DNA of 64,000 nt from Bacteroidota bacterium (lineage in GTDB: Bacteria; Bacteroidota; Bacteroidia; Bacteroidales; JAAUTT01): NCBI GenBank assembly GCA_030706405.1, contig JAUZOO010000003.1:434001-498000 (forward strand). The letters run 5' to 3'. The notes under the pieces were generated by a model that worked only from the letters and a program-made list of their open reading frames with translations, searched no databases and was not told the DNA's origin. The position numbers and the translations under genes are program-made. Positions 1-64,000 of this stretch are shown piece after piece; the stretch's first letter is position 1; each line of letters opens with the position of its first letter.

Positions 1-396
1 CTGACTAATAAGCGACTCTTCCGGGTCCGGACCATCCGACGGAATTGTCATTGGCAGGGAATCTTCCTGATTCATCGTTTGATCCAACGACACATTGTTC
101 AACTTTTTCTTACGGATAAAATCAATACAGTTATTGGTAGCTATTTTAAACAGCCAGGTACTAAACGCAAAATTGGGGGTGTATTGATTTATATTCTTAA
201 AAGCCTTCCCAAATGCTTCAATGGTAAGATCTTCGGCATCACTTGGATTAGCAACCATTTTAACAAGCATAAAGTAAATTGCATCCCTATATCTTCCCAA
301 AAGCTCGGCATAGGCCTTTTGATCCCCATCTATGGCCTGCAATACCAGGTCATAATCATGCTGAGCTTTATCAGATAAGTTGGATGCTAATTCCAT
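1..396 (-). CDS. ECF-type RNA polymerase sigma factor (5' part only)
   Basis: Reading the minus strand from the ATG at 396 gives 132 codons that run off the left edge. Residues about 12-90 are sigma-70 region 2: a helix with DYDLVLQAIDGDQKAYAELL, then NPSDAEDLTIEAFGKAF and FSTWLFKIATNNCIDFIRKKK, the usual core-binding and -10-recognition stretch of ECF sigma factors. Region 4 lies outside the window. The start codon overlaps the last codons of the upstream glycosyltransferase gene by 10 bp (its TAG is inside the sigma reading frame), so the two are translationally linked. The family directs RNA polymerase to alternative promoters; its target and any anti-sigma partner cannot be seen here. Confidence 0.85.
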   Translation of the reverse strand, partial: MELASNLSDKAQHDYDLVLQAIDGDQKAYAELLGRYRDAIYFMLVKMVANPSDAEDLTIEAFGKAFKNINQYTPNFAFSTWLFKIATNNCIDFIRKKKLNNVSLDQTMNQEDSLPMTIPSDGPDPEESLISQ

Positions 397-1592
397 TTAT
401 GTTGATTTGTATTAATTGGAGATCTTAAATATAAAGGAATATTCACAAATGGTGAAATTATATCAAAAAAAACTGACTGAAAAAGCAAACTTTTTTCGTT
501 CAGTTTTCCCATCGCCGAATTAAAAACCAGTAACTGAATAATCAACCGAAAGGCGAACACTGCCGTTCCAATTATCCATGTTTTAGGATTTACAACCACC
601 AATACTGTTCCTAATAAAAAGAATACACGGCTAAAGGATTCCAATCTCAATAAAAATTTAACTCCAAACTTATAGTTCTTAACCGTCGAAAAATAGAGCT
701 TCTTATATATTTTCCATTGATGATAGTTCAATGGAACCGCACGGGTGTGCGATTTATGCGAAAACTCTACCCTTGTGTTCCGTTTGATAGCAACCTCGCT
801 CACAAAAAGATTATCATCGCCCGGAAGAATTTGGGCATGACTGGCAAACCCTTTATTGCGTAAAAAAAGTGACTTCCGATAACTCAGGTTGCGACCAACC
901 CCCATGAATGGCAATCCGATCAAAGCAAAGCTAAAATATTGTATAGCTGTAAAAAACGCATCAAACCGGATAAATTTATTTACGAGTCCCTTCTTTTTCT
1001 CGAAACCGCCATACCCCAAAATCACTTCGTTAGGATTAACAAAGTTGCGCTGCATTGTTGCCAACCAGTGTTTATCGGCTGGTTTACAATTAGGATCGGT
1101 AAGTAGCAACCATTCATTCTTAGCTGCTTTAATTCCAATGGTCAGGGCAAGTTTCTTTCCATGGGTAAACTTTTCATCTTGTTTTATCTGGGTACTCCGT
1201 AAATTTGAATATTGGTCGCGAAACTTTTCGAGAACATCTTCGGTATCATCGTCTGAACAGTCATTTACTACAATTACCTCATAATTTGGATAATCCTGTT
1301 CAAGAAACAACGGTAAGTTAGCTGTCAAATATTCGGCATCATTCCGGGCGCACAAAATTATCGACACCGGCTGATGAGTATCTGAATAATGATAGTTCCG
1401 TTCCTTAAACAAAGGTACCCGAATAAATATAAACAAATAATAACCTATCTGAATAAGAAAAACAAACGCTAAAAAGCTCAATGTAATTAACTCGTATGGT
1501 CCAAAACCGGTAAAAAAATATTCCACGTTTATAATCGTTAAATGACACAGCAAGTTTATTAAAAAAAATCCTTTTCGAAAAAAGTTAGCCAA
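387..1592 (-). CDS. Membrane-bound family 2 glycosyltransferase
   Basis: 401 residues. An N-terminal hydrophobic segment (about 25-55) is followed by a GT-A domain: VSIILCARND (about 75-85), the VNDCSDDDTEDV nucleotide-sugar segment and LLLTDPNCKP, where DPN stands in the place of the metal-binding DxD. Further hydrophobic segments lie near residues 210-230 and in the last 90 residues. The layout is that of processive or polyprenyl-linked GT2 enzymes that build surface polysaccharide or glycolipid at the inner membrane; acceptor and sugar are unknown. It precedes and overlaps the ECF sigma gene and is divergent from tgt across a 60-bp gap. The N-terminus is not certain, as several in-frame starts precede the first membrane segment. 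Confidence 0.8.
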   Translation of the reverse strand: MANFFRKGFFLINLLCHLTIINVEYFFTGFGPYELITLSFLAFVFLIQIGYYLFIFIRVPLFKERNYHYSDTHQPVSIILCARNDAEYLTANLPLFLEQDYPNYEVIVVNDCSDDDTEDVLEKFRDQYSNLRSTQIKQDEKFTHGKKLALTIGIKAAKNEWLLLTDPNCKPADKHWLATMQRNFVNPNEVILGYGGFEKKKGLVNKFIRFDAFFTAIQYFSFALIGLPFMGVGRNLSYRKSLFLRNKGFASHAQILPGDDNLFVSEVAIKRNTRVEFSHKSHTRAVPLNYHQWKIYKKLYFSTVKNYKFGVKFLLRLESFSRVFFLLGTVLVVVNPKTWIIGTAVFAFRLIIQLLVFNSAMGKLNEKSLLFQSVFFDIISPFVNIPLYLRSPINTNQHKWN

Positions 1593-1625
1593 TCAGGTTT
1601 GCCTGCAAATGTCGTTATTTAATTA

Positions 1626-1633
1626 TATCTTTG
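1626..1633 (+). promoter_or_regulatory. Probable -7 element of the tgt promoter
   Basis: TATCTTTG fits the Bacteroidota -7 consensus TAnnTTTG. A TTTG lies upstream at 1598-1601, 24 bp away, slightly longer than usual. Transcription from here would begin near 1640, downstream of the ATG at 1609 but upstream of the GTG at 1654, which favours the GTG as the true start of tgt. Confidence 0.45.
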
Positions 1634-1653
1634 AGGCCAAATTTTTTAAATTA

Positions 1654-2784
1654 GTGAAATTCAATATTCTTTACAACGATAAAGAATCGAAGGCTCGCGT
1701 TGGCAAGATTCAAACCGATCACGGTATTATCGAAACTCCCATCTTTATGCCGGTGGGCACACTTGGCAGTGTTAAAGGCGTACATCAGCGCGAATTGGCT
1801 GACGATATCAACGCCCAGATTATACTTGGAAACACGTATCACCTATACTTGCGCCCCGGACTCGATATCCTGAAAAAAGCCGGAGGTTTGCACCGCTTTA
1901 TAAACTGGGATCGCCCCTTGCTTACCGATAGCGGCGGTTATCAGGTATTTTCTTTATCCGACAACCGGAAGCTTACCCGAGAAGGTGCTATTTTCAAATC
2001 GCATATCGACGGTTCAACCCATTTGTTTACCCCCGAAAATGTTGTAAATATACAACGCACCATCGGTGCCGATATCATTATGGCATTTGACGAGTGTACC
2101 CCCTACCCTTGCGAACACGCGTATGCCAGCAAGTCGTTAAACCTTACACATCATTGGCTGGACCGTGGATTAGCACATTTTGCACAAACTGAGCCTCAAT
2201 ACGGACACGAACAAACCTTCTTTCCCATTGTGCAAGGTAGCGTTTACAAGGATTTACGTATAAAATCAGCCGAATATATTGCTTCAAAAAATGCCGATGG
2301 AAATGCCATTGGTGGACTTGCCGTTGGCGAACCGGCAGAAGAAATGTACGAAATGATTTCGGTGGTTAACGGAATCCTGCCTCTCGATAAGCCCCGCTAT
2401 CTGATGGGCGTAGGAACTCCGGTAAACCTTCTGGAAAGTATTGCACTTGGTGTAGATATGTTCGATTGTGTAATGCCCACACGCAATGGACGTAACGGTA
2501 TGTTATTCACATCCAAAGGAATATTAAATATGCGGAACGAGAAATGGAAAGATGATTTCTCACCCATAGATCCGGACGGAACTTCTTTTGTTGACAAACA
2601 TTATACGAAAGCGTATCTTCGTCACCTGGTAACCAATAAGGAAATGTTGGGTGCACAGATAGCAAGTATTCACAACCTCGCTTTTTACCTCGAACTGGTA
2701 AGACAAGCCAGAGAAAAAATTAAAGAAGGAACATTCCTTTCCTGGAAAAACGTAATGGTTAAACAACTGATTAAACGATTATGA
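1654..2784 (+). CDS. tgt: Queuine/preQ1 tRNA-ribosyltransferase, lacking the zinc cysteines
   Basis: Exchanges guanine-34 for preQ1 in tRNAs with GUN anticodons, an early step of queuosine formation. From the GTG start the protein has 376 residues; homologues begin with MKF-type N-termini, and the extra 15 residues from the ATG at 1609 are unlike the family. The catalytic DSGGYQVFSL (Asp ~92) and FDCVMPTRNGRNG (nucleophile Asp ~271) are intact. The C-terminal zinc site is not: where the E. coli enzyme has C-x-C-x2-C, this one has G309, S311 and D314, although the distal His (~340, SIHNL) remains. From memory this loss is shared by other Bacteroidales enzymes. It overlaps the next gene by 4 bp. 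Confidence 0.92.
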   Translation: MKFNILYNDKESKARVGKIQTDHGIIETPIFMPVGTLGSVKGVHQRELADDINAQIILGNTYHLYLRPGLDILKKAGGLHRFINWDRPLLTDSGGYQVFSLSDNRKLTREGAIFKSHIDGSTHLFTPENVVNIQRTIGADIIMAFDECTPYPCEHAYASKSLNLTHHWLDRGLAHFAQTEPQYGHEQTFFPIVQGSVYKDLRIKSAEYIASKNADGNAIGGLAVGEPAEEMYEMISVVNGILPLDKPRYLMGVGTPVNLLESIALGVDMFDCVMPTRNGRNGMLFTSKGILNMRNEKWKDDFSPIDPDGTSFVDKHYTKAYLRHLVTNKEMLGAQIASIHNLAFYLELVRQAREKIKEGTFLSWKNVMVKQLIKRL

Positions 2785-3875
2785 AAAAGTGGAAACTGAC
2801 GATATTAGATTATTATATCATCCGTAAATTCCTCGGGACATTTTTCTTTGCCCTCATCTTAATTATATGTATTGCCGTCATTTTTGATGTAGCCGAAAAA
2901 ATTGACGACTTTATGGAAAAGGGCGCATCTATTAAACTAATTGTATTTCAATACTACCTGAACTTCATTCCTTATTTTGCAGTTCTTTTCAGCTCACTTT
3001 TCACGTTCATCTCGGTCATCTTTTTTACCTCAAAAATGGCATACAACACTGAAATTGTTGCTATTCTGAATAGTGGTATGAGTTTTCGCCGGATGATGTA
3101 CCCATATATGATTTCGGCAGCCCTGATTTCGGGTTTCTCGTTTATCCTTAGCAACTATGTAATCCCTGGAGCCAATAAAAAACGGTTTGCATTTGAAGAA
3201 GTTTATGTGCGAAGCCATGCTTTCAATTACAACAAACAGGATGTACACAAACAAATTCAACCGGGAGTTTACCTCTATTTTCAATCATTTAACAATGTTT
3301 CCAATATCGGGAATATGTTTTGCATTGAAAAATACGATGGCACCAAACTGGTATCAAAATTAATGGCTGACTATATTCAATGGGACTCGGTAAAGCATAA
3401 ATGGACAGCCCAAAACTATTTCATTCGCACCATCGACGGAATGAATGAAAAAATAGTGAAAGGAAAAAAAATAGACACTACACTGAACATCCAGCCCGAG
3501 GAATTCAAACGTCGCGAGAACTTTATGGAAGCCATGAGCATCCACGAACTTAACGATTATATTAAAACCCTGAAACTACAAGGAGCCGACAACGTCAATA
3601 CCTATATTATTGAACGAGAAAAACGAACCGCCTATCCATTTTCCACATTCATTCTTACGCTGATTGGCGTAACGCTGTCCTCGCGAAAAGTAAGAGGCGG
3701 TATTGGGGTACACATCGGAACGGGTTTAGCCCTAAGTTTTGGGTACATCCTTTTTATGCAATTTTCGTCACAATTTGCCATCAGTGGCACCTTAAGCCCC
3801 ATGCTAGCGGCTTGGATTCCCAACATCATTTTTGCCATTATCTCCCTCTATTTATACAAGATAGCCCCTAAATAA
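2781..3875 (+). CDS. lptG: LptF/LptG (YjgP/YjgQ) family LPS-export permease
   Basis: 364 residues with the family layout: two transmembrane helices near residues 15-35 and 52-80, a third near 100-125, a periplasmic beta-jellyroll of about 150 residues, and three C-terminal helices. Proteins of this family are the membrane part of the LptB2FG ABC transporter that moves lipopolysaccharide from the inner membrane to the Lpt bridge. The signature ..IEREKRTAYPFSTFILTLIG.. before the last helices is typical. It starts inside the stop of tgt (4-bp overlap), an arrangement I recall from other Bacteroidota. LptF and LptG cannot be separated on this evidence; the symbol is the usual annotation choice. 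Confidence 0.85.
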   Translation: MKKWKLTILDYYIIRKFLGTFFFALILIICIAVIFDVAEKIDDFMEKGASIKLIVFQYYLNFIPYFAVLFSSLFTFISVIFFTSKMAYNTEIVAILNSGMSFRRMMYPYMISAALISGFSFILSNYVIPGANKKRFAFEEVYVRSHAFNYNKQDVHKQIQPGVYLYFQSFNNVSNIGNMFCIEKYDGTKLVSKLMADYIQWDSVKHKWTAQNYFIRTIDGMNEKIVKGKKIDTTLNIQPEEFKRRENFMEAMSIHELNDYIKTLKLQGADNVNTYIIEREKRTAYPFSTFILTLIGVTLSSRKVRGGIGVHIGTGLALSFGYILFMQFSSQFAISGTLSPMLAAWIPNIIFAIISLYLYKIAPK

Positions 3876-3892
3876 TATCCTTACGGGAAGTT

Positions 3893-3946
3893 AACCATTG
3901 ATTATCTGGCTAGTAAATATAACTAACTCATAATCAATGGTTTTTT
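3893..3946 (+). terminator. Rho-independent terminator after tgt-lptG
   Basis: AACCATTGATTAT at 3893-3905 pairs perfectly with ATAATCAATGGTT at 3930-3942, a 13-bp stem with a 24-nt loop, followed by a T-run. Confidence 0.8.
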
Positions 3947-3966
3947 ATTTCAAAATTTGTAAGAAA

Positions 3967-3995
3967 TTGTCACAGAACTTTTATAAATAGTTTTG
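3967..3995 (+). promoter_or_regulatory. Promoter of the carboxyltransferase operon
   Basis: TTG at 3967-3969 and TAGTTTTG at 3988-3995, 18 bp apart, match the Bacteroidota -33/-7 pattern. The predicted transcript starts near 4002, giving a leader of about 70 nt. Confidence 0.65.
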
Positions 3996-4071
3996 ATTTT
4001 GTAATGTTGTAGTCCTTTTTGGAAAAAGAAAACAAAAAGAATTCACTTTTTAGTAACTAAAAACAATTATT

Positions 4072-5616
4072 ATGCCACTGAAAAACAAGATTCTGGATCT
4101 TCAAAAACGTAGAGAGCTTGTTGAACAGGGAGGAGGAGAAAAAGCCATCGAGAAACAGATTGCGATGGGAAAACTCACCGCCCGTGAGCGTATCACCTCT
4201 ATCCTCGACAAAGGTTCATTCAACGAGTATGACCTCTTTGTTGAACATGATGCCAGAGATTTTGACATGGACAAGGTTACCTTAGCCGGCGACGGTGTTG
4301 TAACCGGTACCGGAACAATTAACGGACAACCTGCCTGTATTTATGCACAGGACTTTACCGTTGCTGGTGGATCGTTGGGCTCGATGCACGCCCGCAAGAT
4401 TACCAAAATTATGGATCACTCCCTGAAAATGAAGATGCCTCTTATCGGTATCAACGACTCTGGTGGAGCCCGTATTCAGGAAGGTGTAAACTCGCTTGCC
4501 GGTTATGGTGAAATTTTCTTCCGCAATACTTTAGCCTCCGGGGTTATCCCCCAAATTTCGGTAATCCTTGGCCCTTGCGCAGGTGGTGCTGTATATTCGC
4601 CCGCTCTTACCGACTTCGTTTTCGTAGTTGATAAAATTTCGAAGATGTTCATCACTGGTCCTGAAGTTATCAAAACCGTGATTGGTGAAGAAATTTCGGC
4701 CGAAGACCTTGGCGGAGCCAAAGTTCACAGCCACATCACCGGTAACGCTCATTTCTACGCTGAAAGCGAAAAGGAATGCTTCGACCAGATCAACAAACTT
4801 CTCAGCTTTATTCCTTGGAGCAATGTTCACAAAGCAGTAAAAATTGCCCCAAAACCTCCCAAGAACCACAGAAAAATTGAAGATATCGTTCCCGAAGATC
4901 CTAAACAACCTTACGACGTTCGCGAGGTAATCCGTTGTATGGTTGACGATTCTGATTTCTTCGAAATTCAGGAACACTGGGCAGCCAATGCCGTTATCGG
5001 TTTTGGTCGTATGAATGGCGAAACTGTAGGTTTTGTTGCTAACCAACCACTGGTACTTGCCGGTGTACTTGATTGCGACTCTTCTGATAAAATTGCCCGT
5101 TTCATCCGCTACTGCGATGCCTTCAACATTCCATTGGTAACCTTGGTTGACCTTCCTGGTTATCTCCCAGGCGTTGATCAGGAACATGCCGGTGTAATCC
5201 GTCACGGTGCTAAAATTCTGTATTCATACAGTGAAGCTACCGTTCCTAAAGTTACCCTCATCTTGCGTAAAGCTTATGGCGGCGGTTACATCGCGATGGG
5301 TTCGCGCCACCTCCGTGCCGACTTCGTATTTGCATGGCCAACTGCCGAAATCGCAGTTATGGGTTCAGAAGGTGCAGCCAACATTATTTTCCGTAAGGAA
5401 ATTAAAGAAGCTGAAAATCCTGCCGAAGTTCGCAAACAAAAAGTTCAGGAGTACAGAGATAAATTTGCCAATCCTTACGTTGCCGCATCCAAAGGTTATA
5501 TCGATGCAGTAATCGAACCGGGCGAAACCAGAAATAAAATTGTTCATGCCCTCGAAGTTTCGACTTATAAGGATGCTGGAATGCCTAAAAAGAAACACGG
5601 GATTCCCCCGTTCTAA
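4072..5616 (+). CDS. mmdA: Biotin-dependent carboxyltransferase subunit (methylmalonyl-CoA decarboxylase alpha / acyl-CoA carboxylase beta)
   Basis: 514 residues, the usual length of PccB/MmdA proteins, with both crotonase-like carboxyltransferase halves: N-terminal half with INDSGGARIQEGV and GPCAGGAVYSPALTDF, C-terminal half with LVDLPGYLPGVDQEHAGVIRHGAK and RKAYGGGYIAMGSR. It moves CO2 between methylmalonyl-CoA (or another acyl-CoA) and carboxybiotin. The next gene is the biotin carrier. No biotin carboxylase, OadG-like or OadB/MmdB membrane subunit follows, so the genes here cannot decide between the sodium-pumping decarboxylase of propionate fermentation and a soluble carboxylase. The codon bias looks strong (many preferred codons), in keeping with high expression. 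Confidence 0.88.
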   Translation: MPLKNKILDLQKRRELVEQGGGEKAIEKQIAMGKLTARERITSILDKGSFNEYDLFVEHDARDFDMDKVTLAGDGVVTGTGTINGQPACIYAQDFTVAGGSLGSMHARKITKIMDHSLKMKMPLIGINDSGGARIQEGVNSLAGYGEIFFRNTLASGVIPQISVILGPCAGGAVYSPALTDFVFVVDKISKMFITGPEVIKTVIGEEISAEDLGGAKVHSHITGNAHFYAESEKECFDQINKLLSFIPWSNVHKAVKIAPKPPKNHRKIEDIVPEDPKQPYDVREVIRCMVDDSDFFEIQEHWAANAVIGFGRMNGETVGFVANQPLVLAGVLDCDSSDKIARFIRYCDAFNIPLVTLVDLPGYLPGVDQEHAGVIRHGAKILYSYSEATVPKVTLILRKAYGGGYIAMGSRHLRADFVFAWPTAEIAVMGSEGAANIIFRKEIKEAENPAEVRKQKVQEYRDKFANPYVAASKGYIDAVIEPGETRNKIVHALEVSTYKDAGMPKKKHGIPPF

Positions 5617-5620
5617 AAAT

Positions 5621-5640
5621 ATATCCGCTTCGGCGGATAT
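5621..5640 (+). promoter_or_regulatory. Intercistronic UUCG-tetraloop hairpin
   Basis: A perfect 8-bp stem (ATATCCGC / GCGGATAT) closed by a TTCG loop sits between the carboxyltransferase and biotin-carrier genes. No T-run follows, so it is more likely an mRNA stability or processing element, or a weak attenuator, than a terminator. Confidence 0.6.
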
Positions 5641-5683
5641 TGTTGGTTATTCCAAGTTTATTATTTTGTCGAATTAAAAAAGC

Positions 5684-6028
5684 ATGACAATGTCTACCAA
5701 TAAATCAAAAGAAGGAGGAAAAGCAGATCTTCAGTCGTTGGAAATCAACGATACCATCTACCAAACCTTACTTACCGATAAATACCAAAACCGTAAGCCC
5801 TGGCAACCTCGTAACGAGAAACAGGTACTTGGCGTATTGCCCGGAACCATTCAGGATATAAACGTTTCGAAAGGCAGCTCTGTAAAAAAAGGTGAGATCG
5901 TGTTAACCTATGTAGCCATGAAAATGGTGAATACGGTTAAGTCCCCGGTATCCGGAACAGTAAAGGATATTTTTGTTGCTGCTGGCGACAAATTTCCTAA
6001 AGGAGAACTCCTTCTCGAATTTGAATAA
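5684..6028 (+). CDS. Biotin carboxyl carrier protein of the carboxyltransferase
   Basis: 114 residues. The C-terminal ~70 residues form a biotinyl domain: PGTIQDINVSKGSSVKKGEIVLTYVAMKMVN, with Lys in AMKM as the biotin acceptor, and SPVSGTVKDIFVAAGDKFPKGELLLEFE as the second half. The N-terminal ~40 residues are charged and Gln/Lys-rich and probably link to the carboxyltransferase, as in MmdC/OadA-type carriers. It follows mmdA by 67 bp in the same direction and shares its promoter and a strong terminator. It carries the carboxyl group between the carboxyltransferase and a partner encoded elsewhere. Confidence 0.85.
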   Translation: MTMSTNKSKEGGKADLQSLEINDTIYQTLLTDKYQNRKPWQPRNEKQVLGVLPGTIQDINVSKGSSVKKGEIVLTYVAMKMVNTVKSPVSGTVKDIFVAAGDKFPKGELLLEFE

Positions 6029-6047
6029 ACCAATCGGTTTATAAATT

Positions 6048-6090
6048 AAAAAGGTGTCTCAACTTAGTTGAGACACCTTTTTTGCTTTTT
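6048..6090. terminator. Bidirectional terminator between biotin carrier and OPT genes
   Basis: AAAAAGGTGTCTCAAC (6048-6063) and GTTGAGACACCTTTTT (6067-6082) form a 16-bp perfect stem with a 3-nt loop. A/T tracts on both sides let it serve the plus-strand biotin carrier gene and the convergent minus-strand transporter gene. Confidence 0.9.
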
Positions 6091-6097
6091 ATCAGTA

Positions 6098-8167
6098 TTA
6101 CATCCCCGAAGCCGGAGGAACAGGAGCATTTGGGTCGCCTGCATTTTTAAGCGGGAAACGAACCAATACCCAGCCAATCAGGCCTAATACCACCAGACTT
6201 ATGGTTACCGGAGGATCTTTAAAGAATGAGAACACATCGTACAGGAACACATCGCCAACGGCAAAGATGGCAATTATGAGTCCCATCAACGCTTCACCGG
6301 CAATGAGTCCCGAAGCAAGCAGAACACCTACATTTTCGGAGTTTACTTTTTGAGCTTCGGTAAACTTCTTCTTCTCGATAAAATATTCAACAATACCTTT
6401 TATGATACCGCCGAGGAAAATGGCAAAGGTTGTTTCGAGCGGAAGGTACATGCCCACGCAAACAAGCATTGGGCTTTTAACCTGCATCATGATAAAACCA
6501 ATACCCATTAAGATACCGGCAATGATAAGCGGCCAAGCCATTGCCCCGCTCACGATTCCTTTCGAAAGAATAGCCATAAGGCTTGCCTGCGGTGCCGAAA
6601 GATTTTTACTTCCGAAACCGCCATCGTAACCTTCACGGATACCTTTGGCAATATCGCCATCGTTAAGGAAAACCAGCACACCAAACATCACCGAGCCGGC
6701 CAACACCACTCCGAGGATGTCGCCAATCTGCATGCGCCAAGGCGTACCGCCGAGGATATGCCCTGCTTTCAGGTCCTGAAGCATTTCGCCCGCAACCGCA
6801 GCCGACACACACACAATAGCAGCTACGCCAAGTACCGAGGCCACACCTTCGTTACCGGTAACGCCCAATCCGACTAAAATAAGTGCGGTAACCACCAAAG
6901 CGGTAAGGGTTAATCCTGAAATAGGATTATTACTCGAGCCCATGATACCAACCAAATATCCGGAAACGGCAGCGAAGAAAAAAGCCAGGATAATCATCAC
7001 AGTGGCAGCAACCAACGCTACAATGGCCGAAGTATGAAAGATAAAGAAGGTAATAAAAAAGGTGAGCAGCGCCACGGAAGCGATACCAAGTACAATCCAG
7101 CCAAAGCTGATGTCTTTTTCGTTACGGGGGATGTTTACTTCGTGACCAGCAGCGGCTTTTTTAACATCGTTTACCGAACGGGCAATACCCGCGGTAAGGC
7201 TTTTGCGCATGCGGTAAAGCGTAAACACTGCACTTACAAGCATCCCGCCAATGGCGATAGGACGAACGATATATCGCCAGATAGAATACGAAGTGGTTAC
7301 CCAGGCTTTGTTGGTAGCTGCATCGAGGGTGAGCGACGGATCTTTGCCCATCAGCGAAACGGCCATGGCATGGATGTCGAGCGACGGGCCCAGAAAGTAA
7401 AGAATCATCGGGGTAAGCAGTCCCCAGGCAATAATACCTCCACTAAAGTTAAGCGAAGCCAGTTTGGGGCCGATGATATATCCCACGCCCATGTAAGCAG
7501 GGCTGATACCCGGCGAGCCCATCAACATACCGCCTTCGCCCACATATTTGGTTCCGGTGATGGTTTGCTTGGAGAAGGTGACAAACTTTTCCCAGTAAAC
7601 GGAGAAGAACTTCATCTCACCTAAAAGCTTTACAAGCGCACCGAATATCATGGCTCCGAAAAGAAATTTGGAACTTCCCCCGGTTTTTTGTCCGGCTTTA
7701 TGGATTTCGGATGCAGCAACCGATTCCGGAAACGGAAGTTCAGCATCTTCAACCATTACGCGGCGCAACAGGGCCACAAACATGATACCCAAAACACCGC
7801 CAGCAATAAGGATTAACGTAGAGGTGATGTAATGTCCCGGGGTAAAAAACGGGTTCCAAAGTCCGGCCACAAAAAATGCCGGCAGCGTAAAAATAGCCCC
7901 GGCAGCAACCGACTCCCCGATAGACCCTACGGTACGGGCAAAGTTTTCTTCGAGAATGGAGCCTTTCATTGCTTTAAGGATGGCCATCCCGATAACGGCC
8001 GCAGGATAGGTGGCAGCAATGGTCATCCCCGCCTTTAGGCCAAGGTAGGCATTGGCCGCGCCCAGCACAACCGCCATGATAAGCCCGATGAGCAACCCTC
8101 TGACCGTGAACTCGGTCATATTGGTATCGGGCGAAACAAATGGAATAAATTTTCGAGGTTCCGACAT
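6098..8167 (-). CDS. OPT family oligopeptide transporter
   Basis: 689 residues, almost wholly hydrophobic, with some 14-16 transmembrane helices. The start MSEPRKFIPFVSPDTNMTEFTVRGLLIG and the blocks GAANAYLGLKAGMTIAATYPAAV, FPESVAASEIHKAG and GSSNNPISGLT are typical of the bacterial OPT branch. Members are proton-coupled importers of small peptides or of metal chelates; the substrate here cannot be told. It is a single-gene unit, convergent with the biotin carrier gene and divergent from lrgAB across the palindrome array. Confidence 0.88.
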   Translation of the reverse strand: MSEPRKFIPFVSPDTNMTEFTVRGLLIGLIMAVVLGAANAYLGLKAGMTIAATYPAAVIGMAILKAMKGSILEENFARTVGSIGESVAAGAIFTLPAFFVAGLWNPFFTPGHYITSTLILIAGGVLGIMFVALLRRVMVEDAELPFPESVAASEIHKAGQKTGGSSKFLFGAMIFGALVKLLGEMKFFSVYWEKFVTFSKQTITGTKYVGEGGMLMGSPGISPAYMGVGYIIGPKLASLNFSGGIIAWGLLTPMILYFLGPSLDIHAMAVSLMGKDPSLTLDAATNKAWVTTSYSIWRYIVRPIAIGGMLVSAVFTLYRMRKSLTAGIARSVNDVKKAAAGHEVNIPRNEKDISFGWIVLGIASVALLTFFITFFIFHTSAIVALVAATVMIILAFFFAAVSGYLVGIMGSSNNPISGLTLTALVVTALILVGLGVTGNEGVASVLGVAAIVCVSAAVAGEMLQDLKAGHILGGTPWRMQIGDILGVVLAGSVMFGVLVFLNDGDIAKGIREGYDGGFGSKNLSAPQASLMAILSKGIVSGAMAWPLIIAGILMGIGFIMMQVKSPMLVCVGMYLPLETTFAIFLGGIIKGIVEYFIEKKKFTEAQKVNSENVGVLLASGLIAGEALMGLIIAIFAVGDVFLYDVFSFFKDPPVTISLVVLGLIGWVLVRFPLKNAGDPNAPVPPASGM

Positions 8168-8349
8168 GAAATAGATTTTAAATGTTTGTTTATGGTTTAT
8201 GATTTTTCAAAATACAATCCGTTTAAGGCAAAAGTATTAATTTTTTGATGCTTACCATGTCTCAAAAAACTGATTATTGTCAGGTTAAACCTGTATTCAT
8301 TTTAACAAAGCGCTATCTTAAAAATAGGTTCCGGTAGGATTAACAGAGG
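8168..8349. promoter_or_regulatory. Upstream region of the OPT gene
   Basis: On the minus strand a -7-like TACTTTTG is present at 8236-8229, and a perfect 13-bp palindrome CAGGTTAAACCTG lies at 8281-8293. No well-spaced TTG was found, so this is a weak promoter call. Nothing coding is visible. Confidence 0.3.
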
Positions 8350-8642
8350 ATTTCCCTCGGGGAATATACTGTCTGGTTTACGGTTCATGACATTTCCCGA
8401 GGGAAATCTTATGCCTGACTTTTTAGAAGGCAATTTCCTGAAGGAAATACCGTGCCTAACTTTTGAACGAATGAATTTCCCCGGGGAAATATGATGTTTG
8501 AAACTCAGGACATCGAATTTCCTGCGAGAGATGTTATCCCTGAAATTCCGGACAGCATATTTCCCTCGGGAAATGCCCTGCCTGATTTTTTTGAGCCTAA
8601 ATCTCCCGGAAGAAATACAATTTTCGGAATCCCATTACCCTG
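8350..8642. repeat. Seven-unit degenerate array of small palindromes, period 41-42 bp
   Basis: Each unit begins with a 16-bp palindrome of the form ATTTCCC-NN-GGGAAAT: starts at 8350, 8392, 8433, 8475, 8517, 8559 and 8601, i.e. spacings of 42, 41, 42, 42, 42 and 42. Units 2, 4 and 6 have perfect arms; 5 and 7 are degraded. The 25-26-bp linkers share a TGCCTGAnTTTT core. Read in one frame the unit is a 14-residue repeat beginning FPxGN, but stops and the 41-bp unit break that frame, so I do not call a protein. It fills the gap between the divergent OPT and lrgA genes. Confidence 0.8.
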
Positions 8643-8669
8643 CTTAACGCTTTTACAAGGCAAATGTCG

Positions 8670-8677
8670 TACTTTTG
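8670..8677 (+). promoter_or_regulatory. -7 element of the lrgAB promoter
   Basis: TACTTTTG is an exact TAnnTTTG match ending 18 bp before the lrgA start codon, so the leader would be very short. No clear TTG is found at -33. Confidence 0.5.
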
Positions 8678-8695
8678 TGCCGTTAAAATTTTGAT

Positions 8696-9037
8696 ATGAT
8701 ACGACAGTGTGCGATCATCTTTGGATGCCTGTTTGCTGGTGAACTGCTGGTTTACCTTACAGGTATCAAAATCCCATCGAGCATCATCGGGATGCTGCTG
8801 CTTACCGCGCTTCTTTACTTTAAAGTGGTAAAGTTGCGGCACGTAAAGGCGATGTCCGATCTGTTCATTCAAAACCTGGCCTTCTTTTTCATCCCGCCGG
8901 GCGTGGCTATTATGCTTTACTTCGATGTTATCCGCAGCCAGTTTCTGGCCATTGCCCTGTCGTCGGTTGTCAGTACGTTGCTGGTGCTGACTGTTACCGG
9001 CTGGGTTTATCAAAAAATGAAGAAAAACGATGATTGA
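8696..9037 (+). CDS. lrgA: CidA/LrgA family membrane protein
   Basis: 113 residues with four transmembrane helices (about 5-25, 30-48, 60-80, 88-108). GELLVYLTGIKIPSSIIGMLLLTALL is the family signature. LrgA/CidA proteins were described as holin-like and, with LrgB, more recently as carriers of small organic acids such as pyruvate or glycolate in other bacteria and plastids. The gene overlaps lrgB by 8 bp, so the two are co-translated. Which of the proposed roles applies here is not shown by the sequence. Confidence 0.85.
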   Translation: MIRQCAIIFGCLFAGELLVYLTGIKIPSSIIGMLLLTALLYFKVVKLRHVKAMSDLFIQNLAFFFIPPGVAIMLYFDVIRSQFLAIALSSVVSTLLVLTVTGWVYQKMKKNDD

Positions 9038-9734
9038 TTATCTTGCCCATTCGGAGGTCTTTGCCATAGCCCTGACTTTCGTAGTTTATTTTCTTTCGCA
9101 GAAACTTTACAAACAATACCCGGTATTTTTCCTCACGCCGGTGCTGGTAACCATTGTAGCTATTATCGCCCTGCTTAAAATTACAGGCATCAGCTACGAT
9201 GCTTATAATAAAGGCGGAAATTATATCGGTTTTATGCTCAAACCGGCCGTAGTTGCCTTGGGCGTACCATTATATCTTCAACTTCAGGAAATAAAAAAAC
9301 AAAAGTGGGCGATACTTTTTTCGCAGCTTGCCGGATGTATCATTGGTATTTTATCGGTAGTGGTATTAGCGAAATTTTTTGGGGCATCGCGCAGCACCAT
9401 TGTGTCGCTGGTTCCGAAATCGGTAACCACGCCCATTGCCATGGAAATATCCTCGACCATTGGCGGAATACCATCGTTAACAGCCGGGGTAGTGCTTACG
9501 GTAGGATTGCTTGGCTCCATCCTGGGCATTCGGTTTCTTAAGCTGATTCGAATAAAAGACCATGCTGCCATAGGCATTTCGATGGGCACCGCAGCCCACG
9601 GACTTGGCACCGCCCGTGCTGCTGAAGAAAGTCAATTGCACGGAGCTTTCGGTGGTTTGGGGATGATTCTGAGCGGCATCATCACGGCCCTGCTATCGCC
9701 CTGGATTATTGGTGTACTGGGAAATTGGTTGTAA
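9030..9734 (+). CDS. lrgB: LrgB family membrane protein
   Basis: 234 residues and about seven to eight transmembrane helices. SLVPKSVTTPIAMEISSTIGGIPSLTAGVVLTVG and GISMGTAAHGLGTARAAEE are the conserved LrgB blocks. It works with LrgA, with which it overlaps, as a two-component membrane complex. The frame ends 26 bp before the end of the convergent tsaD gene; no strong terminator was seen in that gap. Confidence 0.88.
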   Translation: MIDYLAHSEVFAIALTFVVYFLSQKLYKQYPVFFLTPVLVTIVAIIALLKITGISYDAYNKGGNYIGFMLKPAVVALGVPLYLQLQEIKKQKWAILFSQLAGCIIGILSVVVLAKFFGASRSTIVSLVPKSVTTPIAMEISSTIGGIPSLTAGVVLTVGLLGSILGIRFLKLIRIKDHAAIGISMGTAAHGLGTARAAEESQLHGAFGGLGMILSGIITALLSPWIIGVLGNWL

Positions 9735-9759
9735 AAATTTATCCGAAAAAAATTATATT

Positions 9760-10776
9760 TTAGCTGATGCGCGCCAACGGAACAATATCCTGCGAAGAAA
9801 ATTCGTTTCTCTGATATTTATAATACCCGGTAATGGCAATCATGGCAGCATTATCGGTGGTAAATTTAAAAGCAGGCAAAAAGATGTTCCATTTACGCTT
9901 AGCACCTTCGGCAGTAATACCATCGCGCAGTCCCGAGTTGGCAGCAACTCCGCCGGCAATAGCAATTTCCTTTACATTAAAATCTTTGGCAGCTTTTACC
10001 AATTTAAGAAGAAGGATATCAACAATAGTTTTTTGCAGCGATGCGCATAAATCCTTTTGATGCTCGGTAATAAAATCGGGGTTTTCCTTTAGCTGGTCGC
10101 GTAAAAAATAGAGGAACGAGGTTTTTAATCCGCTAAAACTGTAGTTATAACCATCGATACGAGGCTTGGCGAACGAAAAAGCCGAACTGTTGCCTTCGTT
10201 GGCTAACCGGTTAATAACCGGACCTCCGGGATACGGCAACCCCATAATTTTGGCACATTTATCAAAAGCTTCGCCGGCAGCATCATCAATGGTTTGTCCC
10301 ACAATCTCCATATCAAAATAATCGCGAACCAGCACCAACTGAGAGTGTCCGCCGGAAACCAATAAGCAGAGAAATGGAAATTGCGGCACACGGTTTGCAG
10401 CATCTTTCTCTAAAACAAAATTGGCTAGGATATGCCCCTGGAGGTGGTTCACCTCAATGAGCGGAATATTTAGCGAGAGCGACAGTCCTTTGGCAAACGA
10501 TGTTCCCACGAGCAACGACCCCATCAGGCCGGGGCCACGGGTAAAGGCAATGGCATCGATTTCGGTGCGGGATATTCCGGCAAGGTTAATGGCCCTGTCA
10601 ACCACGGGAATGATGTTCTGTTGATGGGCTCGCGAGGCCAGTTCAGGCACAACGCCTCCATAAGCCTTGTGAACGTCTTGGTTGGCAATAACATTTGACA
10701 ACAGATAACCATCGCGGATTATCGCAGCAGAAGTATCGTCGCACGAGGACTCTATCCCGAGAATAGTGATGCTCAT
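9760..10776 (-). CDS. tsaD: tRNA N6-threonylcarbamoyladenosine transferase TsaD
   Basis: Makes t6A37 in ANN-decoding tRNAs together with TsaB, TsaC and TsaE. 338 residues, standard length. GIESSCDDTSAAI opens the ASKHA fold. The metal ligands are seen in VNHLQGHILAN (H-x3-H, about residues 112-116) and FTTDNAAMIA (Asp near 305). ARGPG-type phosphate loop FTRGPGLMGSL and LVSGGHSQLV are present. It is a single gene, divergent from tamB over about 90 bp. Confidence 0.95.
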   Translation of the reverse strand: MSITILGIESSCDDTSAAIIRDGYLLSNVIANQDVHKAYGGVVPELASRAHQQNIIPVVDRAINLAGISRTEIDAIAFTRGPGLMGSLLVGTSFAKGLSLSLNIPLIEVNHLQGHILANFVLEKDAANRVPQFPFLCLLVSGGHSQLVLVRDYFDMEIVGQTIDDAAGEAFDKCAKIMGLPYPGGPVINRLANEGNSSAFSFAKPRIDGYNYSFSGLKTSFLYFLRDQLKENPDFITEHQKDLCASLQKTIVDILLLKLVKAAKDFNVKEIAIAGGVAANSGLRDGITAEGAKRKWNIFLPAFKFTTDNAAMIAITGYYKYQRNEFSSQDIVPLARIS

Positions 10777-10838
10777 TGATTGCTTTTTTAGTGGGAAACC
10801 AAAAGTTTTTTGTTTTTTTGTGTTGCTTTTTAAACCTG

Positions 10839-10846
10839 CAAAAGTA
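10839..10846 (-). promoter_or_regulatory. Probable -7 element of the tsaD promoter
   Basis: The minus strand reads TACTTTTG (plus strand CAAAAGTA), an exact TAnnTTTG, 63 bp before the tsaD start. No clear TTG is seen 19-21 bp upstream. It overlaps the presumed translation start region of the divergent tamB gene. Confidence 0.4.
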
Positions 10847-10866
10847 TCAAAAAATTATACAAAATA

Positions 10867-13800
10867 TTGCTCATTTTCTTTCTGGTAGTGCTCTCACTAC
10901 CAACGGTAGGCTATTTTGTTATGCAGCAAAAATCGGTGCAGGATTATGTGGCACATAAGATAACCACCAAAATAAGTGCATTTATCGGCGCCCCGGTAAC
11001 CCTCGACGGGGTTTCGGTTAATATCTTCAGCACTATTTCGTTTCACCACTTTTGCGTAAAATCGCCCCATCTTGACACCATCTTATACACCCCGGAACTA
11101 AGCTTCCGCATCAACACCTTTACGCTATCGTCCCACTTTCTCGAATTTAAAAAAGTGACGATGGAAAAACCCGACATTCACTTTTATGTCGACTCCGCAG
11201 GAATCATTAATTTTCAGTTTATCATCGATAAGCTTGCCTCTAAAGACACAACTCCGGCGAAGCATCCTATGGTCGTTTCTTTTGGCGATGTAACCCTGAA
11301 AGATGCCAATTTCACCCTCAAAAACTATTACCGCACACCCAAAGAATTTGGGATCGATTTTTCGAACATTCATTTGAACCCTCTGAATATAAAGGTTTCC
11401 AATTTCAGGATAGACCGCGGGGTAAGCCTCAATATCCGGTCACTGTCATTTAAGGATAAGTCGGGATTTCAGATTAACAAGCTTTCGGGCCAGTTTAAGC
11501 TGAATCAAAATAATATGATTTACAACAACCTGACGATTAATACTCCTTTTAGCAATATTGAAGCCAGGCAGGTACATTTTCAATTCAAGTCCACCAAAGA
11601 ACTGAAACCCCGAATTTTTGGCAAAAATGTAGGAATGACCATCAATGTAAAACCTTCGGATGTTTCAACGGACGACATCCGTTATTTTCTGCCATTCTTT
11701 AAGGATTATCATTTAAAAACACGTATATCGGGCGATTTCAACGGGGTACTCAGCGATTTAAAAGGACGGAATATAAACGTGACTTATAGCAAACAAACAA
11801 AAATCAATAGCGATATAAATATTGTAGGGTTGCCCGACCTGGCATCGTCTTTTTTACACATCAACATTAAAAACCTTTATACCACGCCTTCCGATATCGA
11901 AAGTATCCGTCTTCCCGGAAGTAAATACGGACGCATTGTGCTGCCCGACAACTTCAGACATATCTCGTTTATTACCTACCGGGGCAAGTTTACCGGTTTT
12001 ACCAACGATTTTGTGGCTTACGGAACATTTACGTCAAACCTCGGAAAAATTGATTCGGACCTGGCCTTAAAACCGGATACTGCCAATTACATTAATTTCA
12101 GTGGAAAGGTTAAAGCATACCCGTTTGACATTGGTACATTTATCGACCGTACCGACCTTATGGGTAATATCAGCCTTAACGCCATGGTTAACGGGGCGTA
12201 CCGTAAAAACGAAAACCTGAAAGCAAGGCTCGACGGCCTCGTGTCGAGTTTTTATTTTAAAAAATACAATTATCAAAATATCAAGGTTGCCGGAACACTA
12301 TCGCACAATACGTACGACGGCTCATTGTCAATTGACGACCCCAATATCGGTCTCGATTTTTTAGGAAAAGTTGATCTCTCGAAGCAAAAACCGGTTTTTA
12401 ACTTCACGGCTAACGTAAAGCGCGCCTGGCTCAACCGGCTTAACCTCGATCCTGCGGATTCGGGTTCTTTTGTTGCCTGTAACATTGCTTCCGATTTTGA
12501 AGGCGACAGTATCGACAACCTCACCGGAAACCTTAAAATCGAAGACCTTACATTACTCCGGGGCAAAAAAGAATTGCACATTAACCAGTTGCTTGTGTTA
12601 AACAGCATTGCCGACAATACCGGTCACCTTACCCTTCTGTCCGACCCGGTAGATGCCGAAATTACCGGGAAGTATAAATTTTCGGAACTGGTACAATCGG
12701 CTAGGGCTTTCGCCCACAACTACCTGCCGTCGTTGTTTAGGGGGCAGGTTGTTACGCCACCCAACAATAACCATTTCGATTTTAAAGCCGACTTTAAGGA
12801 TAGCCGTCAACTAACCGATTTTCTTGTACCCGGGCTTTATATTTCGCAGGATTCGAAACTTACTGGCACATATGCCCCGGCAGGAAATAACCTTGTATTT
12901 CGAATGGACATCCCGCTTTTACAGCACAAAAATAAAAAGTGGTACAATTTCTTCGCTAACGGTCAAACCAACCAAGGACTGTTTACGCTCTCCACCGGAT
13001 GCGACAATTTTTTGATTAATAATAAACTATCTTTTAAAAACTTAGTCTTAAACTCCCTCGTAAAGTTGGATTCTGTTAAAACCAACATAGTATGGGACAA
13101 TAAGGACACGTCAGAAAACAGAGGGAATTTCACCATTCTGGCCGCCCTGACCCCATCGTTACATCACCCTAAACCCCTTATAACCTTAAATATTAAACCG
13201 TCGGAGCTGTTTATTAAGGACACCGTTTGGAATATTCAATCCGGCCCTGTAGCCATCGATTCCTCCAATATCTATGTATCCCAATTGCTTATATCGCATG
13301 ATGGCCAATTCATAAAAATAAACGGAAACCTCTCTAAAAATCCCGAAATTCCGCTGTCGATAGCCTTTAACAACGTAGATCTGGGCAATCTTAACTCGTT
13401 TATCTATGCCAAAAATTTTACGCTTGGAGGCACGCTCAATGGGCAAACGGACCTTTTTAACCTTTATCAGAACCCGGTATTTCACGCATCGCTAAAAGCC
13501 GACAGTTTGTCGCTTAACAAACAGCCCCTGGGCAACCTACTTGTGGGTTCAGTTTACAGCTCTTCCGAAAACCAAATAAAGATTAATGCATCGCTGGAAC
13601 GGGAAAATTTCAGGGCTCTCGACATAAAAGGGACTTACTCAACCTTGTCGCAGGAACTTAACTTCGATATTGGCCTAAATAAACTTCGGGCTGAAGCATT
13701 TGGGCCATACATTGCCAATATTTTTTCGGATGTACATGGAATTGCTACGGGCGATCTTACACTTACCGGTACAATAAAAGACCCTCAGTTAAACGGACCT

Positions 13801-15375
13801 GTTAAAATACAAAAAGGCTCATTTGTAGTTAACTACCTTAAAACCAAACATAATTTTGACAAAACAATCGACATCAATAAGAATACATTTCTTTTTAAAA
13901 ATGTTGAAGTTTTTGATCGTCTAGGAAATAAAGCTGTTGTAAACGGACAAATTGAATACCGTAAATTAAAAGACCTTTACATAAACATTACCGCTGATAC
14001 TAAAAAATTCGAATGCCTCAATACTACGGAAAAAGACAACAACTTATTTTTCGGCACAGGATACGGCACAGGTCGGGCAATAATTAAAGGCAATCCCAAA
14101 GAAATATCGATGGATATTACTGCCACCACCGAAAATCCCTCATCCGACAACCGCACCATCATTGCCATCCCGTTAACAACCAAAGCTGATGTCAGCGAAT
14201 CAGACTTTATACGGATCGTAAACAAGCGCAAAGAGGCTCATACTTTCAGCAAATACGAAATAGATAAAACAACTAACAATAATCAAGTTACCTCCAGCAT
14301 TAACACCTCTTTTAAACTGAATATAAACCTCAACGTTACCCCCGACGCAGAGGCCCAGATTGTGTTCGACCCCAAGATTGGCGACGTAATAAAGGGAAAG
14401 GGTTCGTCGATAGGCAACCTAAACATGACTATGGAAAATGGCAATTTTAATATGTACGGCACTTACAGGGTAGAGAAAGGGGATTATCTTTTTACGCTTC
14501 AAAATATTTACAACAGAAAATTCGATATTAACGAAGGTGGTACAATAACCTGGAACGGTAACCCGATGGATGCTGTTATAAACATTGAGGCATCATATAA
14601 TAAGGTAAAAGTTTTAGGCAGCGAAATATTAGGCTCTACCGCCTCATCCGACGCCGCAACCAAAAAAATCCCCATCGAATGTAAGCTTTTCCTTACAGGC
14701 AAACTGATGAACCCCAATATTGAATATGATATTATTCCGCAAACAAACGACATTGCCATACAATCGGCCCTAAAAAACAGTATCAGCACTGCCGACGAAA
14801 AAAGTAAACAATTTTTATCGCTATTGATTGCCGGAACTTATATGAACGAAGCTAGCTCTTCTTCCGGCAGCTCCCCCTTAGGCTATACGGCAGCCCGTTC
14901 TACGGGTATCGAATTTTTGTCGAACCAACTCTCGCGCATGCTCTCGCAAGCCTCTAAAGATTTTGACATTGGTTTTAACTATCGGCCCGGAGACCAGGTT
15001 ACTACCGATGAAGTAGAACTCGCCATCTCTAAACAATTTTTAAACGACCGCATCACCATTAACGGCAACTTTGATGTTGGGGGAACTCAGGTCTCCAAAA
15101 ACAGCACCAATAATACTTCGGGCTTTATCGGAGAAGGAAATGTAGAATTCAAACCTTTCGCCAACAATAATAAAATTCGGTTGAAAGCTTTTAATCGCTC
15201 CAACCAAAATTCGGTATATGAACTCTCGCCTTACACCCAGGGCGTAGGTATCTTATATAAAGAAGACTTCAGTTCCCTAAAAGAACTCGTTAATAGATAT
15301 TACCGTTCTCTGTTTGGGAAAAAGGAAAAACAGCCCAAGCCGGTCGAAGAAAAGTCGGACGAGGACAATCCATAA
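10867..15375 (+). CDS. tamB: TamB-like translocation and assembly protein (DUF490)
   Basis: 1502 residues from a TTG codon. An N-terminal membrane anchor (LLIFFLVVLSLPTVGYFV) is followed by a long beta-rich body and a C-terminal DUF490/TamB domain (about 1130-1480: LNLNVTPDAEAQIVFDP, GTYRVEKGDYLFTLQN, SLLIAGTYMNE). TamB proteins span the periplasm as a hydrophobic groove for phospholipid transport and outer-membrane protein insertion. The start is odd: the frame is open for 12 more codons, to 10831, and these encode KSIKKLYKI, exactly the basic patch expected before the anchor, yet hold no ATG or GTG. The true start may be the ATC at 10846 or this TTG. The usual upstream partner TamA is not adjacent. 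Confidence 0.85.
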   Translation: MLIFFLVVLSLPTVGYFVMQQKSVQDYVAHKITTKISAFIGAPVTLDGVSVNIFSTISFHHFCVKSPHLDTILYTPELSFRINTFTLSSHFLEFKKVTMEKPDIHFYVDSAGIINFQFIIDKLASKDTTPAKHPMVVSFGDVTLKDANFTLKNYYRTPKEFGIDFSNIHLNPLNIKVSNFRIDRGVSLNIRSLSFKDKSGFQINKLSGQFKLNQNNMIYNNLTINTPFSNIEARQVHFQFKSTKELKPRIFGKNVGMTINVKPSDVSTDDIRYFLPFFKDYHLKTRISGDFNGVLSDLKGRNINVTYSKQTKINSDINIVGLPDLASSFLHINIKNLYTTPSDIESIRLPGSKYGRIVLPDNFRHISFITYRGKFTGFTNDFVAYGTFTSNLGKIDSDLALKPDTANYINFSGKVKAYPFDIGTFIDRTDLMGNISLNAMVNGAYRKNENLKARLDGLVSSFYFKKYNYQNIKVAGTLSHNTYDGSLSIDDPNIGLDFLGKVDLSKQKPVFNFTANVKRAWLNRLNLDPADSGSFVACNIASDFEGDSIDNLTGNLKIEDLTLLRGKKELHINQLLVLNSIADNTGHLTLLSDPVDAEITGKYKFSELVQSARAFAHNYLPSLFRGQVVTPPNNNHFDFKADFKDSRQLTDFLVPGLYISQDSKLTGTYAPAGNNLVFRMDIPLLQHKNKKWYNFFANGQTNQGLFTLSTGCDNFLINNKLSFKNLVLNSLVKLDSVKTNIVWDNKDTSENRGNFTILAALTPSLHHPKPLITLNIKPSELFIKDTVWNIQSGPVAIDSSNIYVSQLLISHDGQFIKINGNLSKNPEIPLSIAFNNVDLGNLNSFIYAKNFTLGGTLNGQTDLFNLYQNPVFHASLKADSLSLNKQPLGNLLVGSVYSSSENQIKINASLERENFRALDIKGTYSTLSQELNFDIGLNKLRAEAFGPYIANIFSDVHGIATGDLTLTGTIKDPQLNGPVKIQKGSFVVNYLKTKHNFDKTIDINKNTFLFKNVEVFDRLGNKAVVNGQIEYRKLKDLYINITADTKKFECLNTTEKDNNLFFGTGYGTGRAIIKGNPKEISMDITATTENPSSDNRTIIAIPLTTKADVSESDFIRIVNKRKEAHTFSKYEIDKTTNNNQVTSSINTSFKLNINLNVTPDAEAQIVFDPKIGDVIKGKGSSIGNLNMTMENGNFNMYGTYRVEKGDYLFTLQNIYNRKFDINEGGTITWNGNPMDAVINIEASYNKVKVLGSEILGSTASSDAATKKIPIECKLFLTGKLMNPNIEYDIIPQTNDIAIQSALKNSISTADEKSKQFLSLLIAGTYMNEASSSSGSSPLGYTAARSTGIEFLSNQLSRMLSQASKDFDIGFNYRPGDQVTTDEVELAISKQFLNDRITINGNFDVGGTQVSKNSTNNTSGFIGEGNVEFKPFANNNKIRLKAFNRSNQNSVYELSPYTQGVGILYKEDFSSLKELVNRYYRSLFGKKEKQPKPVEEKSDEDNP

Positions 15376-15404
15376 GAAGAATGACAATTCTTTAACATTA
15401 TTAA

Positions 15405-15412
15405 TAAATTTG
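15405..15412 (+). promoter_or_regulatory. Probable -7 element of exbB-exbD-tonB
   Basis: TAAATTTG is an exact TAnnTTTG, about 53 bp before exbB. The -33 region is AT-rich but has no TTG. Confidence 0.4.
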
Positions 15413-15465
15413 TTTTTTCATTTCATTAGAATATCAGTTGTAATTACAGTTTTAACATCAATATC

Positions 15466-16185
15466 ATGACAAATTTGCTCTTTGTTTTACAGGTAAATGT
15501 TCAGAATGCAGTGGCCGACACGCTAGCCAAAGCAGTTCCGGCAGCAGCCCCGGTTGTTCAGGAAAAGACCATGTCGCTTTGGGACCTGGCCATGAAAGGG
15601 GGCTGGATAATGATTCCGATTGGGATTTTATTCCTTGCCACGCTCTTCATCTTTTTTGAGCGTTATTTTTATATTAAAATGGCGGCCAAAACCGACACCG
15701 ATTTCATGAACAAGATTCGCGATTACATGCTTCATTCTAAACTCGAATCGGCTCAGAATTTATGCCAGGCAACCAACATGCCGGTAGCCCGTATGGTCGA
15801 AAAAGGAATTAAACGAATTGGCCGCCCGCTTAAAGAAATTGAAGAATCCATTGAGATAGTAGGTAAGTTCGAAGTTTACAAACTCGAAAAGAACCTCGTG
15901 ATTCTTGGTGTTATTGCCGGTATTGCGCCTATGTTCGGGTTTATCGGAACCATTGCGGGGGTTATCAAAATTTTCTATAATATATCGTTGGCCGATAATA
16001 TTAGCATCGGGCTTATCGCCAGCGGTTTGTACGAAAAGATGGTAACCAGTGCGGCTGGTTTGCTAGTCGGTATCCTTTCATTTATTGCCTATCACTGGCT
16101 CAATGTAATGATCGAGAAGGTTGTTCATACCCTCGAATACAATACGATGAATTTCATCGATTTACTTCAGGAACCAACCAAATAA
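15466..16185 (+). CDS. exbB: ExbB/TolQ-type proton channel subunit
   Basis: 239 residues with three membrane helices: about 40-62 (GGWIMIPIGILFLATLFIFF), 145-170 (LEKNLVILGVIAGIAPMFGFIGTIAGVI) and 185-215 (SAAGLLVGILSFIAYHWL). GTIAGVI and the conserved Thr in the third helix are the MotA/TolQ/ExbB channel marks. With ExbD it uses the proton gradient to drive TonB, powering TonB-dependent transporters such as the SusC protein encoded at 23.7-26.9 kb, or a Tol-like function. First gene of a three-gene operon, 9 bp before exbD. Confidence 0.9.
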   Translation: MTNLLFVLQVNVQNAVADTLAKAVPAAAPVVQEKTMSLWDLAMKGGWIMIPIGILFLATLFIFFERYFYIKMAAKTDTDFMNKIRDYMLHSKLESAQNLCQATNMPVARMVEKGIKRIGRPLKEIEESIEIVGKFEVYKLEKNLVILGVIAGIAPMFGFIGTIAGVIKIFYNISLADNISIGLIASGLYEKMVTSAAGLLVGILSFIAYHWLNVMIEKVVHTLEYNTMNFIDLLQEPTK

Positions 16186-16194
16186 TGTGTAAAG

Positions 16195-16596
16195 ATGAAT
16201 TTACGCAACAAAAATAAATTCAGGGCCGAAGTAAGCACGTCATCGTTTAGCGACATCATGTTCTTCCTGATGTTGTTCTTCCTGATCATATCAACCATGA
16301 TCAACCCAAGCGTGATAAAGCTTACCCTGCCTAAAGCACAGCACAACCAGACGGTGCGTAAAACGGAGATTTCCGTTTCCATCACCAAGGATCTCAAATA
16401 CTACGTCAACAACAAGGAAGTTACCCTCGAAACCCTTAAAGATGCGTTGTCGCTGGAAATTACCAAAGTGAAGGAGCCTACCATCGTAATCCGCTGCGAC
16501 AATTCAATTCCCGTACAGGATTTGATAGATGTTATGCAGATAGGCAACGAACTTAAAATCAAAATGATTTTAGCAACAAAGAGTCCCAATGGTTGA
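16195..16596 (+). CDS. exbD: ExbD/TolR-type protein
   Basis: 133 residues. A single N-terminal membrane helix (FSDIMFFLMLFFLIISTMI, about 18-38) carries the conserved proton-carrying Asp in SFSDIMFFL. The rest is the periplasmic STAS-like ExbD domain with IVIRCDNSIPVQDLIDVMQIGNELKIKMILAT. It works with ExbB. Many Bacteroidota operons carry two exbD genes; only one is present. It overlaps tonB by 8 bp. Confidence 0.9.
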   Translation: MNLRNKNKFRAEVSTSSFSDIMFFLMLFFLIISTMINPSVIKLTLPKAQHNQTVRKTEISVSITKDLKYYVNNKEVTLETLKDALSLEITKVKEPTIVIRCDNSIPVQDLIDVMQIGNELKIKMILATKSPNG

Positions 16597-17446
16597 AACT
16601 ACAACAATACGCAGACGCGCGAGCCTGTTAGGATTTTTATGCACCTTATTTGTGGCAGGTGGATTACTTTTAATCCTGCTGATGATATTGCTGCACACTC
16701 CCATCCCACCCTTCCCTGAAAGTGGTGGTGGAGGAACGGGCAATGGCATCGAAGTTAACCTTGGTTTTGCCGATGCTGGTTCGGGCAATATCCAAAATGA
16801 AGCATCCATGCCTACAAAATCGGCCTCAGGCGCTAAGGCAGAAGATGAAAAGATTCTTACCCAGGAAACGGAAGAAGCTCCTTCAATTAATAGTAATGAT
16901 AAGTCGAAGAAGCATAAAAAAGAAACTGTAGCTCCGGTTCAAACCCAAAAGAAAGAAGCCGAAAAGCCACAACAAGTGGTTAATACCAAGGCTTTGTATC
17001 CTGCTCACAGCAGTCAGGCCAGCTCTAATGGCGACCGTACAGGCAAAGGCGATCAGGGCGATCCTAACGGAAGCCTCGGCGCTAAGGCCTTTGGCGGACA
17101 AGCTGGTAAAGGAGGCTCTGGAGGAGGAACAGGCGGAGGTGTCGGAAAAGGTACCGGTACAGGCAGTGGCACTGGTGTTTCATTCAGTCTTGCAGGCCGA
17201 ACTCCTCAATCGCTGCCTCATCCCGAATACCGTCAGCAAGTAGAAGGAAATGTAGTGGTTGAAGTTACCGTGGACAAAGATGGCCGAGTAACTCAGGCCG
17301 AGCCCGGCAAACGCGGCACCACCACCACTGATGGCGGTTTATGGGATTCTGCCAGGCGTGCGGCCCTTCAAGCTCGCTTCGACCGCAAACCCGATGCTCC
17401 GGCATTCCAAAAAGGAACCATTACTTACCGGTTCAGGTTACAATAA
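16589..17446 (+). CDS. tonB: TonB/TolA-like energy transducer
   Basis: 285 residues: an inner-membrane anchor (about 12-34), a low-complexity periplasmic linker with Lys/Glu- and Gln-rich stretches (about 75-130) and a striking Gly/Ser/Thr-rich segment (about 150-185), then a C-terminal TonB domain (about 200-285: GNVVVEVTVDKDGRVTQAEPG..., AFQKGTITYRFRLQ). The Gly-rich linker takes the place of the Pro-rich linker of enterobacterial TonB. It delivers force from ExbBD to outer-membrane receptors. Ends the operon, followed by a strong terminator. Confidence 0.88.
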   Translation: MVETTTIRRRASLLGFLCTLFVAGGLLLILLMILLHTPIPPFPESGGGGTGNGIEVNLGFADAGSGNIQNEASMPTKSASGAKAEDEKILTQETEEAPSINSNDKSKKHKKETVAPVQTQKKEAEKPQQVVNTKALYPAHSSQASSNGDRTGKGDQGDPNGSLGAKAFGGQAGKGGSGGGTGGGVGKGTGTGSGTGVSFSLAGRTPQSLPHPEYRQQVEGNVVVEVTVDKDGRVTQAEPGKRGTTTTDGGLWDSARRAALQARFDRKPDAPAFQKGTITYRFRLQ

Positions 17447-17464
17447 TCTTCTTAATAAGCATAT

Positions 17465-17510
17465 AAACGCGAAGGCTGGGACAAGATGTTTCAGCCTTCG
17501 CGTTTTTTTA
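17465..17510 (+). terminator. Terminator of exbB-exbD-tonB
   Basis: AACGCGAAGGCTG (17466-17478) pairs with CAGCCTTCGCGTT (17492-17504), a perfect 13-bp stem followed by seven T. Confidence 0.9.
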
Positions 17511-17640
17511 TCAATGATTAAAATCGCTCTTTGGTGTACAGGAATATCCCCTTCATAAAAGAAAGAATAATGAAACCTTTTGAATTCATAACTTCGCTAT
17601 AACATTTTTTTAGAGGTTGTTTGTACATAAATCTAAAGAC

Positions 17641-18024
17641 ATGAAACGGACATATATCACCGGAGAAGATGCCAACTCCATCACGTTAGGGGTGAAGGTT
17701 GGAACACAGGGAACGGCTTATTCCTCAGTTTATTCAGCCCATAGTGGCGGACCGGAAACTAAAATAGCTGACTCGGAGGATGACACCGGAAGTATCAGAA
17801 ATGTAAATATTGGAAAGGCTTCGAAATTACGGAATAGTTATCTGTTAATATCAACAGTTATCGATTTGTCCGCTTTCGACCCAACAACATGGGACAATTT
17901 AACCATCCGTTATCATTTAAACGGTGGTAGTTCAGGAAACCAGGTTTATAATCAGGACATTGACGACACTAAAATGTTGTCTGACGGAAAAATACTCGTT
18001 ACCAAACCGATTGAACTTCAATAA
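17641..18024 (+). CDS. Protein of unknown function (127 aa)
   Basis: I do not recognise the family. From the ATG at 17641 (preferred to a TTG eight codons upstream because of the AAAG stretch just before it) the protein has 127 residues. It has no signal peptide and no membrane helix, one Lys-rich start (MKRTYITGEDANSITLGVKVG) and alternating polar/hydrophobic stretches suggesting a small beta-sandwich. It is rich in Ser, Asp and Asn, like a binding or structural protein. It stands alone between the tonB terminator and a convergent glycosyltransferase gene, with normal base composition for the region. Confidence 0.65.
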   Translation: MKRTYITGEDANSITLGVKVGTQGTAYSSVYSAHSGGPETKIADSEDDTGSIRNVNIGKASKLRNSYLLISTVIDLSAFDPTTWDNLTIRYHLNGGSSGNQVYNQDIDDTKMLSDGKILVTKPIELQ

Positions 18025-18095
18025 AATTAAGTCTCAATCGGAAATTCCGGAATTTTAGTTAGACTCCATTTGGGTATTGAGTGTAACTAATTCAT

Positions 18096-19205
18096 TTAAA
18101 CAAAATCAAGAAGGGCTGCTGCAAAATTTTTCCACGAAAGTTCTTCTTTCATCTGTTGAATTGCCGGCACGAACGACTCAGAGAGAATATTGCCGAAATA
18201 GTTCCGAATAGAAGCGGCAATAGCTTCCGGCTCACAAGCGTCTACAATAAGGCCTGTTTTTTCGTGATGGATACTTTCTTTTAAGCCGCCCACATCGGTT
18301 GCAATAAGTGGCGTTTCAAAATGATAGGCGATAGAGGTTATACCGCTTTGTGTAGCCGACTTATAAGGCAACACGCATACATCAGCGGCAGAGAAGAACA
18401 CCGGCACCTGACTGTCGGTGATATAATCGTTAAAAACGTGAATATTTTCTTTGTGCTTAGCCTTGCCAATCATTTCGGTGTATTTATCGAAACTGCCATA
18501 GGTTTCGCCGGCAATAACCAACTGATACGAGTCGTCGAGCAGGTCGAAAGCCTCAATGAGCACATCCAGCCCCTTATAATCACGGATAAATCCAAAGAAC
18601 AGCAACGTCTTCTTGTCGGGCGATAGTTTTAATTGTCTGCGGGCATCCTCACGGCTAAGTTTCTTACCGAAATGATCGTACAACGGATGTTCCTTTTTAA
18701 GCACACGGGCGTTGGGCGAGAGACTCAACAAATCGTTTTTTACCGAATCGCTCATGGCCACAAACGCATCATTCTGCCGAAGAAAATACCCCGTAAAAGC
18801 ACTGTCGAAAAACCGTTTTTCGTGCGGGATAACGTTATCGAGAATGGTAACAACCTTGGTATGAGCAGGCATCAGCTTTGCCACTGTTCCCAACGACGGG
18901 CCAAAAAACGACATCCAATACTTCATCACCAAAAGATCGGGATTAAAAGCCTTTATCTGCCGTGCTGCCGTTAAATACGAAAACGGATTGATGGAGTCAA
19001 GTACCTGTTCGCTTGGAATTGCATCAGCAGTTTCGTCGTTCGACACATATTGAGTTTTACCGGGAAATAAAAAGTCGGGGTATTGGCGGGTAAAGGTAAA
19101 AGCTTTAACCTCGTGCTCCTTTTCCATTTCGCGGTAAAGCGAGGCATTAAACTGGGCTATGCCACCACGGAAAGGATAAAATGTAGATAAAAAAGCAATG
19201 CGCAT
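18096..19205 (-). CDS. Family 4 glycosyltransferase
   Basis: 369 residues. The GT-B N-terminal half begins MRIAFLSTFYPFRGGIAQFNASL; the C-terminal half holds LLFFGFIRDYKGLDVLIEAF and the nucleotide-sugar site LPYKSATQSGITSIAYHFETPLIATDVGGLKE, where the Gln/Ser-Gly stretch and the later Glu of the E-x7-E-type motif can be seen. Likely a cytoplasmic enzyme adding a hexose in LPS or other surface-glycan synthesis. It follows a GT9 gene by 54 bp on the same strand, so the two probably form a small glycan operon. Confidence 0.85.
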   Translation of the reverse strand: MRIAFLSTFYPFRGGIAQFNASLYREMEKEHEVKAFTFTRQYPDFLFPGKTQYVSNDETADAIPSEQVLDSINPFSYLTAARQIKAFNPDLLVMKYWMSFFGPSLGTVAKLMPAHTKVVTILDNVIPHEKRFFDSAFTGYFLRQNDAFVAMSDSVKNDLLSLSPNARVLKKEHPLYDHFGKKLSREDARRQLKLSPDKKTLLFFGFIRDYKGLDVLIEAFDLLDDSYQLVIAGETYGSFDKYTEMIGKAKHKENIHVFNDYITDSQVPVFFSAADVCVLPYKSATQSGITSIAYHFETPLIATDVGGLKESIHHEKTGLIVDACEPEAIAASIRNYFGNILSESFVPAIQQMKEELSWKNFAAALLDFV

Positions 19206-19259
19206 ATATGTTGGGAAGTTAGAAGGAATTAAGGGAAGCTATGGGAATTAATAACTTCT

Positions 19260-20351
19260 TTAACTTCTCTTCAAAAGTTTATCAATCTCAGTTTTGATCA
19301 TATCTGCCGAAATATCGTGCATGCAGCTACGTTCACGTTTGCAGGTATTACCATAGTAGCAATCGCAGCCAGAAGTAGGTTCTACAATCACGCCGTTGTT
19401 ATACAGATAGAATTCGTGACGGTTAAAGATATTATTCATCAGCACGAGCGGGACTTTCAGAGCGGTAACAATGTGCATCATCATCGAAACCTGCGTAACC
19501 ACCAGGTCGCAATTGGAGGTGAGGGCTATAAATTCTTTCAATGAAAAATGTCCGGGATAGAAAGCTCCCGACTCGGACGAAAGAACGTGATTATTTTCGT
19601 CTTCGGCCTCACCACCAAGCAATACCGGAAAGTAACCATCACGGATTAAATCCTTAATTAACGTAATCCAATAATCGTTAGGCCACAGACGAGTTGTCCA
19701 CCGTTTGCCGCATCCAGTATTAAGCCCTACCACAGGTTTTCCCGAAGCTTGTTGTTTAAGGCTTTGCCATTTTTCGGCATAGCCCATATCAACATTCATA
19801 AGGTAAGGCTCGTCGTTAAACGAGAGATGGCAAATCTCAAAGATTTCATCAAGATAATGCTGAGTATTTTGTTTCGAGATATTATCGAAAAGTCCGGTAA
19901 TAAGCTTGTGTTCGGCATAATAGGTGGCTACGTCGATGTGGTGGTCCTTCCATATAAAACCGTATTTCTCGCGGGAGTCCACATCCTTAAGCAACATGCA
20001 GGCTTCAGGCTCCTTGTCGAGGTTTACGGCCACGTCGAACTTCATATGTTTCAGCGTATATACCGAGATGAAATCAAATTTCAGGATGGTATTCACATGG
20101 TCAGTCGGAAGCACGTCGGGCGACTGCGTAACCCAGGTAATATGGCAATTGGGATAAAGCTCGCGATACTTCACCACCAACGGTGTGGTGCGGATGACAT
20201 CGCCAATGGCTCCAAGTTTGATGATGAGGATACGCTTTTTAATAGGCTTATATTCGTCGCAATCAATGCAAACTTTGTTGCGGAGTTTGTTCGGCGTACA
20301 AGGGATATGCCCTTTAAAATGAAGGCAGTTAAATTTTAACGATTCAATCAT
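19260..20351 (-). CDS. Family 9 glycosyltransferase (heptosyltransferase-like) with Cys-rich ends
   Basis: 363 residues. GT9 marks: ILIIKLGAIGDVIRTTPLV (about 41-60), VGLNTGCGKRWTTRLWP and VTQVSMMMHIVTALKVP in the C-terminal half. Such enzymes add heptose or related sugars to lipid A-core. Two features are unusual: a ~35-residue N-terminal extension with C, H, H, C and a C-x2-C (FNCLHFKGHIPC...CIDC), and a Cys cluster near the C-terminus (SGCDCYYGNTCKRERSC). Together they suggest a bound metal or disulfides. Paired with the GT4 gene downstream. Confidence 0.85.
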   Translation of the reverse strand: MIESLKFNCLHFKGHIPCTPNKLRNKVCIDCDEYKPIKKRILIIKLGAIGDVIRTTPLVVKYRELYPNCHITWVTQSPDVLPTDHVNTILKFDFISVYTLKHMKFDVAVNLDKEPEACMLLKDVDSREKYGFIWKDHHIDVATYYAEHKLITGLFDNISKQNTQHYLDEIFEICHLSFNDEPYLMNVDMGYAEKWQSLKQQASGKPVVGLNTGCGKRWTTRLWPNDYWITLIKDLIRDGYFPVLLGGEAEDENNHVLSSESGAFYPGHFSLKEFIALTSNCDLVVTQVSMMMHIVTALKVPLVLMNNIFNRHEFYLYNNGVIVEPTSGCDCYYGNTCKRERSCMHDISADMIKTEIDKLLKRS

Positions 20352-20391
20352 TGCTGATAAGAATAAATATGATTACTCGTTCGACAATACA

Positions 20392-20952
20392 TTATTTCTT
20401 TTCCTCCGAAACTTTAACACTGCTCACAAAAGTCTTTTGATATTCTTCGAGTGGTGTGGGCTTATATTTTTCGGCAATTACATAATTCAACAAAAGTTCC
20501 ATCTGTAGAGGATAGGAATAGCCCTGACGAACAAAAATTAGCTGCATGTTCTCGGTAAAAAAAGCCAGCGACGGGTAAGCCGGCTGTACTTGCTGCGCCT
20601 GAAAAAGCGCCATGGCCAGTTGGTGCGTTGAACGCACACCCTGCCCGGGATTTATAAACTTTTGATTGCCGATAACAATCGTATCGGAAGTTTCAGCATT
20701 AAATTTTACGGCGTAATAATGTGCGTTGATATACTCGGCAATAACAGGATGATTAAAAGTTTCGGCGTCCATCCGTTTGCACCATCCGCACCAGTCGGTA
20801 TAAATATCCATAACAATTTTGCGGGGAGCTTTCTTTTGCAGTGTAACAGCTTCGGCTATGGAATACCATTTTACTTTGCTTACAGCAGACTGAGCCCTTG
20901 CCCCAAGCATCCCCAAACAAAAGAGAAGTACTAAAACGATGGTTTTCCTCAT
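20392..20952 (-). CDS. Exported thioredoxin-fold protein
   Basis: 186 residues from the ATG at 20952; the frame is open 43 codons further upstream but MRKTIVLVLLFCLGMLGARAQS is a clear signal peptide. The thioredoxin domain holds DIYTDWCGWCKRMDAETF, i.e. an active-site W-C-G-W-C-K, followed by IAEYINAHYYAVKFNAE and the cis-Pro region QPAYPSLAFF. Likely a periplasmic disulfide reductase or isomerase. Its partner is unknown. It lies between the glycosyltransferase pair and the SusCD operon. Confidence 0.82.
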   Translation of the reverse strand: MRKTIVLVLLFCLGMLGARAQSAVSKVKWYSIAEAVTLQKKAPRKIVMDIYTDWCGWCKRMDAETFNHPVIAEYINAHYYAVKFNAETSDTIVIGNQKFINPGQGVRSTHQLAMALFQAQQVQPAYPSLAFFTENMQLIFVRQGYSYPLQMELLLNYVIAEKYKPTPLEEYQKTFVSSVKVSEEKK

Positions 20953-21038
20953 GAAGTTTTTTGTATCAGGCTTCAAAAATACAAATTTAAGTCGGATGAG
21001 AACAAACCGTAAACAGGTAACACATTTAAAAATTAAAT

Positions 21039-21069
21039 AAAAAGGCCTCCCGAATTGAGAGGCCTTTTT
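21039..21069 (-). terminator. Terminator of the SusCD operon
   Basis: AAAAAGGCCTC (21039-21049) and GAGGCCTTTTT (21059-21069) form an 11-bp stem. Read on the minus strand it ends in a T-run just past the last lipoprotein gene. Confidence 0.85.
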
Positions 21070-21085
21070 AAACAGTTCCATTTCA

Positions 21086-21559
21086 CTAAGGATTCATGTA
21101 TTCATCATAAGAATTCCTACGATGCCCATATACCTTATAAGTTGTATTAGGATCCTTCACTTTAAAATTTATTTCAAAATAAATACTGTCTTTATTCACA
21201 ATTTTTCCATTTTTAACTGTACAAATATCATCATTTGATATATCTGGAGAATTTTTACTGGTAAATGTAAAATCAGACATGTTTGCATTCGCTTTAAATT
21301 GATATGGGGCAAAGTTTAGAGCATTGTGCTTTATCTGGTCTTGTATCCAAACGGAATCTTTATTCGCTGCTGTATTAAAAACATAAATTAAATGAGGCCC
21401 GTCAACAATTTTGATTCCTCCACTATTTACATATTCATAACTAACAGACCATTCGCCATTTAACGGATATGTCGCGGAAAATTGTTGGTCATATTCCATT
21501 TTTTGGCATGAAATGAACCCAACAAAAAATATCGAAAGAAATATAATTTTAGATTTCAT
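21086..21559 (-). CDS. SusCD-associated lipoprotein, lipid-binding/calycin-like
   Basis: 157 residues from MKSKIIFLSIFFVGFISC, a signal peptide ending in a lipobox Cys; a start three codons upstream (21568) is also possible. The mature part begins with a NGEWSVSYEYV stretch and is beta-rich, like the small calycin-type Lipid_bd (PF12888) proteins that sit at the end of some SusCD operons. Fourth gene of the operon, 16 bp after the preceding lipoprotein. It is probably a surface-exposed accessory of the SusCD complex; ligand unknown. Confidence 0.7.
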   Translation of the reverse strand: MKSKIIFLSIFFVGFISCQKMEYDQQFSATYPLNGEWSVSYEYVNSGGIKIVDGPHLIYVFNTAANKDSVWIQDQIKHNALNFAPYQFKANANMSDFTFTSKNSPDISNDDICTVKNGKIVNKDSIYFEINFKVKDPNTTYKVYGHRRNSYDEYMNP

Positions 21560-21584
21560 AATAAACATAAATTAAAGTTTGACA

Positions 21585-22208
21585 TTAGCTCTTTGTCCAT
21601 TTTCTTACCGAAGTTAAAGGACCTTGATCCAGTAAAGTTACAGTAAACCAAATATCACCATTTGGTTGAACCTTTCCTGTCCCTTCATGCCGGCCATAGC
21701 CAGTACTTCCTGGTACAATTTTCAAATCACCCCCACCCAAATCAACAAACTCTATAGGAATAATCGTGGTACCAGACCAAACTGTAGTCATTGAATAGTA
21801 ACCCAAATAGGCTGTTTTCAGATCGATAGAAGCAACAGTTCCTGATCGGCTATACTTCCCTGTATAATTTTGAGTAATTGGAGAATTTGTTATCAAAACG
21901 AGTCGCTGAGCCTTCCAAACAAACCCTTCATCAGAATAAGTACTATAATTTAATATGTACAAATCGGGAATAGATAAATTGACAGTCCCCTCAGTTTTAA
22001 CTGGATATTGTTTTGTTCCAATGGCAGCTTTCACTCCTGGATCAACGAATTGTTGGTTACTGACTAAAGCTGTATAAAAAGAGCCTCCTGTTAAAGTATA
22101 TGCTGGATATGTAGTAATTTTTGATACATCCTCTGAGGTAAGATCCTTTTTGCAACTCGAAGCAAAAATTGCAACAATTACTACAATAATGTATAATAAT
22201 CTTTTCAT
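21585..22208 (-). CDS. SusCD-associated lipoprotein (DUF5012/DUF5011-like)
   Basis: 207 residues. A lipoprotein signal (MKRLLYIIVVIVAIFASSC) is followed by an Ig-like DUF5011-type domain (about 30-90: YPAYTLTGGSFYTALVSNQQFVDPGVKAAIGTKQYPV...) and a second beta-rich domain with a Gly/Thr-rich end (GRHEGTGKVQPNGDIWFTVTL). Third gene of the SusC-SusD operon, with a 22-bp gap to susD. Homologous lipoproteins sit in the B. thetaiotaomicron BT2261-BT2264 operon, where they are part of the surface complex. Confidence 0.75.
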   Translation of the reverse strand: MKRLLYIIVVIVAIFASSCKKDLTSEDVSKITTYPAYTLTGGSFYTALVSNQQFVDPGVKAAIGTKQYPVKTEGTVNLSIPDLYILNYSTYSDEGFVWKAQRLVLITNSPITQNYTGKYSRSGTVASIDLKTAYLGYYSMTTVWSGTTIIPIEFVDLGGGDLKIVPGSTGYGRHEGTGKVQPNGDIWFTVTLLDQGPLTSVRKWTKS

Positions 22209-22230
22209 AATTCCTAAATTTAAATTAAAG

Positions 22231-23685
22231 TTACTGTATTGCCCACCAAACTGGGGTCGTTATCGGAACCTGAGCAGGAGTATTGGGGTTGCTCCTACGT
22301 TCCGAATTTGGAAACAAAAGACGTTTGGGAAACATATTTGAAGTCACATTGGTTGGCGAAATCGTAAGAAAATCGGGATAACCGGTGCGATTCTGATCAA
22401 AAAATGCTTCAAGGCTTTCACTATTTGCTAAAGCAATCCATTTCTGAGTAATAATAGCTTTAAGCTTTTCATTAGCCGTTGCTGGTGGTGTTGTTGGGTA
22501 AGCATAAACACCTCCTGTATTATAAAGAGTAGGATTATTTGTAGCTCCCAATTTAGTCATTGAAGCCTGTATTCCTTTAATGTACAATGCCTGAGCCGCA
22601 GCATCCGTTCCATAACGAAGTTGAGCTTCAGCTTGTAGAAAATAACTTTCTGAAGCCATAAAGTAATAAACTGGGTCTAATGCCTGCAAGTTTGGAGTAG
22701 AAAGTGATGTAATAGTTGGGTAAGTAGGCGCATCAGATTTATAATGTCCCTGCTTTAATCCTGTTTGAGGTTTCCCCGCTGGGGGAGTATAAATATAATC
22801 CAATCGAGGGTCTCCGTTAGATACCAAAAAATTTAGCAAAGTATAACTAGCTACGATATTACCCGAAAGGCGATCTACTCCAGTTTCATAAATAGGATTA
22901 CGCTTATTTTGTTCTTTCCCAAATGCTGTAACCTTTGCATCAACAGATAAAAAATTGTTTGTTGCCAATAAAGCAATAATACCAGAGCTTGCAATGTTAG
23001 GACGGGCAATCACCTGTCGCAAATAAATTTTTAACTTTAAAGTATTAGCAAATTGAATCCATTTTTTCATATCACCTTGAAACACTAAATCTTCGTCTCC
23101 CAATACTGAACTAGTTGCCAATGGATTAGAAACCGACTTGGTGGTCAAATCCTTACTAATGGCATAATTTAAACGAGCTATCAAGCTATCATAAACTAAA
23201 GAGCCATTATCCCATTTCGGAGCAAGATTTCCGTCTCCCTTTAAAGCTTCACTAAACGGAACTTTATCATACAAATCAGCTAAAACCTGAAAAGTATAAG
23301 CCTGAATACAGGTTGCAACTAAATAATATGTCCAGTCATTCGTTTTGCCGGCTACATTACGAACATATTCAAGGTCGTTGAGAGACCCTACATAAAGTTC
23401 AGCATATTGACGGGTATCAAAATCAGTTGGAAGTAAAGAATAATCATCAAGCTTTGTCCACTGAGAAGCCCCTGTTGATTGAGTCCAATGCTGAGCCCAA
23501 AAACCTCCAAGTAATTGATACCATCCGCCTAATACATAAGCGCTTGACGCTATGCCAGCTGGTAAAGTCAATTTGGGAGTTGAAGTTGCAGCATTATTAG
23601 GATCGGTGTTTACGTCAAAAAAACTTTTACTACACCCCGCCCCTATAATAGATAATATTGCAAAAACATATATTATTTTTTTCAT
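22231..23685 (-). CDS. SusD/RagB-family surface lipoprotein
   Basis: 484 residues with a lipoprotein signal (MKKIIYVFAILSIIGAGC). FFDVNTDPNNAATSTPKLTLPAGIASS and the alpha-helical TPR-like core (LGDEDLVFQGDMKKWIQFANTLKLKIYLR) mark the SusD-like_2 branch; the C-terminal ALANSESLEAFFDQNRTGYPDF is also typical. It forms the lid over the SusC barrel and captures substrate at the cell surface. Cotranscribed with susC (33-bp gap). This branch is more often tied to peptides or unknown ligands than to starch. Confidence 0.9.
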   Translation of the reverse strand: MKKIIYVFAILSIIGAGCSKSFFDVNTDPNNAATSTPKLTLPAGIASSAYVLGGWYQLLGGFWAQHWTQSTGASQWTKLDDYSLLPTDFDTRQYAELYVGSLNDLEYVRNVAGKTNDWTYYLVATCIQAYTFQVLADLYDKVPFSEALKGDGNLAPKWDNGSLVYDSLIARLNYAISKDLTTKSVSNPLATSSVLGDEDLVFQGDMKKWIQFANTLKLKIYLRQVIARPNIASSGIIALLATNNFLSVDAKVTAFGKEQNKRNPIYETGVDRLSGNIVASYTLLNFLVSNGDPRLDYIYTPPAGKPQTGLKQGHYKSDAPTYPTITSLSTPNLQALDPVYYFMASESYFLQAEAQLRYGTDAAAQALYIKGIQASMTKLGATNNPTLYNTGGVYAYPTTPPATANEKLKAIITQKWIALANSESLEAFFDQNRTGYPDFLTISPTNVTSNMFPKRLLFPNSERRSNPNTPAQVPITTPVWWAIQ

Positions 23686-23718
23686 CTCGATTAATTTTAT
23701 AATTTGTAACTCTTAAAA

Positions 23719-26700
23719 TTAAAAGGAAAATTTAATGCTGGCACCATAACTGCGCGTCGTTGGTGTAGCTCCATATTCTCCAAAATCACCTCCCAGATCA
23801 TTGCCAAAAGTTGTCATCTCTGGGTCCACAAACGTGTTACTTTTGGGAGTCCATATCAATAAATTACGTCCAATCAAACTAAATTCAACATTTTGAAGAA
23901 AAGTTCCATTGACTATCTTTTTAGGTAACTGATATGATAAAACGACCTGTCTTAATTTTACAAATGATTTGGGAATTGTATATGATTTCTGAAAATTGCC
24001 CGCACCATATGTCTGACTATAATATAGATTCATATTGCTGCTAGACCCAGCTATAGGAGTTGTATTTTCAACATATTCCCCATTAATTAATTGAACAGAG
24101 TTGGGTATTATAAAAGGCTGACGATCATTATACGTTGTTTGTGCGCCATTACCTGTAAAGTAAAGCATTTCTGCTGTACGAGAATACATAATACCTCCCT
24201 GACGTATATCGATTGTCGCACTTAAGCTTATCCCCTTATAAGTCAATAATGTGTTCAGTCCACTAATATAGTTATATTGAGTATTTCCATAGACTTTTAA
24301 ATCAGGAGACTGAACTGGCAATCCTTGGTTATTGACAACAACATGTCCTTTCGGATCTGTTTGAACTTGACTGCCTTGAAGTAGTCCAATTGGCTCATTA
24401 GGTAAACCTATAAATCCTAAAGTAGAAACTCCACCTAACGACACTTGCGTCAAACCTTCATTAAGTTTAGATATTCTATTTTTGTTGTTAGTATAATTCC
24501 AAGATAATTCCCAAGTGAAATCTTTAGTTTTAACAGGTACAACTGTAATTAATAATTCTATACCCTTATTTGTAATCTCGCCGACGTTCATAGTTTTTGA
24601 AGAAAAACCGGTAGAACGAGGAAGAGTTACATTCCAAATTAAATCTCTGGAAACTTTGTCATAGTAACTTACATCAAATTTAAGTCGACTATCAAAGAAT
24701 CGCAAATCTGCTCCTATTTCTTTTTCAATAGTACGTTCAGGCTTTAGATCAGGATTTCCAAGTATGTTTGATACAGTAAAGCCATTCACGGTTCCTCCTG
24801 TCGCTAACGGTAATGGAAAAGTTAAAGAACGATAGCCATCTGTAGGTGCAGCCTGGACAAATACGGTATTAAGTTGATACGGATCTGCATCATTACCAGT
24901 TTGAGCAACCCCAACCCTTAATTTCCCATAAGGCAGAATCCCTTTAAGTGAAGGTAGCAACTCACTAAATAAGAAACTAACACTAGCACTAGGATAAAAA
25001 TAAGAACGGTTATTAGCAGGGAGTGTTGACGACCAGTCGTTACGCCCCAAAACATTTAAAAACAGAAAGTCCTTATATGATATGTCCACATTTGCATAAA
25101 CCCCAACAATTCTTCGCTTACTTTCAAACTCAGTGACAGTTGGCGTAGAAGCACTATTGGACAATTGATAAAAATTAGGAATATCAAGTCCAATCACCTG
25201 AGCCGATAAATTTCGTACCTGTCGTTCATTAAAACTATGCCCAAGAATAGCATTAATTTTTAAATTCTGACTTAACGATTTGTTTATAGTCAAGAAGAAA
25301 TCGGTGTTGACTTCTTGGTTGTTATAGGATGATTCTTTTACACGTCCATCTTCCTTCTCATAAGTTGCACGAACTGAATTATAAATTGCACGCCATTCTT
25401 TTAATTGTGAATTAGAAACGTCTCCCCCTAAACGAAATGTTGCTGTTAACCAAGGCAATGCAACATATTCCAATCCAACGTTTCCATAGACTCGATTTTC
25501 AGTTTGTTTATTACCATGTTCATTTAAAACAAAATATGGATTTTGGGCAAAAACTGTAAAGTAATTATCAGCGTTGTTAAAAGGATCTTTATAATCCTTT
25601 TGGTCAACAATGCTAATATCTCGCGGTAATTGAAATAGCCCATCCATCACTGATTGACTTTGACCAGTAGGTACGAACTTGCTGTCTTTTTTTACATAAT
25701 TAAAAGATGCAGAAGCTGTAAAATTTTTCATAAACTTTGAAGACCCTCTAAGCGAAAAATTATTACGCTTATATGAATCTGCATTTGTTGGCATAATACC
25801 ATCAGAACTTACATTATTGTAAGATAAATAATAAGAAGAATTGTCATTGCCATTTGTAATTGAGACTGAGTTGTTAAAGGTAGTTCCTATATCAAAAAAG
25901 TCTTTAAAATTATTTTCTAAGGCAACATAAGGCTTATATTTTTGCTGATTATTAAGAATATGCCCCCAAACGCGCAATTTCCCATCAAATTTAGGCCCAA
26001 AACTACCATTTTCTTCAAGGTTGGCTGCTAATGTGCCATCATACCATCCTTGCCCAAATTCGTTCTGAAATAAAGGAGTCCGTAATGGAGAATCAAAAAC
26101 TACCGAGCTTGTAACTTCAATCAAAGCTCCCTTATTTTGCCTATTTTTCCCGCTTTTCGTAGTAATAATAATTACACCATTGGTTGCACGTGAACCATAT
26201 AAAGCAGCTCCAGACGCTCCTTTGACAATATTAATGGATTCAATATCATCAGGGCTAATATCATTCAACCGATTCCCAAAGTCTGTTCCTCCATTTATAT
26301 CCGTATTTACGATAGCTCCATTATTTAGAGGGACTCCATCAATAATAAATAAAGGTTGATTTGAACCTGCTAAAGTCGAATAGCCTCGCATAAAAATACG
26401 AGAGGAAGCTCCTGGAGCTCCTGATGATGAAGAAATATTTACGCCTGCAACTTTACCCTGCAAAGCATTTAGAGCACTTTTATCTCGGGAAGCAGTCAAT
26501 TCATCACTAGAAATATTAGTAGCCGCATAACCTAAACTTTTCTCACTTCGTTTAATACCTAATCCTGTTACTACTACTTCGTTCAGGCCTACCGCATCGG
26601 ATTCCAAGGCAATGTCTATCGTCGACTTTCCGGAGATAGTCACTTCCTGCGTTTTCATCCCAATAAATTTTACCACAAGTGTTTTGGCATCAGTCGGGAC

Positions 26701-26892
26701 TGAAAGCGAGTACTTTCCCTGAAAATCCGTAGCTGTACCTATATTTGTACCCTTTACCGTAACAGAAACACCGGGAAGCGGCTGACCGTCCTCCTTACTG
26801 GTAACCGTTCCTGTAATTTGCACTGTTTGTGCGGTAGTCAGATGCAATCCTACACACACAAAGAATGCAATAAACATTGCAAGTCTTTTCAT
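23719..26892 (-). CDS. SusC/RagA-family TonB-linked outer-membrane transporter
   Basis: 1057 residues. Signal peptide (about 1-21), a carboxypeptidase-D-regulatory-like domain (about 24-100: GTVTSKEDGQPLPGVSVTVKGTNIGT), TonB-box-like NEVVVTGLGI, plug domain (about 115-230: SALNALQGKVAGVNISSSSGAPGASSRIFMRGYSTL, YGSRATNGVIIITTKSGK), then the 22-strand barrel ending in SYGASIKFSF with the usual terminal Phe. Takes up ligand delivered by the SusD lid, powered by TonB-ExbBD. First gene of a four-gene operon with its own promoter. Confidence 0.95.
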   Translation of the reverse strand: MKRLAMFIAFFVCVGLHLTTAQTVQITGTVTSKEDGQPLPGVSVTVKGTNIGTATDFQGKYSLSVPTDAKTLVVKFIGMKTQEVTISGKSTIDIALESDAVGLNEVVVTGLGIKRSEKSLGYAATNISSDELTASRDKSALNALQGKVAGVNISSSSGAPGASSRIFMRGYSTLAGSNQPLFIIDGVPLNNGAIVNTDINGGTDFGNRLNDISPDDIESINIVKGASGAALYGSRATNGVIIITTKSGKNRQNKGALIEVTSSVVFDSPLRTPLFQNEFGQGWYDGTLAANLEENGSFGPKFDGKLRVWGHILNNQQKYKPYVALENNFKDFFDIGTTFNNSVSITNGNDNSSYYLSYNNVSSDGIMPTNADSYKRNNFSLRGSSKFMKNFTASASFNYVKKDSKFVPTGQSQSVMDGLFQLPRDISIVDQKDYKDPFNNADNYFTVFAQNPYFVLNEHGNKQTENRVYGNVGLEYVALPWLTATFRLGGDVSNSQLKEWRAIYNSVRATYEKEDGRVKESSYNNQEVNTDFFLTINKSLSQNLKINAILGHSFNERQVRNLSAQVIGLDIPNFYQLSNSASTPTVTEFESKRRIVGVYANVDISYKDFLFLNVLGRNDWSSTLPANNRSYFYPSASVSFLFSELLPSLKGILPYGKLRVGVAQTGNDADPYQLNTVFVQAAPTDGYRSLTFPLPLATGGTVNGFTVSNILGNPDLKPERTIEKEIGADLRFFDSRLKFDVSYYDKVSRDLIWNVTLPRSTGFSSKTMNVGEITNKGIELLITVVPVKTKDFTWELSWNYTNNKNRISKLNEGLTQVSLGGVSTLGFIGLPNEPIGLLQGSQVQTDPKGHVVVNNQGLPVQSPDLKVYGNTQYNYISGLNTLLTYKGISLSATIDIRQGGIMYSRTAEMLYFTGNGAQTTYNDRQPFIIPNSVQLINGEYVENTTPIAGSSSNMNLYYSQTYGAGNFQKSYTIPKSFVKLRQVVLSYQLPKKIVNGTFLQNVEFSLIGRNLLIWTPKSNTFVDPEMTTFGNDLGGDFGEYGATPTTRSYGASIKFSF

Positions 26893-27191
26893 AAATTTTG
26901 TGATTTAGATTTAAAAAGTTATTCATTAATAATCCATAATCGCAAAATAGTTAAAAAATGTTAAACGAACAATAATAAACCTCATGACATTGCGTTATTT
27001 AAAACTTTCGTTCTTCATTTTCCTTTCAATATACAACAACGCAATTCAGTTTCAGGACATTACCCCCCTCACGACACTTTTTACTTTTCCAAAAAACTCA
27101 CAACAACACCCCCAAAAACAGCTAACTACTTTTCAAAATATGACATTAATCATACACACCCCCATAAAAAATAAGGCAACATGTAAAATAT
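26893..27191. other. Upstream region of the SusCD operon
   Basis: Apart from the promoter at 26943-26972 this stretch is AT-rich and non-coding. Its right part (about 27050-27190) carries homopolymer-rich sequence and no recognisable site. No ECF/anti-sigma pair or other regulator gene is adjacent to the operon. Confidence 0.5.
26943..26972 (-). promoter_or_regulatory. Promoter of the SusCD operon
   Basis: On the minus strand TTG (26972-26970) is followed after 20 bp by TATTTTG (26949-26943), a one-base-short form of the Bacteroidota -7 element. Start near 26938, leader about 45 nt. Confidence 0.5.
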
Positions 27192-28220
27192 TTAATATCC
27201 AATCGCAAATTCCAACACCCTTTCTTGAAGTTGAAAGGGAAAAAGATCGCTTAACCCAAGTTCATCCGAAACCCGTTCAAGAAGCTTTGTTATTTCTTTT
27301 TTTCCGGCTTCACCGGGAAAATAAAATTCTGCGGCATTAACCATAACACTTAAAGGAACCAGTCCTATCAATTCCGAGCCGGTTACAGGTATGCCATAAA
27401 AAGATGCCCGTTTTTTCACTTCTTCATAAACAAGATGAACCGGAGCTTTATCAATATCTATAATATTTGTAGAAACCTGAACCCGGCGATAATTAGGCAT
27501 ATACCAGCCTATAGCTTTAACCCCTTTAAGCAAGCCGGGGAGATGCTTTTTTTGAATTTCACCAGAGATATTTTGAGAAGTAACCCATCTCCCACTCTCG
27601 CGAATCTCTACTGCAATTTTCTGAGCAATTTTAACATCATTGGTATCTAAATTAATATTATAAGCTACCAAAAAATTACGAGCACCTACTGCAACAGCTC
27701 CAGATTGGGTATTAAAAGTCATTGGCCCATAATCGGGCTTCCATTGCGGATCGCTGAGTTTTTCAGGCAAACCTTCGTACTCCCCAGCCCTGCAATTGGC
27801 TAAATTTCGCCGTTTTTCTTCAAAAGCAGCAAATTCATAACAAAATACATGAATACCCAACTCTTCCCCTATACGTTGTCCAAGATTACGGGCAAAGCTG
27901 ACGGTTTCGTCCATTAATACGCCTCTTACCGGAACTAAAGGTAATACATCGGTAGCCCCAAAACGGGGATGTACACCTTTATGCAATCGCATATCAATAA
28001 CTTCGGAAGCTTTTTTAACCGCCCTGAACGCAGCATCCACAACGGCTTCGGGAACACCTGCAAAAGTCATGACGGTTCGGTTGGCATCATACCCTGGATC
28101 GACATGAAGAAGCTTCACCCCTTCCACTCCTTCAATTTCAGCTGCAATAGCGTTTATTTTATCAAGATCTCGGCCCTCGCTAAAGTTTGGGACACATTCG
28201 AGAATCCGGTCTGGAATCAT
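27192..28220 (-). CDS. ftcD: Glutamate formimidoyltransferase
   Basis: 342 residues, the length of stand-alone formiminotransferase (no cyclodeaminase half). It moves the formimino group from N-formimino-L-glutamate to tetrahydrofolate at the end of histidine breakdown. ECVPNFSEGRD opens the protein, and MRLHKGVHPRFGATDVLPLVPV holds the catalytic His (about residue 80). The remaining hut genes are not nearby, so it stands as an orphan in this window. It lies 156 bp downstream of fabI on the same strand, separated by a terminator. Confidence 0.93.
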   Translation of the reverse strand: MIPDRILECVPNFSEGRDLDKINAIAAEIEGVEGVKLLHVDPGYDANRTVMTFAGVPEAVVDAAFRAVKKASEVIDMRLHKGVHPRFGATDVLPLVPVRGVLMDETVSFARNLGQRIGEELGIHVFCYEFAAFEEKRRNLANCRAGEYEGLPEKLSDPQWKPDYGPMTFNTQSGAVAVGARNFLVAYNINLDTNDVKIAQKIAVEIRESGRWVTSQNISGEIQKKHLPGLLKGVKAIGWYMPNYRRVQVSTNIIDIDKAPVHLVYEEVKKRASFYGIPVTGSELIGLVPLSVMVNAAEFYFPGEAGKKEITKLLERVSDELGLSDLFPFQLQERVLEFAIGY

Positions 28221-28265
28221 GATCTGACTTGTTTTAAGGTTATAAATATCAATCCCGACAAATTA

Positions 28266-28309
28266 ATAAAAAAAGTAAAGGCTGGCCCCTTCCGGAACCA
28301 ACCTTTACC
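28266..28309 (-). terminator. Terminator of fabI
   Basis: GTAAAGGCTGG (28275-28285) and CCAACCTTTAC (28298-28308) pair with one mismatch. On the minus strand the stem is followed by TTTTTTT, ending the fabI message before ftcD. Confidence 0.75.
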
Positions 28310-28376
28310 TATAAAGTATAATAACAAGACCTAAGTAATAATTATCATGTAATCACTAAATCTCTTAATTTCTCAA

Positions 28377-29207
28377 TTACTGTCCTTCATCAAAGCTTTT
28401 ATCGTACTGCATCATAGCACGTTCGCTCATACCCATGTTGGAAAAGCCTCCATCATGGAAAAGATTTTGCATGGTAACCTTACGGGTAAGGTCGGAAAAT
28501 AACGAGATGCAATAATCAGCGCACTCCAATGCAGAAGCATTGCCCAGAGGCGACATACGGTCGGTAAAATCGATCAGCGAACCGATGCCTTTCACACCAC
28601 TACCAGCAGTAGTTATAGTTGGAGACTGCGATATAGTATTGATACGAACTTTCTTCTCAGTACCATAAATATAGCCAAAGCTACGGGCAATAGATTCGAG
28701 GGCAGCCTTAGCATCGGCCATATCATTATATCCAAACAGGGTACGTTGAGCAGCTACATACGAAAGGGCAACAACAGATCCCCATTCGTTAATAGCATCG
28801 TGCTTACGGGCTACCTGCAACAATTTATGAAACGACAATGCCGAAATATCTAATGTTTTCAGGTAATAATCATAATTAATGTTGTCATAAGGGATACTTT
28901 TACGAACGTTAGGCGACATCCCGATTGAATGGAGAATAAAATCAAATTTTCCACCCACCTGTTCCATGCCTTTTACGATTACGTTTTCAAGGTCTGTCAA
29001 GTTGGTAGCATCGGCTGGAATAGCAATGGTATTGCATTTTTTCGCTAACTCGTGAATTTCGCCCAAACGCATAGCAGCAGGGGCATTGGTTAAAACAATG
29101 GTTGCTCCTTCTTCGTGAGCTCTCTCGGCTACCTGCCAGGCAATCGACATTTCATTGAGCGCTCCGAAAATCAACCCTCTTTTACCTTTTAATAAATTGT
29201 ACGACAT
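28377..29207 (-). CDS. fabI: Enoyl-[acyl-carrier-protein] reductase (NADH)
   Basis: 276 residues, short-chain dehydrogenase fold. It reduces enoyl-ACP in the last step of each fatty-acid elongation round. GLIFGALNEMSIAWQVA is the FabI-type dinucleotide site, and FGYNDMADAKAALES gives the Y-x6-K catalytic pair. INTISQSPTITTAGSGVKG is the substrate-loop region. Monocistronic, with a promoter upstream and a terminator downstream. The triclosan-site region looks canonical. Confidence 0.94.
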   Translation of the reverse strand: MSYNLLKGKRGLIFGALNEMSIAWQVAERAHEEGATIVLTNAPAAMRLGEIHELAKKCNTIAIPADATNLTDLENVIVKGMEQVGGKFDFILHSIGMSPNVRKSIPYDNINYDYYLKTLDISALSFHKLLQVARKHDAINEWGSVVALSYVAAQRTLFGYNDMADAKAALESIARSFGYIYGTEKKVRINTISQSPTITTAGSGVKGIGSLIDFTDRMSPLGNASALECADYCISLFSDLTRKVTMQNLFHDGGFSNMGMSERAMMQYDKSFDEGQ

Positions 29208-29283
29208 TTTAATTCAAGTTTAAGATTTAAAATCTAAAGTCATCGACACCCCTGCAAATTCAGATTTTTTTAACGAATATCCT

Positions 29284-29314
29284 GAAAGTTACAACAAGAT
29301 TGTACAAATAACAA
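29284..29314 (-). promoter_or_regulatory. Probable fabI promoter
   Basis: Minus strand TTG (29314-29312), 20-bp spacer, TAACTTTC (29291-29284), seven of eight to TAnnTTTG. Leader about 75 nt. Confidence 0.45.
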
Positions 29315-29333
29315 TTAGAAATAAAAAAAAGTT

Positions 29334-30992
29334 TTAATTGATGCCAAGCAACGCTTTGGCGTTATTTACCGCAGCTTCGGAAAGCTCAGCCCCGCTTAGC
29401 ATGCGTGCAATTTCGATAACCCTTTCGTCGGATTTAAGTTGTTTGATCCGGGTTTGTGTCTTATTATCCAGATCGTGTTTGTATACCAGAAAGTGATTTT
29501 GCCCTTTACTGGCAATCTGAGGCAGGTGGGTAATATTTATAACCTGGGCATGGTCTGACATACGAACAATAACGTTCCCCATCTTGTCGGCAATATCGCC
29601 TGATACGCCTGCATCAATTTCGTCGAAAATAATGGTGGGCAGAATTATTGCTTCCGATATCGCGGCTTTGATACTAAGCATTAACCTGGCCATCTCACCA
29701 CCCGAAGCCACTTTGGCAAGTTCCTGTAGCGGAGATTGCTTGTTGGCTGAGAACAGAAACCGGATTCGGTCCGTGCCGGTAATTGTAAATTCATGGGTCG
29801 ATGTCAGTTCAACCTTAAAAATTGCATTGTGCATGCCCAGCTCTTTGAGCAATTCCTGAACCCTGTCTTCGATTCGGGGAATAACCTTTTGCCGGTTTGC
29901 AGATATAGTAGTAGCCATATTTTCCATGGCGGAACGAATTTTGTCGATCTCCGCTTTAAGTTCGTCGAGCCGGAAATCGGAATTCGATATTTCGTCGATC
30001 TTTTGTTTCAGACCGTCTTTTATAATAATAAGTTCCTGAACCGCACTTACACGGTGCTTTTGCTGAAACGAGTAGATTAGGTCTAAGCGTTGTTTTACAA
30101 ATTCAATTCGATCGGGATTGTGCTCAATATGGTCGCTCTGAAGCTCAGTTTCATGAGCAATATCCTTCATCTCAATAAGTGCTGAATCAAGTCGATTAAA
30201 CAGTTCTAACGAGGGCTGATAAAAATCCCTAAGCTTGCTTAACTGATGATGGGCATCTTTTAACAAGGTAATGATCGAATTGCCTTCTCCCGACATTATT
30301 GCCGAAGCAGCCACCAAAGCCGTTTTAATTTCTTCGGAATGGCTCAAAACTTTTAATTCCTGTTCCAGAAGCTCCTGCTCGTCTTCCTGTAATTTGGCCT
30401 GATTTAACTGATCGTATTGAAATTGAAAATATTCGAGATCTGCTTTGTTTTTACCAACTTCGTCATGTATCCGTTGATATTCCGTCATCATTGTTTTATA
30501 CGACGAAAATATCGTTTTATATTTTTGAAGTAAATCTGCTTGCTGAGCAAAAGTATCGAGTACCCGGAGCTGAAAAACAGGATTTTCGAGGTATAAATTC
30601 TGATGTTGTGAATGAATGTCTATAAGCTTTTCACCTAAATCCCTTAATATTGAAAGGTTTACCGGAGAATCATTAACAAAAGCCCGGGATTTCCCATCGG
30701 GACTAATCTCCCTGCGCACTACCGATACCTCTTCAAAATCAAGATCGTATTGAGCAAACAATTCCTCTAACCCGTAATCTTTTACACGGAACGTACCTTC
30801 GACAATACATTTACGGGAATGATCGAGCAAAACGCCAGTATCAGCCCGCTGTCCTACAAGCAATGACAATGCTCCCAACAAAATGGACTTACCGGCACCG
30901 GTTTCGCCGGTAATGGTAGACAATCCTTTTGACAGATCAATGTTAAGTTCCTGAATAAGTGCGTAATTCTGAATGGTCAGCGTGGCTAACAT
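29334..30992 (-). CDS. recN: DNA repair protein RecN
   Basis: 552 residues, SMC-like. Walker A GETGAGKSI at about 30-38, a central coiled-coil (about 150-370), then LAKVASGGEMARLMLSIK (ABC signature) and IIFDEIDAGVSG (Walker B). RecN helps organise DNA ends in double-strand-break repair. It is the last gene of the bamD-rpoZ-coaBC-porD-recN run, 71 bp after porD. Confidence 0.95.
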   Translation of the reverse strand: MLATLTIQNYALIQELNIDLSKGLSTITGETGAGKSILLGALSLLVGQRADTGVLLDHSRKCIVEGTFRVKDYGLEELFAQYDLDFEEVSVVRREISPDGKSRAFVNDSPVNLSILRDLGEKLIDIHSQHQNLYLENPVFQLRVLDTFAQQADLLQKYKTIFSSYKTMMTEYQRIHDEVGKNKADLEYFQFQYDQLNQAKLQEDEQELLEQELKVLSHSEEIKTALVAASAIMSGEGNSIITLLKDAHHQLSKLRDFYQPSLELFNRLDSALIEMKDIAHETELQSDHIEHNPDRIEFVKQRLDLIYSFQQKHRVSAVQELIIIKDGLKQKIDEISNSDFRLDELKAEIDKIRSAMENMATTISANRQKVIPRIEDRVQELLKELGMHNAIFKVELTSTHEFTITGTDRIRFLFSANKQSPLQELAKVASGGEMARLMLSIKAAISEAIILPTIIFDEIDAGVSGDIADKMGNVIVRMSDHAQVINITHLPQIASKGQNHFLVYKHDLDNKTQTRIKQLKSDERVIEIARMLSGAELSEAAVNNAKALLGIN

Positions 30993-31063
30993 GTACTCTT
31001 AGCTTTGTTCAATTTTGGCCGTAAAGGTACTAATTTTGACGGGTAAAAAAATGGAGTGAAAAA

Positions 31064-31975
31064 TTATTGCATAATCTTTTGATACTTAGCAGTATTTGTA
31101 GGATCTATTTCTTTCATTATCTGAACTACCCGGGATTTCTCGTCGGTTAACGATTCGGAAAAGACATTGACCCATTCATCGCTTTTGGCATCAATAACCA
31201 CCTGAAGCAGGTGCATATAAGAATCAGGACGGGAACGATAAACTTGTTGCAGGAGTTTTAGGCTTTCGACAATTTCATCGCGTCCTTCGCTTGGTTTTTC
31301 AGCCATACGGTCGAGCCCCAAACGGTGGTATCGGTAACTAAATTCACGTACCGGAGAATATTTGTCGTCCATTAAATTCTGGATAAGCCAGTAACGACTT
31401 TTATTGCTAGAGGCTTCATAGGGCTTCCAACCTTTTTCTTTGGCATTTTGGGCATTGTTCACAATAACTTCAGCTTTCCGCAAATATTCGGTTCCTCCTT
31501 TGAATGAAAACGAATCGTAATCGAGGCCGATCATCAGATATGCATAAAATGCCATCAAGGAAGTAAGGCTCGATGTGTAAGATGTTTCCGTGAATTGCAG
31601 AGGCTCAAACTCAACGTATGAAAATTGAAAATTCTGATCTAAATAATTAAATAACACTGAATTATATGATGATCCAAAAATTGGACGGCGTGCTTGTATC
31701 TGCAATGTTCCCTTAAAATCGGTTCCAGAATATTCCTTTATATTAATGAGCATATTACATTCTATACGCTCTTCGTTGGTAAAAACATTATTGGTCCAGC
31801 TCCGGTTATTGACAAACTCGTAGAGGGCATTTTGCAGTGTCTCAAACACTTTTTTATTGGTACCCTGCACCTGTTCCGATATAATTTGAATATTACATTT
31901 GAGCTCTTGGGCTTTTGCTACAAATGGCAGGGTGAGCGCTAAAAAAAGAATGCTGTTTCGCAATAATTTAGACAT
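31064..31975 (-). CDS. PorD-like exported protein (DUF4835)
   Basis: 303 residues from the ATG at 31975 (an ATG two codons upstream is also possible). A signal peptide (MSKLLRNSILFLALTLPFVAKAQ) is followed by the DUF4835 body: ELKCNIQIISEQVQGTNKKVFETLQNALYEFVNNRSWT and RPIFGSSYNSVLFNYLDQNFQFSY are hallmarks. The family includes PorD, linked to the type IX secretion system in Porphyromonas; its exact role is unclear, and it is also found next to coaBC and recN in Bacteroidota at large. Its start overlaps the end of coaBC by 8 bp. Confidence 0.85.
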   Translation of the reverse strand: MSKLLRNSILFLALTLPFVAKAQELKCNIQIISEQVQGTNKKVFETLQNALYEFVNNRSWTNNVFTNEERIECNMLINIKEYSGTDFKGTLQIQARRPIFGSSYNSVLFNYLDQNFQFSYVEFEPLQFTETSYTSSLTSLMAFYAYLMIGLDYDSFSFKGGTEYLRKAEVIVNNAQNAKEKGWKPYEASSNKSRYWLIQNLMDDKYSPVREFSYRYHRLGLDRMAEKPSEGRDEIVESLKLLQQVYRSRPDSYMHLLQVVIDAKSDEWVNVFSESLTDEKSRVVQIMKEIDPTNTAKYQKIMQ

Positions 31976-33176
31976 GAGCAAGAAAAGTTACCAATTTGTT
32001 TACGATATCGCTGGCAACATCGGTTTTACTTTTTAACTCCGATTTTTCTATTTTATTGTTCTTATCGATAATCGTTATTTTGTTGGTATCTACCTGAAAT
32101 CCGGCACCGGCATCATTTAGGGAATTTAGTACGATAAAATCAAAATTTTTACGTTTTAGCTTGCCCGATGCATTTGCGAGCTCATTGTTTGTTTCGAGTG
32201 CAAAACCCACCAATACCTGGCCAGCTTTTTTCAACTTCCCAAGTGAAGCTGCAATATCGCGAGTTGGTTGCAGCTCAAGACTCAGCTTATCCTTTTCCCG
32301 TTTTAATTTCGTATTTGAAGGATCAATAGGCGTAAAATCGGCAACAGCAGCAGATAATATAGCTGCATCCATCGATGGGAAATATTTTACACAAGCCTCA
32401 TACATTTCCGAGGCGGTATTCGCCTTAACGATGGTTATTTGTTCGTTGCGCGGTCTGATAGATACCGGACCGCTTACCAAGGTAACCTCGGCACCTCGTT
32501 CATAAAGTTCATCGGCAATAGCATAACCCATTTTCCCGGAAGAATAATTCCCAACAAAACGCACAGGATCAATAGGCTCATACGTTGGCCCGGCGGTAAC
32601 CAAAACTTTTCGCCCGGCAAGGTCTTTCCCGTTATCGAGGATACGTTTTATAGCTGCCAGAATATTTTCAGGCTCTTCCATTCGGCCTTTGCCTTCCAAG
32701 CCACTGGCCAATTCGCCCGTAGCTGGTTCTACAATATGATTGCCGTAAAAACGAAGGGTTGCCAGATTGGTTTGCGTTGCCGGATGAACAAACATATCCA
32801 AGTCCATTGCCGGGACAACGAGAACCGGGCAACGTGCTGATAAATATGATGTAAGCAAAAGATTATCAGCCACTCCATGAGCCATTTTGGCAATGGTGTT
32901 GGCTGTTGCCGGGGCTATCACATACAGGTCGGCCCACAAACCAAGATCAACATGACTGTTCCATTCCCCATTTTCGGGATTAAAAAATTCGACCAAAATC
33001 GGATTCTTCGAAAGCGTAGCCAGCGTAAGCGGGGTGATAAACTGTTTGGCCAGCGGCGTCATCAGCACGCGAACCTCAGCCCCCTCTTTCACTAGCAAAC
33101 GGACAAGAATAGCAGCCTTATAAGCTGCTATTCCACCGGTTACCCCTAAAATTATATGTTTACCTTTCAGGCTCAC
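31968..33176 (-). CDS. coaBC: Bifunctional phosphopantothenoylcysteine decarboxylase / phosphopantothenate-cysteine ligase
   Basis: 402 residues with both halves. CoaC flavoprotein (about 1-180): GVTGGIAAYKA, active-site SHVDLGLWADLYVIAPATANTIAKMAHGVADNLL and PAMDLDM. CoaB ligase (about 185-402): VLVTAGPTYEPIDPVRFVGNYSSGKMGYAIA, and AVADFTP with the KLKREK region. It makes 4'-phosphopantetheine from phosphopantothenate for coenzyme A. In line with rpoZ upstream and porD downstream, with gaps or overlaps under 30 bp. Confidence 0.95.
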   Translation of the reverse strand: MSLKGKHIILGVTGGIAAYKAAILVRLLVKEGAEVRVLMTPLAKQFITPLTLATLSKNPILVEFFNPENGEWNSHVDLGLWADLYVIAPATANTIAKMAHGVADNLLLTSYLSARCPVLVVPAMDLDMFVHPATQTNLATLRFYGNHIVEPATGELASGLEGKGRMEEPENILAAIKRILDNGKDLAGRKVLVTAGPTYEPIDPVRFVGNYSSGKMGYAIADELYERGAEVTLVSGPVSIRPRNEQITIVKANTASEMYEACVKYFPSMDAAILSAAVADFTPIDPSNTKLKREKDKLSLELQPTRDIAASLGKLKKAGQVLVGFALETNNELANASGKLKRKNFDFIVLNSLNDAGAGFQVDTNKITIIDKNNKIEKSELKSKTDVASDIVNKLVTFLAHV

Positions 33177-33201
33177 TCCATACCTGTTAAAGCGTTATTA
33201 A

Positions 33202-33525
33202 CTATTCTTTGGAAGGATTACGGAAATAGATTTCGTTATCCATAAATTCCTGTAAAGCGATCAAAGAAGCTTTAGGCAGACGCTCATAAAACTTCGAGAT
33301 TTCAATCTGCTCACGGTTTTCAAAAACTTCTTCCAGATTATCAGTATAATAAGCAAATTCTTCCAGTTTACGGTTAAGCTCCTGTTTAATTTCAACGCTT
33401 ATCTGGTTAGCACGCTTAGAAACAACCATTACCGATTCATAAATATTACCGGTGGGAGCTTCGAGTTTGTCTCGGTCGCGGGTGATTGTTGTAAGCGCTG
33501 CTTTCGATTTTTTATAATCTATCAT
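33202..33525 (-). CDS. rpoZ: RNA polymerase omega subunit (Bacteroidota type)
   Basis: 107 residues. MIDYKKSKAALTTITRDRDKLEAPTGNIYESVMVVSKRANQISVEIKQELNRKLEEF matches the Rpb6/omega fold as found in Bacteroidota, with the conserved SxRAxQI-type helix. It supports assembly of the beta' subunit. Placed between bamD and coaBC, as in many relatives. Confidence 0.88.
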   Translation of the reverse strand: MIDYKKSKAALTTITRDRDKLEAPTGNIYESVMVVSKRANQISVEIKQELNRKLEEFAYYTDNLEEVFENREQIEISKFYERLPKASLIALQEFMDNEIYFRNPSKE

Positions 33526-33571
33526 ATCTGTGAAAAATTAATTATTTACTTGTAATAGATAAAGTTAACGA

Positions 33572-34357
33572 TTATTTAATAAATTTTTGAGACACTTCGT
33601 ATATTTTATCTGCATCCTTTTTAAATTCACTCTTCGGAAATTCGGAAATGAAAGAATAATATTCGTCAACTGTTGACTGGAACCTTTCTTTGCGTTTGGC
33701 TTCAATACTGTTTTCGGCCATCATATAATTCGATTTGACCACGTACCACATCAGTTCCTCACGATACTTAGAGGACGGATATTGCTCAAGACTGCTTTTT
33801 AAGGCTACAATCGACGATTTATAGTTTTCCATATCGTAATACAACTTGGCACTGCGAAACGATTTTTCAACCAACTTCTCCTGAAGTTCGGAGAGGTATT
33901 GTTTTCCCTTTTCGGCGTATTTACTTTGCGGACTTTTTCTCAGAAACTCTTTAAACGTTTCGATAGCCTTCATTGTATTTTCCTGATCGAGCGATGGGCC
34001 CGGGCTATCCAGATAATAGCAATAAGCGGCCATGTATTCAGACTCTTCGGCAAAAGGTGAATAGGCATAAACCTGGGCGAAATTCGAAAAATGATAGCCA
34101 GCAAGCGTATAATCCTTTTGTCCATAAGCGCTATAAGCCAGATAATAATTAATGGTATCAGCACTATTTGAACCACGAAGCAAAGGAGCAACTTCGTCCA
34201 AAAGTGTATAAGCCCTGTTGTAATCACCTTTATTATAATACTCCAGAGCCTTACGGTATTTCATATTATAATCCGAACTTTTCCTTATTTTTTCGAAACC
34301 GCTGCACGAACTCAATACAACTATCAGAATGCCAATGTATAAGTAATTTTTTATCAT
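33572..34357 (-). CDS. bamD: Outer-membrane assembly lipoprotein BamD
   Basis: 261 residues. A lipoprotein signal ends in VLSSC, then five TPR-type repeats (first: YRKALEYYNKGDYNRAYTLLDEV). BamD is the essential lipoprotein of the BAM complex that inserts beta-barrel proteins such as SusC. First gene of the five-gene operon running to recN, with a good promoter directly upstream. Confidence 0.9.
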   Translation of the reverse strand: MIKNYLYIGILIVVLSSCSGFEKIRKSSDYNMKYRKALEYYNKGDYNRAYTLLDEVAPLLRGSNSADTINYYLAYSAYGQKDYTLAGYHFSNFAQVYAYSPFAEESEYMAAYCYYLDSPGPSLDQENTMKAIETFKEFLRKSPQSKYAEKGKQYLSELQEKLVEKSFRSAKLYYDMENYKSSIVALKSSLEQYPSSKYREELMWYVVKSNYMMAENSIEAKRKERFQSTVDEYYSFISEFPKSEFKKDADKIYEVSQKFIK

Positions 34358-34373
34358 TTTCAGAAAATATTTG

Positions 34374-34404
34374 CAAATGTATACTATTAATAGTTAAGGA
34401 ACAA
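34374..34404 (-). promoter_or_regulatory. Promoter of bamD-rpoZ-coaBC-porD-recN
   Basis: Minus strand TTG (34404-34402), 20-bp spacer, TACATTTG (34381-34374): an exact Bacteroidota match. The leader to the bamD ATG is only about 10 nt. Confidence 0.7.
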
Positions 34405-34658
34405 AAAACTTTTAAATATATTAGAGTAACTGCATAATACCAAAAAAATTGCAGGAACTTAACATTAATTAACGCCGGAGCCTCTTTGCCTAACCCTCAG
34501 ACGTAAAAATACAACATCTCACCTACCCAACTATCCCAAAGTACTTTGAAAACCAAGTAGGCTGGGAAGATACCTATTTTTTTAAAGTTTGACTATGCGC
34601 TTTTAAAAAAATCCCGTAGGTTTGTGCTTCTTAAATTTTAACCAAAATATACAAACCC
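34405..34658. other. Gap between bamD and the oxoamine synthase gene
   Basis: Holds only the -7-like TAGGTTTG at 34617-34624 on the plus strand (34 bp before the GTG start), with a TTTG at 34588-34591 that is 25 bp upstream. No gene or repeat is visible in the rest. Confidence 0.4.
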
Positions 34659-35903
34659 GTGGATATATTTGACAAAATCAAAAAAAGTATGGGGCCGCTT
34701 GGGCAATATCAAAAAAATGCCCAGGGCTATTTTATGTTTCCAAAGCTCGAAGGTGAAATAGGTCCAAGAATGAAATTTCGCGGCAAAGAAGTGTTAAACT
34801 GGAGTTTAAACAACTACCTAGGTTTGGCAAATCACCCCGAAGTACGCAAGGCCGATGCCGAAGGTGCCATAGAATATGGTATGGGAGCACCGATGGGTGC
34901 CCGTATGATGTCGGGTCAAACTAAACTTCACGAAGAACTCGAACACCAACTTGCCGAATTTGAAAAGAAAGAAGATGCTTATCTTGTAAACTTTGGCTAC
35001 CAGGGAATGATTTCGATTATCGACACCCTGTTGAACCGTCACGATGTGGTTGTTTACGACTCCGAAGCTCATGCCTGTATCATCGACGGTTTGCGTTTGC
35101 ATATGGGGAAACGTTTTGTTTTTCCGCACAACGACATGGCCCGGTTTGAGAAAGAACTCGAAAAAGCCGTCAAACTGGCTGATGAACAGGGCGGTGGCGT
35201 ACTGGTAATTACCGAAGGCGTTTTCGGAATGTCGGGCGACCTTGGTAAACTCGACGAAATCGTTGCCTTCAAGAAAAAATATAATTTCCGCCTGTTAATT
35301 GACGATGCACATGGTTTTGGGACCATGGGAGCCAACGGACGCGGTGTTTCCGAGCACTTCAACGTTATGGACGACGTTGACCTTTACTTCGGAACGTTTG
35401 CCAAATCGATGGCCGGTATCGGAGGTTTCATCGCCGGACCTGAAACGGTTATCAACTTTTTGCGCTACAACATGCGTTCGCAGATTTTTGCCAAATCATT
35501 GCCTCTTCCTATGGTTGTAGGAGCATTAAAACGTCTGGAACTTATCAAGACTCAGCCGTCGCTTCGCGAGAACCTCTGGACCATTGTTCATGCCCTTCAA
35601 AACGGTTTACGGGCTAAAGGTTTCAACCTTGGCAATACCCAATCGCCCGTAACCCCCGTAATCCTTAACGGAAGTGTACCCGAAGGTACCAACATCATCC
35701 TCGACCTAAGAGAAAACTACAGCATCTTCTGCTCTATTGTAGTTTATCCGGTAGTTCCCAAAGACGTTATCATGCTTCGTATCATCCCCACAGCAGTACA
35801 CACACTGGAGGATGTTGAATACACTATCAAAGCCTTTGCTGAAGTACAGGAAAAGCTTAAAGCCGGAAAGTACCAGGGAGACCACGTGGTTAGCGCGATG
35901 TAA
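34659..35903 (+). CDS. PLP-dependent alpha-oxoamine synthase (serine palmitoyltransferase or cysteate acyltransferase type)
   Basis: 414 residues from a GTG. Fold-type I family of KBL, BioF and serine palmitoyltransferase: NNYLGLANHPEV, SGQTKLHEELE, DSEAHACIIDG, LLIDDAHGFGTMG (PLP-ring Asp and His), and FGTFAKSMAGIGGFI with the PLP-lysine. It condenses an acyl thioester with an amino acid with loss of CO2. The N-terminal 40 residues (MDIFDKIKKSMGPLGQYQKNAQGYF) match, from memory, a Bacteroidota group that includes the cysteate acyltransferase of sulfonolipid synthesis. Serine palmitoyltransferase for sphingolipids is the alternative. No biotin or threonine genes are nearby to support BioF or KBL. 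Single-gene unit. Confidence 0.8.
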   Translation: MDIFDKIKKSMGPLGQYQKNAQGYFMFPKLEGEIGPRMKFRGKEVLNWSLNNYLGLANHPEVRKADAEGAIEYGMGAPMGARMMSGQTKLHEELEHQLAEFEKKEDAYLVNFGYQGMISIIDTLLNRHDVVVYDSEAHACIIDGLRLHMGKRFVFPHNDMARFEKELEKAVKLADEQGGGVLVITEGVFGMSGDLGKLDEIVAFKKKYNFRLLIDDAHGFGTMGANGRGVSEHFNVMDDVDLYFGTFAKSMAGIGGFIAGPETVINFLRYNMRSQIFAKSLPLPMVVGALKRLELIKTQPSLRENLWTIVHALQNGLRAKGFNLGNTQSPVTPVILNGSVPEGTNIILDLRENYSIFCSIVVYPVVPKDVIMLRIIPTAVHTLEDVEYTIKAFAEVQEKLKAGKYQGDHVVSAM

Positions 35904-35927
35904 TCCAATCCGATTTACCATAAAATG

Positions 35928-35967
35928 AAACGCCCTCAGCTTGGGAAGCTGAGGGCGTTTTTATTTT
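35928..35967. terminator. Terminator between oxoamine synthase and DEAD-box genes
   Basis: AAACGCCCTCAGCTT (35928-35942) and AAGCTGAGGGCGTTT (35946-35960): 15-bp perfect stem with a GGG loop and a T-rich tail on the plus side. It may also stop the convergent helicase transcript. Confidence 0.9.
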
Positions 35968-36009
35968 GTAGAATCCTCCTTAAAGAAGAAAGACTAGTAA
36001 ATATCCGAA

Positions 36010-37299
36010 TTATTTATCCCTTTGCGGACGAGGTTTACCCCATCTGTTATTACTATTACTAGTAGGTTTTCGTTTAAACGAATTGGAATTTGTATGACCA
36101 TAGCCTCCACCACCGGCAGGTTTCTTTTTCTTTCCGTCGTTAAGTTCTTTCAAAGCTCCCGGAGCTAAAGGGAATGGATGATCTTCAACAACCGGAATTT
36201 GCTTGGCAATAAGTTTATGAATATCGCGCAGAAACTCCTTCTCGTCGATGTCGCAGAACGAAATAGCTACACCGCTCAATCCAGCTCTTCCGGTACGGCC
36301 AATACGATGAACATAGGTTTCGGGCACGTTAGGCAATTCGAAATTGAACACGTGCGAAAGTTCTTCCACATCAATACCTCGAGCAGCAATGTCGGTTGCT
36401 ACCAATACACGAGTCTCACGCGATTTAAAATTGCTCAACGCACGTTGGCGTGCATTTTGTGATTTATTGCCGTGAATAGCCTCTGACTGAATTCCTGCTC
36501 GTACAAGATCCTTGGCTACTTTATCTGCGCCGTGTTTGGTGCGGGTAAATACCAATGCCGAAAGGATGCTCTTATCTTGTAAGATATCAATCAACAGCGA
36601 TTTTTTGTCTTTTTTATCCACAAAGTAAACCGATTGTTCGATAGTATCGACGGTTGATGAAACCGGTGTTACCTCAACCTTAACGGGATTGGTAAGAATG
36701 GTGTTGGCGAGCTTGGATATTTCGGGTGGCATAGTGGCCGAAAAGAAAAGCGTTTGCCGACGTGCAGGAAGACTGGCTATCACCTTTTTCACATCATGAA
36801 TAAAGCCCATATCGAGCATCCGGTCGGCTTCGTCCAATACAAAGAATTCGATATGATGAAGATTTACGAATTTCTGGTTCATCAAATCGAGCAAACGACC
36901 CGGCGTTGCTACCAAAATGTCAATACCATTGCGCAATGCATCGGTTTGAGACTTTTGCGAAACTCCTCCAAAAATAACGGCATGGCGCAAACCTGTATGC
37001 CGACCGTAAGCCATAAGGCTCTCACCAATTTGGATGGCCAGTTCGCGGGTTGGAGTAAGTATTAAAGCCTTTACTTTTCGCGGTCCTTTGTCAATATTTT
37101 TGCTTCCGTGCAAAATCTGCAATACGGGAATGGAGAAGGCTGCTGTTTTTCCGGTTCCGGTTTGGGCACAGCCTAAAAGATCGTTCCGGTTGAGTATAAT
37201 GGGAATGGCTTGTTCCTGAATTGGTGTTGGGGTGGTATAGCCCTCAGTTTGTAAAGCCCTGAGGATAGGCTCAATAAGATTTAAATTTTCGAATGACAT
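36010..37299 (-). CDS. DEAD-box ATP-dependent RNA helicase (RhlE-like)
   Basis: 429 residues. Q-motif ([12 protein letters not shown]), Walker [24 protein letters not shown] ([13 protein letters not shown]), SAT (FFSATMP), and the second RecA domain ending HRIGRTGR. A ~60-residue tail rich in Gly, Asn, Lys and Arg ([16 protein letters not shown]...) likely binds RNA. Probable role in ribosome assembly or RNA turnover, often cold-induced. An inverted repeat TTAGTAC (37374-37380) / GTACTAA (37391-37397) lies about 75 bp upstream of the start. Confidence 0.93.
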
Positions 37300-37527
37300 G
37301 TATTTGTAAAATTATTTAAAAAAAGGCTAAAAATACTTAGGGAAGTATGAATCAGCGGAATTGGGCATTTGTCTTAGTACTTTGTACAGCGTACTAATGT
37401 CTTTTATTAATTATAACGTGTCGCAACTTTATTTTGAGCCCGAATCGTTAAGCGCGACAAAGGTAACCAAATAATGGCAATATCCAATTTTAAATTAAAA
37501 ACCTGATATTCAAGATAAAAACAAACG

Positions 37528-38223
37528 TTACTGAACATTAATTAACGGCAATAATTCCTCTGGCTTATAGTAGACCTTCCGCTTATACTCTTTGTATTTT
37601 TCCGATACCGAAGAGTTTAAAATAAAATTGCAGAAATTATATAGCTGATGTCCCAATTGATGTCCGATTGTTATTCGGTCAACTTGTTTTTCAACTTTAG
37701 AACGTCCGGGAATTGAAAATACGTACTTAATCCCAAACAAGAAGATCCCAAGTGTTGACCTATGGCTGTAATCCACAATATGAGCTAACTCATGTCCCAT
37801 CCCTCCTACCTGGGCATCGAAAGGTATTTCGGAGTACAAAACACCTTTTATTTTGGCCGATTTATTGATAAGGATGCGATATGTGCGGTTTGCACGTTTT
37901 TTTAAGAAGAAATTCCATTTAGGCTGACATGCCAAGGTTGTTTTGATATTGCTTTCCTTAAACTCAATGCGAATATCCTTCAATTCCGGATAATGCGATA
38001 AAGCCAGCAAGGTTTGTACTTCGTACTGCGAAAGTATCTTTTTATTATTCGAATACTCTCTTTTTAACGAATCAACATTGTAATCAATTGATTCTTTAAT
38101 ATTTTCAACTGAAACACCTTTGGTCTGTGCGTAAGCCGGTCGGTTTACAAAAAGAAATAAAAGCCCAAGGGCCAAAAAATTGTGTTCCAAAGCACGAAGT
38201 TCAGAACTTAAATTATTAATCAC
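37528..38223 (-). CDS. Putative exported zincin-type metallopeptidase, family not recognised
   Basis: 231 residues. A hydrophobic segment (about 12-32, LALGLLFLFVNRPAYAQ) looks like a signal sequence with an A-x-A-like cut site. The centre holds GGMGHELAHIVDYSHRS, an HExxH zinc motif (HELAH at about residue 144-148); EKQVDRITIGHQLGHQLY, about 30 residues later, supplies an acidic residue that could be the third ligand. A DUF-type secreted zinc protease is likely; substrate unknown. It stands alone between the helicase and nitroreductase genes. The N-terminal 10 residues before the signal are uncertain. Confidence 0.7.
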   Translation of the reverse strand: MINNLSSELRALEHNFLALGLLFLFVNRPAYAQTKGVSVENIKESIDYNVDSLKREYSNNKKILSQYEVQTLLALSHYPELKDIRIEFKESNIKTTLACQPKWNFFLKKRANRTYRILINKSAKIKGVLYSEIPFDAQVGGMGHELAHIVDYSHRSTLGIFLFGIKYVFSIPGRSKVEKQVDRITIGHQLGHQLYNFCNFILNSSVSEKYKEYKRKVYYKPEELLPLINVQ

Positions 38224-38365
38224 TTTATTTTAAATGCATTAAATTTTTATCAACCAAGGCAGGACTCCATCTCAATTATAGTCGGCAGACTACGAATTTT
38301 GGTAGTAAACGTAAAAGGGGAATGTTGAGTTTCAAAAACGGAGGAAATAAGTTGTTATTTTTATA

Positions 38366-38399
38366 ATCTGTCATTCCGTTGGAGGTTGGAATGACAGAT
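38366..38399. repeat. Perfect 12-bp hairpin downstream of the nitroreductase gene
   Basis: ATCTGTCATTCC (38366-38377) and GGAATGACAGAT (38388-38399) flank a 10-nt loop. No T-run follows on either strand, so it may be a dispersed palindromic element or a weak terminator for the nitroreductase gene. Confidence 0.6.
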
Positions 38400-38425
38400 C
38401 GGAGACGGTTTGTAACCTCTATGTA

Positions 38426-39055
38426 TTACAATTCGACAAACAATTTATCTTTTTCGCGACGAACTTTGGGTTTATTTACCAGGAAGTCGTTATTTTCATC
38501 ACGATAGCCAAGAGGTAGCAACAATACACTGCGCAGACCTTTATCTTTCAAGTGAAGCAATTCGTCGAGGGCTGCGGGGTTAAAGCCTTCCATCGGCGTG
38601 GCATCCACCTGTTCAACGGCAGCGGCAACCAACGCGGTACCCAAAGCAATATAAGCCTGACGAGCCAACCAGTTAAAATTAGCTTCAACAGGGGTATTTT
38701 TAGCTTTATCTTTTAAATAAGACGACCACCTTTGAGTACTTTCAGTCTCTCCTCCCCTAACTTCAACCATGCGGGCAATAAATTCGTCAACACGCTTTTC
38801 GGTGAGATTATCCCATGCCGCAAAGAGTAACAAATGCGAGCATTCGGTAATTTGAGGCTGATTATTGGCTATTGGAAGAATCTGTTTACGGAGTTCTTCG
38901 CTTTCGATTACAAAAACGGTAAAAGGCTGTAATCCTACCGATGATGCCGATAGGCTGATAGCATCGAGAATACTGTCGAGCTTTTCGCGCGATACTTTTT
39001 TACCGTTCATTCGTTTAGTGGCATAACGCCAGCTAAGATGTTTCGCTAAATCCAT
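38426..39055 (-). CDS. Nitroreductase-family NAD(P)H oxidoreductase
   Basis: 209 residues. RYATKRMNGKKVSREKLDSILDAISLSASSVGLQPFTVFVIE is the FMN-binding start of the NfsB/YdjA-type fold, and LLLPLGYRDENNDFLVNKPKVRRE is the typical end. Such flavoproteins reduce nitro compounds, quinones or unknown metabolites. A close relative could be an NfnB-type reductase; the physiological substrate cannot be read from the sequence. Faces the same way as the flavoprotein gene upstream, 74 bp away. Confidence 0.88.
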   Translation of the reverse strand: MDLAKHLSWRYATKRMNGKKVSREKLDSILDAISLSASSVGLQPFTVFVIESEELRKQILPIANNQPQITECSHLLLFAAWDNLTEKRVDEFIARMVEVRGGETESTQRWSSYLKDKAKNTPVEANFNWLARQAYIALGTALVAAAVEQVDATPMEGFNPAALDELLHLKDKGLRSVLLLPLGYRDENNDFLVNKPKVRREKDKLFVEL

Positions 39056-39129
39056 AGAATATCTAAATTACTTGTTTGAACTATTTTGGCTTAAAAAACA
39101 ATGTACCAGAGAAAGTGTTCAAAAAGATA

Positions 39130-40419
39130 TTATGATTGCTGCAAAGAATTTACAGACGATTGCGCCGCAAGCCAACCGGTTGACCACGCAATCTGAAGGT
39201 TATAGCCTCCGGTATCGGCATCGAGGTCGAGAATTTCGCCGGCAAAGTAAAGGCCTTTTACAAATTTCGATTCCATAGTTTTAGAATCCACCTCTTTGGT
39301 ACTGACGCCGCCGGCGGTGATTATTGCTTCTTTAAACGACCGGTTACCGGTAACTTTAAACCTCAAATCCTTCATCAGCAACATTATCTTTCGACGCTCT
39401 TTGGCCGACATCTGGTGACATTCCTTGGTAGCGTCAACGCCGGCAAGATCAATAAATACGGGAATCATCTTGGAAGGAAGCCATTCGCTAAATATGTTGG
39501 CGATCCGCTTTTTACCGTGTTCGTTCAAATCGCGAATAAGGCGGGCGTCAAGCTTTTGTTCATCAAGTGCGGGTTTTAAATCGACCGATATTTCTACTTT
39601 ATTGTTTTTCCGTAATTCGTCAACCACAAAACGGCTTAAGGTTAAAATGATGGGACCCGATAGTCCGAAATGGGTAAAAAGCATCTCGCCGAATTCCTCT
39701 TTTTGTTTTTTGCCGTTAACCCAAACCACCGCATTTACGTTTTTAAGGCTCACGCCCTGTAAACGTTCGGCCAGATCGCCCTCGGTTTCGAGCGGTACAA
39801 GCGCAGGAAGTACAGGTTCAATGGAATGTCCTACGGCTTTGGAAAGTTTATAACCCTCGCCGTTCGAACCGGTAGCCGGATAGGAACTTCCGCCGGTACA
39901 GACAATCACGTTCGAAGCTTCGAGGGTTTCTGTTTTGCCACTGGAAAGAACTTCAATGCCGCAAATCCGACCGTCGGATACAATCAGTTTTTCAATCTTT
40001 GTACCGTAACGAATCTCCACCCGATTTTTATTAACCCAACGCAGCAAAGCCTGAACCACATCGGCCGACAGGTTGCTAACCGGGAAAATACGGCCACCGC
40101 GCTCAACATTGGTTTCGACGTCATGATCGGCGAGAAGCTTAACGATGTCGCCGGCAAAAAAAGTAGCGAACGCGTGTTTAAGGAAACGTCCGTTGGGATA
40201 GATATGCTTAAAGAACTCCGACATGGGCGCTTCGTTGGTAATGTTGCAGCGACCTTTACCGGTAATTAGCAGTTTACGGCCTGCACGTTCCATCTTTTCA
40301 ATCAACAACACTTTAGCGCCAAGCTCCGCAGCCCTTCCGGCAGCAATAAGCCCGGCAGCCCCGGCTCCAACCACAATTACATCGTATTTCTTCACCCTTG
40401 TCTTTTTTAGAAAGCTCAA
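39130..40419 (-). CDS. BaiN/HI0933-family FAD-dependent oxidoreductase
   Basis: 429 residues. Rossmann start DVIVVGAGAAGLIAAGRAAELGAKVLLIEK, then GRKLLITGKGRCNITNEAP, typical of the HI0933/BaiN family, and a C-terminal FAD block LYFAGEILDLDADTGGYNLQIAWSTGWLAA. The family is widespread and mostly uncharacterised; BaiN acts in bile-acid dehydroxylation in Clostridium, but that role is not implied here. Upstream (higher coordinates) begins the repeat array at 40582. Confidence 0.9.
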   Translation of the reverse strand: MSFLKKTRVKKYDVIVVGAGAAGLIAAGRAAELGAKVLLIEKMERAGRKLLITGKGRCNITNEAPMSEFFKHIYPNGRFLKHAFATFFAGDIVKLLADHDVETNVERGGRIFPVSNLSADVVQALLRWVNKNRVEIRYGTKIEKLIVSDGRICGIEVLSSGKTETLEASNVIVCTGGSSYPATGSNGEGYKLSKAVGHSIEPVLPALVPLETEGDLAERLQGVSLKNVNAVVWVNGKKQKEEFGEMLFTHFGLSGPIILTLSRFVVDELRKNNKVEISVDLKPALDEQKLDARLIRDLNEHGKKRIANIFSEWLPSKMIPVFIDLAGVDATKECHQMSAKERRKIMLLMKDLRFKVTGNRSFKEAIITAGGVSTKEVDSKTMESKFVKGLYFAGEILDLDADTGGYNLQIAWSTGWLAAQSSVNSLQQS

Positions 40420-40581
40420 AAGTAGGAAGTTTTAATGGCTTTTTGCCTGTTTTGTCTGACTTGAAATTGAATTCACATCTATCAAGGCCTATTTTGGGGG
40501 CTTAGCTGTTAATTTTGCGTTTATCGACGTTTTTACCATTAGACAGATGGTCATTTTGTCCTTATCAAAATGCCAATGTAA

Positions 40582-40800
40582 GCAAACCCTTGATATAACT
40601 CGCCCTTGCAAGGTTTTAGCCTTCCTTGCAGAGTTTTTGGCATCCTTGCAGATTTTTACCCGTCTGTACCCGTTTTTTCTGCCTCTGTAACGAAGTTTTA
40701 CCCTTCCTGCGGGTTATTTTGACGTCCTGCAACGTTTTTTGGTCTCCTGCGGGATTTCCACCCTTCCTGCAGGATTCCCCCTCGTTGGGCGAAGTTTTTA
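40582..40800 (+). repeat. Array A: ten degenerate 20-21-bp units
   Basis: Units of the type TGCGGGATTTTTACCCTTCC repeat about ten times, each starting at a T(T)GC and ending in YCC. The same units, in the same order but on the other strand, occur at 59397-59649, which has two more units between the sixth and seventh of this array. Homology between the two starts abruptly at GCAAACCCTTGATATAACTC (40582). Open frames through it on both strands reflect the length being a multiple of three and are not counted as genes. Confidence 0.85.
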
Positions 40801-40904
40801 CTTCGTCCACTATCTGGAAGCATCTGCTTTCATTGCGTTATACTATCGATGGTAGACCAACGTAGCAGATGCTACGACGAACAAAGGGGGGCAATTCCAA
40901 CATA
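40801..40904. repeat. Pair of REP-like hairpins next to array A
   Basis: AAGCATCTGCTT at 40818-40829 and CGTAGCAGATGCTACG at 40861-40876 are two small palindromes sharing the GCATCTGC core, with a near-palindrome around ATCGAT (40848) between them, the layout of a REP/BIME-type element. Nothing coding is visible here. The stretch 40436-40581, before array A, shows no feature beyond the likely promoter region of the BaiN-like gene. Confidence 0.55.
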
Positions 40905-40947
40905 TAAAAACAAAAAGCCCTTCCAGGTTTAGATGTTTGGAAGGGCT
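40905..40947 (-). terminator. Terminator of the 47.2-41.0 kb glycosidase/URO-D operon
   Basis: AGCCCTTCCA (40916-40925) and TGGAAGGGCT (40938-40947) form a 10-bp stem; the minus strand continues with TTTTTGTTTTT. Confidence 0.85.
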
Positions 40948-40964
40948 CTTCATTGCGTTATTTC

Positions 40965-43343
40965 CTATTTCATCACAATATCCTTTCGCCGCGACTCGGG
41001 CGTTACTTTCAGGTTCTCGACCTTACCGCTTTTCACCGAAAATTCAAGGACAGTATTTCCGGGTGCGTGCAGTTTAACGTTGGCATCCCAGTCGGAAGGC
41101 CAGGCAGGCAACAGGTAAATCTTATCGCCTACAATTTGCATCAACATTTCCTGCAAGGCAATTAAGCCAACGCCGCCCCAGTTGTGGTCCGGAGCCCAGT
41201 CGCCCGATTCCCAGAAAGTAGGGAAGCGTGCCTTTGAGCTTGAAAGTTTTTTAATGATTAGAGCTTTGGCCTCATCAACAAGACCTAAATCGGCGGCATA
41301 AATGGGATCGGGATGCCATGCCTGGATCGCATACTGGTTTTTGTTTTCGGCGCCATAATGCCAGGTATCGATATACAGTTGCAAGTCGGGATGACCAACG
41401 CCAAACAAATGGTAAGGATATACCGGATAGAGCTGCGGAATCTCGGTGTTGACCACCTTCCCGTTCCAGGTTTTAGCCGGAGCCACAACGGTATGTCCGT
41501 TAAGTTCGCGGGTGCATATTTCAGGCAAACGGTCCAACACTGCTTTCCAATATGTGCGTTGTTCGGGCGTTCCGTATTTGGCGGGCAGGGCCAGTAACCC
41601 TGTCAGCACACTTTTCATGGCGGCAATGGTGCTGGTGGAATTGGTGGCGCTCTTATAAGTTTCGAGAGCTGCACCGGGATACATAATCAGCTTGCCGTTG
41701 GCATCGAGCGGGTATCCGTTCAACTTCTTCGACCAATATTGAAAATGCTCATCGTGGAAACGTACGCTGTTATCGATAAGCGACATGTACATGCTGATGT
41801 CGGCGCCGGTATATAGTTCATAATCCAATATCATTTTAGAGAATTCGAGCTGACCGTCGTAATGGTCAACCACCCACATATTGGTCAGGAATCCATAATC
41901 GAGGAACTTCTTTTCATTGCCGTTCACATCTTTTAAAATACGGGTACTCGACGAGTCCGACCGTGGTTTAAGCGTTGAACCACCCCATAGCCGTTCGTAG
42001 GTATGACCGGCAGGCAAGCCAAAGTTCTCAATCTGTTCGGTAAACGAAGCGCCCTCGTGACCCCAATATACTTTGGTACGCAACACGGCATTGCCAAGTG
42101 CGCGACGGTAGAACTCGAACTGCGGTTTCATCATGTCAAAGTCGCCCGATTTAAGCATGGGCCAATAGAGCAACCGCTGGTTTTGCGCGGTAAAGCTTCC
42201 GCCTCCCCAACGGCGGTAATCGGGAGAACTTTTTAATGGCGCAGCGCTCATCAATTCCGAGTCGTAGGTAAAAAGACCTCCGTTAAATTTGGTGGGAAAT
42301 TCGCCATAAGCGTTACATCCCAACTGATAACGGAATACGTTATAGTTGCGGCCGATTTCCCAGCCTTTATCGTTGTCCGCTTTTTTATCGTTGTTGACAT
42401 AGATATAACTGCGTTTCCAGTACTGTGCCCACCACTCCAGATTTTTCGACAATTTTTGCGGAGTGGCTGCCGAAGTTCTTGTGGCCTCTTTTAATCCGGC
42501 CAACCATCCGGCGGCTTCGGGAGCAGACGCGGTGTGAAGTACAATATCAACCTGATGCTTATTGGAAGGTTTTGTGCTTTCGTAAACCCATCCGCGATAT
42601 TTTGTAGAGACGTAAGAGCTGTCAATCGTCCGGGTGAATTTCATATTGCGGGCAATCATCTCTCCGCCAAAAATCAGGTTTTTAAGCGGATTCCACAGCT
42701 GGTCCTTCACGCTCGACAAATGTTGCTGGATAGCTTCTTTATCAAGAACAAGGTCGTTATTTCTGTTCTGATGATACCAAACCAGACCGGAAGAAAGCCT
42801 GTTTACACTATCCTTACGGTTATAAATCGGAAACTTATCGGGCGAAGTAAGATTGAAACTGTAGGCCTGACTGCGTTCCTCGGCCGACAGCATGCGGTCG
42901 TACGTACGCCAGGTTTCAAAAATAGCTTTGGCGCTTAGCTTCTGCCCGCTGTTAACTTCTACGTGGATAACAGGCTTAAATACCTCAACCCATAGCTTTA
43001 CGACGGTATTGTTATCGCCCGAAATCTCGATATAACCCTCATTCAATTTCAGCTCCTGCTTAAACGAGTTTTTGAACGGGTTGGGATACAGCGATAGCCT
43101 TACCCTGCCCAGTTTCAGGAAGGAATTATTTTCATCGAAAGTGCCGCTGCGACTGATGTAAAACAGAATGTCGTTATTTTCGGTCCAAACGTTACAGCCA
43201 ATATCACCGCCCCCCAAAGGCATGGATTCGGACGAATTTTTGCTCTGGCTATTCCAAACCAAGTTGTACTGCGAAATATCCTGTGCCTTTGCAGTGATGC
43301 AAAGTGCCGCAAGAATGAATATTTGAAAAACTAGTTTTTTCAT
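40965..43343 (-). CDS. Secreted DUF5703 protein, GH95/GH65-like glycosidase candidate (paralogue 1)
   Basis: 792 residues from the ATG at 43343, which starts a good signal peptide (MKKLVFQIFILAALCITAKAQ); the frame is open 20 codons upstream. The N-terminal beta-sandwich begins with YNLVWNSQSKNSSESMPLGGGDIGCNVW, like the MPxGNGxxGAxV start of GH95/GH65 proteins. The centre (about 320-680) is helical, fitting an (alpha/alpha)6 barrel: GGGSFTAQNQRLLYWPMLKSGDFD, YWGHEGASFTEQIENFGLP. The end is a small beta domain. About half the residues match the paralogue at 53-55.5 kb, and both end in a near-identical VTPESRR motif. Third gene of an operon with a URO-D protein and another glycosidase-like protein. 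No activity is established. Confidence 0.8.
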   Translation of the reverse strand: MKKLVFQIFILAALCITAKAQDISQYNLVWNSQSKNSSESMPLGGGDIGCNVWTENNDILFYISRSGTFDENNSFLKLGRVRLSLYPNPFKNSFKQELKLNEGYIEISGDNNTVVKLWVEVFKPVIHVEVNSGQKLSAKAIFETWRTYDRMLSAEERSQAYSFNLTSPDKFPIYNRKDSVNRLSSGLVWYHQNRNNDLVLDKEAIQQHLSSVKDQLWNPLKNLIFGGEMIARNMKFTRTIDSSYVSTKYRGWVYESTKPSNKHQVDIVLHTASAPEAAGWLAGLKEATRTSAATPQKLSKNLEWWAQYWKRSYIYVNNDKKADNDKGWEIGRNYNVFRYQLGCNAYGEFPTKFNGGLFTYDSELMSAAPLKSSPDYRRWGGGSFTAQNQRLLYWPMLKSGDFDMMKPQFEFYRRALGNAVLRTKVYWGHEGASFTEQIENFGLPAGHTYERLWGGSTLKPRSDSSSTRILKDVNGNEKKFLDYGFLTNMWVVDHYDGQLEFSKMILDYELYTGADISMYMSLIDNSVRFHDEHFQYWSKKLNGYPLDANGKLIMYPGAALETYKSATNSTSTIAAMKSVLTGLLALPAKYGTPEQRTYWKAVLDRLPEICTRELNGHTVVAPAKTWNGKVVNTEIPQLYPVYPYHLFGVGHPDLQLYIDTWHYGAENKNQYAIQAWHPDPIYAADLGLVDEAKALIIKKLSSSKARFPTFWESGDWAPDHNWGGVGLIALQEMLMQIVGDKIYLLPAWPSDWDANVKLHAPGNTVLEFSVKSGKVENLKVTPESRRKDIVMK

Positions 43344-43412
43344 AGTTGTATTAAATGTTTTGCGCTGGCCTTTAGCGATTATTTTCCAACGGCTAAAGGC
43401 CAAGCTAATTGC

Positions 43413-44489
43413 TCAAAAATTTTTCTTCAAACTCTCAACGGTTTCAAAAATGGTATCGATTTTATCGTCCGGAACAGAATCGTCCATGTTGATGCAACAA
43501 ACGCCCGTCAGATAAGGATTACCGGATTCTGTCACCAGGCGGGTAATAGTTTCGCGGATTTGATCGTTGGTTTGGTGGACAATTTCTACCGGACTAAGCC
43601 TGATGCTGAAAAAAGTGTTGGGAAGATGCTGACGGAGCACTTTCACATCGCCGCCCCAACCGAGGTCGAGATAATCGAGGTGCGGGATTTTGGCAAAGCT
43701 TTCGGCCATTCGGTGCGGATCGGGACCGCAATAATGGATACCAAACGGACGTTTCTTGCTCCATTCAATGTCGAACGGGAGAAGATAGGTTTCGTAATCT
43801 TCGGCCGAAATCATCGTATGCGAGCATTCGGAATGAAGAAATATTGGTTTCTTGAAATGGCGAACACCACGGTTCACGGAAATTGACGAAGTTCCGGTTT
43901 CTGCCACCATCGCGGTGGTGAATTTTTCGATGATGTTGGCAAGCTTTTGAAAATAGACGTTCACTTCGTCGGGAGTAAGCATCATATCCATAAAGATGCT
44001 TTCGCCCCTGAGGTCCATGGCCAGGTTCAGCACGCCTCCCCAGTTGATGTCGCCAGTTAGTCGTCCATGCTTTTTCTTTAGTTCGTCCCAAAGGTTCAGG
44101 GTGCGTTTAAACGCTTCGGATTTAAAAACTTCGTCTTCATTCAGCGAGAGGTCGTCCCGCTTGGCAGAAATTACCTGTGGCGGATGCCCTTCGGTATAAT
44201 TAACTGTGCATCCGAGCATCTCGGAGAGCAGAAATCCTGCTGCCAGGTGTACTGCACCTACTTCGGGACGTTTTTCGTCCTTGTTTTGTCCCATGCCGTA
44301 ACGTCCCCAGCGTTCGTACAAAACTTTTTCCATGTGTTGTTCCTCTTCAACCCGTTTATTGGGATTGAAGAAGAAATCTTTATCGAAGGTTACGCCTTCA
44401 TTTTTATGCCACCACTCTGGCCCAAGTACAATATCGACGGGCAATATCTCCCGGCCAAGCTGATCATTAAATTGATAGTTCATTATCAT
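43413..44489 (-). CDS. URO-D-family corrinoid methyltransferase candidate 1
   Basis: 358 residues (start 44489, or two codons later). Uroporphyrinogen-decarboxylase-type TIM barrel. It is not HemE: it carries the zinc ligand pattern of the methyltransferase branch, H-x-C in FGIHYCGPDPHR (about 250-260) and a later Cys in LTGVCCINMDD (about 330), and has no HemE N-terminal RxPVWxMRQAGR motif. Members with this site activate a methyl acceptor or donor thiol/alkoxide together with a corrinoid protein. The corrinoid protein in this window is 8 kb away on the same strand. It sits between two secreted glycosidase-like genes (15- and 69-bp gaps), an unusual partnership. Confidence 0.8.
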   Translation of the reverse strand: MIMNYQFNDQLGREILPVDIVLGPEWWHKNEGVTFDKDFFFNPNKRVEEEQHMEKVLYERWGRYGMGQNKDEKRPEVGAVHLAAGFLLSEMLGCTVNYTEGHPPQVISAKRDDLSLNEDEVFKSEAFKRTLNLWDELKKKHGRLTGDINWGGVLNLAMDLRGESIFMDMMLTPDEVNVYFQKLANIIEKFTTAMVAETGTSSISVNRGVRHFKKPIFLHSECSHTMISAEDYETYLLPFDIEWSKKRPFGIHYCGPDPHRMAESFAKIPHLDYLDLGWGGDVKVLRQHLPNTFFSIRLSPVEIVHQTNDQIRETITRLVTESGNPYLTGVCCINMDDSVPDDKIDTIFETVESLKKNF

Positions 44490-44504
44490 ATAGTTTTCAA
44501 AATC

Positions 44505-47231
44505 TTAATAAAAAAGCCAGTCCACGCCATCCTTTTGGGTAATTCCGAAACCGGCATCGCGCGGAATTATTTTCTGTGAAGGATCGATAAATCCGAATAC
44601 CAACCCGATTCCTTTGTTCAATTCGAGCGTGTTTTCGCCGGCGCTAAAAGAATAAGTGTGCAGGTTAACCGGAGGCATATCCTGAATATCGATTGCGTTG
44701 GCAATTTTAATCTCGGCCTGGCCGTAATCGTTGGCATGAGCATTGGTTTCGAGGCTTGGCGACTGCATAAACTCCTTGTTGTCAGTAACAAAATAGCCCA
44801 CCAGCACATTTACCGGTTTGTCGTTTTTAAACCGCACCACCGTTGGGGCGTCCTTCTGGTCGCCATAATTAAAGCGGATAAACTGAAGATTTTTAAGCTC
44901 CTCGGCATAATTCTTAATCACAAAATCTTTATCGGAGTAAACCTTCTGGTCTTTCGCAACGGGAACCAGGGTTTGACTTTTATCAAGAAGCTGCACCGGT
45001 ACCGATACAAACGGAGCATTTGTTTTTTGGAGGTTGGTGCCCGGTTTGGCCGTTTTTATCAGATTAATATTCTTCTTGAAGTTTTCCAGCTCATCTTTAT
45101 AAAGAGGAAGCATCTCTTCCCATGTTTTGTACTTTCCGTCGTTACCTCCAATAGGAATACGGCGTTGCTTGGTTTGCATGCTATTAGCATAAAGGTACGA
45201 GTCTTTGGTAAGGTTAACCACCTCTTTATAGTGTTCGAGGCTACGTTCGAGGAATGGAACTGCTTTTTCGAGGTCGGTAATATCCTTCGAATAATTATAC
45301 CGCAAAACGAGCATAGCCGCATTTACCTTGTCGGAGAAGAATTTTGCAATAAGGTTATAGCAATAAATGTCATTTTTAAGACGGGTGAACTCCTCTTTAT
45401 TTTGAGTTATATAAGGAGAAGCTTTATCGATGGCTTCGGAAGCCAACCTGCCATGCTGAACCACTTCGCGGATAATTTGCGGCGGCGTTTCGCCTACGTG
45501 AGGCTTCTTGTTCCATTCTTTTTCGGCATAATCAATCAGAATTTCACCTTCGGGACCGTTCGATGCGTAGAAATCAGGATATATTTTCCATTTTTTTGGA
45601 TTTACCAGCTGACTCATGAACATTCCCAACAAAAGCGTCTGTCGATTTCCGTCGGTAATGCCGAAACGGCGAAGGAGTTTAGGTGCAATTTCGCCGGATT
45701 GGTCGTAAGCCTGTTTGATGTCGAGCCCGTGCTGTCCGCAACCATAAAAATTGCCCAGTTCATTGGTCCAATAGCTATCCTCGGAGTTTTGGTCGCGGTG
45801 ACTGTTCCATGCATAGCGGCTCCAAGCCTGGTACCACATCCAATCGCGGTCAATCTGTAAAAGGCGTGGTGAGACTTTATCGGCAGTGTAGGGCCAATCC
45901 CAGTACGACGCCTGCGGATACAGATGAAGCCCGTTAGCTCCGTGAACTTCGTGCATGGCAATTATACTTTTACGGATGAATTCGGGCGACGCATAACGAA
46001 AAGGCTCGAGGTTTGCCAAAATATGAACGTTTTCGATATGCACCGAACCCAGACTGCTAAGATCTTTATGGATTTTTGACCATGGACCGCGTGGCTCATA
46101 GGTAGTTAGTGACTCGCCGTTGTATTTGTGCATGGTGTAAAGATTTTTATACAATGGGAGCGCTTTAGCCATCACCATCTGAGCATTAGTGTCGTGGGCA
46201 CGTAGCAGTATTGGAGGTTCGTCGGTACGGCCGAGGGCTTTTAACCCGTCTTTAACGCCGGGAATAATGGTTTCGGTAAACCATTGCACATCGTCGTCCC
46301 AGGTGTTCATCGCTTCGCCCAGACAAACCAAAAGCCCAACGTTTGGGTATTTTTCGATGAATGCAGCGATGGATTTGCGGGTGTAATCGGCAATAATCGG
46401 AATGATTGGCCGGTTACGATCCTGCGTTTTCATATGATTATGTTCGGCAAACGGCTTTGATACTATTATATTATAGAACATTTGAATGACAAATATTCCG
46501 CGTTTGTTGGCTTCTTCGGTAAGGAAACCGAATATTTCTTCGTTCTTCTTAAACGTTGCATCATCTACTTCAACGGCATACGGATAATCTTTAAGTTTTA
46601 CCAGCGAGGCAAAGGGATGGCCATTCCAGAGATACAACGAATTCATGCGGTTTTCAACCAACATGTCAAGATATTTAATCCAGAGAGCTTTGTCGTAAAA
46701 CCATGGGAAATTCTCGGGAGTGTATGGATATTCATACACATCGCGTCCCGGAAGATATACGGGTTTCTGAATTCCGACACAGGCGCCCCGTAAAACCATT
46801 TCGGGCTGGTCGGTCATGTTCAGGTTTTCGGGCAGCTTGCCTAGTTTTTTAACCTGATCAGCAATTTCGAGGCAGGCGTATAACGTTCCCGAAGCGTCGG
46901 CTCCTTTTACCACAATAACTTTCGCATTCGATTTAATTGAAAAGCCTTCCTTGCCGGGTTGTTTGTCAAATACCAGTTTATTTTTCTCGGCAACATTTTT
47001 AACCAAAACGTCATTGCTCTCGCCAATTACAATCGACACTCCCGATGATTTGCCGGCTTTATTTGCCAGCACTACTTCATAACCGGCGTTTTTAAGGGCA
47101 GAGGATAGCTTTTCGGTTCCAAACTTAGTCCGTACCGAACATGTGGGAGAGGTTACAATAGTTACCAGGGCTTTTTTTGCCGGCATAAAGGTCTGGAACA
47201 GGATTGTTGCCAGAATGAACAAAGTTTTCAT
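44505..47231 (-). CDS. Secreted glycosidase-like protein (GH20/GH67/GH115-type architecture)
   Basis: 908 residues with a weak signal peptide (MKTLFILATILFQTFMPA). Residues about 20-150 look like the N-terminal domain of GH20/GH67/GH84/GH115 enzymes, ending in DASGTLYACLEIADQVK. A TIM barrel follows (about 170-540): NRMNSLYLWNGHPF, LLVCLGEAMNTW (Glu306 a candidate catalytic acid), ENVHILANLEPFRY, GLHLYPQASYWDWPY. The C-terminal 350 residues are helical then beta-rich. I cannot assign a CAZy family with confidence; an alpha-glucuronidase-like or unclassified family is possible. First gene of the operon, with LacI-type operators upstream. Confidence 0.7.
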   Translation of the reverse strand: MKTLFILATILFQTFMPAKKALVTIVTSPTCSVRTKFGTEKLSSALKNAGYEVVLANKAGKSSGVSIVIGESNDVLVKNVAEKNKLVFDKQPGKEGFSIKSNAKVIVVKGADASGTLYACLEIADQVKKLGKLPENLNMTDQPEMVLRGACVGIQKPVYLPGRDVYEYPYTPENFPWFYDKALWIKYLDMLVENRMNSLYLWNGHPFASLVKLKDYPYAVEVDDATFKKNEEIFGFLTEEANKRGIFVIQMFYNIIVSKPFAEHNHMKTQDRNRPIIPIIADYTRKSIAAFIEKYPNVGLLVCLGEAMNTWDDDVQWFTETIIPGVKDGLKALGRTDEPPILLRAHDTNAQMVMAKALPLYKNLYTMHKYNGESLTTYEPRGPWSKIHKDLSSLGSVHIENVHILANLEPFRYASPEFIRKSIIAMHEVHGANGLHLYPQASYWDWPYTADKVSPRLLQIDRDWMWYQAWSRYAWNSHRDQNSEDSYWTNELGNFYGCGQHGLDIKQAYDQSGEIAPKLLRRFGITDGNRQTLLLGMFMSQLVNPKKWKIYPDFYASNGPEGEILIDYAEKEWNKKPHVGETPPQIIREVVQHGRLASEAIDKASPYITQNKEEFTRLKNDIYCYNLIAKFFSDKVNAAMLVLRYNYSKDITDLEKAVPFLERSLEHYKEVVNLTKDSYLYANSMQTKQRRIPIGGNDGKYKTWEEMLPLYKDELENFKKNINLIKTAKPGTNLQKTNAPFVSVPVQLLDKSQTLVPVAKDQKVYSDKDFVIKNYAEELKNLQFIRFNYGDQKDAPTVVRFKNDKPVNVLVGYFVTDNKEFMQSPSLETNAHANDYGQAEIKIANAIDIQDMPPVNLHTYSFSAGENTLELNKGIGLVFGFIDPSQKIIPRDAGFGITQKDGVDWLFY

Positions 47232-47392
47232 GTGTTATATAGTTTATAGTGTATTACAAAATTTAAACATGCCACGTTTTTCAATCATGTAAATGCAGTT
47301 TAGTATGACAACCATTTGGGAGTTATTTTTTACAGATTTTATCCCTTCAATAAAAATGCCATTAATAGTATTTCCCATTAATGATGTAAATT

Positions 47393-47406
47393 TGCAATCG
47401 TTTACA
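47393..47406. promoter_or_regulatory. LacI-type operator 1
   Basis: TGCAATCGTTTACA fits the LacI/GalR-family consensus TGnAAnCGnTTnCA at every fixed position. It lies 162 bp upstream of the 44505-47231 glycosidase-like gene. No lacI-family gene is in the window. Confidence 0.6.
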
Positions 47407-47430
47407 TAAGTTCATAAGGCTAATATACAA

Positions 47431-47457
47431 CAAAATAAGCAATCAAAAAAAATACAA
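47431..47457 (-). promoter_or_regulatory. Possible promoter of the 47.2-41.0 kb operon
   Basis: Minus strand TTG (47457-47455), 17-bp spacer, TATTTTG (47437-47431), the same one-base-short -7 form as at susC. It lies between the two LacI-type operators and would give a ~195-nt leader. Confidence 0.4.
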
Positions 47458-47461
47458 AAAA

Positions 47462-47475
47462 TGTAAACGTTTTTA
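47462..47475. promoter_or_regulatory. LacI-type operator 2
   Basis: TGTAAACGTTTTTA matches TGnAAnCGnTTnCA with one mismatch. Its centre is 69 bp from that of operator 1, and it directly abuts the -33 TTG of the small-RNA promoter at 47476. Additional ATGTAAA motifs lie at 47287 and 47384. Confidence 0.5.
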
Positions 47476-47505
47476 TTGCAATGTTAAATTTTTTCCATAG
47501 ATTTG
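47476..47505 (+). promoter_or_regulatory. Orphan promoter of the candidate small RNA
   Basis: TTG (47476-47478), 19-bp spacer, TAGATTTG (47498-47505): an exact Bacteroidota promoter with no protein-coding frame downstream. Confidence 0.7.
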
Positions 47506-47509
47506 CAAA

Positions 47510-47720
47510 GGAAAAAAACAAGAAGCTTTGGCTGTTTTTAAATCGAAGAAACTTGTTCATTCTGGCAACAACTCAATGAATTTGAGGATTGCCTTTAAAA
47601 GAAGTAAATAGGTTGTTTAGTATATAAATTAAGGTTATTAATTAGAAAGAAACTTCTAATAGTAAGTAGTTTGTTAGTAAAACCGCCCAGGAGCGATTCC
47701 CCGGCGGTTTATTTTTTTAT
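47510..47720 (+). ncRNA. Candidate structured small RNA, about 210 nt
   Basis: A strong promoter and a strong terminator bound a stretch with no gene. Local structure is clear: GGCAA (about 47556) ... TTGCC flanks CTCAA-TGAAT-TTGAG, giving a two-step hairpin; AACAAG/CTTGTT makes a stem near the 5' end; TTAGAA/TTCTAA forms another (about 47641-47660) that competes with an AGAAGT/ACTTCT pairing. An 11-codon open frame starts in the first hairpin loop, too short to call. I do not recognise it as 6S, tmRNA or SRP RNA. Confidence 0.5.
47680..47720 (+). terminator. Terminator of the candidate small RNA
   Basis: AAACCGCC (47680-47687) pairs with GGCGGTTT (47703-47710), followed by ATTTTTTT. No gene ends just upstream, so it marks the end of a non-coding transcript. 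Confidence 0.8.
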
Positions 47721-47761
47721 AGCCCTCGGAAATATTCGAAATTTTGAAAATTTAACCGGGC

Positions 47762-47932
47762 TTACTTCATAGGTTTAACCGGGGTGATGACAATCCTTTC
47801 GTCGCAATACGGACAATAATAAATTTCGCAGCCAGTACATGCAAAACAGTTGGAACAATGTTTGAATTTTGAGCCTCGTTCAAATTTATTATTGCATTTA
47901 CTACAGATTATATAATTTTTCTCAATTATCAT
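47762..47932 (-). CDS. Small zinc-ribbon protein (56 aa)
   Basis: The minus-strand frame ATG 47932 to TAA 47762 codes for 56 residues with eight Cys in four evenly spaced pairs: C10-x2-C13, C26-x2-C29, C32-x2-C35, C40-x2-C43. It starts MIIEKNYIICSKCNNKFERG and ends VITPVKPMK. Two zinc or one zinc plus an Fe-S site could be bound. It begins 35 bp past the end of the Rrf2 regulator gene on the same strand, so it may be cotranscribed with it and take part in nitrosative or iron-sulfur stress. No known name. Confidence 0.65.
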   Translation of the reverse strand: MIIEKNYIICSKCNNKFERGSKFKHCSNCFACTGCEIYYCPYCDERIVITPVKPMK

Positions 47933-47967
47933 AGCGCGTAATTGTTTCTTTAAAAGCTCTCTAAATC

Positions 47968-48396
47968 TTATAATAGCGTTTTTGATTTCAAAGTGTATCT
48001 TTTGGCCAGTGATTGAATGGTTTCTGTAGATACCAGTTTATTAATTGCTTCACGTATCGGGGCATACTGTTCGTGCAGCGGACATGGGTTTTCGCAATCA
48101 CACTGTTTGAGCCCGAAGCCACAACCTGTCAATGTTTTATTGCCTTCAGTCTGCATAATGAGTTCCTCTAGCGGAATATCTTTTTTCCCCTCTTCGAAGT
48201 AAAAGCCTCCGCCTTTCCCTTTAAGCGATGATACCAAGCCTAGTTTCACCATTCGTTGAAGAATTTTGGCTGTATAGAATTGTGGGGCTTCGATTTCCTT
48301 TGCTATTTCTACAATGCCGGGTCTTCGTCCGTTTGTGTTTTGTAATTGAATGTAAACCAGCCCTCTTAGGGCGTATTCGGTTTCTTTATTAAACAT
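47968..48396 (-). CDS. Rrf2-family Fe-S-sensing repressor (NsrR/IscR-like)
   Basis: 142 residues. Winged-helix start MFNKETEYALRGLVYIQLQN, recognition helix EAPQFYTAKILQRMVKLGLVSSLKGKGGGF, and the cluster loop CGFGLKQCDCENPCPLH with several Cys, expected to hold an Fe-S cluster. Divergent from a ScdA/YtfE-type repair gene, with a long palindrome between them, so an NO- or cluster-status-sensing repressor of that gene is most likely. Its own -7 element TAACTTTG is at 48467-48460. Confidence 0.88.
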   Translation of the reverse strand: MFNKETEYALRGLVYIQLQNTNGRRPGIVEIAKEIEAPQFYTAKILQRMVKLGLVSSLKGKGGGFYFEEGKKDIPLEELIMQTEGNKTLTGCGFGLKQCDCENPCPLHEQYAPIREAINKLVSTETIQSLAKRYTLKSKTLL

Positions 48397-48459
48397 TCTG
48401 TTTTATGATTTTATTGATACGATGTAAAGAAATGAATCTTTAGTCTGATTTTGTTTCTG

Positions 48460-48467
48460 CAAAGTTA
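48460..48467 (-). promoter_or_regulatory. -7 element of the rrf2 promoter
   Basis: Minus strand TAACTTTG, exact TAnnTTTG, 64 bp before the start codon. Its -33 region falls in the left arm of the palindrome at 48479. Confidence 0.55.
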
Positions 48468-48478
48468 TAAAAAATAAC

Positions 48479-48514
48479 ATTTTACTAAAAGACCTTTTTA
48501 TCTTTTAGTAAAAT
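48479..48514. promoter_or_regulatory. 28-bp inverted repeat, operator of the Rrf2/ScdA divergon
   Basis: ATTTTACTAAAAGA (48479-48492) and TCTTTTAGTAAAAT (48501-48514) are perfect 14-bp inverted arms with an 8-bp spacer. It overlaps the -33 regions of both divergent promoters. Confidence 0.85.
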
Positions 48515-48518
48515 ATTG

Positions 48519-48526
48519 TACATTTG
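48519..48526 (+). promoter_or_regulatory. -7 element of the ric promoter
   Basis: TACATTTG, exact match, 27 bp before the start codon; the -33 position lies in the inverted repeat. Confidence 0.6.
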
Positions 48527-48552
48527 CATCAGAAATTCCTAATACGAATAAT

Positions 48553-49242
48553 ATGAAAAATTATAAAGACTTGTCACTAGGAGAAATAGTTGCAAACGAT
48601 TTCAGAACTGCTTTGGTGTTTAAAAATGTAGGCATAGACTTTTGTTGTGGAGGTAAAAAATCGTTGCAAGAAGCATGCGATGAAAAAGGATTGAAAATAG
48701 ATGAAATTGCCAATGAGCTGCTCGAACTTCAAGTACAGCCTGCAAATTCTTCCCAAAATTTCAATTCATGGGATTTAGGATTTTTGGCCGATTATATTGT
48801 TAATACACATCATAAGTATGTGTTGAAAAATTTACCGGAGTTGGTTTTCTATACGCAAAAAATAGCTTCGGTTCATGGCGGGCATCATCCCGAACTTTTG
48901 GAAGTAGCAGATTTGTTTTCGAAAATTAACGAAGAATTGCGCCAACATCTTCAAAAAGAAGAAGAAATACTTTTTCCGGCAATTAAATTGGCGTTAATAA
49001 CACCTTCGCTGGAAACAACGAAAACGATCGCATCCGAAATAGAACGGATGAGTACAGAGCATGAGTTTGCCGGAGGTGCAATGGATAAAATTAATGAGTT
49101 GACACATGGTTATACTATTCCAGAAGATGCCTGCAATACCTATACTGTATCTCTGAAGCTATTGCAACAATTTGAAGATGACTTGCATGTACATGTTCAT
49201 CTCGAAAATAATATTTTGTATCCCAAGGCTATGAATCTTTAA
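48553..49242 (+). CDS. ric: Iron-sulfur cluster repair di-iron protein (ScdA/YtfE/RIC type)
   Basis: 229 residues. The N-terminal ScdA_N domain has GIDFCCGGKKSLQEAC (double Cys); a hemerythrin-like four-helix bundle follows with di-iron His/Glu ligands in TEH-type positions: VNTHHKYVLKNLP, GGHHPELLEV, LRQHLQKEEEILFP, STEHEFAGG, HVHLENNILYP. RIC proteins repair Fe-S clusters damaged by NO or oxidants. Next to its Rrf2 repressor and 15 bp before a second hemerythrin-domain gene. Confidence 0.92.
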   Translation: MKNYKDLSLGEIVANDFRTALVFKNVGIDFCCGGKKSLQEACDEKGLKIDEIANELLELQVQPANSSQNFNSWDLGFLADYIVNTHHKYVLKNLPELVFYTQKIASVHGGHHPELLEVADLFSKINEELRQHLQKEEEILFPAIKLALITPSLETTKTIASEIERMSTEHEFAGGAMDKINELTHGYTIPEDACNTYTVSLKLLQQFEDDLHVHVHLENNILYPKAMNL

Positions 49243-49257
49243 TTGAAATATGAAATT

Positions 49258-49797
49258 ATGAGCACAGCAACCGCAAATTTAGAAAACGACCACATTCATA
49301 TTCTTCGTTTAATTGATGTAATGGATTGCATCTCTCATGAATCTGAAGCAAACGTTGAACATTTGGAGGCTATTGTTAACATTATTCGCAATTTTGCCGA
49401 TGGACTTCATCATGCCAAAGAAGAAAATTTACTTTTCCCGAAAATGGTTGAAAAAGGTTTTTCGTTTGAGCAGGGACCTATAGCCGTGATGATGCACGAC
49501 CATGTGCTGGGCAGAAACTTTGTAAAAGGAATGTCCGATAATATTGCGTTATATAAGGCCGGTAATAAGGCTTCGTTAACGGAAGTGTTTCGAAATTTCA
49601 ACGGATATGGTGAATTGTTAAAGGCTCACATTGCAAAAGAAAACAATGTTTTATTCCGTATGGCCGATAAAGTGCTTTCGGGTGACGAACAGCAGGTTCT
49701 ATTAAATCAGTTTCACGAAGAAGAAAAGAAACCGGCGTGCGCGGAAAATAATTGTATTATCCAGATTGACAATCTTGTTAAATTGTATAATCTCTAA
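49258..49797 (+). CDS. Hemerythrin-domain protein
   Basis: 179 residues from the ATG at 49258 (a TTG five codons earlier is less likely). Four-helix bundle with LENDHIHILRLID, FADGLHHAKEENLLFPKMV, MMHDHVLGR and LLKAHIAKENNVLFRMAD supplying the His/Glu di-iron set. The C-terminal ACAENNCI has two Cys. Cotranscribed with the ric gene. Likely binds O2 or NO, or delivers iron for repair. Confidence 0.88.
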   Translation: MSTATANLENDHIHILRLIDVMDCISHESEANVEHLEAIVNIIRNFADGLHHAKEENLLFPKMVEKGFSFEQGPIAVMMHDHVLGRNFVKGMSDNIALYKAGNKASLTEVFRNFNGYGELLKAHIAKENNVLFRMADKVLSGDEQQVLLNQFHEEEKKPACAENNCIIQIDNLVKLYNL

Positions 49798-49863
49798 GAA
49801 GGTTTAGCCAGATAAAATTTCGAGGGCCATTTTTAATGATTGGACTGTTTTATTATGGGAGGT

Positions 49864-49907
49864 AAAAAGCAAAAGGGCTTTCAGAAATGAAAGCCCTTTT
49901 GCTTTTT
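49864..49907. terminator. Bidirectional terminator between the hemerythrin gene and tRNA-Pro
   Basis: AAAAAGCAAAAGGGCTTTC (49864-49882) and GAAAGCCCTTTTGCTTTTT (49889-49907) form a 19-bp perfect stem with a 6-nt loop. It serves the plus-strand operon and the minus-strand tRNA. Confidence 0.92.
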
Positions 49908-49910
49908 TAA

Positions 49911-49986
49911 GTCGGGGTGAGAAGACTCGAACTTCCGACCCCTTGCACCCCATGCAAGTGCGCTAGCCAACTGCGCTACACCCCGA
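49911..49986 (-). tRNA. tRNA-Pro (anticodon GGG)
   Basis: 76 nt. Acceptor arms TCGGGGT/ACCCCGA with discriminator C, D-arm GCGC..GCGC, anticodon stem CTTGC/GCAAG with the 7-nt loop ATGGGGT (anticodon GGG), T-arm GGAAG-TTCGAGT-CTTCT. The A-CTTGC...AAGGGGTCGGA stretch is like other bacterial tRNA-Pro. The CCA end is not encoded. Confidence 0.9.
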
Positions 49987-50158
49987 TACTTATCTGCTTT
50001 GGCTTGGCTTTGCCATTTTCAAAGCGAGTGCAAAATTAATCATCTTCCTTTAAGTTGCAACATTTTTACCAATTTTAATTTGTAATTAATCAGCCATTGA
50101 ATTGAACTTTTATTTTAGGTTGATAGTTACTACTTTTAAAAAATAAAAAAGATAGAAT

Positions 50159-51151
50159 ATGGACTTCTTTAAACCGATGGATAATTTAAACGAAAGCTCT
50201 GACAAAAAAAGTGTTAGTAATACACAAGAACATGTAAAATGTTTAATCTTAGGTTCCGGCCCCGCAGGCTATACTGCTGCTATTTATGCAGCCCGGGCCA
50301 ATTTGGCACCTGTTTTATACGAGGGCTTACAACCTGGTGGTCAGTTAACAACTACTACTGAAGTCGAAAATTTTCCCGGATATCCACAAGGCGTTACAGG
50401 GCCGGTGATGATGGAAGATCTTAAAAGTCAATCTACCCGTTTTGGTGCTGATATTCGTTTTGGCTATGCTACGAAAGTTGATTTTTCTGCCACTCCATAT
50501 AAGGTACTTATCGATGACGAAAAGTGGATTAGTGCCGACGCGATAATAATTGCTACAGGCGCCACTGCTAATTATCTTGGTCTGCCTTCCGAAGAAAAAT
50601 ATAAAGGCTTTGGCGTTTCGGCCTGTGCTACTTGCGATGGCTTTTTCTATCGTAAAAAAGTAGTGGCAGTAGTTGGTGGAGGAGATACTGCTTGTGAGGA
50701 AGCCTCGTATTTGGCCGGGTTATGTTCCAAGGTGTATCTGATTGTGCGTAAAAACTATTTACGAGCGTCTAAAGCTATGCAACACCGGGTGGCAAATACT
50801 TCCAATATTGAAATATTGTTTGAGCATGTGACCAAAGAAGTTACCGGCGACCAGGTTGTTACTGGCGCAACATTGGTTAATAGCAAAGGCGAAGAAGTAA
50901 AAATTAATATTGATGGTTTCTTTGTGGCTATTGGACATACACCTAATTCCGATATTTTTAAGCCATATATTAATACGGACGATACAGGGTACATTCAAAC
51001 AGTTCCGGGCACAACCAAAACGAATCTTCCGGGGGTATTTGCCTGTGGCGACGTTCAGGATAAAAACTACCGACAGGCTATTACCGCTGCCGGAACGGGT
51101 TGTATGGCAGCTCTCGATACGGAACGCTATCTTGCCGAATCCCATCGTTAA
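50159..51151 (+). CDS. trxB: Thioredoxin-disulfide reductase
   Basis: 330 residues. FAD site LILGSGPAGYTAAIYAARANL, redox-active CATCDG (C-A-T-C), NADPH site VVGGGDTACEEA and C-terminal GVFACGDVQDKNYRQAITAAGTGCMAALD. A ~28-residue polar extension precedes the usual start (MDFFKPMDNLNESSDKKS...). A downstream ATG seven codons in is also possible. Reduces thioredoxin with NADPH. Single-gene unit with its own terminator. Confidence 0.95.
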   Translation: MDFFKPMDNLNESSDKKSVSNTQEHVKCLILGSGPAGYTAAIYAARANLAPVLYEGLQPGGQLTTTTEVENFPGYPQGVTGPVMMEDLKSQSTRFGADIRFGYATKVDFSATPYKVLIDDEKWISADAIIIATGATANYLGLPSEEKYKGFGVSACATCDGFFYRKKVVAVVGGGDTACEEASYLAGLCSKVYLIVRKNYLRASKAMQHRVANTSNIEILFEHVTKEVTGDQVVTGATLVNSKGEEVKINIDGFFVAIGHTPNSDIFKPYINTDDTGYIQTVPGTTKTNLPGVFACGDVQDKNYRQAITAAGTGCMAALDTERYLAESHR

Positions 51152-51198
51152 TTTGATGTAAATAACTATTCCACACAACATTATTTAGCGTGAAATAT

Positions 51199-51242
51199 AA
51201 CAAAAAGGCTATCTCTGAGAATTCAGAGATAGCCTTTTTGTT
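51199..51242. terminator. Bidirectional terminator between trxB and the MtaA-like gene
   Basis: Two 20-bp arms (51199-51218 and 51223-51242, starting AACAAAAAGGCT) pair perfectly around a GAAT loop. A/T tails allow use in both directions. Confidence 0.92.
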
Positions 51243-51278
51243 AATAGTTATTTAAAAATAATAACCGGATCGTTTCGG

Positions 51279-52271
51279 TTATTTTATAGCACCAAAAAAA
51301 GCTTCAATATTTTCGACGGGAACGCCCGGAGGGGTGTCGCACCCTGAGGAAATGACAAAGTTTCGGAAGTCTTTTGTTTTTTCGAGCAAGTCGGAAGTCG
51401 CCTGCAATACCGATTGAGATGTGCCCATTTTAAATACGCCAACAGGGTCGAGGTTACCTAATACCAAGATATTAGCAGGTACTTCGTTTAGTACCTGCGT
51501 TATGTCAATTTTATTTCCGAAATGAAGCCCAGCTGCACTGGTATTTACCATGGCCTGTGTTACATGTCCGGTATTGCCACAGTTGTGTAGGATAACCATA
51601 AAGGTTTCGTCCTGATTTTCGTCTACTATCTTTTTGACATAATCAGACGAAAATTGTTGACACATATCTTCGGACAGCATTCCGGCTGCAGGCTCGGCAA
51701 TTAAAACGCCACCAACGCCAGCCTTTTTAAATGCTTTTACATAAAGATTGATGAATTCAGTACATTTTTGCAAAAGCAGTTCTATGGTTTCGGGCTCGAT
51801 GTAAGCGGCGGTCATAATTTCGGTCATATCGAAAAGACGCCCGGCCAACGAAAAGGGCCCAATGCATCCTGCAAAAACCGGAACATTTGTAATATTTTGG
51901 GCGGCTAATGTTGCCGCTTTAAGATATTCGGAAACCCGTCCGGCTTCTAATGTTGGAACATTCAGATTTTGAACACTTTCAAAGTCTGAAACGATTCTAT
52001 CCGAAACGGTTGGAACTTCATGTGGTGCAAAATTGATAGGACTTCCAAAAGCTTCAGCTTCAACGGTTAGATCCATAATCATGGTTGCCGCTATCATCGG
52101 ATAATGTTGTTGCAGGGCTTTTATGGCTTCGAAGTGCGTTTCCCCGTTAGTTACAGCTTCTTGAACATTTTTCCCGATTAAATCGATTCCGGGGTGGGTC
52201 ATTATGGGGAGGGCGGGACGTTTATCCGAAGTTAAGACAGACTCCGCCCATTTGTGCATATTTATTGACAT
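51279..52271 (-). CDS. URO-D-family methyltransferase, MtaA/CmuA-like (candidate 2)
   Basis: 330 residues from the ATG at 52271 (13 in-frame codons lie upstream). Follows the corrinoid gene. The barrel has the methylcobamide:thiol methyltransferase layout: GCIGPFSLAGRLFDMTEI, LIAEPAAGMLSED, zinc ligands H-x-C in LHNCGNTGHV and Cys in SSGCDTPPGVPVENIEAF near the end. In methanogens such proteins move methyl from the corrinoid protein to coenzyme M. Bacteroidota are not known for coenzyme M, so the acceptor must be something else (tetrahydrofolate or an unknown thiol). Convergent with trxB. Confidence 0.85.
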   Translation of the reverse strand: MSINMHKWAESVLTSDKRPALPIMTHPGIDLIGKNVQEAVTNGETHFEAIKALQQHYPMIAATMIMDLTVEAEAFGSPINFAPHEVPTVSDRIVSDFESVQNLNVPTLEAGRVSEYLKAATLAAQNITNVPVFAGCIGPFSLAGRLFDMTEIMTAAYIEPETIELLLQKCTEFINLYVKAFKKAGVGGVLIAEPAAGMLSEDMCQQFSSDYVKKIVDENQDETFMVILHNCGNTGHVTQAMVNTSAAGLHFGNKIDITQVLNEVPANILVLGNLDPVGVFKMGTSQSVLQATSDLLEKTKDFRNFVISSGCDTPPGVPVENIEAFFGAIK

Positions 52272-52352
52272 AATGTTGTTTTTGAGTAGTTTAGAATTGG
52301 ATATGGGCATTAGGAGTTGGGAGTTTTCTTCCGATAACTCCTAATGCTTAAA

Positions 52353-53018
52353 TTATGCTGCACGGCTATTTAAAAATTCGACGGCGTCCTGAGGCGTTTG
52401 TGAGTAATGGGTTGCGCCAATCTTATTTGCAAAATCGGACGAGAGCGGAGCTCCTCCCACGAGTATTGCTTTTTCAGGATATTTGGCATGAATTTCAAGA
52501 ACTGTTTTTTCCATATTAGCCATGGTGGTGGTAAGAAGAGCCGAAAGACCTAAAACACAATCGGGATATTTTTCGATGGCTTCGATAAACTTTTCGGTTT
52601 TTACATCTACTCCAAGGTCAACAACTTCCCAACCAGCACCTTCTACGGTCATGGATACCAGGTTTTTGCCAATGTCGTGCAAGTCGCCGGCAACAGTGCC
52701 AATTACAAACACGCCTTTACGTTTTACCTGGCCTGACGAGAAAAATGGTTTGAGATGAGTCATTGCTGCACTCATGGCTTTAGCCGACATCAGCATCTCT
52801 GGCACAAATGCTTTACCTGCGCTAAATTTTTCACCAATTTTTGCCATTCCAGCAACCAGCGCATTTAAAACATCTTCAGCAGAAATACCGCTATCCAGCG
52901 CTTCTCTGGTGAGCTCATCGGCACCTGTCTGACCTTTCAAAGCCGGGGGGAAAGGACTGGCAAGATTGATTTTACCACGTTCAACACATTCTTCCAGTTT
53001 TACCAATACTTCGTTCAT
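52353..53018 (-). CDS. Corrinoid-binding methyl carrier protein (MtaC/MtvC-like)
   Basis: 221 residues. A helical cap domain (about 1-90) is followed by a B12-binding Rossmann domain with D-x-H-x2-G in GDLHDIGKNLVSM (about 110-122), S-x-L in LGLSALLTT and GG in LVGGAPLSS, the base-off/His-on pattern. It carries a methyl group between a substrate methyltransferase and a second methyltransferase such as the MtaA-like protein encoded 81 bp downstream. No RamA/RACo-type reductive activator is in the window. It has an AraC-regulon box 75 bp upstream of its start. Confidence 0.92.
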   Translation of the reverse strand: MNEVLVKLEECVERGKINLASPFPPALKGQTGADELTREALDSGISAEDVLNALVAGMAKIGEKFSAGKAFVPEMLMSAKAMSAAMTHLKPFFSSGQVKRKGVFVIGTVAGDLHDIGKNLVSMTVEGAGWEVVDLGVDVKTEKFIEAIEKYPDCVLGLSALLTTTMANMEKTVLEIHAKYPEKAILVGGAPLSSDFANKIGATHYSQTPQDAVEFLNSRAA

Positions 53019-53093
53019 AGGTGTAAAATTTTATTGTAGTTAAAAACCGTTCTTTTTATATTATTTGTTCTTTAAAAATTTCGATAAAAAAAT

Positions 53094-53150
53094 GATTTTC
53101 AGTAGTTCTATTTTTGTATAAATTTGATTTAGTATTGTACAATTTCGATA
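53094..53150 (-). promoter_or_regulatory. Conserved 57-bp box 1 (before the corrinoid gene)
   Basis: Read on the minus strand it starts TATCG and holds TGTACAA and TATACAA exactly 21 bp apart, ending in TGAAAATC. It matches box 2 at 51 of 57 positions and box 3 at 40 of 57. It lies 75 bp before the corrinoid gene. Confidence 0.8.
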
Positions 53151-53196
53151 TATATAATATTAATCTTGTCGGGCCCTGAACCTGATTAACCCTCGG

Positions 53197-55518
53197 TTAT
53201 TGCATCTCGACAATATCTGTTCTGCGGGATTCGGGAGTGACTTTCAGGTTAGTGATTTTCCCATTAATCAGGGAGCCCTCGACTGTAGTGTTATAAGGTG
53301 CGTGTAATTTAAAGGTCACATCCCATTTTTTGGGCCATGCGGGGAAAAGAAAAATTTTCCGGCCGTCGGTTTGCATGAGCATTTCCTGAAGACCAATCAT
53401 TCCGCTTCCTCCCCAGTTATGATCAGGAACCCAATCGCGCCCCGGGCCCCAGAATGTAGGGAAACGGCGAGGCGAATCCTGTAATTTCTTAATGGCAATG
53501 TCGGCTGCTTCGTCGGTAAGGCCGAGCCGGGCGCAGAAAATACCGTCCTGATTCCAGCTTACATAATCGCGACTCTTTATAATTTGAGGATCGTATTTCC
53601 AGGTGTTTATAGCAACGTCCAGATCTGGCTTTCCGATCCCATAAATTCCGTAAGGGAAAACCGGGTATAACTGCGGCTTTTCATCGTTATTGATTCGCTC
53701 CCAGGTCTTTGCCGGAGCAATCATTTTGTGTCCATCTATCTCGCGAAAACTAAGTGGGGGAATCCGTTGTAAAAGAGCTTTCCATTGCTCGCGTTTTTCG
53801 GCTGAGGCATATGTATCGGGCAGTTCGAGCATTCGTATTAAAACCGTTTTTAGTCCGGAAATAGTGGGCACTGCGTTGGTGGCCATTTTATATGTTTCGC
53901 AGGCCGTTCCCGGATATAAAACCAAGTGACCGTTTTCGTCGAGTGCTTTTGGATCCCGCATTTTAGCAAGGTATTGGTAATGTTCATCAAAAAATACTAC
54001 GGAGCTTTCGATCAGGGGCATGTATTTGCTGATGTCTTCGCCGGTAAATTGTTGAAGGTCGAGAATCATCAGGCAAAATTCCAAAACAGTGTCATAATAA
54101 TAGTCAATCCAGGCGTTGTATTGTTCTCCCTTATCGAACGTTGCCGGACGTTTCCATCCATATTCGAACGCAACGGGCAGTCCAAAGCTTTCTATCTGTT
54201 CGCAAAACGAAGCTCCTTTATGTCCCCAGTATGCCTTGGTTCGTAGTTCTACATTTTTTAAGGCACGCAGGTAGAAATTAAATTGTGAAGGCATCATCTC
54301 AAAATCGCCGCTTTTTAACATCGGCCAATACACTAATCGTTGGTTTTGAGCCGTAGCGCTGCCTCCTCCCCAACAACGAAAATCGGGAGAGAATGGATAA
54401 TTGGCACGAGTTAAAGAGGGGTCGAACGTGAAAAGTCCCCCGTTAAACTTTGTAGGGAAATTGCCAAAGGCATTGCATCCTAATTGGTAGCGGAATAATT
54501 GGTAGTTGCGTCCAACCTGCCATTCGGGCGATTTAGGCTCGGCTTTATCGGGGTTGATGAATATGTAGCTTCGGTCCCAAAAAGCTTGCCACCATTCTTT
54601 GGTTTTGATCCATGCGGTTTTTTGCGATAATCTGGAATCAGAAATTAATTTGTTTAGTCCGGTAAGCCAGTTTTCATAAGTGGTTGGCTGGGCCTGATGA
54701 ACAACAATTTGTAAGGATTGCTTTCGAACAGGTGTAGCAGATTTCAATTGCCAGGCGGTGTAGTCGGTGTCGAGATATTTTCCAGTAACGGTTCCTTCGG
54801 GCACCATGTTTTGCCCGAACATCATTCCTCCAAAAATCATTCCGGCCAGCGGGTTCCAAAGTTGAGCCTTAATGCTGTCCAGTCCCTGTTGTTTTACGGT
54901 TAAATCGAATACGGTTTCGTTTTGGTTGCGGTGAAAAAATAAGACATTATTATTATTGAACGAAATTTCGTCCTTATGCACTATGGCATTAACCGGTGCT
55001 CCGCTATATGCCCTGAATGCATGGGTTTCGACTTTGTTGGTTACTTCGCGGTCGGCTACCCGCCAGCTTTCGTAAGCCGCTTTAACGCTGACCGGCTCGT
55101 TGCTGTCGATGTTAACATTAACTACCGGGCGAAACACGTCCACCCAAACGTTGATGATTACTTTATGTTTGCTTTTAACGCCCGAAATTTCGATGTATCC
55201 TTCCTTGAGTTTAAGTTCCTGCTTGAACGAAGAGCCTGCATCGAAAGGGTTTGGCAATAATTTGATACGAATCCTGCCCAATTTTGGGAACATGTTATTC
55301 TCGTCAAAAGTTCCACTGCGGGATATGTAAAATAACAACTCTCCATTTTCGACCCAAACGTTGCACCCAATGTCTCCACCGCCTACAGGCATCGATTCGG
55401 AAACGTTTTTGCTTTGTGATGTCCAGGACACATTGTAGGACGCCAACGGTTGGCCCTGGCAAACAACTGTATTTGCGAGTACAGATAGTCCGAAAATAAA
55501 TGTTCTTATGATGTTCAT
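53197..55518 (-). CDS. Secreted DUF5703 protein, glycosidase candidate (paralogue 2)
   Basis: 773 residues from the ATG at 55518 (five codons upstream are also open). A signal sequence (MNIIRTFIFGLSVLANTVVCQ) precedes the same architecture as the 41-43.3 kb protein: NVSWTSQSKNVSESMPVGGGDIGCNVW start, helical barrel with CWGGGSATAQNQRLVYWPMLKSGDFE and YWGHKGASFCEQIESFGLP, end NLKVTPESRRTD. It is the first gene of a transcription unit; box 2 lies 74 bp before it. It may be followed by the corrinoid and MtaA-like genes, which have their own box 1. Confidence 0.8.
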   Translation of the reverse strand: MNIIRTFIFGLSVLANTVVCQGQPLASYNVSWTSQSKNVSESMPVGGGDIGCNVWVENGELLFYISRSGTFDENNMFPKLGRIRIKLLPNPFDAGSSFKQELKLKEGYIEISGVKSKHKVIINVWVDVFRPVVNVNIDSNEPVSVKAAYESWRVADREVTNKVETHAFRAYSGAPVNAIVHKDEISFNNNNVLFFHRNQNETVFDLTVKQQGLDSIKAQLWNPLAGMIFGGMMFGQNMVPEGTVTGKYLDTDYTAWQLKSATPVRKQSLQIVVHQAQPTTYENWLTGLNKLISDSRLSQKTAWIKTKEWWQAFWDRSYIFINPDKAEPKSPEWQVGRNYQLFRYQLGCNAFGNFPTKFNGGLFTFDPSLTRANYPFSPDFRCWGGGSATAQNQRLVYWPMLKSGDFEMMPSQFNFYLRALKNVELRTKAYWGHKGASFCEQIESFGLPVAFEYGWKRPATFDKGEQYNAWIDYYYDTVLEFCLMILDLQQFTGEDISKYMPLIESSVVFFDEHYQYLAKMRDPKALDENGHLVLYPGTACETYKMATNAVPTISGLKTVLIRMLELPDTYASAEKREQWKALLQRIPPLSFREIDGHKMIAPAKTWERINNDEKPQLYPVFPYGIYGIGKPDLDVAINTWKYDPQIIKSRDYVSWNQDGIFCARLGLTDEAADIAIKKLQDSPRRFPTFWGPGRDWVPDHNWGGSGMIGLQEMLMQTDGRKIFLFPAWPKKWDVTFKLHAPYNTTVEGSLINGKITNLKVTPESRRTDIVEMQ

Positions 55519-55592
55519 CGTATTTAAACTCATCGTAATAAAAAAACGGGGAATAATGCCTGGGATTCTATCAAAAATCTGGCCAAGAAAAT

Positions 55593-55649
55593 GATTTTCA
55601 GCATTTCTATTTTTGTATAATTTTGATTAAGTATTGTACATTATCGATA
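55593..55649 (-). promoter_or_regulatory. Conserved 57-bp box 2 (before DUF5703 paralogue 2)
   Basis: Same element as box 1, same orientation relative to its gene, with TGTACAA and TATACAA 21 bp apart. Distance to the start codon is 74 bp, almost equal to that of box 1. Confidence 0.8.
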
Positions 55650-55672
55650 TTGAGGGGTTTTGTCGATCAAAA

Positions 55673-56548
55673 TCAGAATATTCCCGACTGATTTTTGCGA
55701 TACGCCAACGGAGTTGTACCTGTAACGGTTTTAAATATCCGGTTAAAATACGAAGCACTGTTAAAGCCGGATTTTTCAAGAATCTCTTTTAACGATAAAT
55801 CAGTAGTAACCAGTAATAACTGGGCTTTTTCTATTCTTTTGAGGTTAATATAGTCGAGCGGCGATTGGCCTGTGGCTTTTTTAAATGCCCTTGTAAAATG
55901 GTCGCCCGAGAGGCAGGCTTTTAAGGCTAGTTCTTTGATCGATATTTCTCTATCGATGTTTTGCCTGATAAACGTAAGGATATGCCTAAACCGGTTATGA
56001 GGCTCTATCAGCGGTTTATTGTTTGACTGGCCGGGGCTGAAAAAGCGGGAAATAAGTTGATAGATGATTCCGCTAGTCTCAAAATAATGAGCGATGGACT
56101 GATATTTTACGCCCCGGTTTAACCATGCTTTTTTTTGATACAACGCCGGGTCTGATACGCGCAGGCCGGTTTCGGGGTTTAGTTCCAGCAGTCGTTCAAA
56201 CAGCCGCATGTCATTTTCGGTAGCTTTTACGCGGTTTATTGCCGGAAACAGGTCGTAAATGTTCAATCCTTCGCTGAGGTCGATGGTGAAATGCAGATAA
56301 TATTGTTCCAAAAAATTAGAACAGGTATAACTGCAGGTTACAAAACTCGGAATAAGGTACAAATACCCGGGTTCGAGAAGTGTTTTCTGATTGTCGGGGA
56401 ATATATAGCCCTCGCCCTCTGTGATAAGATAAATACGCGAGAACGGACTGGTTAAATCACAGTAATGCCACGATGTGTCGAGCGTACATTTATCGGCATT
56501 CAGTAATGTAATCTGAGTTCCCAGTGGGGTATTAAATTGTGCTGTCAT
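55673..56548 (-). CDS. AraC-family transcriptional regulator
   Basis: 291 residues. A cupin-like sensory domain (about 1-150; ITEGEGYIFPDNQKTLLEPGYLYLIPSF) is followed by a double helix-turn-helix (about 195-285: ISIKELALKACLSGDHFTRAFKKATGQSPLDYINLKRIEKAQ and LKEILEKSGFNSASYFNRIFKTVTGTTPLAYRK). Typical sugar-sensing AraC activator. It lies between boxes 2 and 3, with box 3 just 19 bp upstream of its start, so it probably regulates itself and the neighbouring operons. Confidence 0.92.
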   Translation of the reverse strand: MTAQFNTPLGTQITLLNADKCTLDTSWHYCDLTSPFSRIYLITEGEGYIFPDNQKTLLEPGYLYLIPSFVTCSYTCSNFLEQYYLHFTIDLSEGLNIYDLFPAINRVKATENDMRLFERLLELNPETGLRVSDPALYQKKAWLNRGVKYQSIAHYFETSGIIYQLISRFFSPGQSNNKPLIEPHNRFRHILTFIRQNIDREISIKELALKACLSGDHFTRAFKKATGQSPLDYINLKRIEKAQLLLVTTDLSLKEILEKSGFNSASYFNRIFKTVTGTTPLAYRKNQSGIF

Positions 56549-56567
56549 TTGTTTATCTGGTTTTCGC

Positions 56568-56624
56568 TATCGGAAATGTACAAAATAACATCAAATTAGT
56601 ACAAAAAAGAGCGAATTGAGAATC
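56568..56624 (+). promoter_or_regulatory. Conserved 57-bp box 3 (between araC and the URO-D/rhaM/rhaT operon)
   Basis: Plus-oriented copy: TGTACAA and AGTACAA 21 bp apart, start TATCG, end TGAGAATC. It lies 28 bp before the 56653 start and 19 bp before the araC start on the other strand. Confidence 0.75.
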
Positions 56625-56652
56625 TTTTATTTACAATTATTAACAACTATCT

Positions 56653-57687
56653 ATGACACATAAAGAACGATTTTTTGCAACTATTTCACGGCAACCGGTC
56701 GACAGGCCGGCTTCCTGGCTTGGATTACCTGATACCAATGCGTTTCCCGGATTATTTGAGTATTTCGGCGTAAATTCCGTTGAAGAATTAAAAACTAAAA
56801 TTGACGATGACGTTTGGCATATCGACGTTCCTTATCATTATCCGCCACACAACCACATTGGCTGTTCATTAAACTTTGCCAAGAAAACGACAGGAGGTTC
56901 CAACGAGGAACGGACGCTCACTGCTCCCGGGTTCTTCGAGAACATCACCGATCTCTCGTATATCGATAAATTCGATTGGCCAGATCCAGTGAAATGTATC
57001 GATGCTGAAGAATCGTTACGCCGCGCCAAAGCAATTTCGCCCGATTACGTCCGGATGGGTATTATGTGGTCGGCTCATTTCCAGGATACCTTCTCCGCTT
57101 TTGGCATGGAAAATTCGCTCATCACAATGATGATGGCTCCTGAAATGTTTGAGGCTGTAAACAAACGTATTGTTGACTTTTATCTTCGTGCCAACGAGTA
57201 TTTTTTTGAAGCCACGAAAGGCTACCTCGACGCCGTATTAATTGGCAACGACTACGGCAGCCAATCCGGGCTGATGATCGATCCCGATTCGCTGCGGACA
57301 TTTGCGGCTCCAGGCACCAAGGTGTTGATAGAGCAGGCCAAGAGTTACGGATTAACGGTAATGCACCATTCCTGCGGGTCGATTTTTCCGATTGTAGGTG
57401 ATATATTTAATTGGGGTGCCGACATTGTGCATCCTATTCAGGCTTTAGCCAAGGATATGGAACCTCTAAAACTCAAAGATGAATATGGCTCTCAGGGTGC
57501 TTTCTGCGGGGGAATCGATGCTCAAAACCTGTTGGTAAACGGCACACCTGAGCAAGTTGCTCAAAAGGTTCGGGAACTGAAACGAATTTTCCCGACAGGG
57601 CTTGTGTTCTCTCCCAGTCACGAAGCTATTTTGCCGGATATTCCTCCGGCAAACATTGAAGCACTGTTTAAAACTGTTAAAGAATAA
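56653..57687 (+). CDS. URO-D-family corrinoid methyltransferase candidate 3
   Basis: 344 residues; the layout is like substrate:corrinoid methyltransferases of the MtvB/URO-D group. It starts TTHKERFFATISRQPVDRPASW-like (the RPVDRPP-type N-terminus of the family). Zinc ligands: H-x-C in MHHSCGSIFPIVGD and Cys in AFCGGIDAQNLL near residue 290. An aspartate-rich active site NDYGSQSGLMIDPDS is present. It heads the operon with rhaM and rhaT. The absence of HemE motifs argues against heme synthesis. Substrate unknown; the operon suggests a rhamnose derivative. Confidence 0.85.
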   Translation: MTHKERFFATISRQPVDRPASWLGLPDTNAFPGLFEYFGVNSVEELKTKIDDDVWHIDVPYHYPPHNHIGCSLNFAKKTTGGSNEERTLTAPGFFENITDLSYIDKFDWPDPVKCIDAEESLRRAKAISPDYVRMGIMWSAHFQDTFSAFGMENSLITMMMAPEMFEAVNKRIVDFYLRANEYFFEATKGYLDAVLIGNDYGSQSGLMIDPDSLRTFAAPGTKVLIEQAKSYGLTVMHHSCGSIFPIVGDIFNWGADIVHPIQALAKDMEPLKLKDEYGSQGAFCGGIDAQNLLVNGTPEQVAQKVRELKRIFPTGLVFSPSHEAILPDIPPANIEALFKTVKE

Positions 57688-57694
57688 GCGTCAA

Positions 57695-57790
57695 CCCAAC
57701 CCCTTTCCAAAAGAGAGGGGCTAAAATACAACATCAATTTCCTATAACAAGCTATCTTTCTCCCCTCCTCTCGGGAGGGGTCGGGGGAGG
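57695..57790. repeat. C/G-rich intercistronic palindromes
   Basis: CCCCT (57700-57704) / AGGGG (57716-57720) and CCCCTCC (57762-57768) / GGAGGGG (57774-57780) form two hairpins of a type common between Bacteroidota genes. They lie inside the URO-D to rhaM gap and may shape mRNA decay. Confidence 0.5.
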
Positions 57791-57807
57791 GCTCTTAAAG
57801 CCATCAC

Positions 57808-58137
57808 ATGAAACGATTCGGACAAATGATAAAGCTGAAACCCGAGGGGGCAGCCGAATATAAACGACTTCACATGACCGAAAATATCTGGCCGGGAGTT
57901 AACGAGATGATCAAAAAATGCAACATCGCTCGTTATTCTATCTATTGCAAAGACGATTTTCTGTTTGCCTATTTCGAATATACCGGCATTAATTTCGAAG
58001 CCGATATGGCGATGATGGCAGCCGACCCGCTTACTCAAAAATGGTGGGATACGGTAAAGCCTTTGATGCAACCTCTCGACACCATTAAACCCGACGAGTT
58101 CTGGGCCGATATGGACGAGATTTATCACTTGGACTAA
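57808..58137 (+). CDS. rhaM: L-rhamnose mutarotase
   Basis: 109 residues. MKRFGQMIKLKPEGAAEYKRLHMTENIWPGV carries the His and the IWP motif of RhaM, and TQKWWDTVKPLMQPL is the usual C-terminal part. Interconverts alpha- and beta-L-rhamnopyranose (or a close sugar such as fucose or lyxose). With rhaT downstream it points to L-rhamnose-type sugar use. Isomerase and kinase genes are not in the window. Confidence 0.9.
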   Translation: MKRFGQMIKLKPEGAAEYKRLHMTENIWPGVNEMIKKCNIARYSIYCKDDFLFAYFEYTGINFEADMAMMAADPLTQKWWDTVKPLMQPLDTIKPDEFWADMDEIYHLD

Positions 58138-58231
58138 ACGAGCCAGGCCACATTAGCCGTTGGCCAATAACCAACAGCTCACAGTCTTTTACACTACATT
58201 TAGTTACTTAATTATCTTACTACATTACAAC

Positions 58232-59305
58232 ATGATAACACCAAACCCTCTCATTGGCACCGGGCTTCACGCATTAGGCGGAATCTCGGCTTCCAGCTGT
58301 TATTTACCTTCAAATAAAACACAAAAATGGTCGTGGGGAACATTCTGGTTGGTACAGGCATCGTTCGCATGGATTTTAATGCCCATACTTTTTGGCATGC
58401 TTACAGTTCCAGACTTCTTCTCCATCCTGGGCCGGGCTCCATTGCATGCCGTTGTTTGGGCATTCTTTTTTGGTGCAGTCTATGGTTTTGGCGGTTTGTC
58501 ATTCGGACTTGCCATCAAACACATCGGCTATTCGCTAACCTACACCATCTCCATTGGTATATCGGCGGTTTTGGGTACGCTTATTCCATTAATGATTTTC
58601 GGGGGTATCGATACTTATTTTTTTAGGCCTGGAGGAGGCATTGTGCTTACCGGGATGATCGTTTCTATAGCCGGTGTAACCTTATGCGGGTTGGCCGGAT
58701 TTAAAAAGGAAAAGGATATCATCGCCATGCAAGGCGGGTCGACAAATTTTAATATGATAAAAGGCATGACGTTGGCCATCATCGGCGGGGTCTTGTCCGG
58801 AATTTTTAATGTATCGCTCGAATTTGGCCAACCCATTGCCGACCTCGCCGCACAAAACGGAGCTGGTCAATTCCAGGGAAATGCCAAAATGATTGTATCT
58901 ACTGCAGGTTGTTTCATGGTGAACCTTGTTTGGTTTGTAGTAGCCGGAATCAGGCAAAATACACTCAAAGAATTTACATTGAAATCGGGGCTCACCATTG
59001 GCGAACTGAGCCGTAACACGTTATGGTCGGCATTTGCAGGATTGCTCTGGTTCGGTCAGTTCTTCTTTTACGGTTTAGGCCATGTTAAAATGGGCCATTT
59101 TCAGTTTGCCAGCTGGGTATTGCACATGAGCATGCTCATCTTTTTCAGTTATATCATTGGCGTTATTATGAAGGAATGGAAAAGTGTCAGCCGGAAAACG
59201 TATGTAACGCTCGTCATTGCCCTGCTCGTACTCGTGAGCTCATTTGTGATTACGGCTTACGGAAGTATTTTGGGAGAAGAAATTATGAAAACGGCTGCCC
59301 GATGA
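58232..59305 (+). CDS. rhaT: L-rhamnose/proton symporter
   Basis: 357 residues from the ATG at 58232; a longer frame upstream (from 58160) is not supported because MITPNPLIGTGLHALGGISASSCYLP matches the RhaT N-terminus. Ten transmembrane helices with the KKxxKWSWxTxW-type motif (NKTQKWSWGTFW). Imports L-rhamnose or a related deoxysugar with protons across the inner membrane. Same operon as URO-D and rhaM, gap about 94 bp. Ends 92 bp before array B. Confidence 0.92.
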   Translation: MITPNPLIGTGLHALGGISASSCYLPSNKTQKWSWGTFWLVQASFAWILMPILFGMLTVPDFFSILGRAPLHAVVWAFFFGAVYGFGGLSFGLAIKHIGYSLTYTISIGISAVLGTLIPLMIFGGIDTYFFRPGGGIVLTGMIVSIAGVTLCGLAGFKKEKDIIAMQGGSTNFNMIKGMTLAIIGGVLSGIFNVSLEFGQPIADLAAQNGAGQFQGNAKMIVSTAGCFMVNLVWFVVAGIRQNTLKEFTLKSGLTIGELSRNTLWSAFAGLLWFGQFFFYGLGHVKMGHFQFASWVLHMSMLIFFSYIIGVIMKEWKSVSRKTYVTLVIALLVLVSSFVITAYGSILGEEIMKTAAR

Positions 59306-59396
59306 TTGTTTAACAGCGATTAAATAATAATGTAAGGATTGATACCGTAAATCTGGTTAAAATTGAATCTCGTTTTTTCGACAGGATATAAAAATC
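59306..59396. other. Gap downstream of rhaT
   Basis: AT-rich, no hairpin with a T-run and no gene visible; it leads into repeat array B. Confidence 0.4.
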
Positions 59397-59649
59397 TTTG
59401 CAGGAAGGGTTCGAAGCCCGCAGGAAGGGTAAAAATCCCGCAGGGAACCAAAAAACTTTGCAGGACGCCTCAAAACTCCGCAGGAACCTCTGATTTTTCC
59501 GCAGGACGCCAAAATAACCCGCAGGAAGGGTAAAACTTCGTTACATAAGCAGAAAAAACGGGTACAGACGGGTAAAAATCCCGCAGGACGCCAAAAACTC
59601 TTGCAGGAAGGCTAAAACCTTGCAAGGACGAGTTATATCAAGGGTTTGC
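59397..59649 (-). repeat. Array B: twelve degenerate 20-21-bp units, inverted copy of array A
   Basis: Read on the minus strand the units follow the same order as array A: a TTGCAAGG-type unit, then TGCGGGATTTTTACCC-type units, a TAACGAAGTTTTACCC unit, and so on. Relative to A it has two extra units (TGCGGAAAAATC... and TGCGGAGTTTTGAGG...). It lies between the convergent rhaT and LytTR genes. Sequence identity ends sharply at GGGTTTGC (59642-59649). Confidence 0.85.
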
Positions 59650-59671
59650 CTGCATCAGCCGTCTTTTAAAT

Positions 59672-60442
59672 TTATTCATGACTTTCCCCGTCGAGCCAGC
59701 GTTTAAAAGCGGTGACTTTATCAAGGCTTACAAAGATCTCGATGGAAGGGCGTGGCAAAAGTTCGAGTTTCAGTCTGCTTTTTGGGAAAACGTGAACATT
59801 GGCTATGGCAGTAAGCCGCACCATGTATTGCCGGTTTATGCGGAAAAATTGTTTGGGATCGACTTCTTCAAAGAGTTTATCGAGACTGTAGTCCAGCGGA
59901 TATTCGTGTTTATCGTTCAGAACCATAAACGTAACACCTTCGGCGGAATAGAAATAGGCGATGTCGGCGGTATTTATGGTTTTTATCTTCTGCCCTATTG
60001 TTACCGAAAACCGTTCGCGATAATGCGTGGTTTTGGATGTAAGTAACGACATTAACGATTTTACGTCCACGGCCTGTTCCTGCGCACTGTTCCAATCCTT
60101 ATACTTACAGATGGCGGCATTGAGGTCGTCGTGCACGATAGGCTTTAGCAGGTAGTCGATACTTTTCAGCTTAAAAGCCTTGATGGCATATTCGTCAAAG
60201 GCTGTGGTAAAAATTACGGGCGTTGTAATCTTTACTTTATTGAAGATGGAAAAGCAAAGATCATCTTCGAGGTGGATGTCGAGGAAAATGAGATCGGGGT
60301 GCGTATTGGTACGGAACCACTCCACCGAATCTTCTACCGATTCGAGCTTGGCTAGGACTTCTACGTTGCTGTCGATAGCCCGTATCATGCTTTCGAGCCT
60401 GCGGGCGGCAAGTTGTTCGTCTTCGATAATAACTACCTTCAT
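59672..60442 (-). CDS. LytTR-family response regulator
   Basis: 256 residues. Receiver domain (about 1-115): VIIEDEQLAARRLESMI, phospho-acceptor Asp in DLIFLDIHLEDDLCF (about 54), switch Thr in IFTTAFDEYAIKAF, and KSIDYLLKPI. LytTR DNA-binding domain (about 150-250): FYSAEGVTFMVLNDKHEYPLDYSLDKL, FFRINRQYMVRL. It is the DNA-binding output of the sensor kinase upstream. Last gene of a three-gene cluster; a near-identical receiver-only protein is encoded 9 bp upstream. Confidence 0.92.
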   Translation of the reverse strand: MKVVIIEDEQLAARRLESMIRAIDSNVEVLAKLESVEDSVEWFRTNTHPDLIFLDIHLEDDLCFSIFNKVKITTPVIFTTAFDEYAIKAFKLKSIDYLLKPIVHDDLNAAICKYKDWNSAQEQAVDVKSLMSLLTSKTTHYRERFSVTIGQKIKTINTADIAYFYSAEGVTFMVLNDKHEYPLDYSLDKLFEEVDPKQFFRINRQYMVRLTAIANVHVFPKSRLKLELLPRPSIEIFVSLDKVTAFKRWLDGESHE

Positions 60443-60451
60443 GGTTGGATG

Positions 60452-60868
60452 TTATTGGTTTCGGTTCATTAAATCGGCAAACAGCGTAGGGGCTATAGCT
60501 TGCCTCTTTTCTATGGGGAAATGTTTATACTTTTCAATTACAGCATTCAGCTCGTTTTGCACAATAGGTTTTAACAGGTAATCTATTTTTTTGAGTGAAA
60601 AAGCTTTGGCAGCCATCTCATCGGTTGCCGTGGTAAAGACTATCGGGCTTGAAATGGTTACCTTTTCAAAAATAGCAAAGCTCAGGTTATCTTCCAGATG
60701 AATGTCGAGAAAAATGAGATCCGGGGCAGCGTTGTTTTGGAACCATTCCACCGAATCTTCAACGGATTCGAGCCGGGCTACAATCGTAACGGAGGCATCG
60801 TAACTGTGGATCATGTTTTCGAGCCTGCGCGCCGCATAGACTTCATCTTCGATAATTACAATATTCAT
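60452..60868 (-). CDS. Receiver-only response regulator (LytTR domain absent)
   Basis: 138 residues made of the receiver domain alone. Asp in DLIFLDIHLEDNLSF, Thr in VFTTATDEMAAKAF and Lys in KKIDYLLKPI are intact. It matches the N-terminal half of the following LytTR regulator closely, including the linker region, then stops at LMNRNQ where the LytTR domain would begin. The gap to that gene is 9 bp, so it appears to be a tandem duplicate with a clean loss of the output domain. It may compete for phosphate from the kinase or bind other proteins. Confidence 0.88.
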   Translation of the reverse strand: MNIVIIEDEVYAARRLENMIHSYDASVTIVARLESVEDSVEWFQNNAAPDLIFLDIHLEDNLSFAIFEKVTISSPIVFTTATDEMAAKAFSLKKIDYLLKPIVQNELNAVIEKYKHFPIEKRQAIAPTLFADLMNRNQ

Positions 60869-60940
60869 TTGGTGTTTATATTAAAAGACATGAGTAATCA
60901 GTACTGAGAAATCAGAAAGAAAGGGCATAGGTGTACTTAT

Positions 60941-63628
60941 TTAATTTGAATCAGAATATTTGATTGATTCCACTAAAGGGATTCGCGCTATGAAACTGCT
61001 GTCGGCCTTCTCGAATTCGGGCATGGTGTTATTGAGCAGCCGGTAACGATTTTCGATGTTTTTAAGGCCTACCCCGGTAGAAGCCATGTGCGATTCGCGT
61101 TCCTGCAGGTTGTTAACCACGTTTAGCCAATTCCGGGAGTCGATGAAGATGTCGATAACCAGCGGCCTTTTCTTCGACATTGCGTTATGTTTTATAGCGT
61201 TCTCGATGAGCAATTGCATAGCCAGCGGGATAATCTGGTAATTTTTCATCGCATCGGGAATATTGATATTTACCTTTAGCTTGTCCATAAACCGGATGTC
61301 GAGCAGGAAGAGGTAAGCTTCGAGGAAATCGAGTTCAGTATAGAGACTCACAAATTCGTTGTCTTTGTTTTCGAGAACATACCGGTAGACTTTAGAGAGG
61401 TGCTCGGTAAATTTTTCGGCAAGGTCGGGCTCAAGTTTGATGAGCGACGTGAGCACGTTAAGACTGTTAAATAGAAAATGGGGATTTACCTGTTGGCGGA
61501 GTACTTCGAACTGCGATTGCAGGTTTTCTTTCTGAAGGCGGATAAGCTGGGTGTTTATTTCGGTAAGTTTCTGCGAACTTTCGTGGATGCGGGCTTCGAG
61601 GTCGTGGTTAAGTGCTTCGAGGTCGTTCTTGGCAATGCGCAGTTCCTGTTCGGTTTTAATACGGTCGGAGATGTTGCGTACCACAATGAAAGCCGCCGGA
61701 TGACCGTTAAAATCGGAGGTGCGGCTGTTGAGTTCTATATCGATGATGGTCCCATCTTTACGAATAACCTGGCTGCAATAAAGTGTTTGAAATTGATCGC
61801 CAGCCATGCGCCGTTTGTGAACATCTATCATTTCTGAATGCATTTCGGGGACAACAAATTTAAGAAATGGCCTGTCGATAAGCTCGTCCTCTGAGTATTG
61901 CATCATCTCGCAAATAGCTTTGTTCATAAATTTTAACCTGCCATTTTGTGTGATGATGATGCCGTCGAGCGTTTTTTCGATGAGTGTCCGGTATTTTTCT
62001 TCGCTTCGTTTTAACGCCTTTTCGGTGCTTTTACGCTGGGTAATGTCGAGGATCACTCCACGGGTGCCAATGCGTTCGTTGTTGCGAATTATCGGCTGGG
62101 CGTAAATCAGGGCAGGAAACGAGGAGCCATCAGCACGTAAGGCAGTATATTCGAATGTGTAGCTGCCGTTTGTTTGTAAACTGATTTTATTAAACGACTC
62201 CCAAATGAGATGATTTTCTTCGGGAATAAAAAAGTCGTCGGCCGGACGGCCATAATCGGCTTCGGAGGAGCGAAAGGAATCGAACCCCGATTGGTTGCAG
62301 AAGGTAAGCCGACCGTCATTATCAATTTCGAAGATGGTTTGAGGTAGCGAGTTTACCAGTTCGCGGTATTTTTCTTCGCTTTGTTTTAGCGCTTCCTGCA
62401 TTTTCCGGTTTTCGGAGATATCGTGAACGGTATAAAAACCGGCCATCATGCCCTGGTATTGAATGGTTGAGGCAAACACTTCGGCTTCGGCAATTTCCCC
62501 GTTTTTACGGATAAATTTCAGGTCGTAGTTAAATTGGGTGGCATCGCCGTTAATTCGTAAGTCGCGTAGCCGTTCCATCAGTGGCCGGCTTTCGGGGGCT
62601 ACAAACTCGATAGCTTCGCGCGAATAAATTTCTTCGGCAGTGAATCCCTGCATCCTGCAAAAGGCGTCGTTGGCAAAGGTGATATACCCTTTTTGGATGA
62701 TGCAGATCCCGTCCTGGGAGCTTTCGACCAGTGCTTTGTATTTGTTTTCGCTTTCGCGTACTGCGTTTTCGAGGGCTTTGCGTTCCGAAATATCAACAAT
62801 AATGCCTCGCGAACCATTAAAAGTGCCGTTTTCGATAATCGGCGAGGTGTATATGATAACCGGAAACGTGGTACCATCGGGGCGCATTACGGTATATTCG
62901 GAGGGATCAGGCATAAAATCGGAAGAAAGCTGATGCCGGTTTTGTTCGGGAAATTTGCGGGCGAGGTTGGCACGCATCCGTTCGCGGTCTTCGGGAATAA
63001 AAAAGTCAACAGCCGGGGTACTAAACGTGGAATCGTCGATACCAAAGGCTTTCATTCCGGTTTTGTTCATAAACCGGCTGCGGCCTTGTGCATCGAGTTC
63101 AAAAACAGCCTGCGGGAGCATGTCGACGAATGTGCGAAATTTCTCTTCGCTTTCGCGCAATTTCTGTTGCATCGCAATGCGGTCGGTAATGTCGAACGAA
63201 ACGCCCAGCAGCCCTATCTGTTTGCCCCTTTCGTCGAACCACGGAGAGACGCGAATATCGAACATGCGGCCAAATACTTCAATTTGCTCAGAGACGGTTT
63301 CGCCCCGCAAAGCATTGTTAATAAAGGCAAGAACCTGTGGGTAATCCTTATAGATTTCGCGGGTACTCAGCCCAACACTTTCTCCGGCTTTACGGTTAAG
63401 ATACTTGAGCCCGCGGCCCTCAGACAGCAGGTAGGTGCCATCCATGTCGGTTGCCCAAAGGATTTCCGGGGCATTGTCGAGTACCTGGTAGAGAAATCTT
63501 TTTTCTTCCAGAAGATTTTTGTTGCGAGTTCTGAGTTTGTCGATTTTGCGAAGCAGCTTCCGGGTTTGGATAAAATACAGCGAAAGTACGGTAGCCAGCA
63601 GAAAAGATATGATGAATGCCAGAAACAT
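60941..63628 (-). CDS. LytS-type (His_kinase/HATPase) sensor kinase with five PAS domains
   Basis: 895 residues. One N-terminal membrane helix (about 1-24), a short coiled segment, then five PAS domains (about 45-160, 170-285, 295-410, 420-535, 545-655). PAS2 and PAS4 resemble each other (LPQAVFELD / LPQTIFEID) as do PAS3 and PAS5 (DGICIIQKGYITFAN / DGIIITQNGRLKFMN), showing duplication of a PAS pair. A coiled segment leads to the phospho-acceptor region VNPHFLFNSLNVLTSLI (His near residue 715) and an HATPase domain with IENAIKHN and GVGLKNIENRYRLL. The first gene of the cluster; the signal is unknown. Confidence 0.9.
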   Translation of the reverse strand: MFLAFIISFLLATVLSLYFIQTRKLLRKIDKLRTRNKNLLEEKRFLYQVLDNAPEILWATDMDGTYLLSEGRGLKYLNRKAGESVGLSTREIYKDYPQVLAFINNALRGETVSEQIEVFGRMFDIRVSPWFDERGKQIGLLGVSFDITDRIAMQQKLRESEEKFRTFVDMLPQAVFELDAQGRSRFMNKTGMKAFGIDDSTFSTPAVDFFIPEDRERMRANLARKFPEQNRHQLSSDFMPDPSEYTVMRPDGTTFPVIIYTSPIIENGTFNGSRGIIVDISERKALENAVRESENKYKALVESSQDGICIIQKGYITFANDAFCRMQGFTAEEIYSREAIEFVAPESRPLMERLRDLRINGDATQFNYDLKFIRKNGEIAEAEVFASTIQYQGMMAGFYTVHDISENRKMQEALKQSEEKYRELVNSLPQTIFEIDNDGRLTFCNQSGFDSFRSSEADYGRPADDFFIPEENHLIWESFNKISLQTNGSYTFEYTALRADGSSFPALIYAQPIIRNNERIGTRGVILDITQRKSTEKALKRSEEKYRTLIEKTLDGIIITQNGRLKFMNKAICEMMQYSEDELIDRPFLKFVVPEMHSEMIDVHKRRMAGDQFQTLYCSQVIRKDGTIIDIELNSRTSDFNGHPAAFIVVRNISDRIKTEQELRIAKNDLEALNHDLEARIHESSQKLTEINTQLIRLQKENLQSQFEVLRQQVNPHFLFNSLNVLTSLIKLEPDLAEKFTEHLSKVYRYVLENKDNEFVSLYTELDFLEAYLFLLDIRFMDKLKVNINIPDAMKNYQIIPLAMQLLIENAIKHNAMSKKRPLVIDIFIDSRNWLNVVNNLQERESHMASTGVGLKNIENRYRLLNNTMPEFEKADSSFIARIPLVESIKYSDSN

Positions 63629-64000
63629 AGCAGTTGTTTTCTGCGAAGATAAGGTTTTGGGGGTAAGTGTGTTTGTATTTATGGGATAAATGCCGAATAT
63701 CGGCGGTTAAAAGCCCCCATCAGGATGATGACTCCCCCGTTAAGCATAGCGATACGCTACGCTTAACAGTACTCAGATGGATTTGTAATCCATCCGCATT
63801 AACTGAGGGAAAAAACCATAGCCGTTCAAACGTTCTTTCACAAAACAACATTTTGGGGGCAATATCGCCGAACAGAGTGGACAACATGACCGGAATATCT
63901 AAGCAAATAGCTACATTTGGTTCTTTAAAAAAGACTACGGTGGTTTTATGGTAAATATGCAATACAATAATGTTTAAATTCAATAGGTTAATAATGAAAG
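63629..64000. other. Right-edge intergenic region
   Basis: Holds the REP-like element at 63731-63812 and, further on, a -7-like TACATTTG at 63912-63919 on the plus strand. An ATGAAAG at 63994 could be the start of a plus-strand gene cut by the window edge; seven bases are not enough to call it. No other feature is visible. Confidence 0.4.
63731..63812. repeat. REP-like two-hairpin element
   Basis: Arms 63739-63751 (GTTAAGCATAGCG) and 63755-63767 pair with one mismatch around ATA; GATGGATT (63776-63783) and AATCCATC (63787-63794) pair perfectly around TGT. CTCAG (63772-63776) and CTGAG (63803-63807) could close an outer stem over the second hairpin. From memory this two-hairpin pattern recurs in Bacteroidota genomes. 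The minus-strand open frame through it (63720-63983) is not counted as a gene. Confidence 0.65.

Follow-up and report, generated by a model that had tools for sequence, protein, structure and literature searches.

The genes described here occupy positions 40965 to 59305 of a 64,000-nucleotide stretch of Bacteroidota DNA, the whole of which is referred to below as the window. The following features were assigned.

40965–43403, minus strand: GH139 (DUF5703) glycosidase, copy a (GH139a), probable 2-O-methyl-alpha-L-fucosidase (Pfam DUF5703_N, 351.6 bits; PDB entry 9HYQ, 684.9 bits, aligned in two stretches)
43413–44489, minus strand: UROD43, tentative divergent URO-D-like protein, HYC...CC (Pfam URO-D, 23.3 bits, below the cut-off)
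44505–47231, minus strand: predicted GH138 alpha-D-galacturonidase (NCBIfam NF049878, 1533.7 bits; BPa0997 in the PDB, 1111.8 bits)
51279–52310, minus strand: UROD51, MtaA-like URO-D methyltransferase with a His-Cys-Cys site (Pfam, 194.6 bits)
52353–53018, minus strand: COR, stand-alone corrinoid (methyl carrier) protein (B12-binding_2 and B12-binding)
53197–55533, minus strand: GH139 (DUF5703) glycosidase, copy b (GH139b), probable 2-O-methyl-alpha-L-fucosidase (Pfam, 392.7 bits; 9HYQ, 880.6 bits)
55673–56548, minus strand: AraC-family regulator, divergent from UROD56 (Pfam HTH_AraC/HTH_18)
56653–57687, plus strand: UROD56, URO-D protein with a His-Cys...His site, candidate sugar:corrinoid methyltransferase (Pfam, 74 bits)
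57808–58137, plus strand: RhaM-type sugar mutarotase (Pfam rhaM, 101.3 bits)
58160–59305, plus strand: RhaT-family sugar importer (Pfam RhaT, 182.5 bits)

An initial annotation of this DNA had recognized one corrinoid protein, two DUF5703 proteins, an AraC regulator, rhaM and RhaT, and all of these were recovered by profile matches, the DUF5703 proteins now being placed in GH139. The secreted protein that it had called 'GH20/67-like' is instead of the GH138 type, with a score against NF049878 above the curated cut-off of 1300, and on this score and that against BPa0997 the former identity was dropped. Among its three URO-D proteins, UROD51 and UROD56 are confirmed, whereas UROD43 lies marginally below the Pfam cut-off of 23.9 bits and is retained only tentatively. 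UROD43 has a close relative (473 bits) that adjoins the corrinoid gene of another genome. This relative gave no Pfam match at an E value of 0.001; a profile built from the two sequences finds other URO-D proteins with an E value of 1e-7. UROD43 is separated by 9 bp from GH139a and by 15 bp from the GH138 gene, with all three on one strand. The 4.93 Mb genome has six matches to PF01208, one with a HemE-like score. Three of the five non-HemE-like URO-D genes lie together with the corrinoid gene within 14.3 kb, an arrangement matched by none of 200,000 random placements.

The H-x-C...C pattern that had been attributed to each URO-D protein holds for two of the three. In UROD51 the site is formed by H242, C244 and C324, which are invariant across 13 aligned sequences. 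Such a His-Cys-Cys site is typical of S-methyltransferases (rule from PMC10418091), and its presence fits a methyl-accepting role. The best solved relative of UROD51 is 4AY7, a methylcobalamin:CoM methyltransferase; the score against TIGR01463 (MtaA/soluble coenzyme M methyltransferase) is 126.2 bits, which is below the curated 235.4. Action of a URO-D protein on a thiol had been named at the outset as evidence against a sugar-linked system, and this is partly relevant to UROD51. In UROD56, H239-x-C241 is followed by His323 where the last cysteine is expected, and the His-Cys-Cys site is thus not formed; across 13 aligned sequences His239 and His323 are invariant and Cys241 is present in 12. 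The AF2 model of UROD56 has the URO-D fold, with a CoM methyltransferase from M. mazei as the top Foldseek match.

DUF5703 was assigned to GH139 because PDB entries were matched; the name DUF5703 itself matched no paper in the open-licence literature. Homology to BT0984-type enzymes spans nearly the full length of both copies. The two GH139 structures of PMC12282258 are 9HYQ and 9HMB, which the cited part of that paper lists unassigned; we took 9HYQ to be BT0984, with which its residue numbers agree after a shift of one. In the 9HYQ alignments both copies keep the catalytic acid E561, the base N412, Q411, W683, E641 and D723 (residues as listed in PMC12282258). The conserved positions include the O2-methyl pocket glutamate and the residues around the O2-methyl group of methylfucose. 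The Trp triad W162/W490/W403 is incomplete in both copies, in which W403 and W490 are kept and W162 is replaced by Gly (GH139b) or Leu (GH139a) at a position inside a gapped stretch of the alignment. A complete triad is found in just over 40% of the family (PMC12282258). The founding member of GH139 is a 2-O-methyl-L-fucosidase acting on pectin RG-II, and the characterized enzyme is residue-specific: BT0984 cleaves the 2-O-methyl fucoside and leaves the plain fucoside (PMC12282258). Because of this specificity, 2-O-methyl-L-fucose, perhaps with other methylated RG-II sugars, is more likely to be the target than a rhamnoside.

Rhamnose isomerase and kinase genes, initially reported as missing, are indeed absent from the locus, but rhaB-A-D is found elsewhere in the genome, outside the window. 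The genome also encodes a full L-fucose isomerase. The family names of RhaM and RhaT refer to rhamnose, which counts against a fucose reading.

The DxHxxG cobalamin-binding motif is present in all 106 proteins labelled COR, including that of the window. The genome has three PF02607 proteins, namely one ORF of MetH size, one MerR-type regulator and the COR beside UROD51. The initial annotation noted that an activator was missing. This stands for the RACo/RamA family, as PF14574 has no match in the whole genome and RACo was dropped as the activator here, but a stand-alone methionine-synthase activation domain (MetH-activase) is encoded. A profile search with PF12225 likewise gave no match in the whole genome. 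At a second locus of the same genome (L162) we found genes for GH141, GH2, a homocysteine S-methyltransferase, the MetH-activase, GH31, a URO-D-related protein of 354 residues and an SSF transporter; the MetH-activase gene adjoins the homocysteine S-methyltransferase gene, with GH141 nearby. The homocysteine S-methyltransferase may be an alternative to a pterin-binding MT-II. In locus L044 the piece comprising GH31, the 354-residue protein and SSF is contiguous with COR–UROD51–MetH-activase–GH141–GH138.

Parts of the window gene set recur jointly in other genera. Relatives of UROD56 (59–65% identical) occur at eight other loci, in five of which rhaM and/or RhaT stands beside the gene. Thus, rhaM adjoins UROD56 in L086, L198 and L201, and RhaT accompanies it in L086, L200 and L202, the last two having the order AraC–UROD56–RhaT. 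L201 reads rhaM–UROD56–GH139, the GH139 gene being cut by the contig end and identified by its 705 bits to GH139b. L086 contains GH138, an esterase, UROD56, rhaM, RhaT, COR, a URO-D protein, a homocysteine methyltransferase, CobW, MetH-activase, GH78 and GH106. The 473-bit relative of UROD43 lies in L204, in the order GH138–GH2–UROD43–COR. In L207 the order is GH106–MetH-activase–UROD51–COR–GH29–UROD56-like–rhaM–RhaT–AraC. In L200, L202 and L207, AraC relatives (235–264 bits) accompany UROD56 or a distant relative of it. Counting against the sugar-linked reading given below, the UROD56-type genes of L200 and L207 are near GH29 fucosidases rather than GH139, no sugar genes were found adjacent to the UROD56-type gene of L203, and a genome of the same genus that is 97% complete (G001) carries the COR–UROD51 pair and gave no match to GH139.

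Of the 123 places confirmed in Bacteroidota contigs, the best 80 were used to examine the surroundings of COR; 76 carry a labelled COR, and L066, L111, L117 and L139, which do not, were excluded. COR is not sugar-specific by itself, because its partner in these 76 loci is MtaB in 13 and a pterin-binding enzyme in 30. We compared neighbouring proteins of 250 to 1299 residues within 7 kb at 23 URO-D-type loci (86 proteins) and 35 MtaB/pterin-type loci, with 18 loci in neither group; of the 161 proteins in the second group, a random subset of 112 (34 loci) was kept. Among the first 25 of 109 Pfam families, the URO-D-type neighbours included five Sugar_tr and three GH127 proteins, and among the first 25 of 117 families the MtaB/pterin-type neighbours included four GH116, three GH3 and five FGGY_N proteins. 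A strong enrichment of sugar genes near URO-D-type loci had been considered; it was dropped, as the difference is only modest and unclear, and it is not used as support.

Among 393 genomes of the order that were drawn evenly out of a larger set, GH139 and COR occur together in 18 against 3.4 expected, at a COR threshold of 1e-55 that was set after inspection of an earlier search. Kinship was partly handled by counting genera (13 against 2.8 expected) and by removing the genus of the present genome. Five genomes having only sub-cut-off DUF5703 matches were not scored as GH139. Of the first 60 genomes, 22 are at least 3.8 Mb; in these, taken as a control for size, all five GH139 genomes fall among the nine COR genomes (p 0.005). 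GH139 is present in five of the seven genomes with UROD56. Against this, COR is absent from 13 of the 31 GH139 genomes at the threshold used. Absence of co-occurrence in related genomes, which the initial annotation had held would speak against its proposal, is therefore not what these counts and the recurring linkage indicate.

In our view, the locus probably forms the central part of a corrinoid-dependent system that removes O-methyl groups from RG-II sugars, chiefly 2-O-methyl-L-fucose, a reading to which we give a probability of about 0.55. The grouping of the genes suggests oxygen-free removal of methyl groups from sugars. The core of the initial proposal (glycoside cleavage, import and corrinoid O-demethylation) thus gains support from predicted identities and conserved linkage, with a rhamnoside now the less likely substrate. 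Secreted GH139 enzymes, with GH138 acting on another side chain, would free the sugar from RG-II; the RhaT-family carrier would import it and the RhaM-type mutarotase would equilibrate its anomers. A URO-D methyltransferase would then move the methyl group to Co(I) of COR. UROD56 is favoured for this donor-side step because it is without the thiol-type His-Cys-Cys site. The L-fucose left would pass to the fucose isomerase of the genome. UROD51 and/or the homocysteine S-methyltransferase of L162 may take the methyl group off COR, with a thiol, probably homocysteine, as acceptor, giving methionine or another methyl thioether. After oxidation of the cobalt, the stand-alone activation-domain protein would restore COR by the mechanism by which this domain reactivates MetH.

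A bolder form of this scheme, which we regard as doubtful, is a split methionine synthase fed by RG-II sugar ethers rather than by folate, with a URO-D-type enzyme for each sugar. The chain B sugar 2-O-methyl-L-fucose would fall to UROD56, and 2-O-methyl-D-xylose, which is a residue of chain A, to UROD43 or the 354-residue relative, with an apparently cytosolic GH31. If true, methylated sugars would be used by a route that needs no oxygen and conserves the methyl group. MetH itself carries homocysteine-binding, folate, corrinoid-binding and activation domains; all but the folate domain are present here as separate genes, split over loci, and URO-D proteins take the place of the folate domain.

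Rather unlikely, in comparison, is a corrinoid system that demethylates another pectin or plant compound, for instance methanol derived from methyl esters or a methoxylated aromatic compound, and merely shares the habitat of RG-II degraders. The MtaB and pterin-binding partners of COR and the COR–UROD51 pair without GH139 in G001 are in keeping with it, as are the URO-D aryl O-demethylases MtvB, OdmB and VdmB (PMC13222342), but no ORF within the window is labelled MtaB, the only COR-type PF02607 protein of the genome is beside UROD51, and linkage of GH139, rhaM, RhaT and UROD56 recurs in several genera. An ordinary rhamnose or fucose uptake set, beside which the methyltransferase genes lie by chance, with UROD56 doing something unrelated, for example decarboxylation, is improbable. 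The family names of RhaT and rhaM, the presence of rhaB-A-D and fucose isomerase genes and the occurrence of HemE among URO-D folds would suit it; the repeated association of UROD56 with rhaM and/or RhaT, that of the UROD56-like gene of L207 with both, and the inactivity of BT0984 on the plain fucoside (PMC12282258), speak against it. We give slightly less weight still to methyl-sulfur or methyl-selenium metabolism like that of type 1 mlp clusters, with sugar genes adjacent by chance, since the S-methyltransferase site and solved relative of UROD51 are offset by the histidine in place of the last cysteine in all 13 aligned UROD56 sequences, the lack of a RACo-family activator, the recurrence of sugar rather than sulfur genes around UROD56 and the three GH138/GH139-type glycosidases flanking the methyltransferase genes.

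Type 1 mlp clusters are defined by at least two Mlps, a corrinoid protein and Ram, all in one direction (Kountz and Balskus, PMC10418091). The locus shares with them an MtaA-like URO-D protein and a corrinoid protein, and no folate methylase gene was recognized in the stretch. It differs in having no Ram (no RACo-family match), genes on both strands, glycosidases in place of sulfur or selenium genes and one URO-D protein without His-Cys-Cys. MtvABC, OdmABC, MtoBCD and MtaABC likewise combine a URO-D-superfamily methyltransferase, a corrinoid carrier, a separate acceptor enzyme and an activator. In contrast to these acetogen and methanogen systems, the present one would be sugar-linked, in Bacteroidota and without RACo, with a methionine-synthase-type activator and a likely thiol rather than folate acceptor. 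Among the matches listed from the open-licence literature there is no system of this kind, and the main text of PMC12282258 does not contain 'demethyl' or treat the fate of the methyl group.

Marine bacteria demethylate 6-O-methyl-D-galactose with a P450 (Reisky 2018, cited in PMC10033563 and PMC12316285), which likewise acts once the polysaccharide has been broken down and strips the O-methyl group from the released monosaccharide. The P450 is a monooxygenase and yields formaldehyde, whereas the proposed system would need no oxygen and would retain the methyl group. The locus thus provides named candidate genes for oxygen-free sugar demethylation, as opposed to the P450 route of aerobic bacteria, and suggests a tie between vitamin B12 and pectin breakdown in which the methyl group is kept by the cell instead of being released as formaldehyde. 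Gene sets for related corrinoid methyltransferases are found in many Bacteroidota contigs, as judged from the best 80 of the 123 places.

The presence of a corrinoid methyltransferase system in Bacteroidota is well supported, and linkage and co-occurrence support a tie between this system and the breakdown of RG-II-type sugars. Its most likely role would be the demethylation of 2-O-methyl-L-fucose with a thiol as acceptor; the rhamnose-type glycoside proposed in the initial annotation is a less likely substrate. In the window (G000:C15:434001-498000, from a source genome of 4.93 Mb in 21 contigs that is 99.7% complete) the genes form three groups.

40965-43403, minus strand: GH139a, a DUF5703 glycosidase (group one)
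43413-44489, minus strand: UROD43, tentatively URO-D-like (group one)
44505-47231, minus strand: GH138 (group one)
47968-51151: Rrf2 regulator, ScdA_N hemerythrin, second hemerythrin and thioredoxin reductase (between groups one and two)
51279-52310, minus strand: UROD51, URO-D protein (group two)
52353-53018, minus strand: COR, the stand-alone corrinoid protein (group two)
53197-55533, minus strand: GH139b, a DUF5703 glycosidase (group two)
55673-56548, minus strand: AraC (group two)
56653-57687, plus strand: UROD56, URO-D protein, divergent from AraC (group three)
57808-58137, plus strand: rhaM (group three)
58160-59305, plus strand: RhaT (group three)

Since the gaps in group one are of only 15 and 9 bases, GH138, UROD43 and GH139a probably constitute one operon. 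The genes at 47968-51151, apparently a set for nitrosative stress or the repair of iron-sulfur centres, are not counted among the parts of the system. An inverted repeat of 155 bases (40576-40730 and 59501-59655; 91% complementary, copies 18.8 kb apart) flanks the described stretch and could be the boundary of an island or of a segment that inverts. The repeat belongs to arrays of a unit of about 20 bases with GCAGG, with seven motifs in one run and four in another; no comparable runs were found in seven other stretches of the genome (about 129 kb), and runs of three occur at two loci in other genomes (L137 and L140). A one-carbon gene, glutamate formiminotransferase (FTCD), lies outside the finding at 27192-28220.

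The third glycosidase, GH138, exceeds the cut-off of NF049878, from which its activity name (α-D-galacturonidase) is taken, and BPa0997 is a full-length match. GH138 acts in RG-II breakdown. Two structures have been solved for DUF5703 (9HYQ and 9HMB), and both are listed in the GH139 paper, where the family is described as RG-II 2-O-methyl-α-L-fucosidases (PMC12282258). Against 9HYQ, GH139b scores 880.6 bits and GH139a 684.9 bits. As judged by eye on alignments to 9HYQ, whose chain numbers are those of the paper minus one, both retain the acid E561, the base N412, Q411, E641, D723, N729, W403, W490 and W683, and W162 is absent from both. The characterised GH139 BT0984 is reported to hydrolyse a fucoside that carries the 2-O-methyl group and to leave the unmethylated one uncut; molecular dynamics is reported to place the O2-methyl in a Q411/E561/E641 pocket (PMC12282258).

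COR contains both B12-binding domains (B12-binding_2 and B12-binding), and the DxHxxG motif is present in all 106 proteins labelled COR. A 13-sequence profile links UROD51 to the M. mazei methylcobalamin:CoM methyltransferase (4AY7; 80.1 bits), and the His-Cys-Cys set of UROD51 is kept in 13/13 aligned sequences. In the UROD56 alignment His239 and His323 occur in 13/13 sequences and Cys241 in 12/13 (Asp in L127). The predicted fold of UROD56 is URO-D-like (mean pLDDT 85.5); Foldseek places the M. mazei methyltransferase first for this model, and VIA-align ties it with HemE (Z near 27). Known O-demethylases are placed within the UroD superfamily (PMC13222342). In the passage concerned of a preprint (PMC10418091), His-Cys-Cys is the mark of S-methyltransferases in this superfamily, and O-type enzymes have carboxylates or non-coordinating residues for one or both cysteines, with histidine not among the examples. 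Applied to the residues of the two proteins, this rule suggests that UROD56 may be the enzyme that handles the sugar and UROD51 the one that handles the thiol.

In a set of 393 genomes from the order, 31 have GH139 above the cut-off and 43 have COR (E ≤ 1e-55); both are present in 18 against 3.4 expected (Fisher p 1e-11); with the own genus removed the figures are 28, 39 and 15 against 2.8 expected (p 1e-9), and at genus level (206 genera) both occur in 13 against 2.8 expected (p 2e-8), relatedness being ignored in these p-values. UROD56 is present in seven of the 393 genomes, five with GH139 and five with COR. The co-occurrence in related genomes whose absence the initial annotation would have counted against its proposal is present; on the other side, 13 of the 31 GH139 genomes lack COR at the same threshold. 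No labelled methyltransferase gene was found in the 20 kb fetched at GH139–esterase–GH106 sets in genomes without COR (L218, L219 and L231). Also counter to the association, a genome of the same genus (G001) has COR–UROD51 without GH139.

Linkage to sugar genes recurs in other genomes. The orders include GH106–activation-domain protein–UROD51–COR–GH29–UROD56-like–rhaM–RhaT–AraC (L207), GH138–GH2–UROD43–COR (L204), AraC–UROD56–RhaT (L200 and L202), SSF–UROD56–rhaM (L198) and, on a 4-kb contig, rhaM–UROD56–GH139 (L201), the GH139 there being truncated at the edge of the contig and identified from its phmmer match. L086 combines GH138, an esterase, UROD56, rhaM, RhaT, COR, URO-D, homocysteine methyltransferase, CobW, the stand-alone methionine-synthase activation domain, GH78 and GH106. 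In L199 another URO-D and an MFS carrier lie between UROD51 and UROD56. UROD56 accompanies COR, URO-D and CobW without rhaM or RhaT in L087, and in L203 it lies amid DNA/RNA repair and modification genes with no adjoining sugar genes.

The search of the source genome for a RamA/RACo-type activator, suggested in the initial annotation, gave no match to RACo (PF14574), and a stand-alone methionine-synthase activation-domain protein was found instead on contig C16, adjoining a homocysteine S-methyltransferase (L162). RACo is present in six of 60 genomes searched (the source genome included), all six with a close COR relative. PF12225 has no match in the source genome; PF02607 has three, namely COR, a MerR-type regulator and a MetH-sized ORF of 1230 aa with a PF02965 domain. 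Around the C16 genes are GH141, two GH2, GH31, a GFO/IDH oxidoreductase, an SSF transporter and a 354-aa protein, which is a distant relative of UROD43 (E 5e-6) with no match in a Pfam search. In another genome (G023) the counterparts are contiguous (L044: GH31, 354-aa protein, SSF, COR, UROD51, activation-domain protein, GH141, a rhamnosidase-like protein and GH138), and the window and the C16 locus therefore probably serve one pathway. The G023 GH139 lies about 32 kb from these genes and adjoins a class II aldolase, a RhaT gene, rhaA and an FGGY kinase (L168). L-fucose isomerase is encoded in full in the source genome, which also has a further match to the C-domain of that enzyme. The rhamnose isomerase and kinase genes that the initial annotation noted as missing probably lie elsewhere in the genome; the rhaA found there is accompanied by a class II aldolase and an FGGY kinase, likely a rhaB-A-D set.

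Relatives of COR were confirmed at 123 places. Most of the best 80 carry the title of Bacteroidota or of one of its orders; a few belong by title to Spirochaetes, Fibrobacteria, Calditrichaceae, Ignavibacteriales, Rhodothermales and others. For the 76 of these 80 with a labelled COR gene, phmmer labels within 8 kb of COR give URO-D in 31, a pterin-binding enzyme in 30, an activation-domain protein in 29, methylenetetrahydrofolate reductase in 24, RACo in 21, MtaB in 13, CobW in 12 and homocysteine S-methyltransferase in six. The last is accompanied by an activation-domain protein in 6/6 loci, by URO-D in 5/6 and by the pterin enzyme in none, and the reductase accompanies the pterin enzyme in 22/30, which suggests two alternative methyl sinks among COR loci. 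In five loci (L083, L084, L090, L109 and L115) a conserved set of COR, pterin-binding enzyme, methylenetetrahydrofolate reductase and activation-domain protein adjoins an FGGY-type sugar kinase (named from L083) and a weakly xylose-isomerase-like protein (named from L090); no URO-D or MtaB is labelled in these five. Five others (L053, L092, L108, L123 and L137; L053 and L123 are apparently one contig) have COR, the pterin-binding enzyme, the reductase, formate-tetrahydrofolate ligase and RACo, with a formate transporter in some, and no methyl donor enzyme was recognised in these gene sets. A URO-D protein of 539 aa with a C-terminal thioredoxin domain is encoded at L086:10664-12283, and its 539-aa relatives adjoin COR in L074, L087 and L102.
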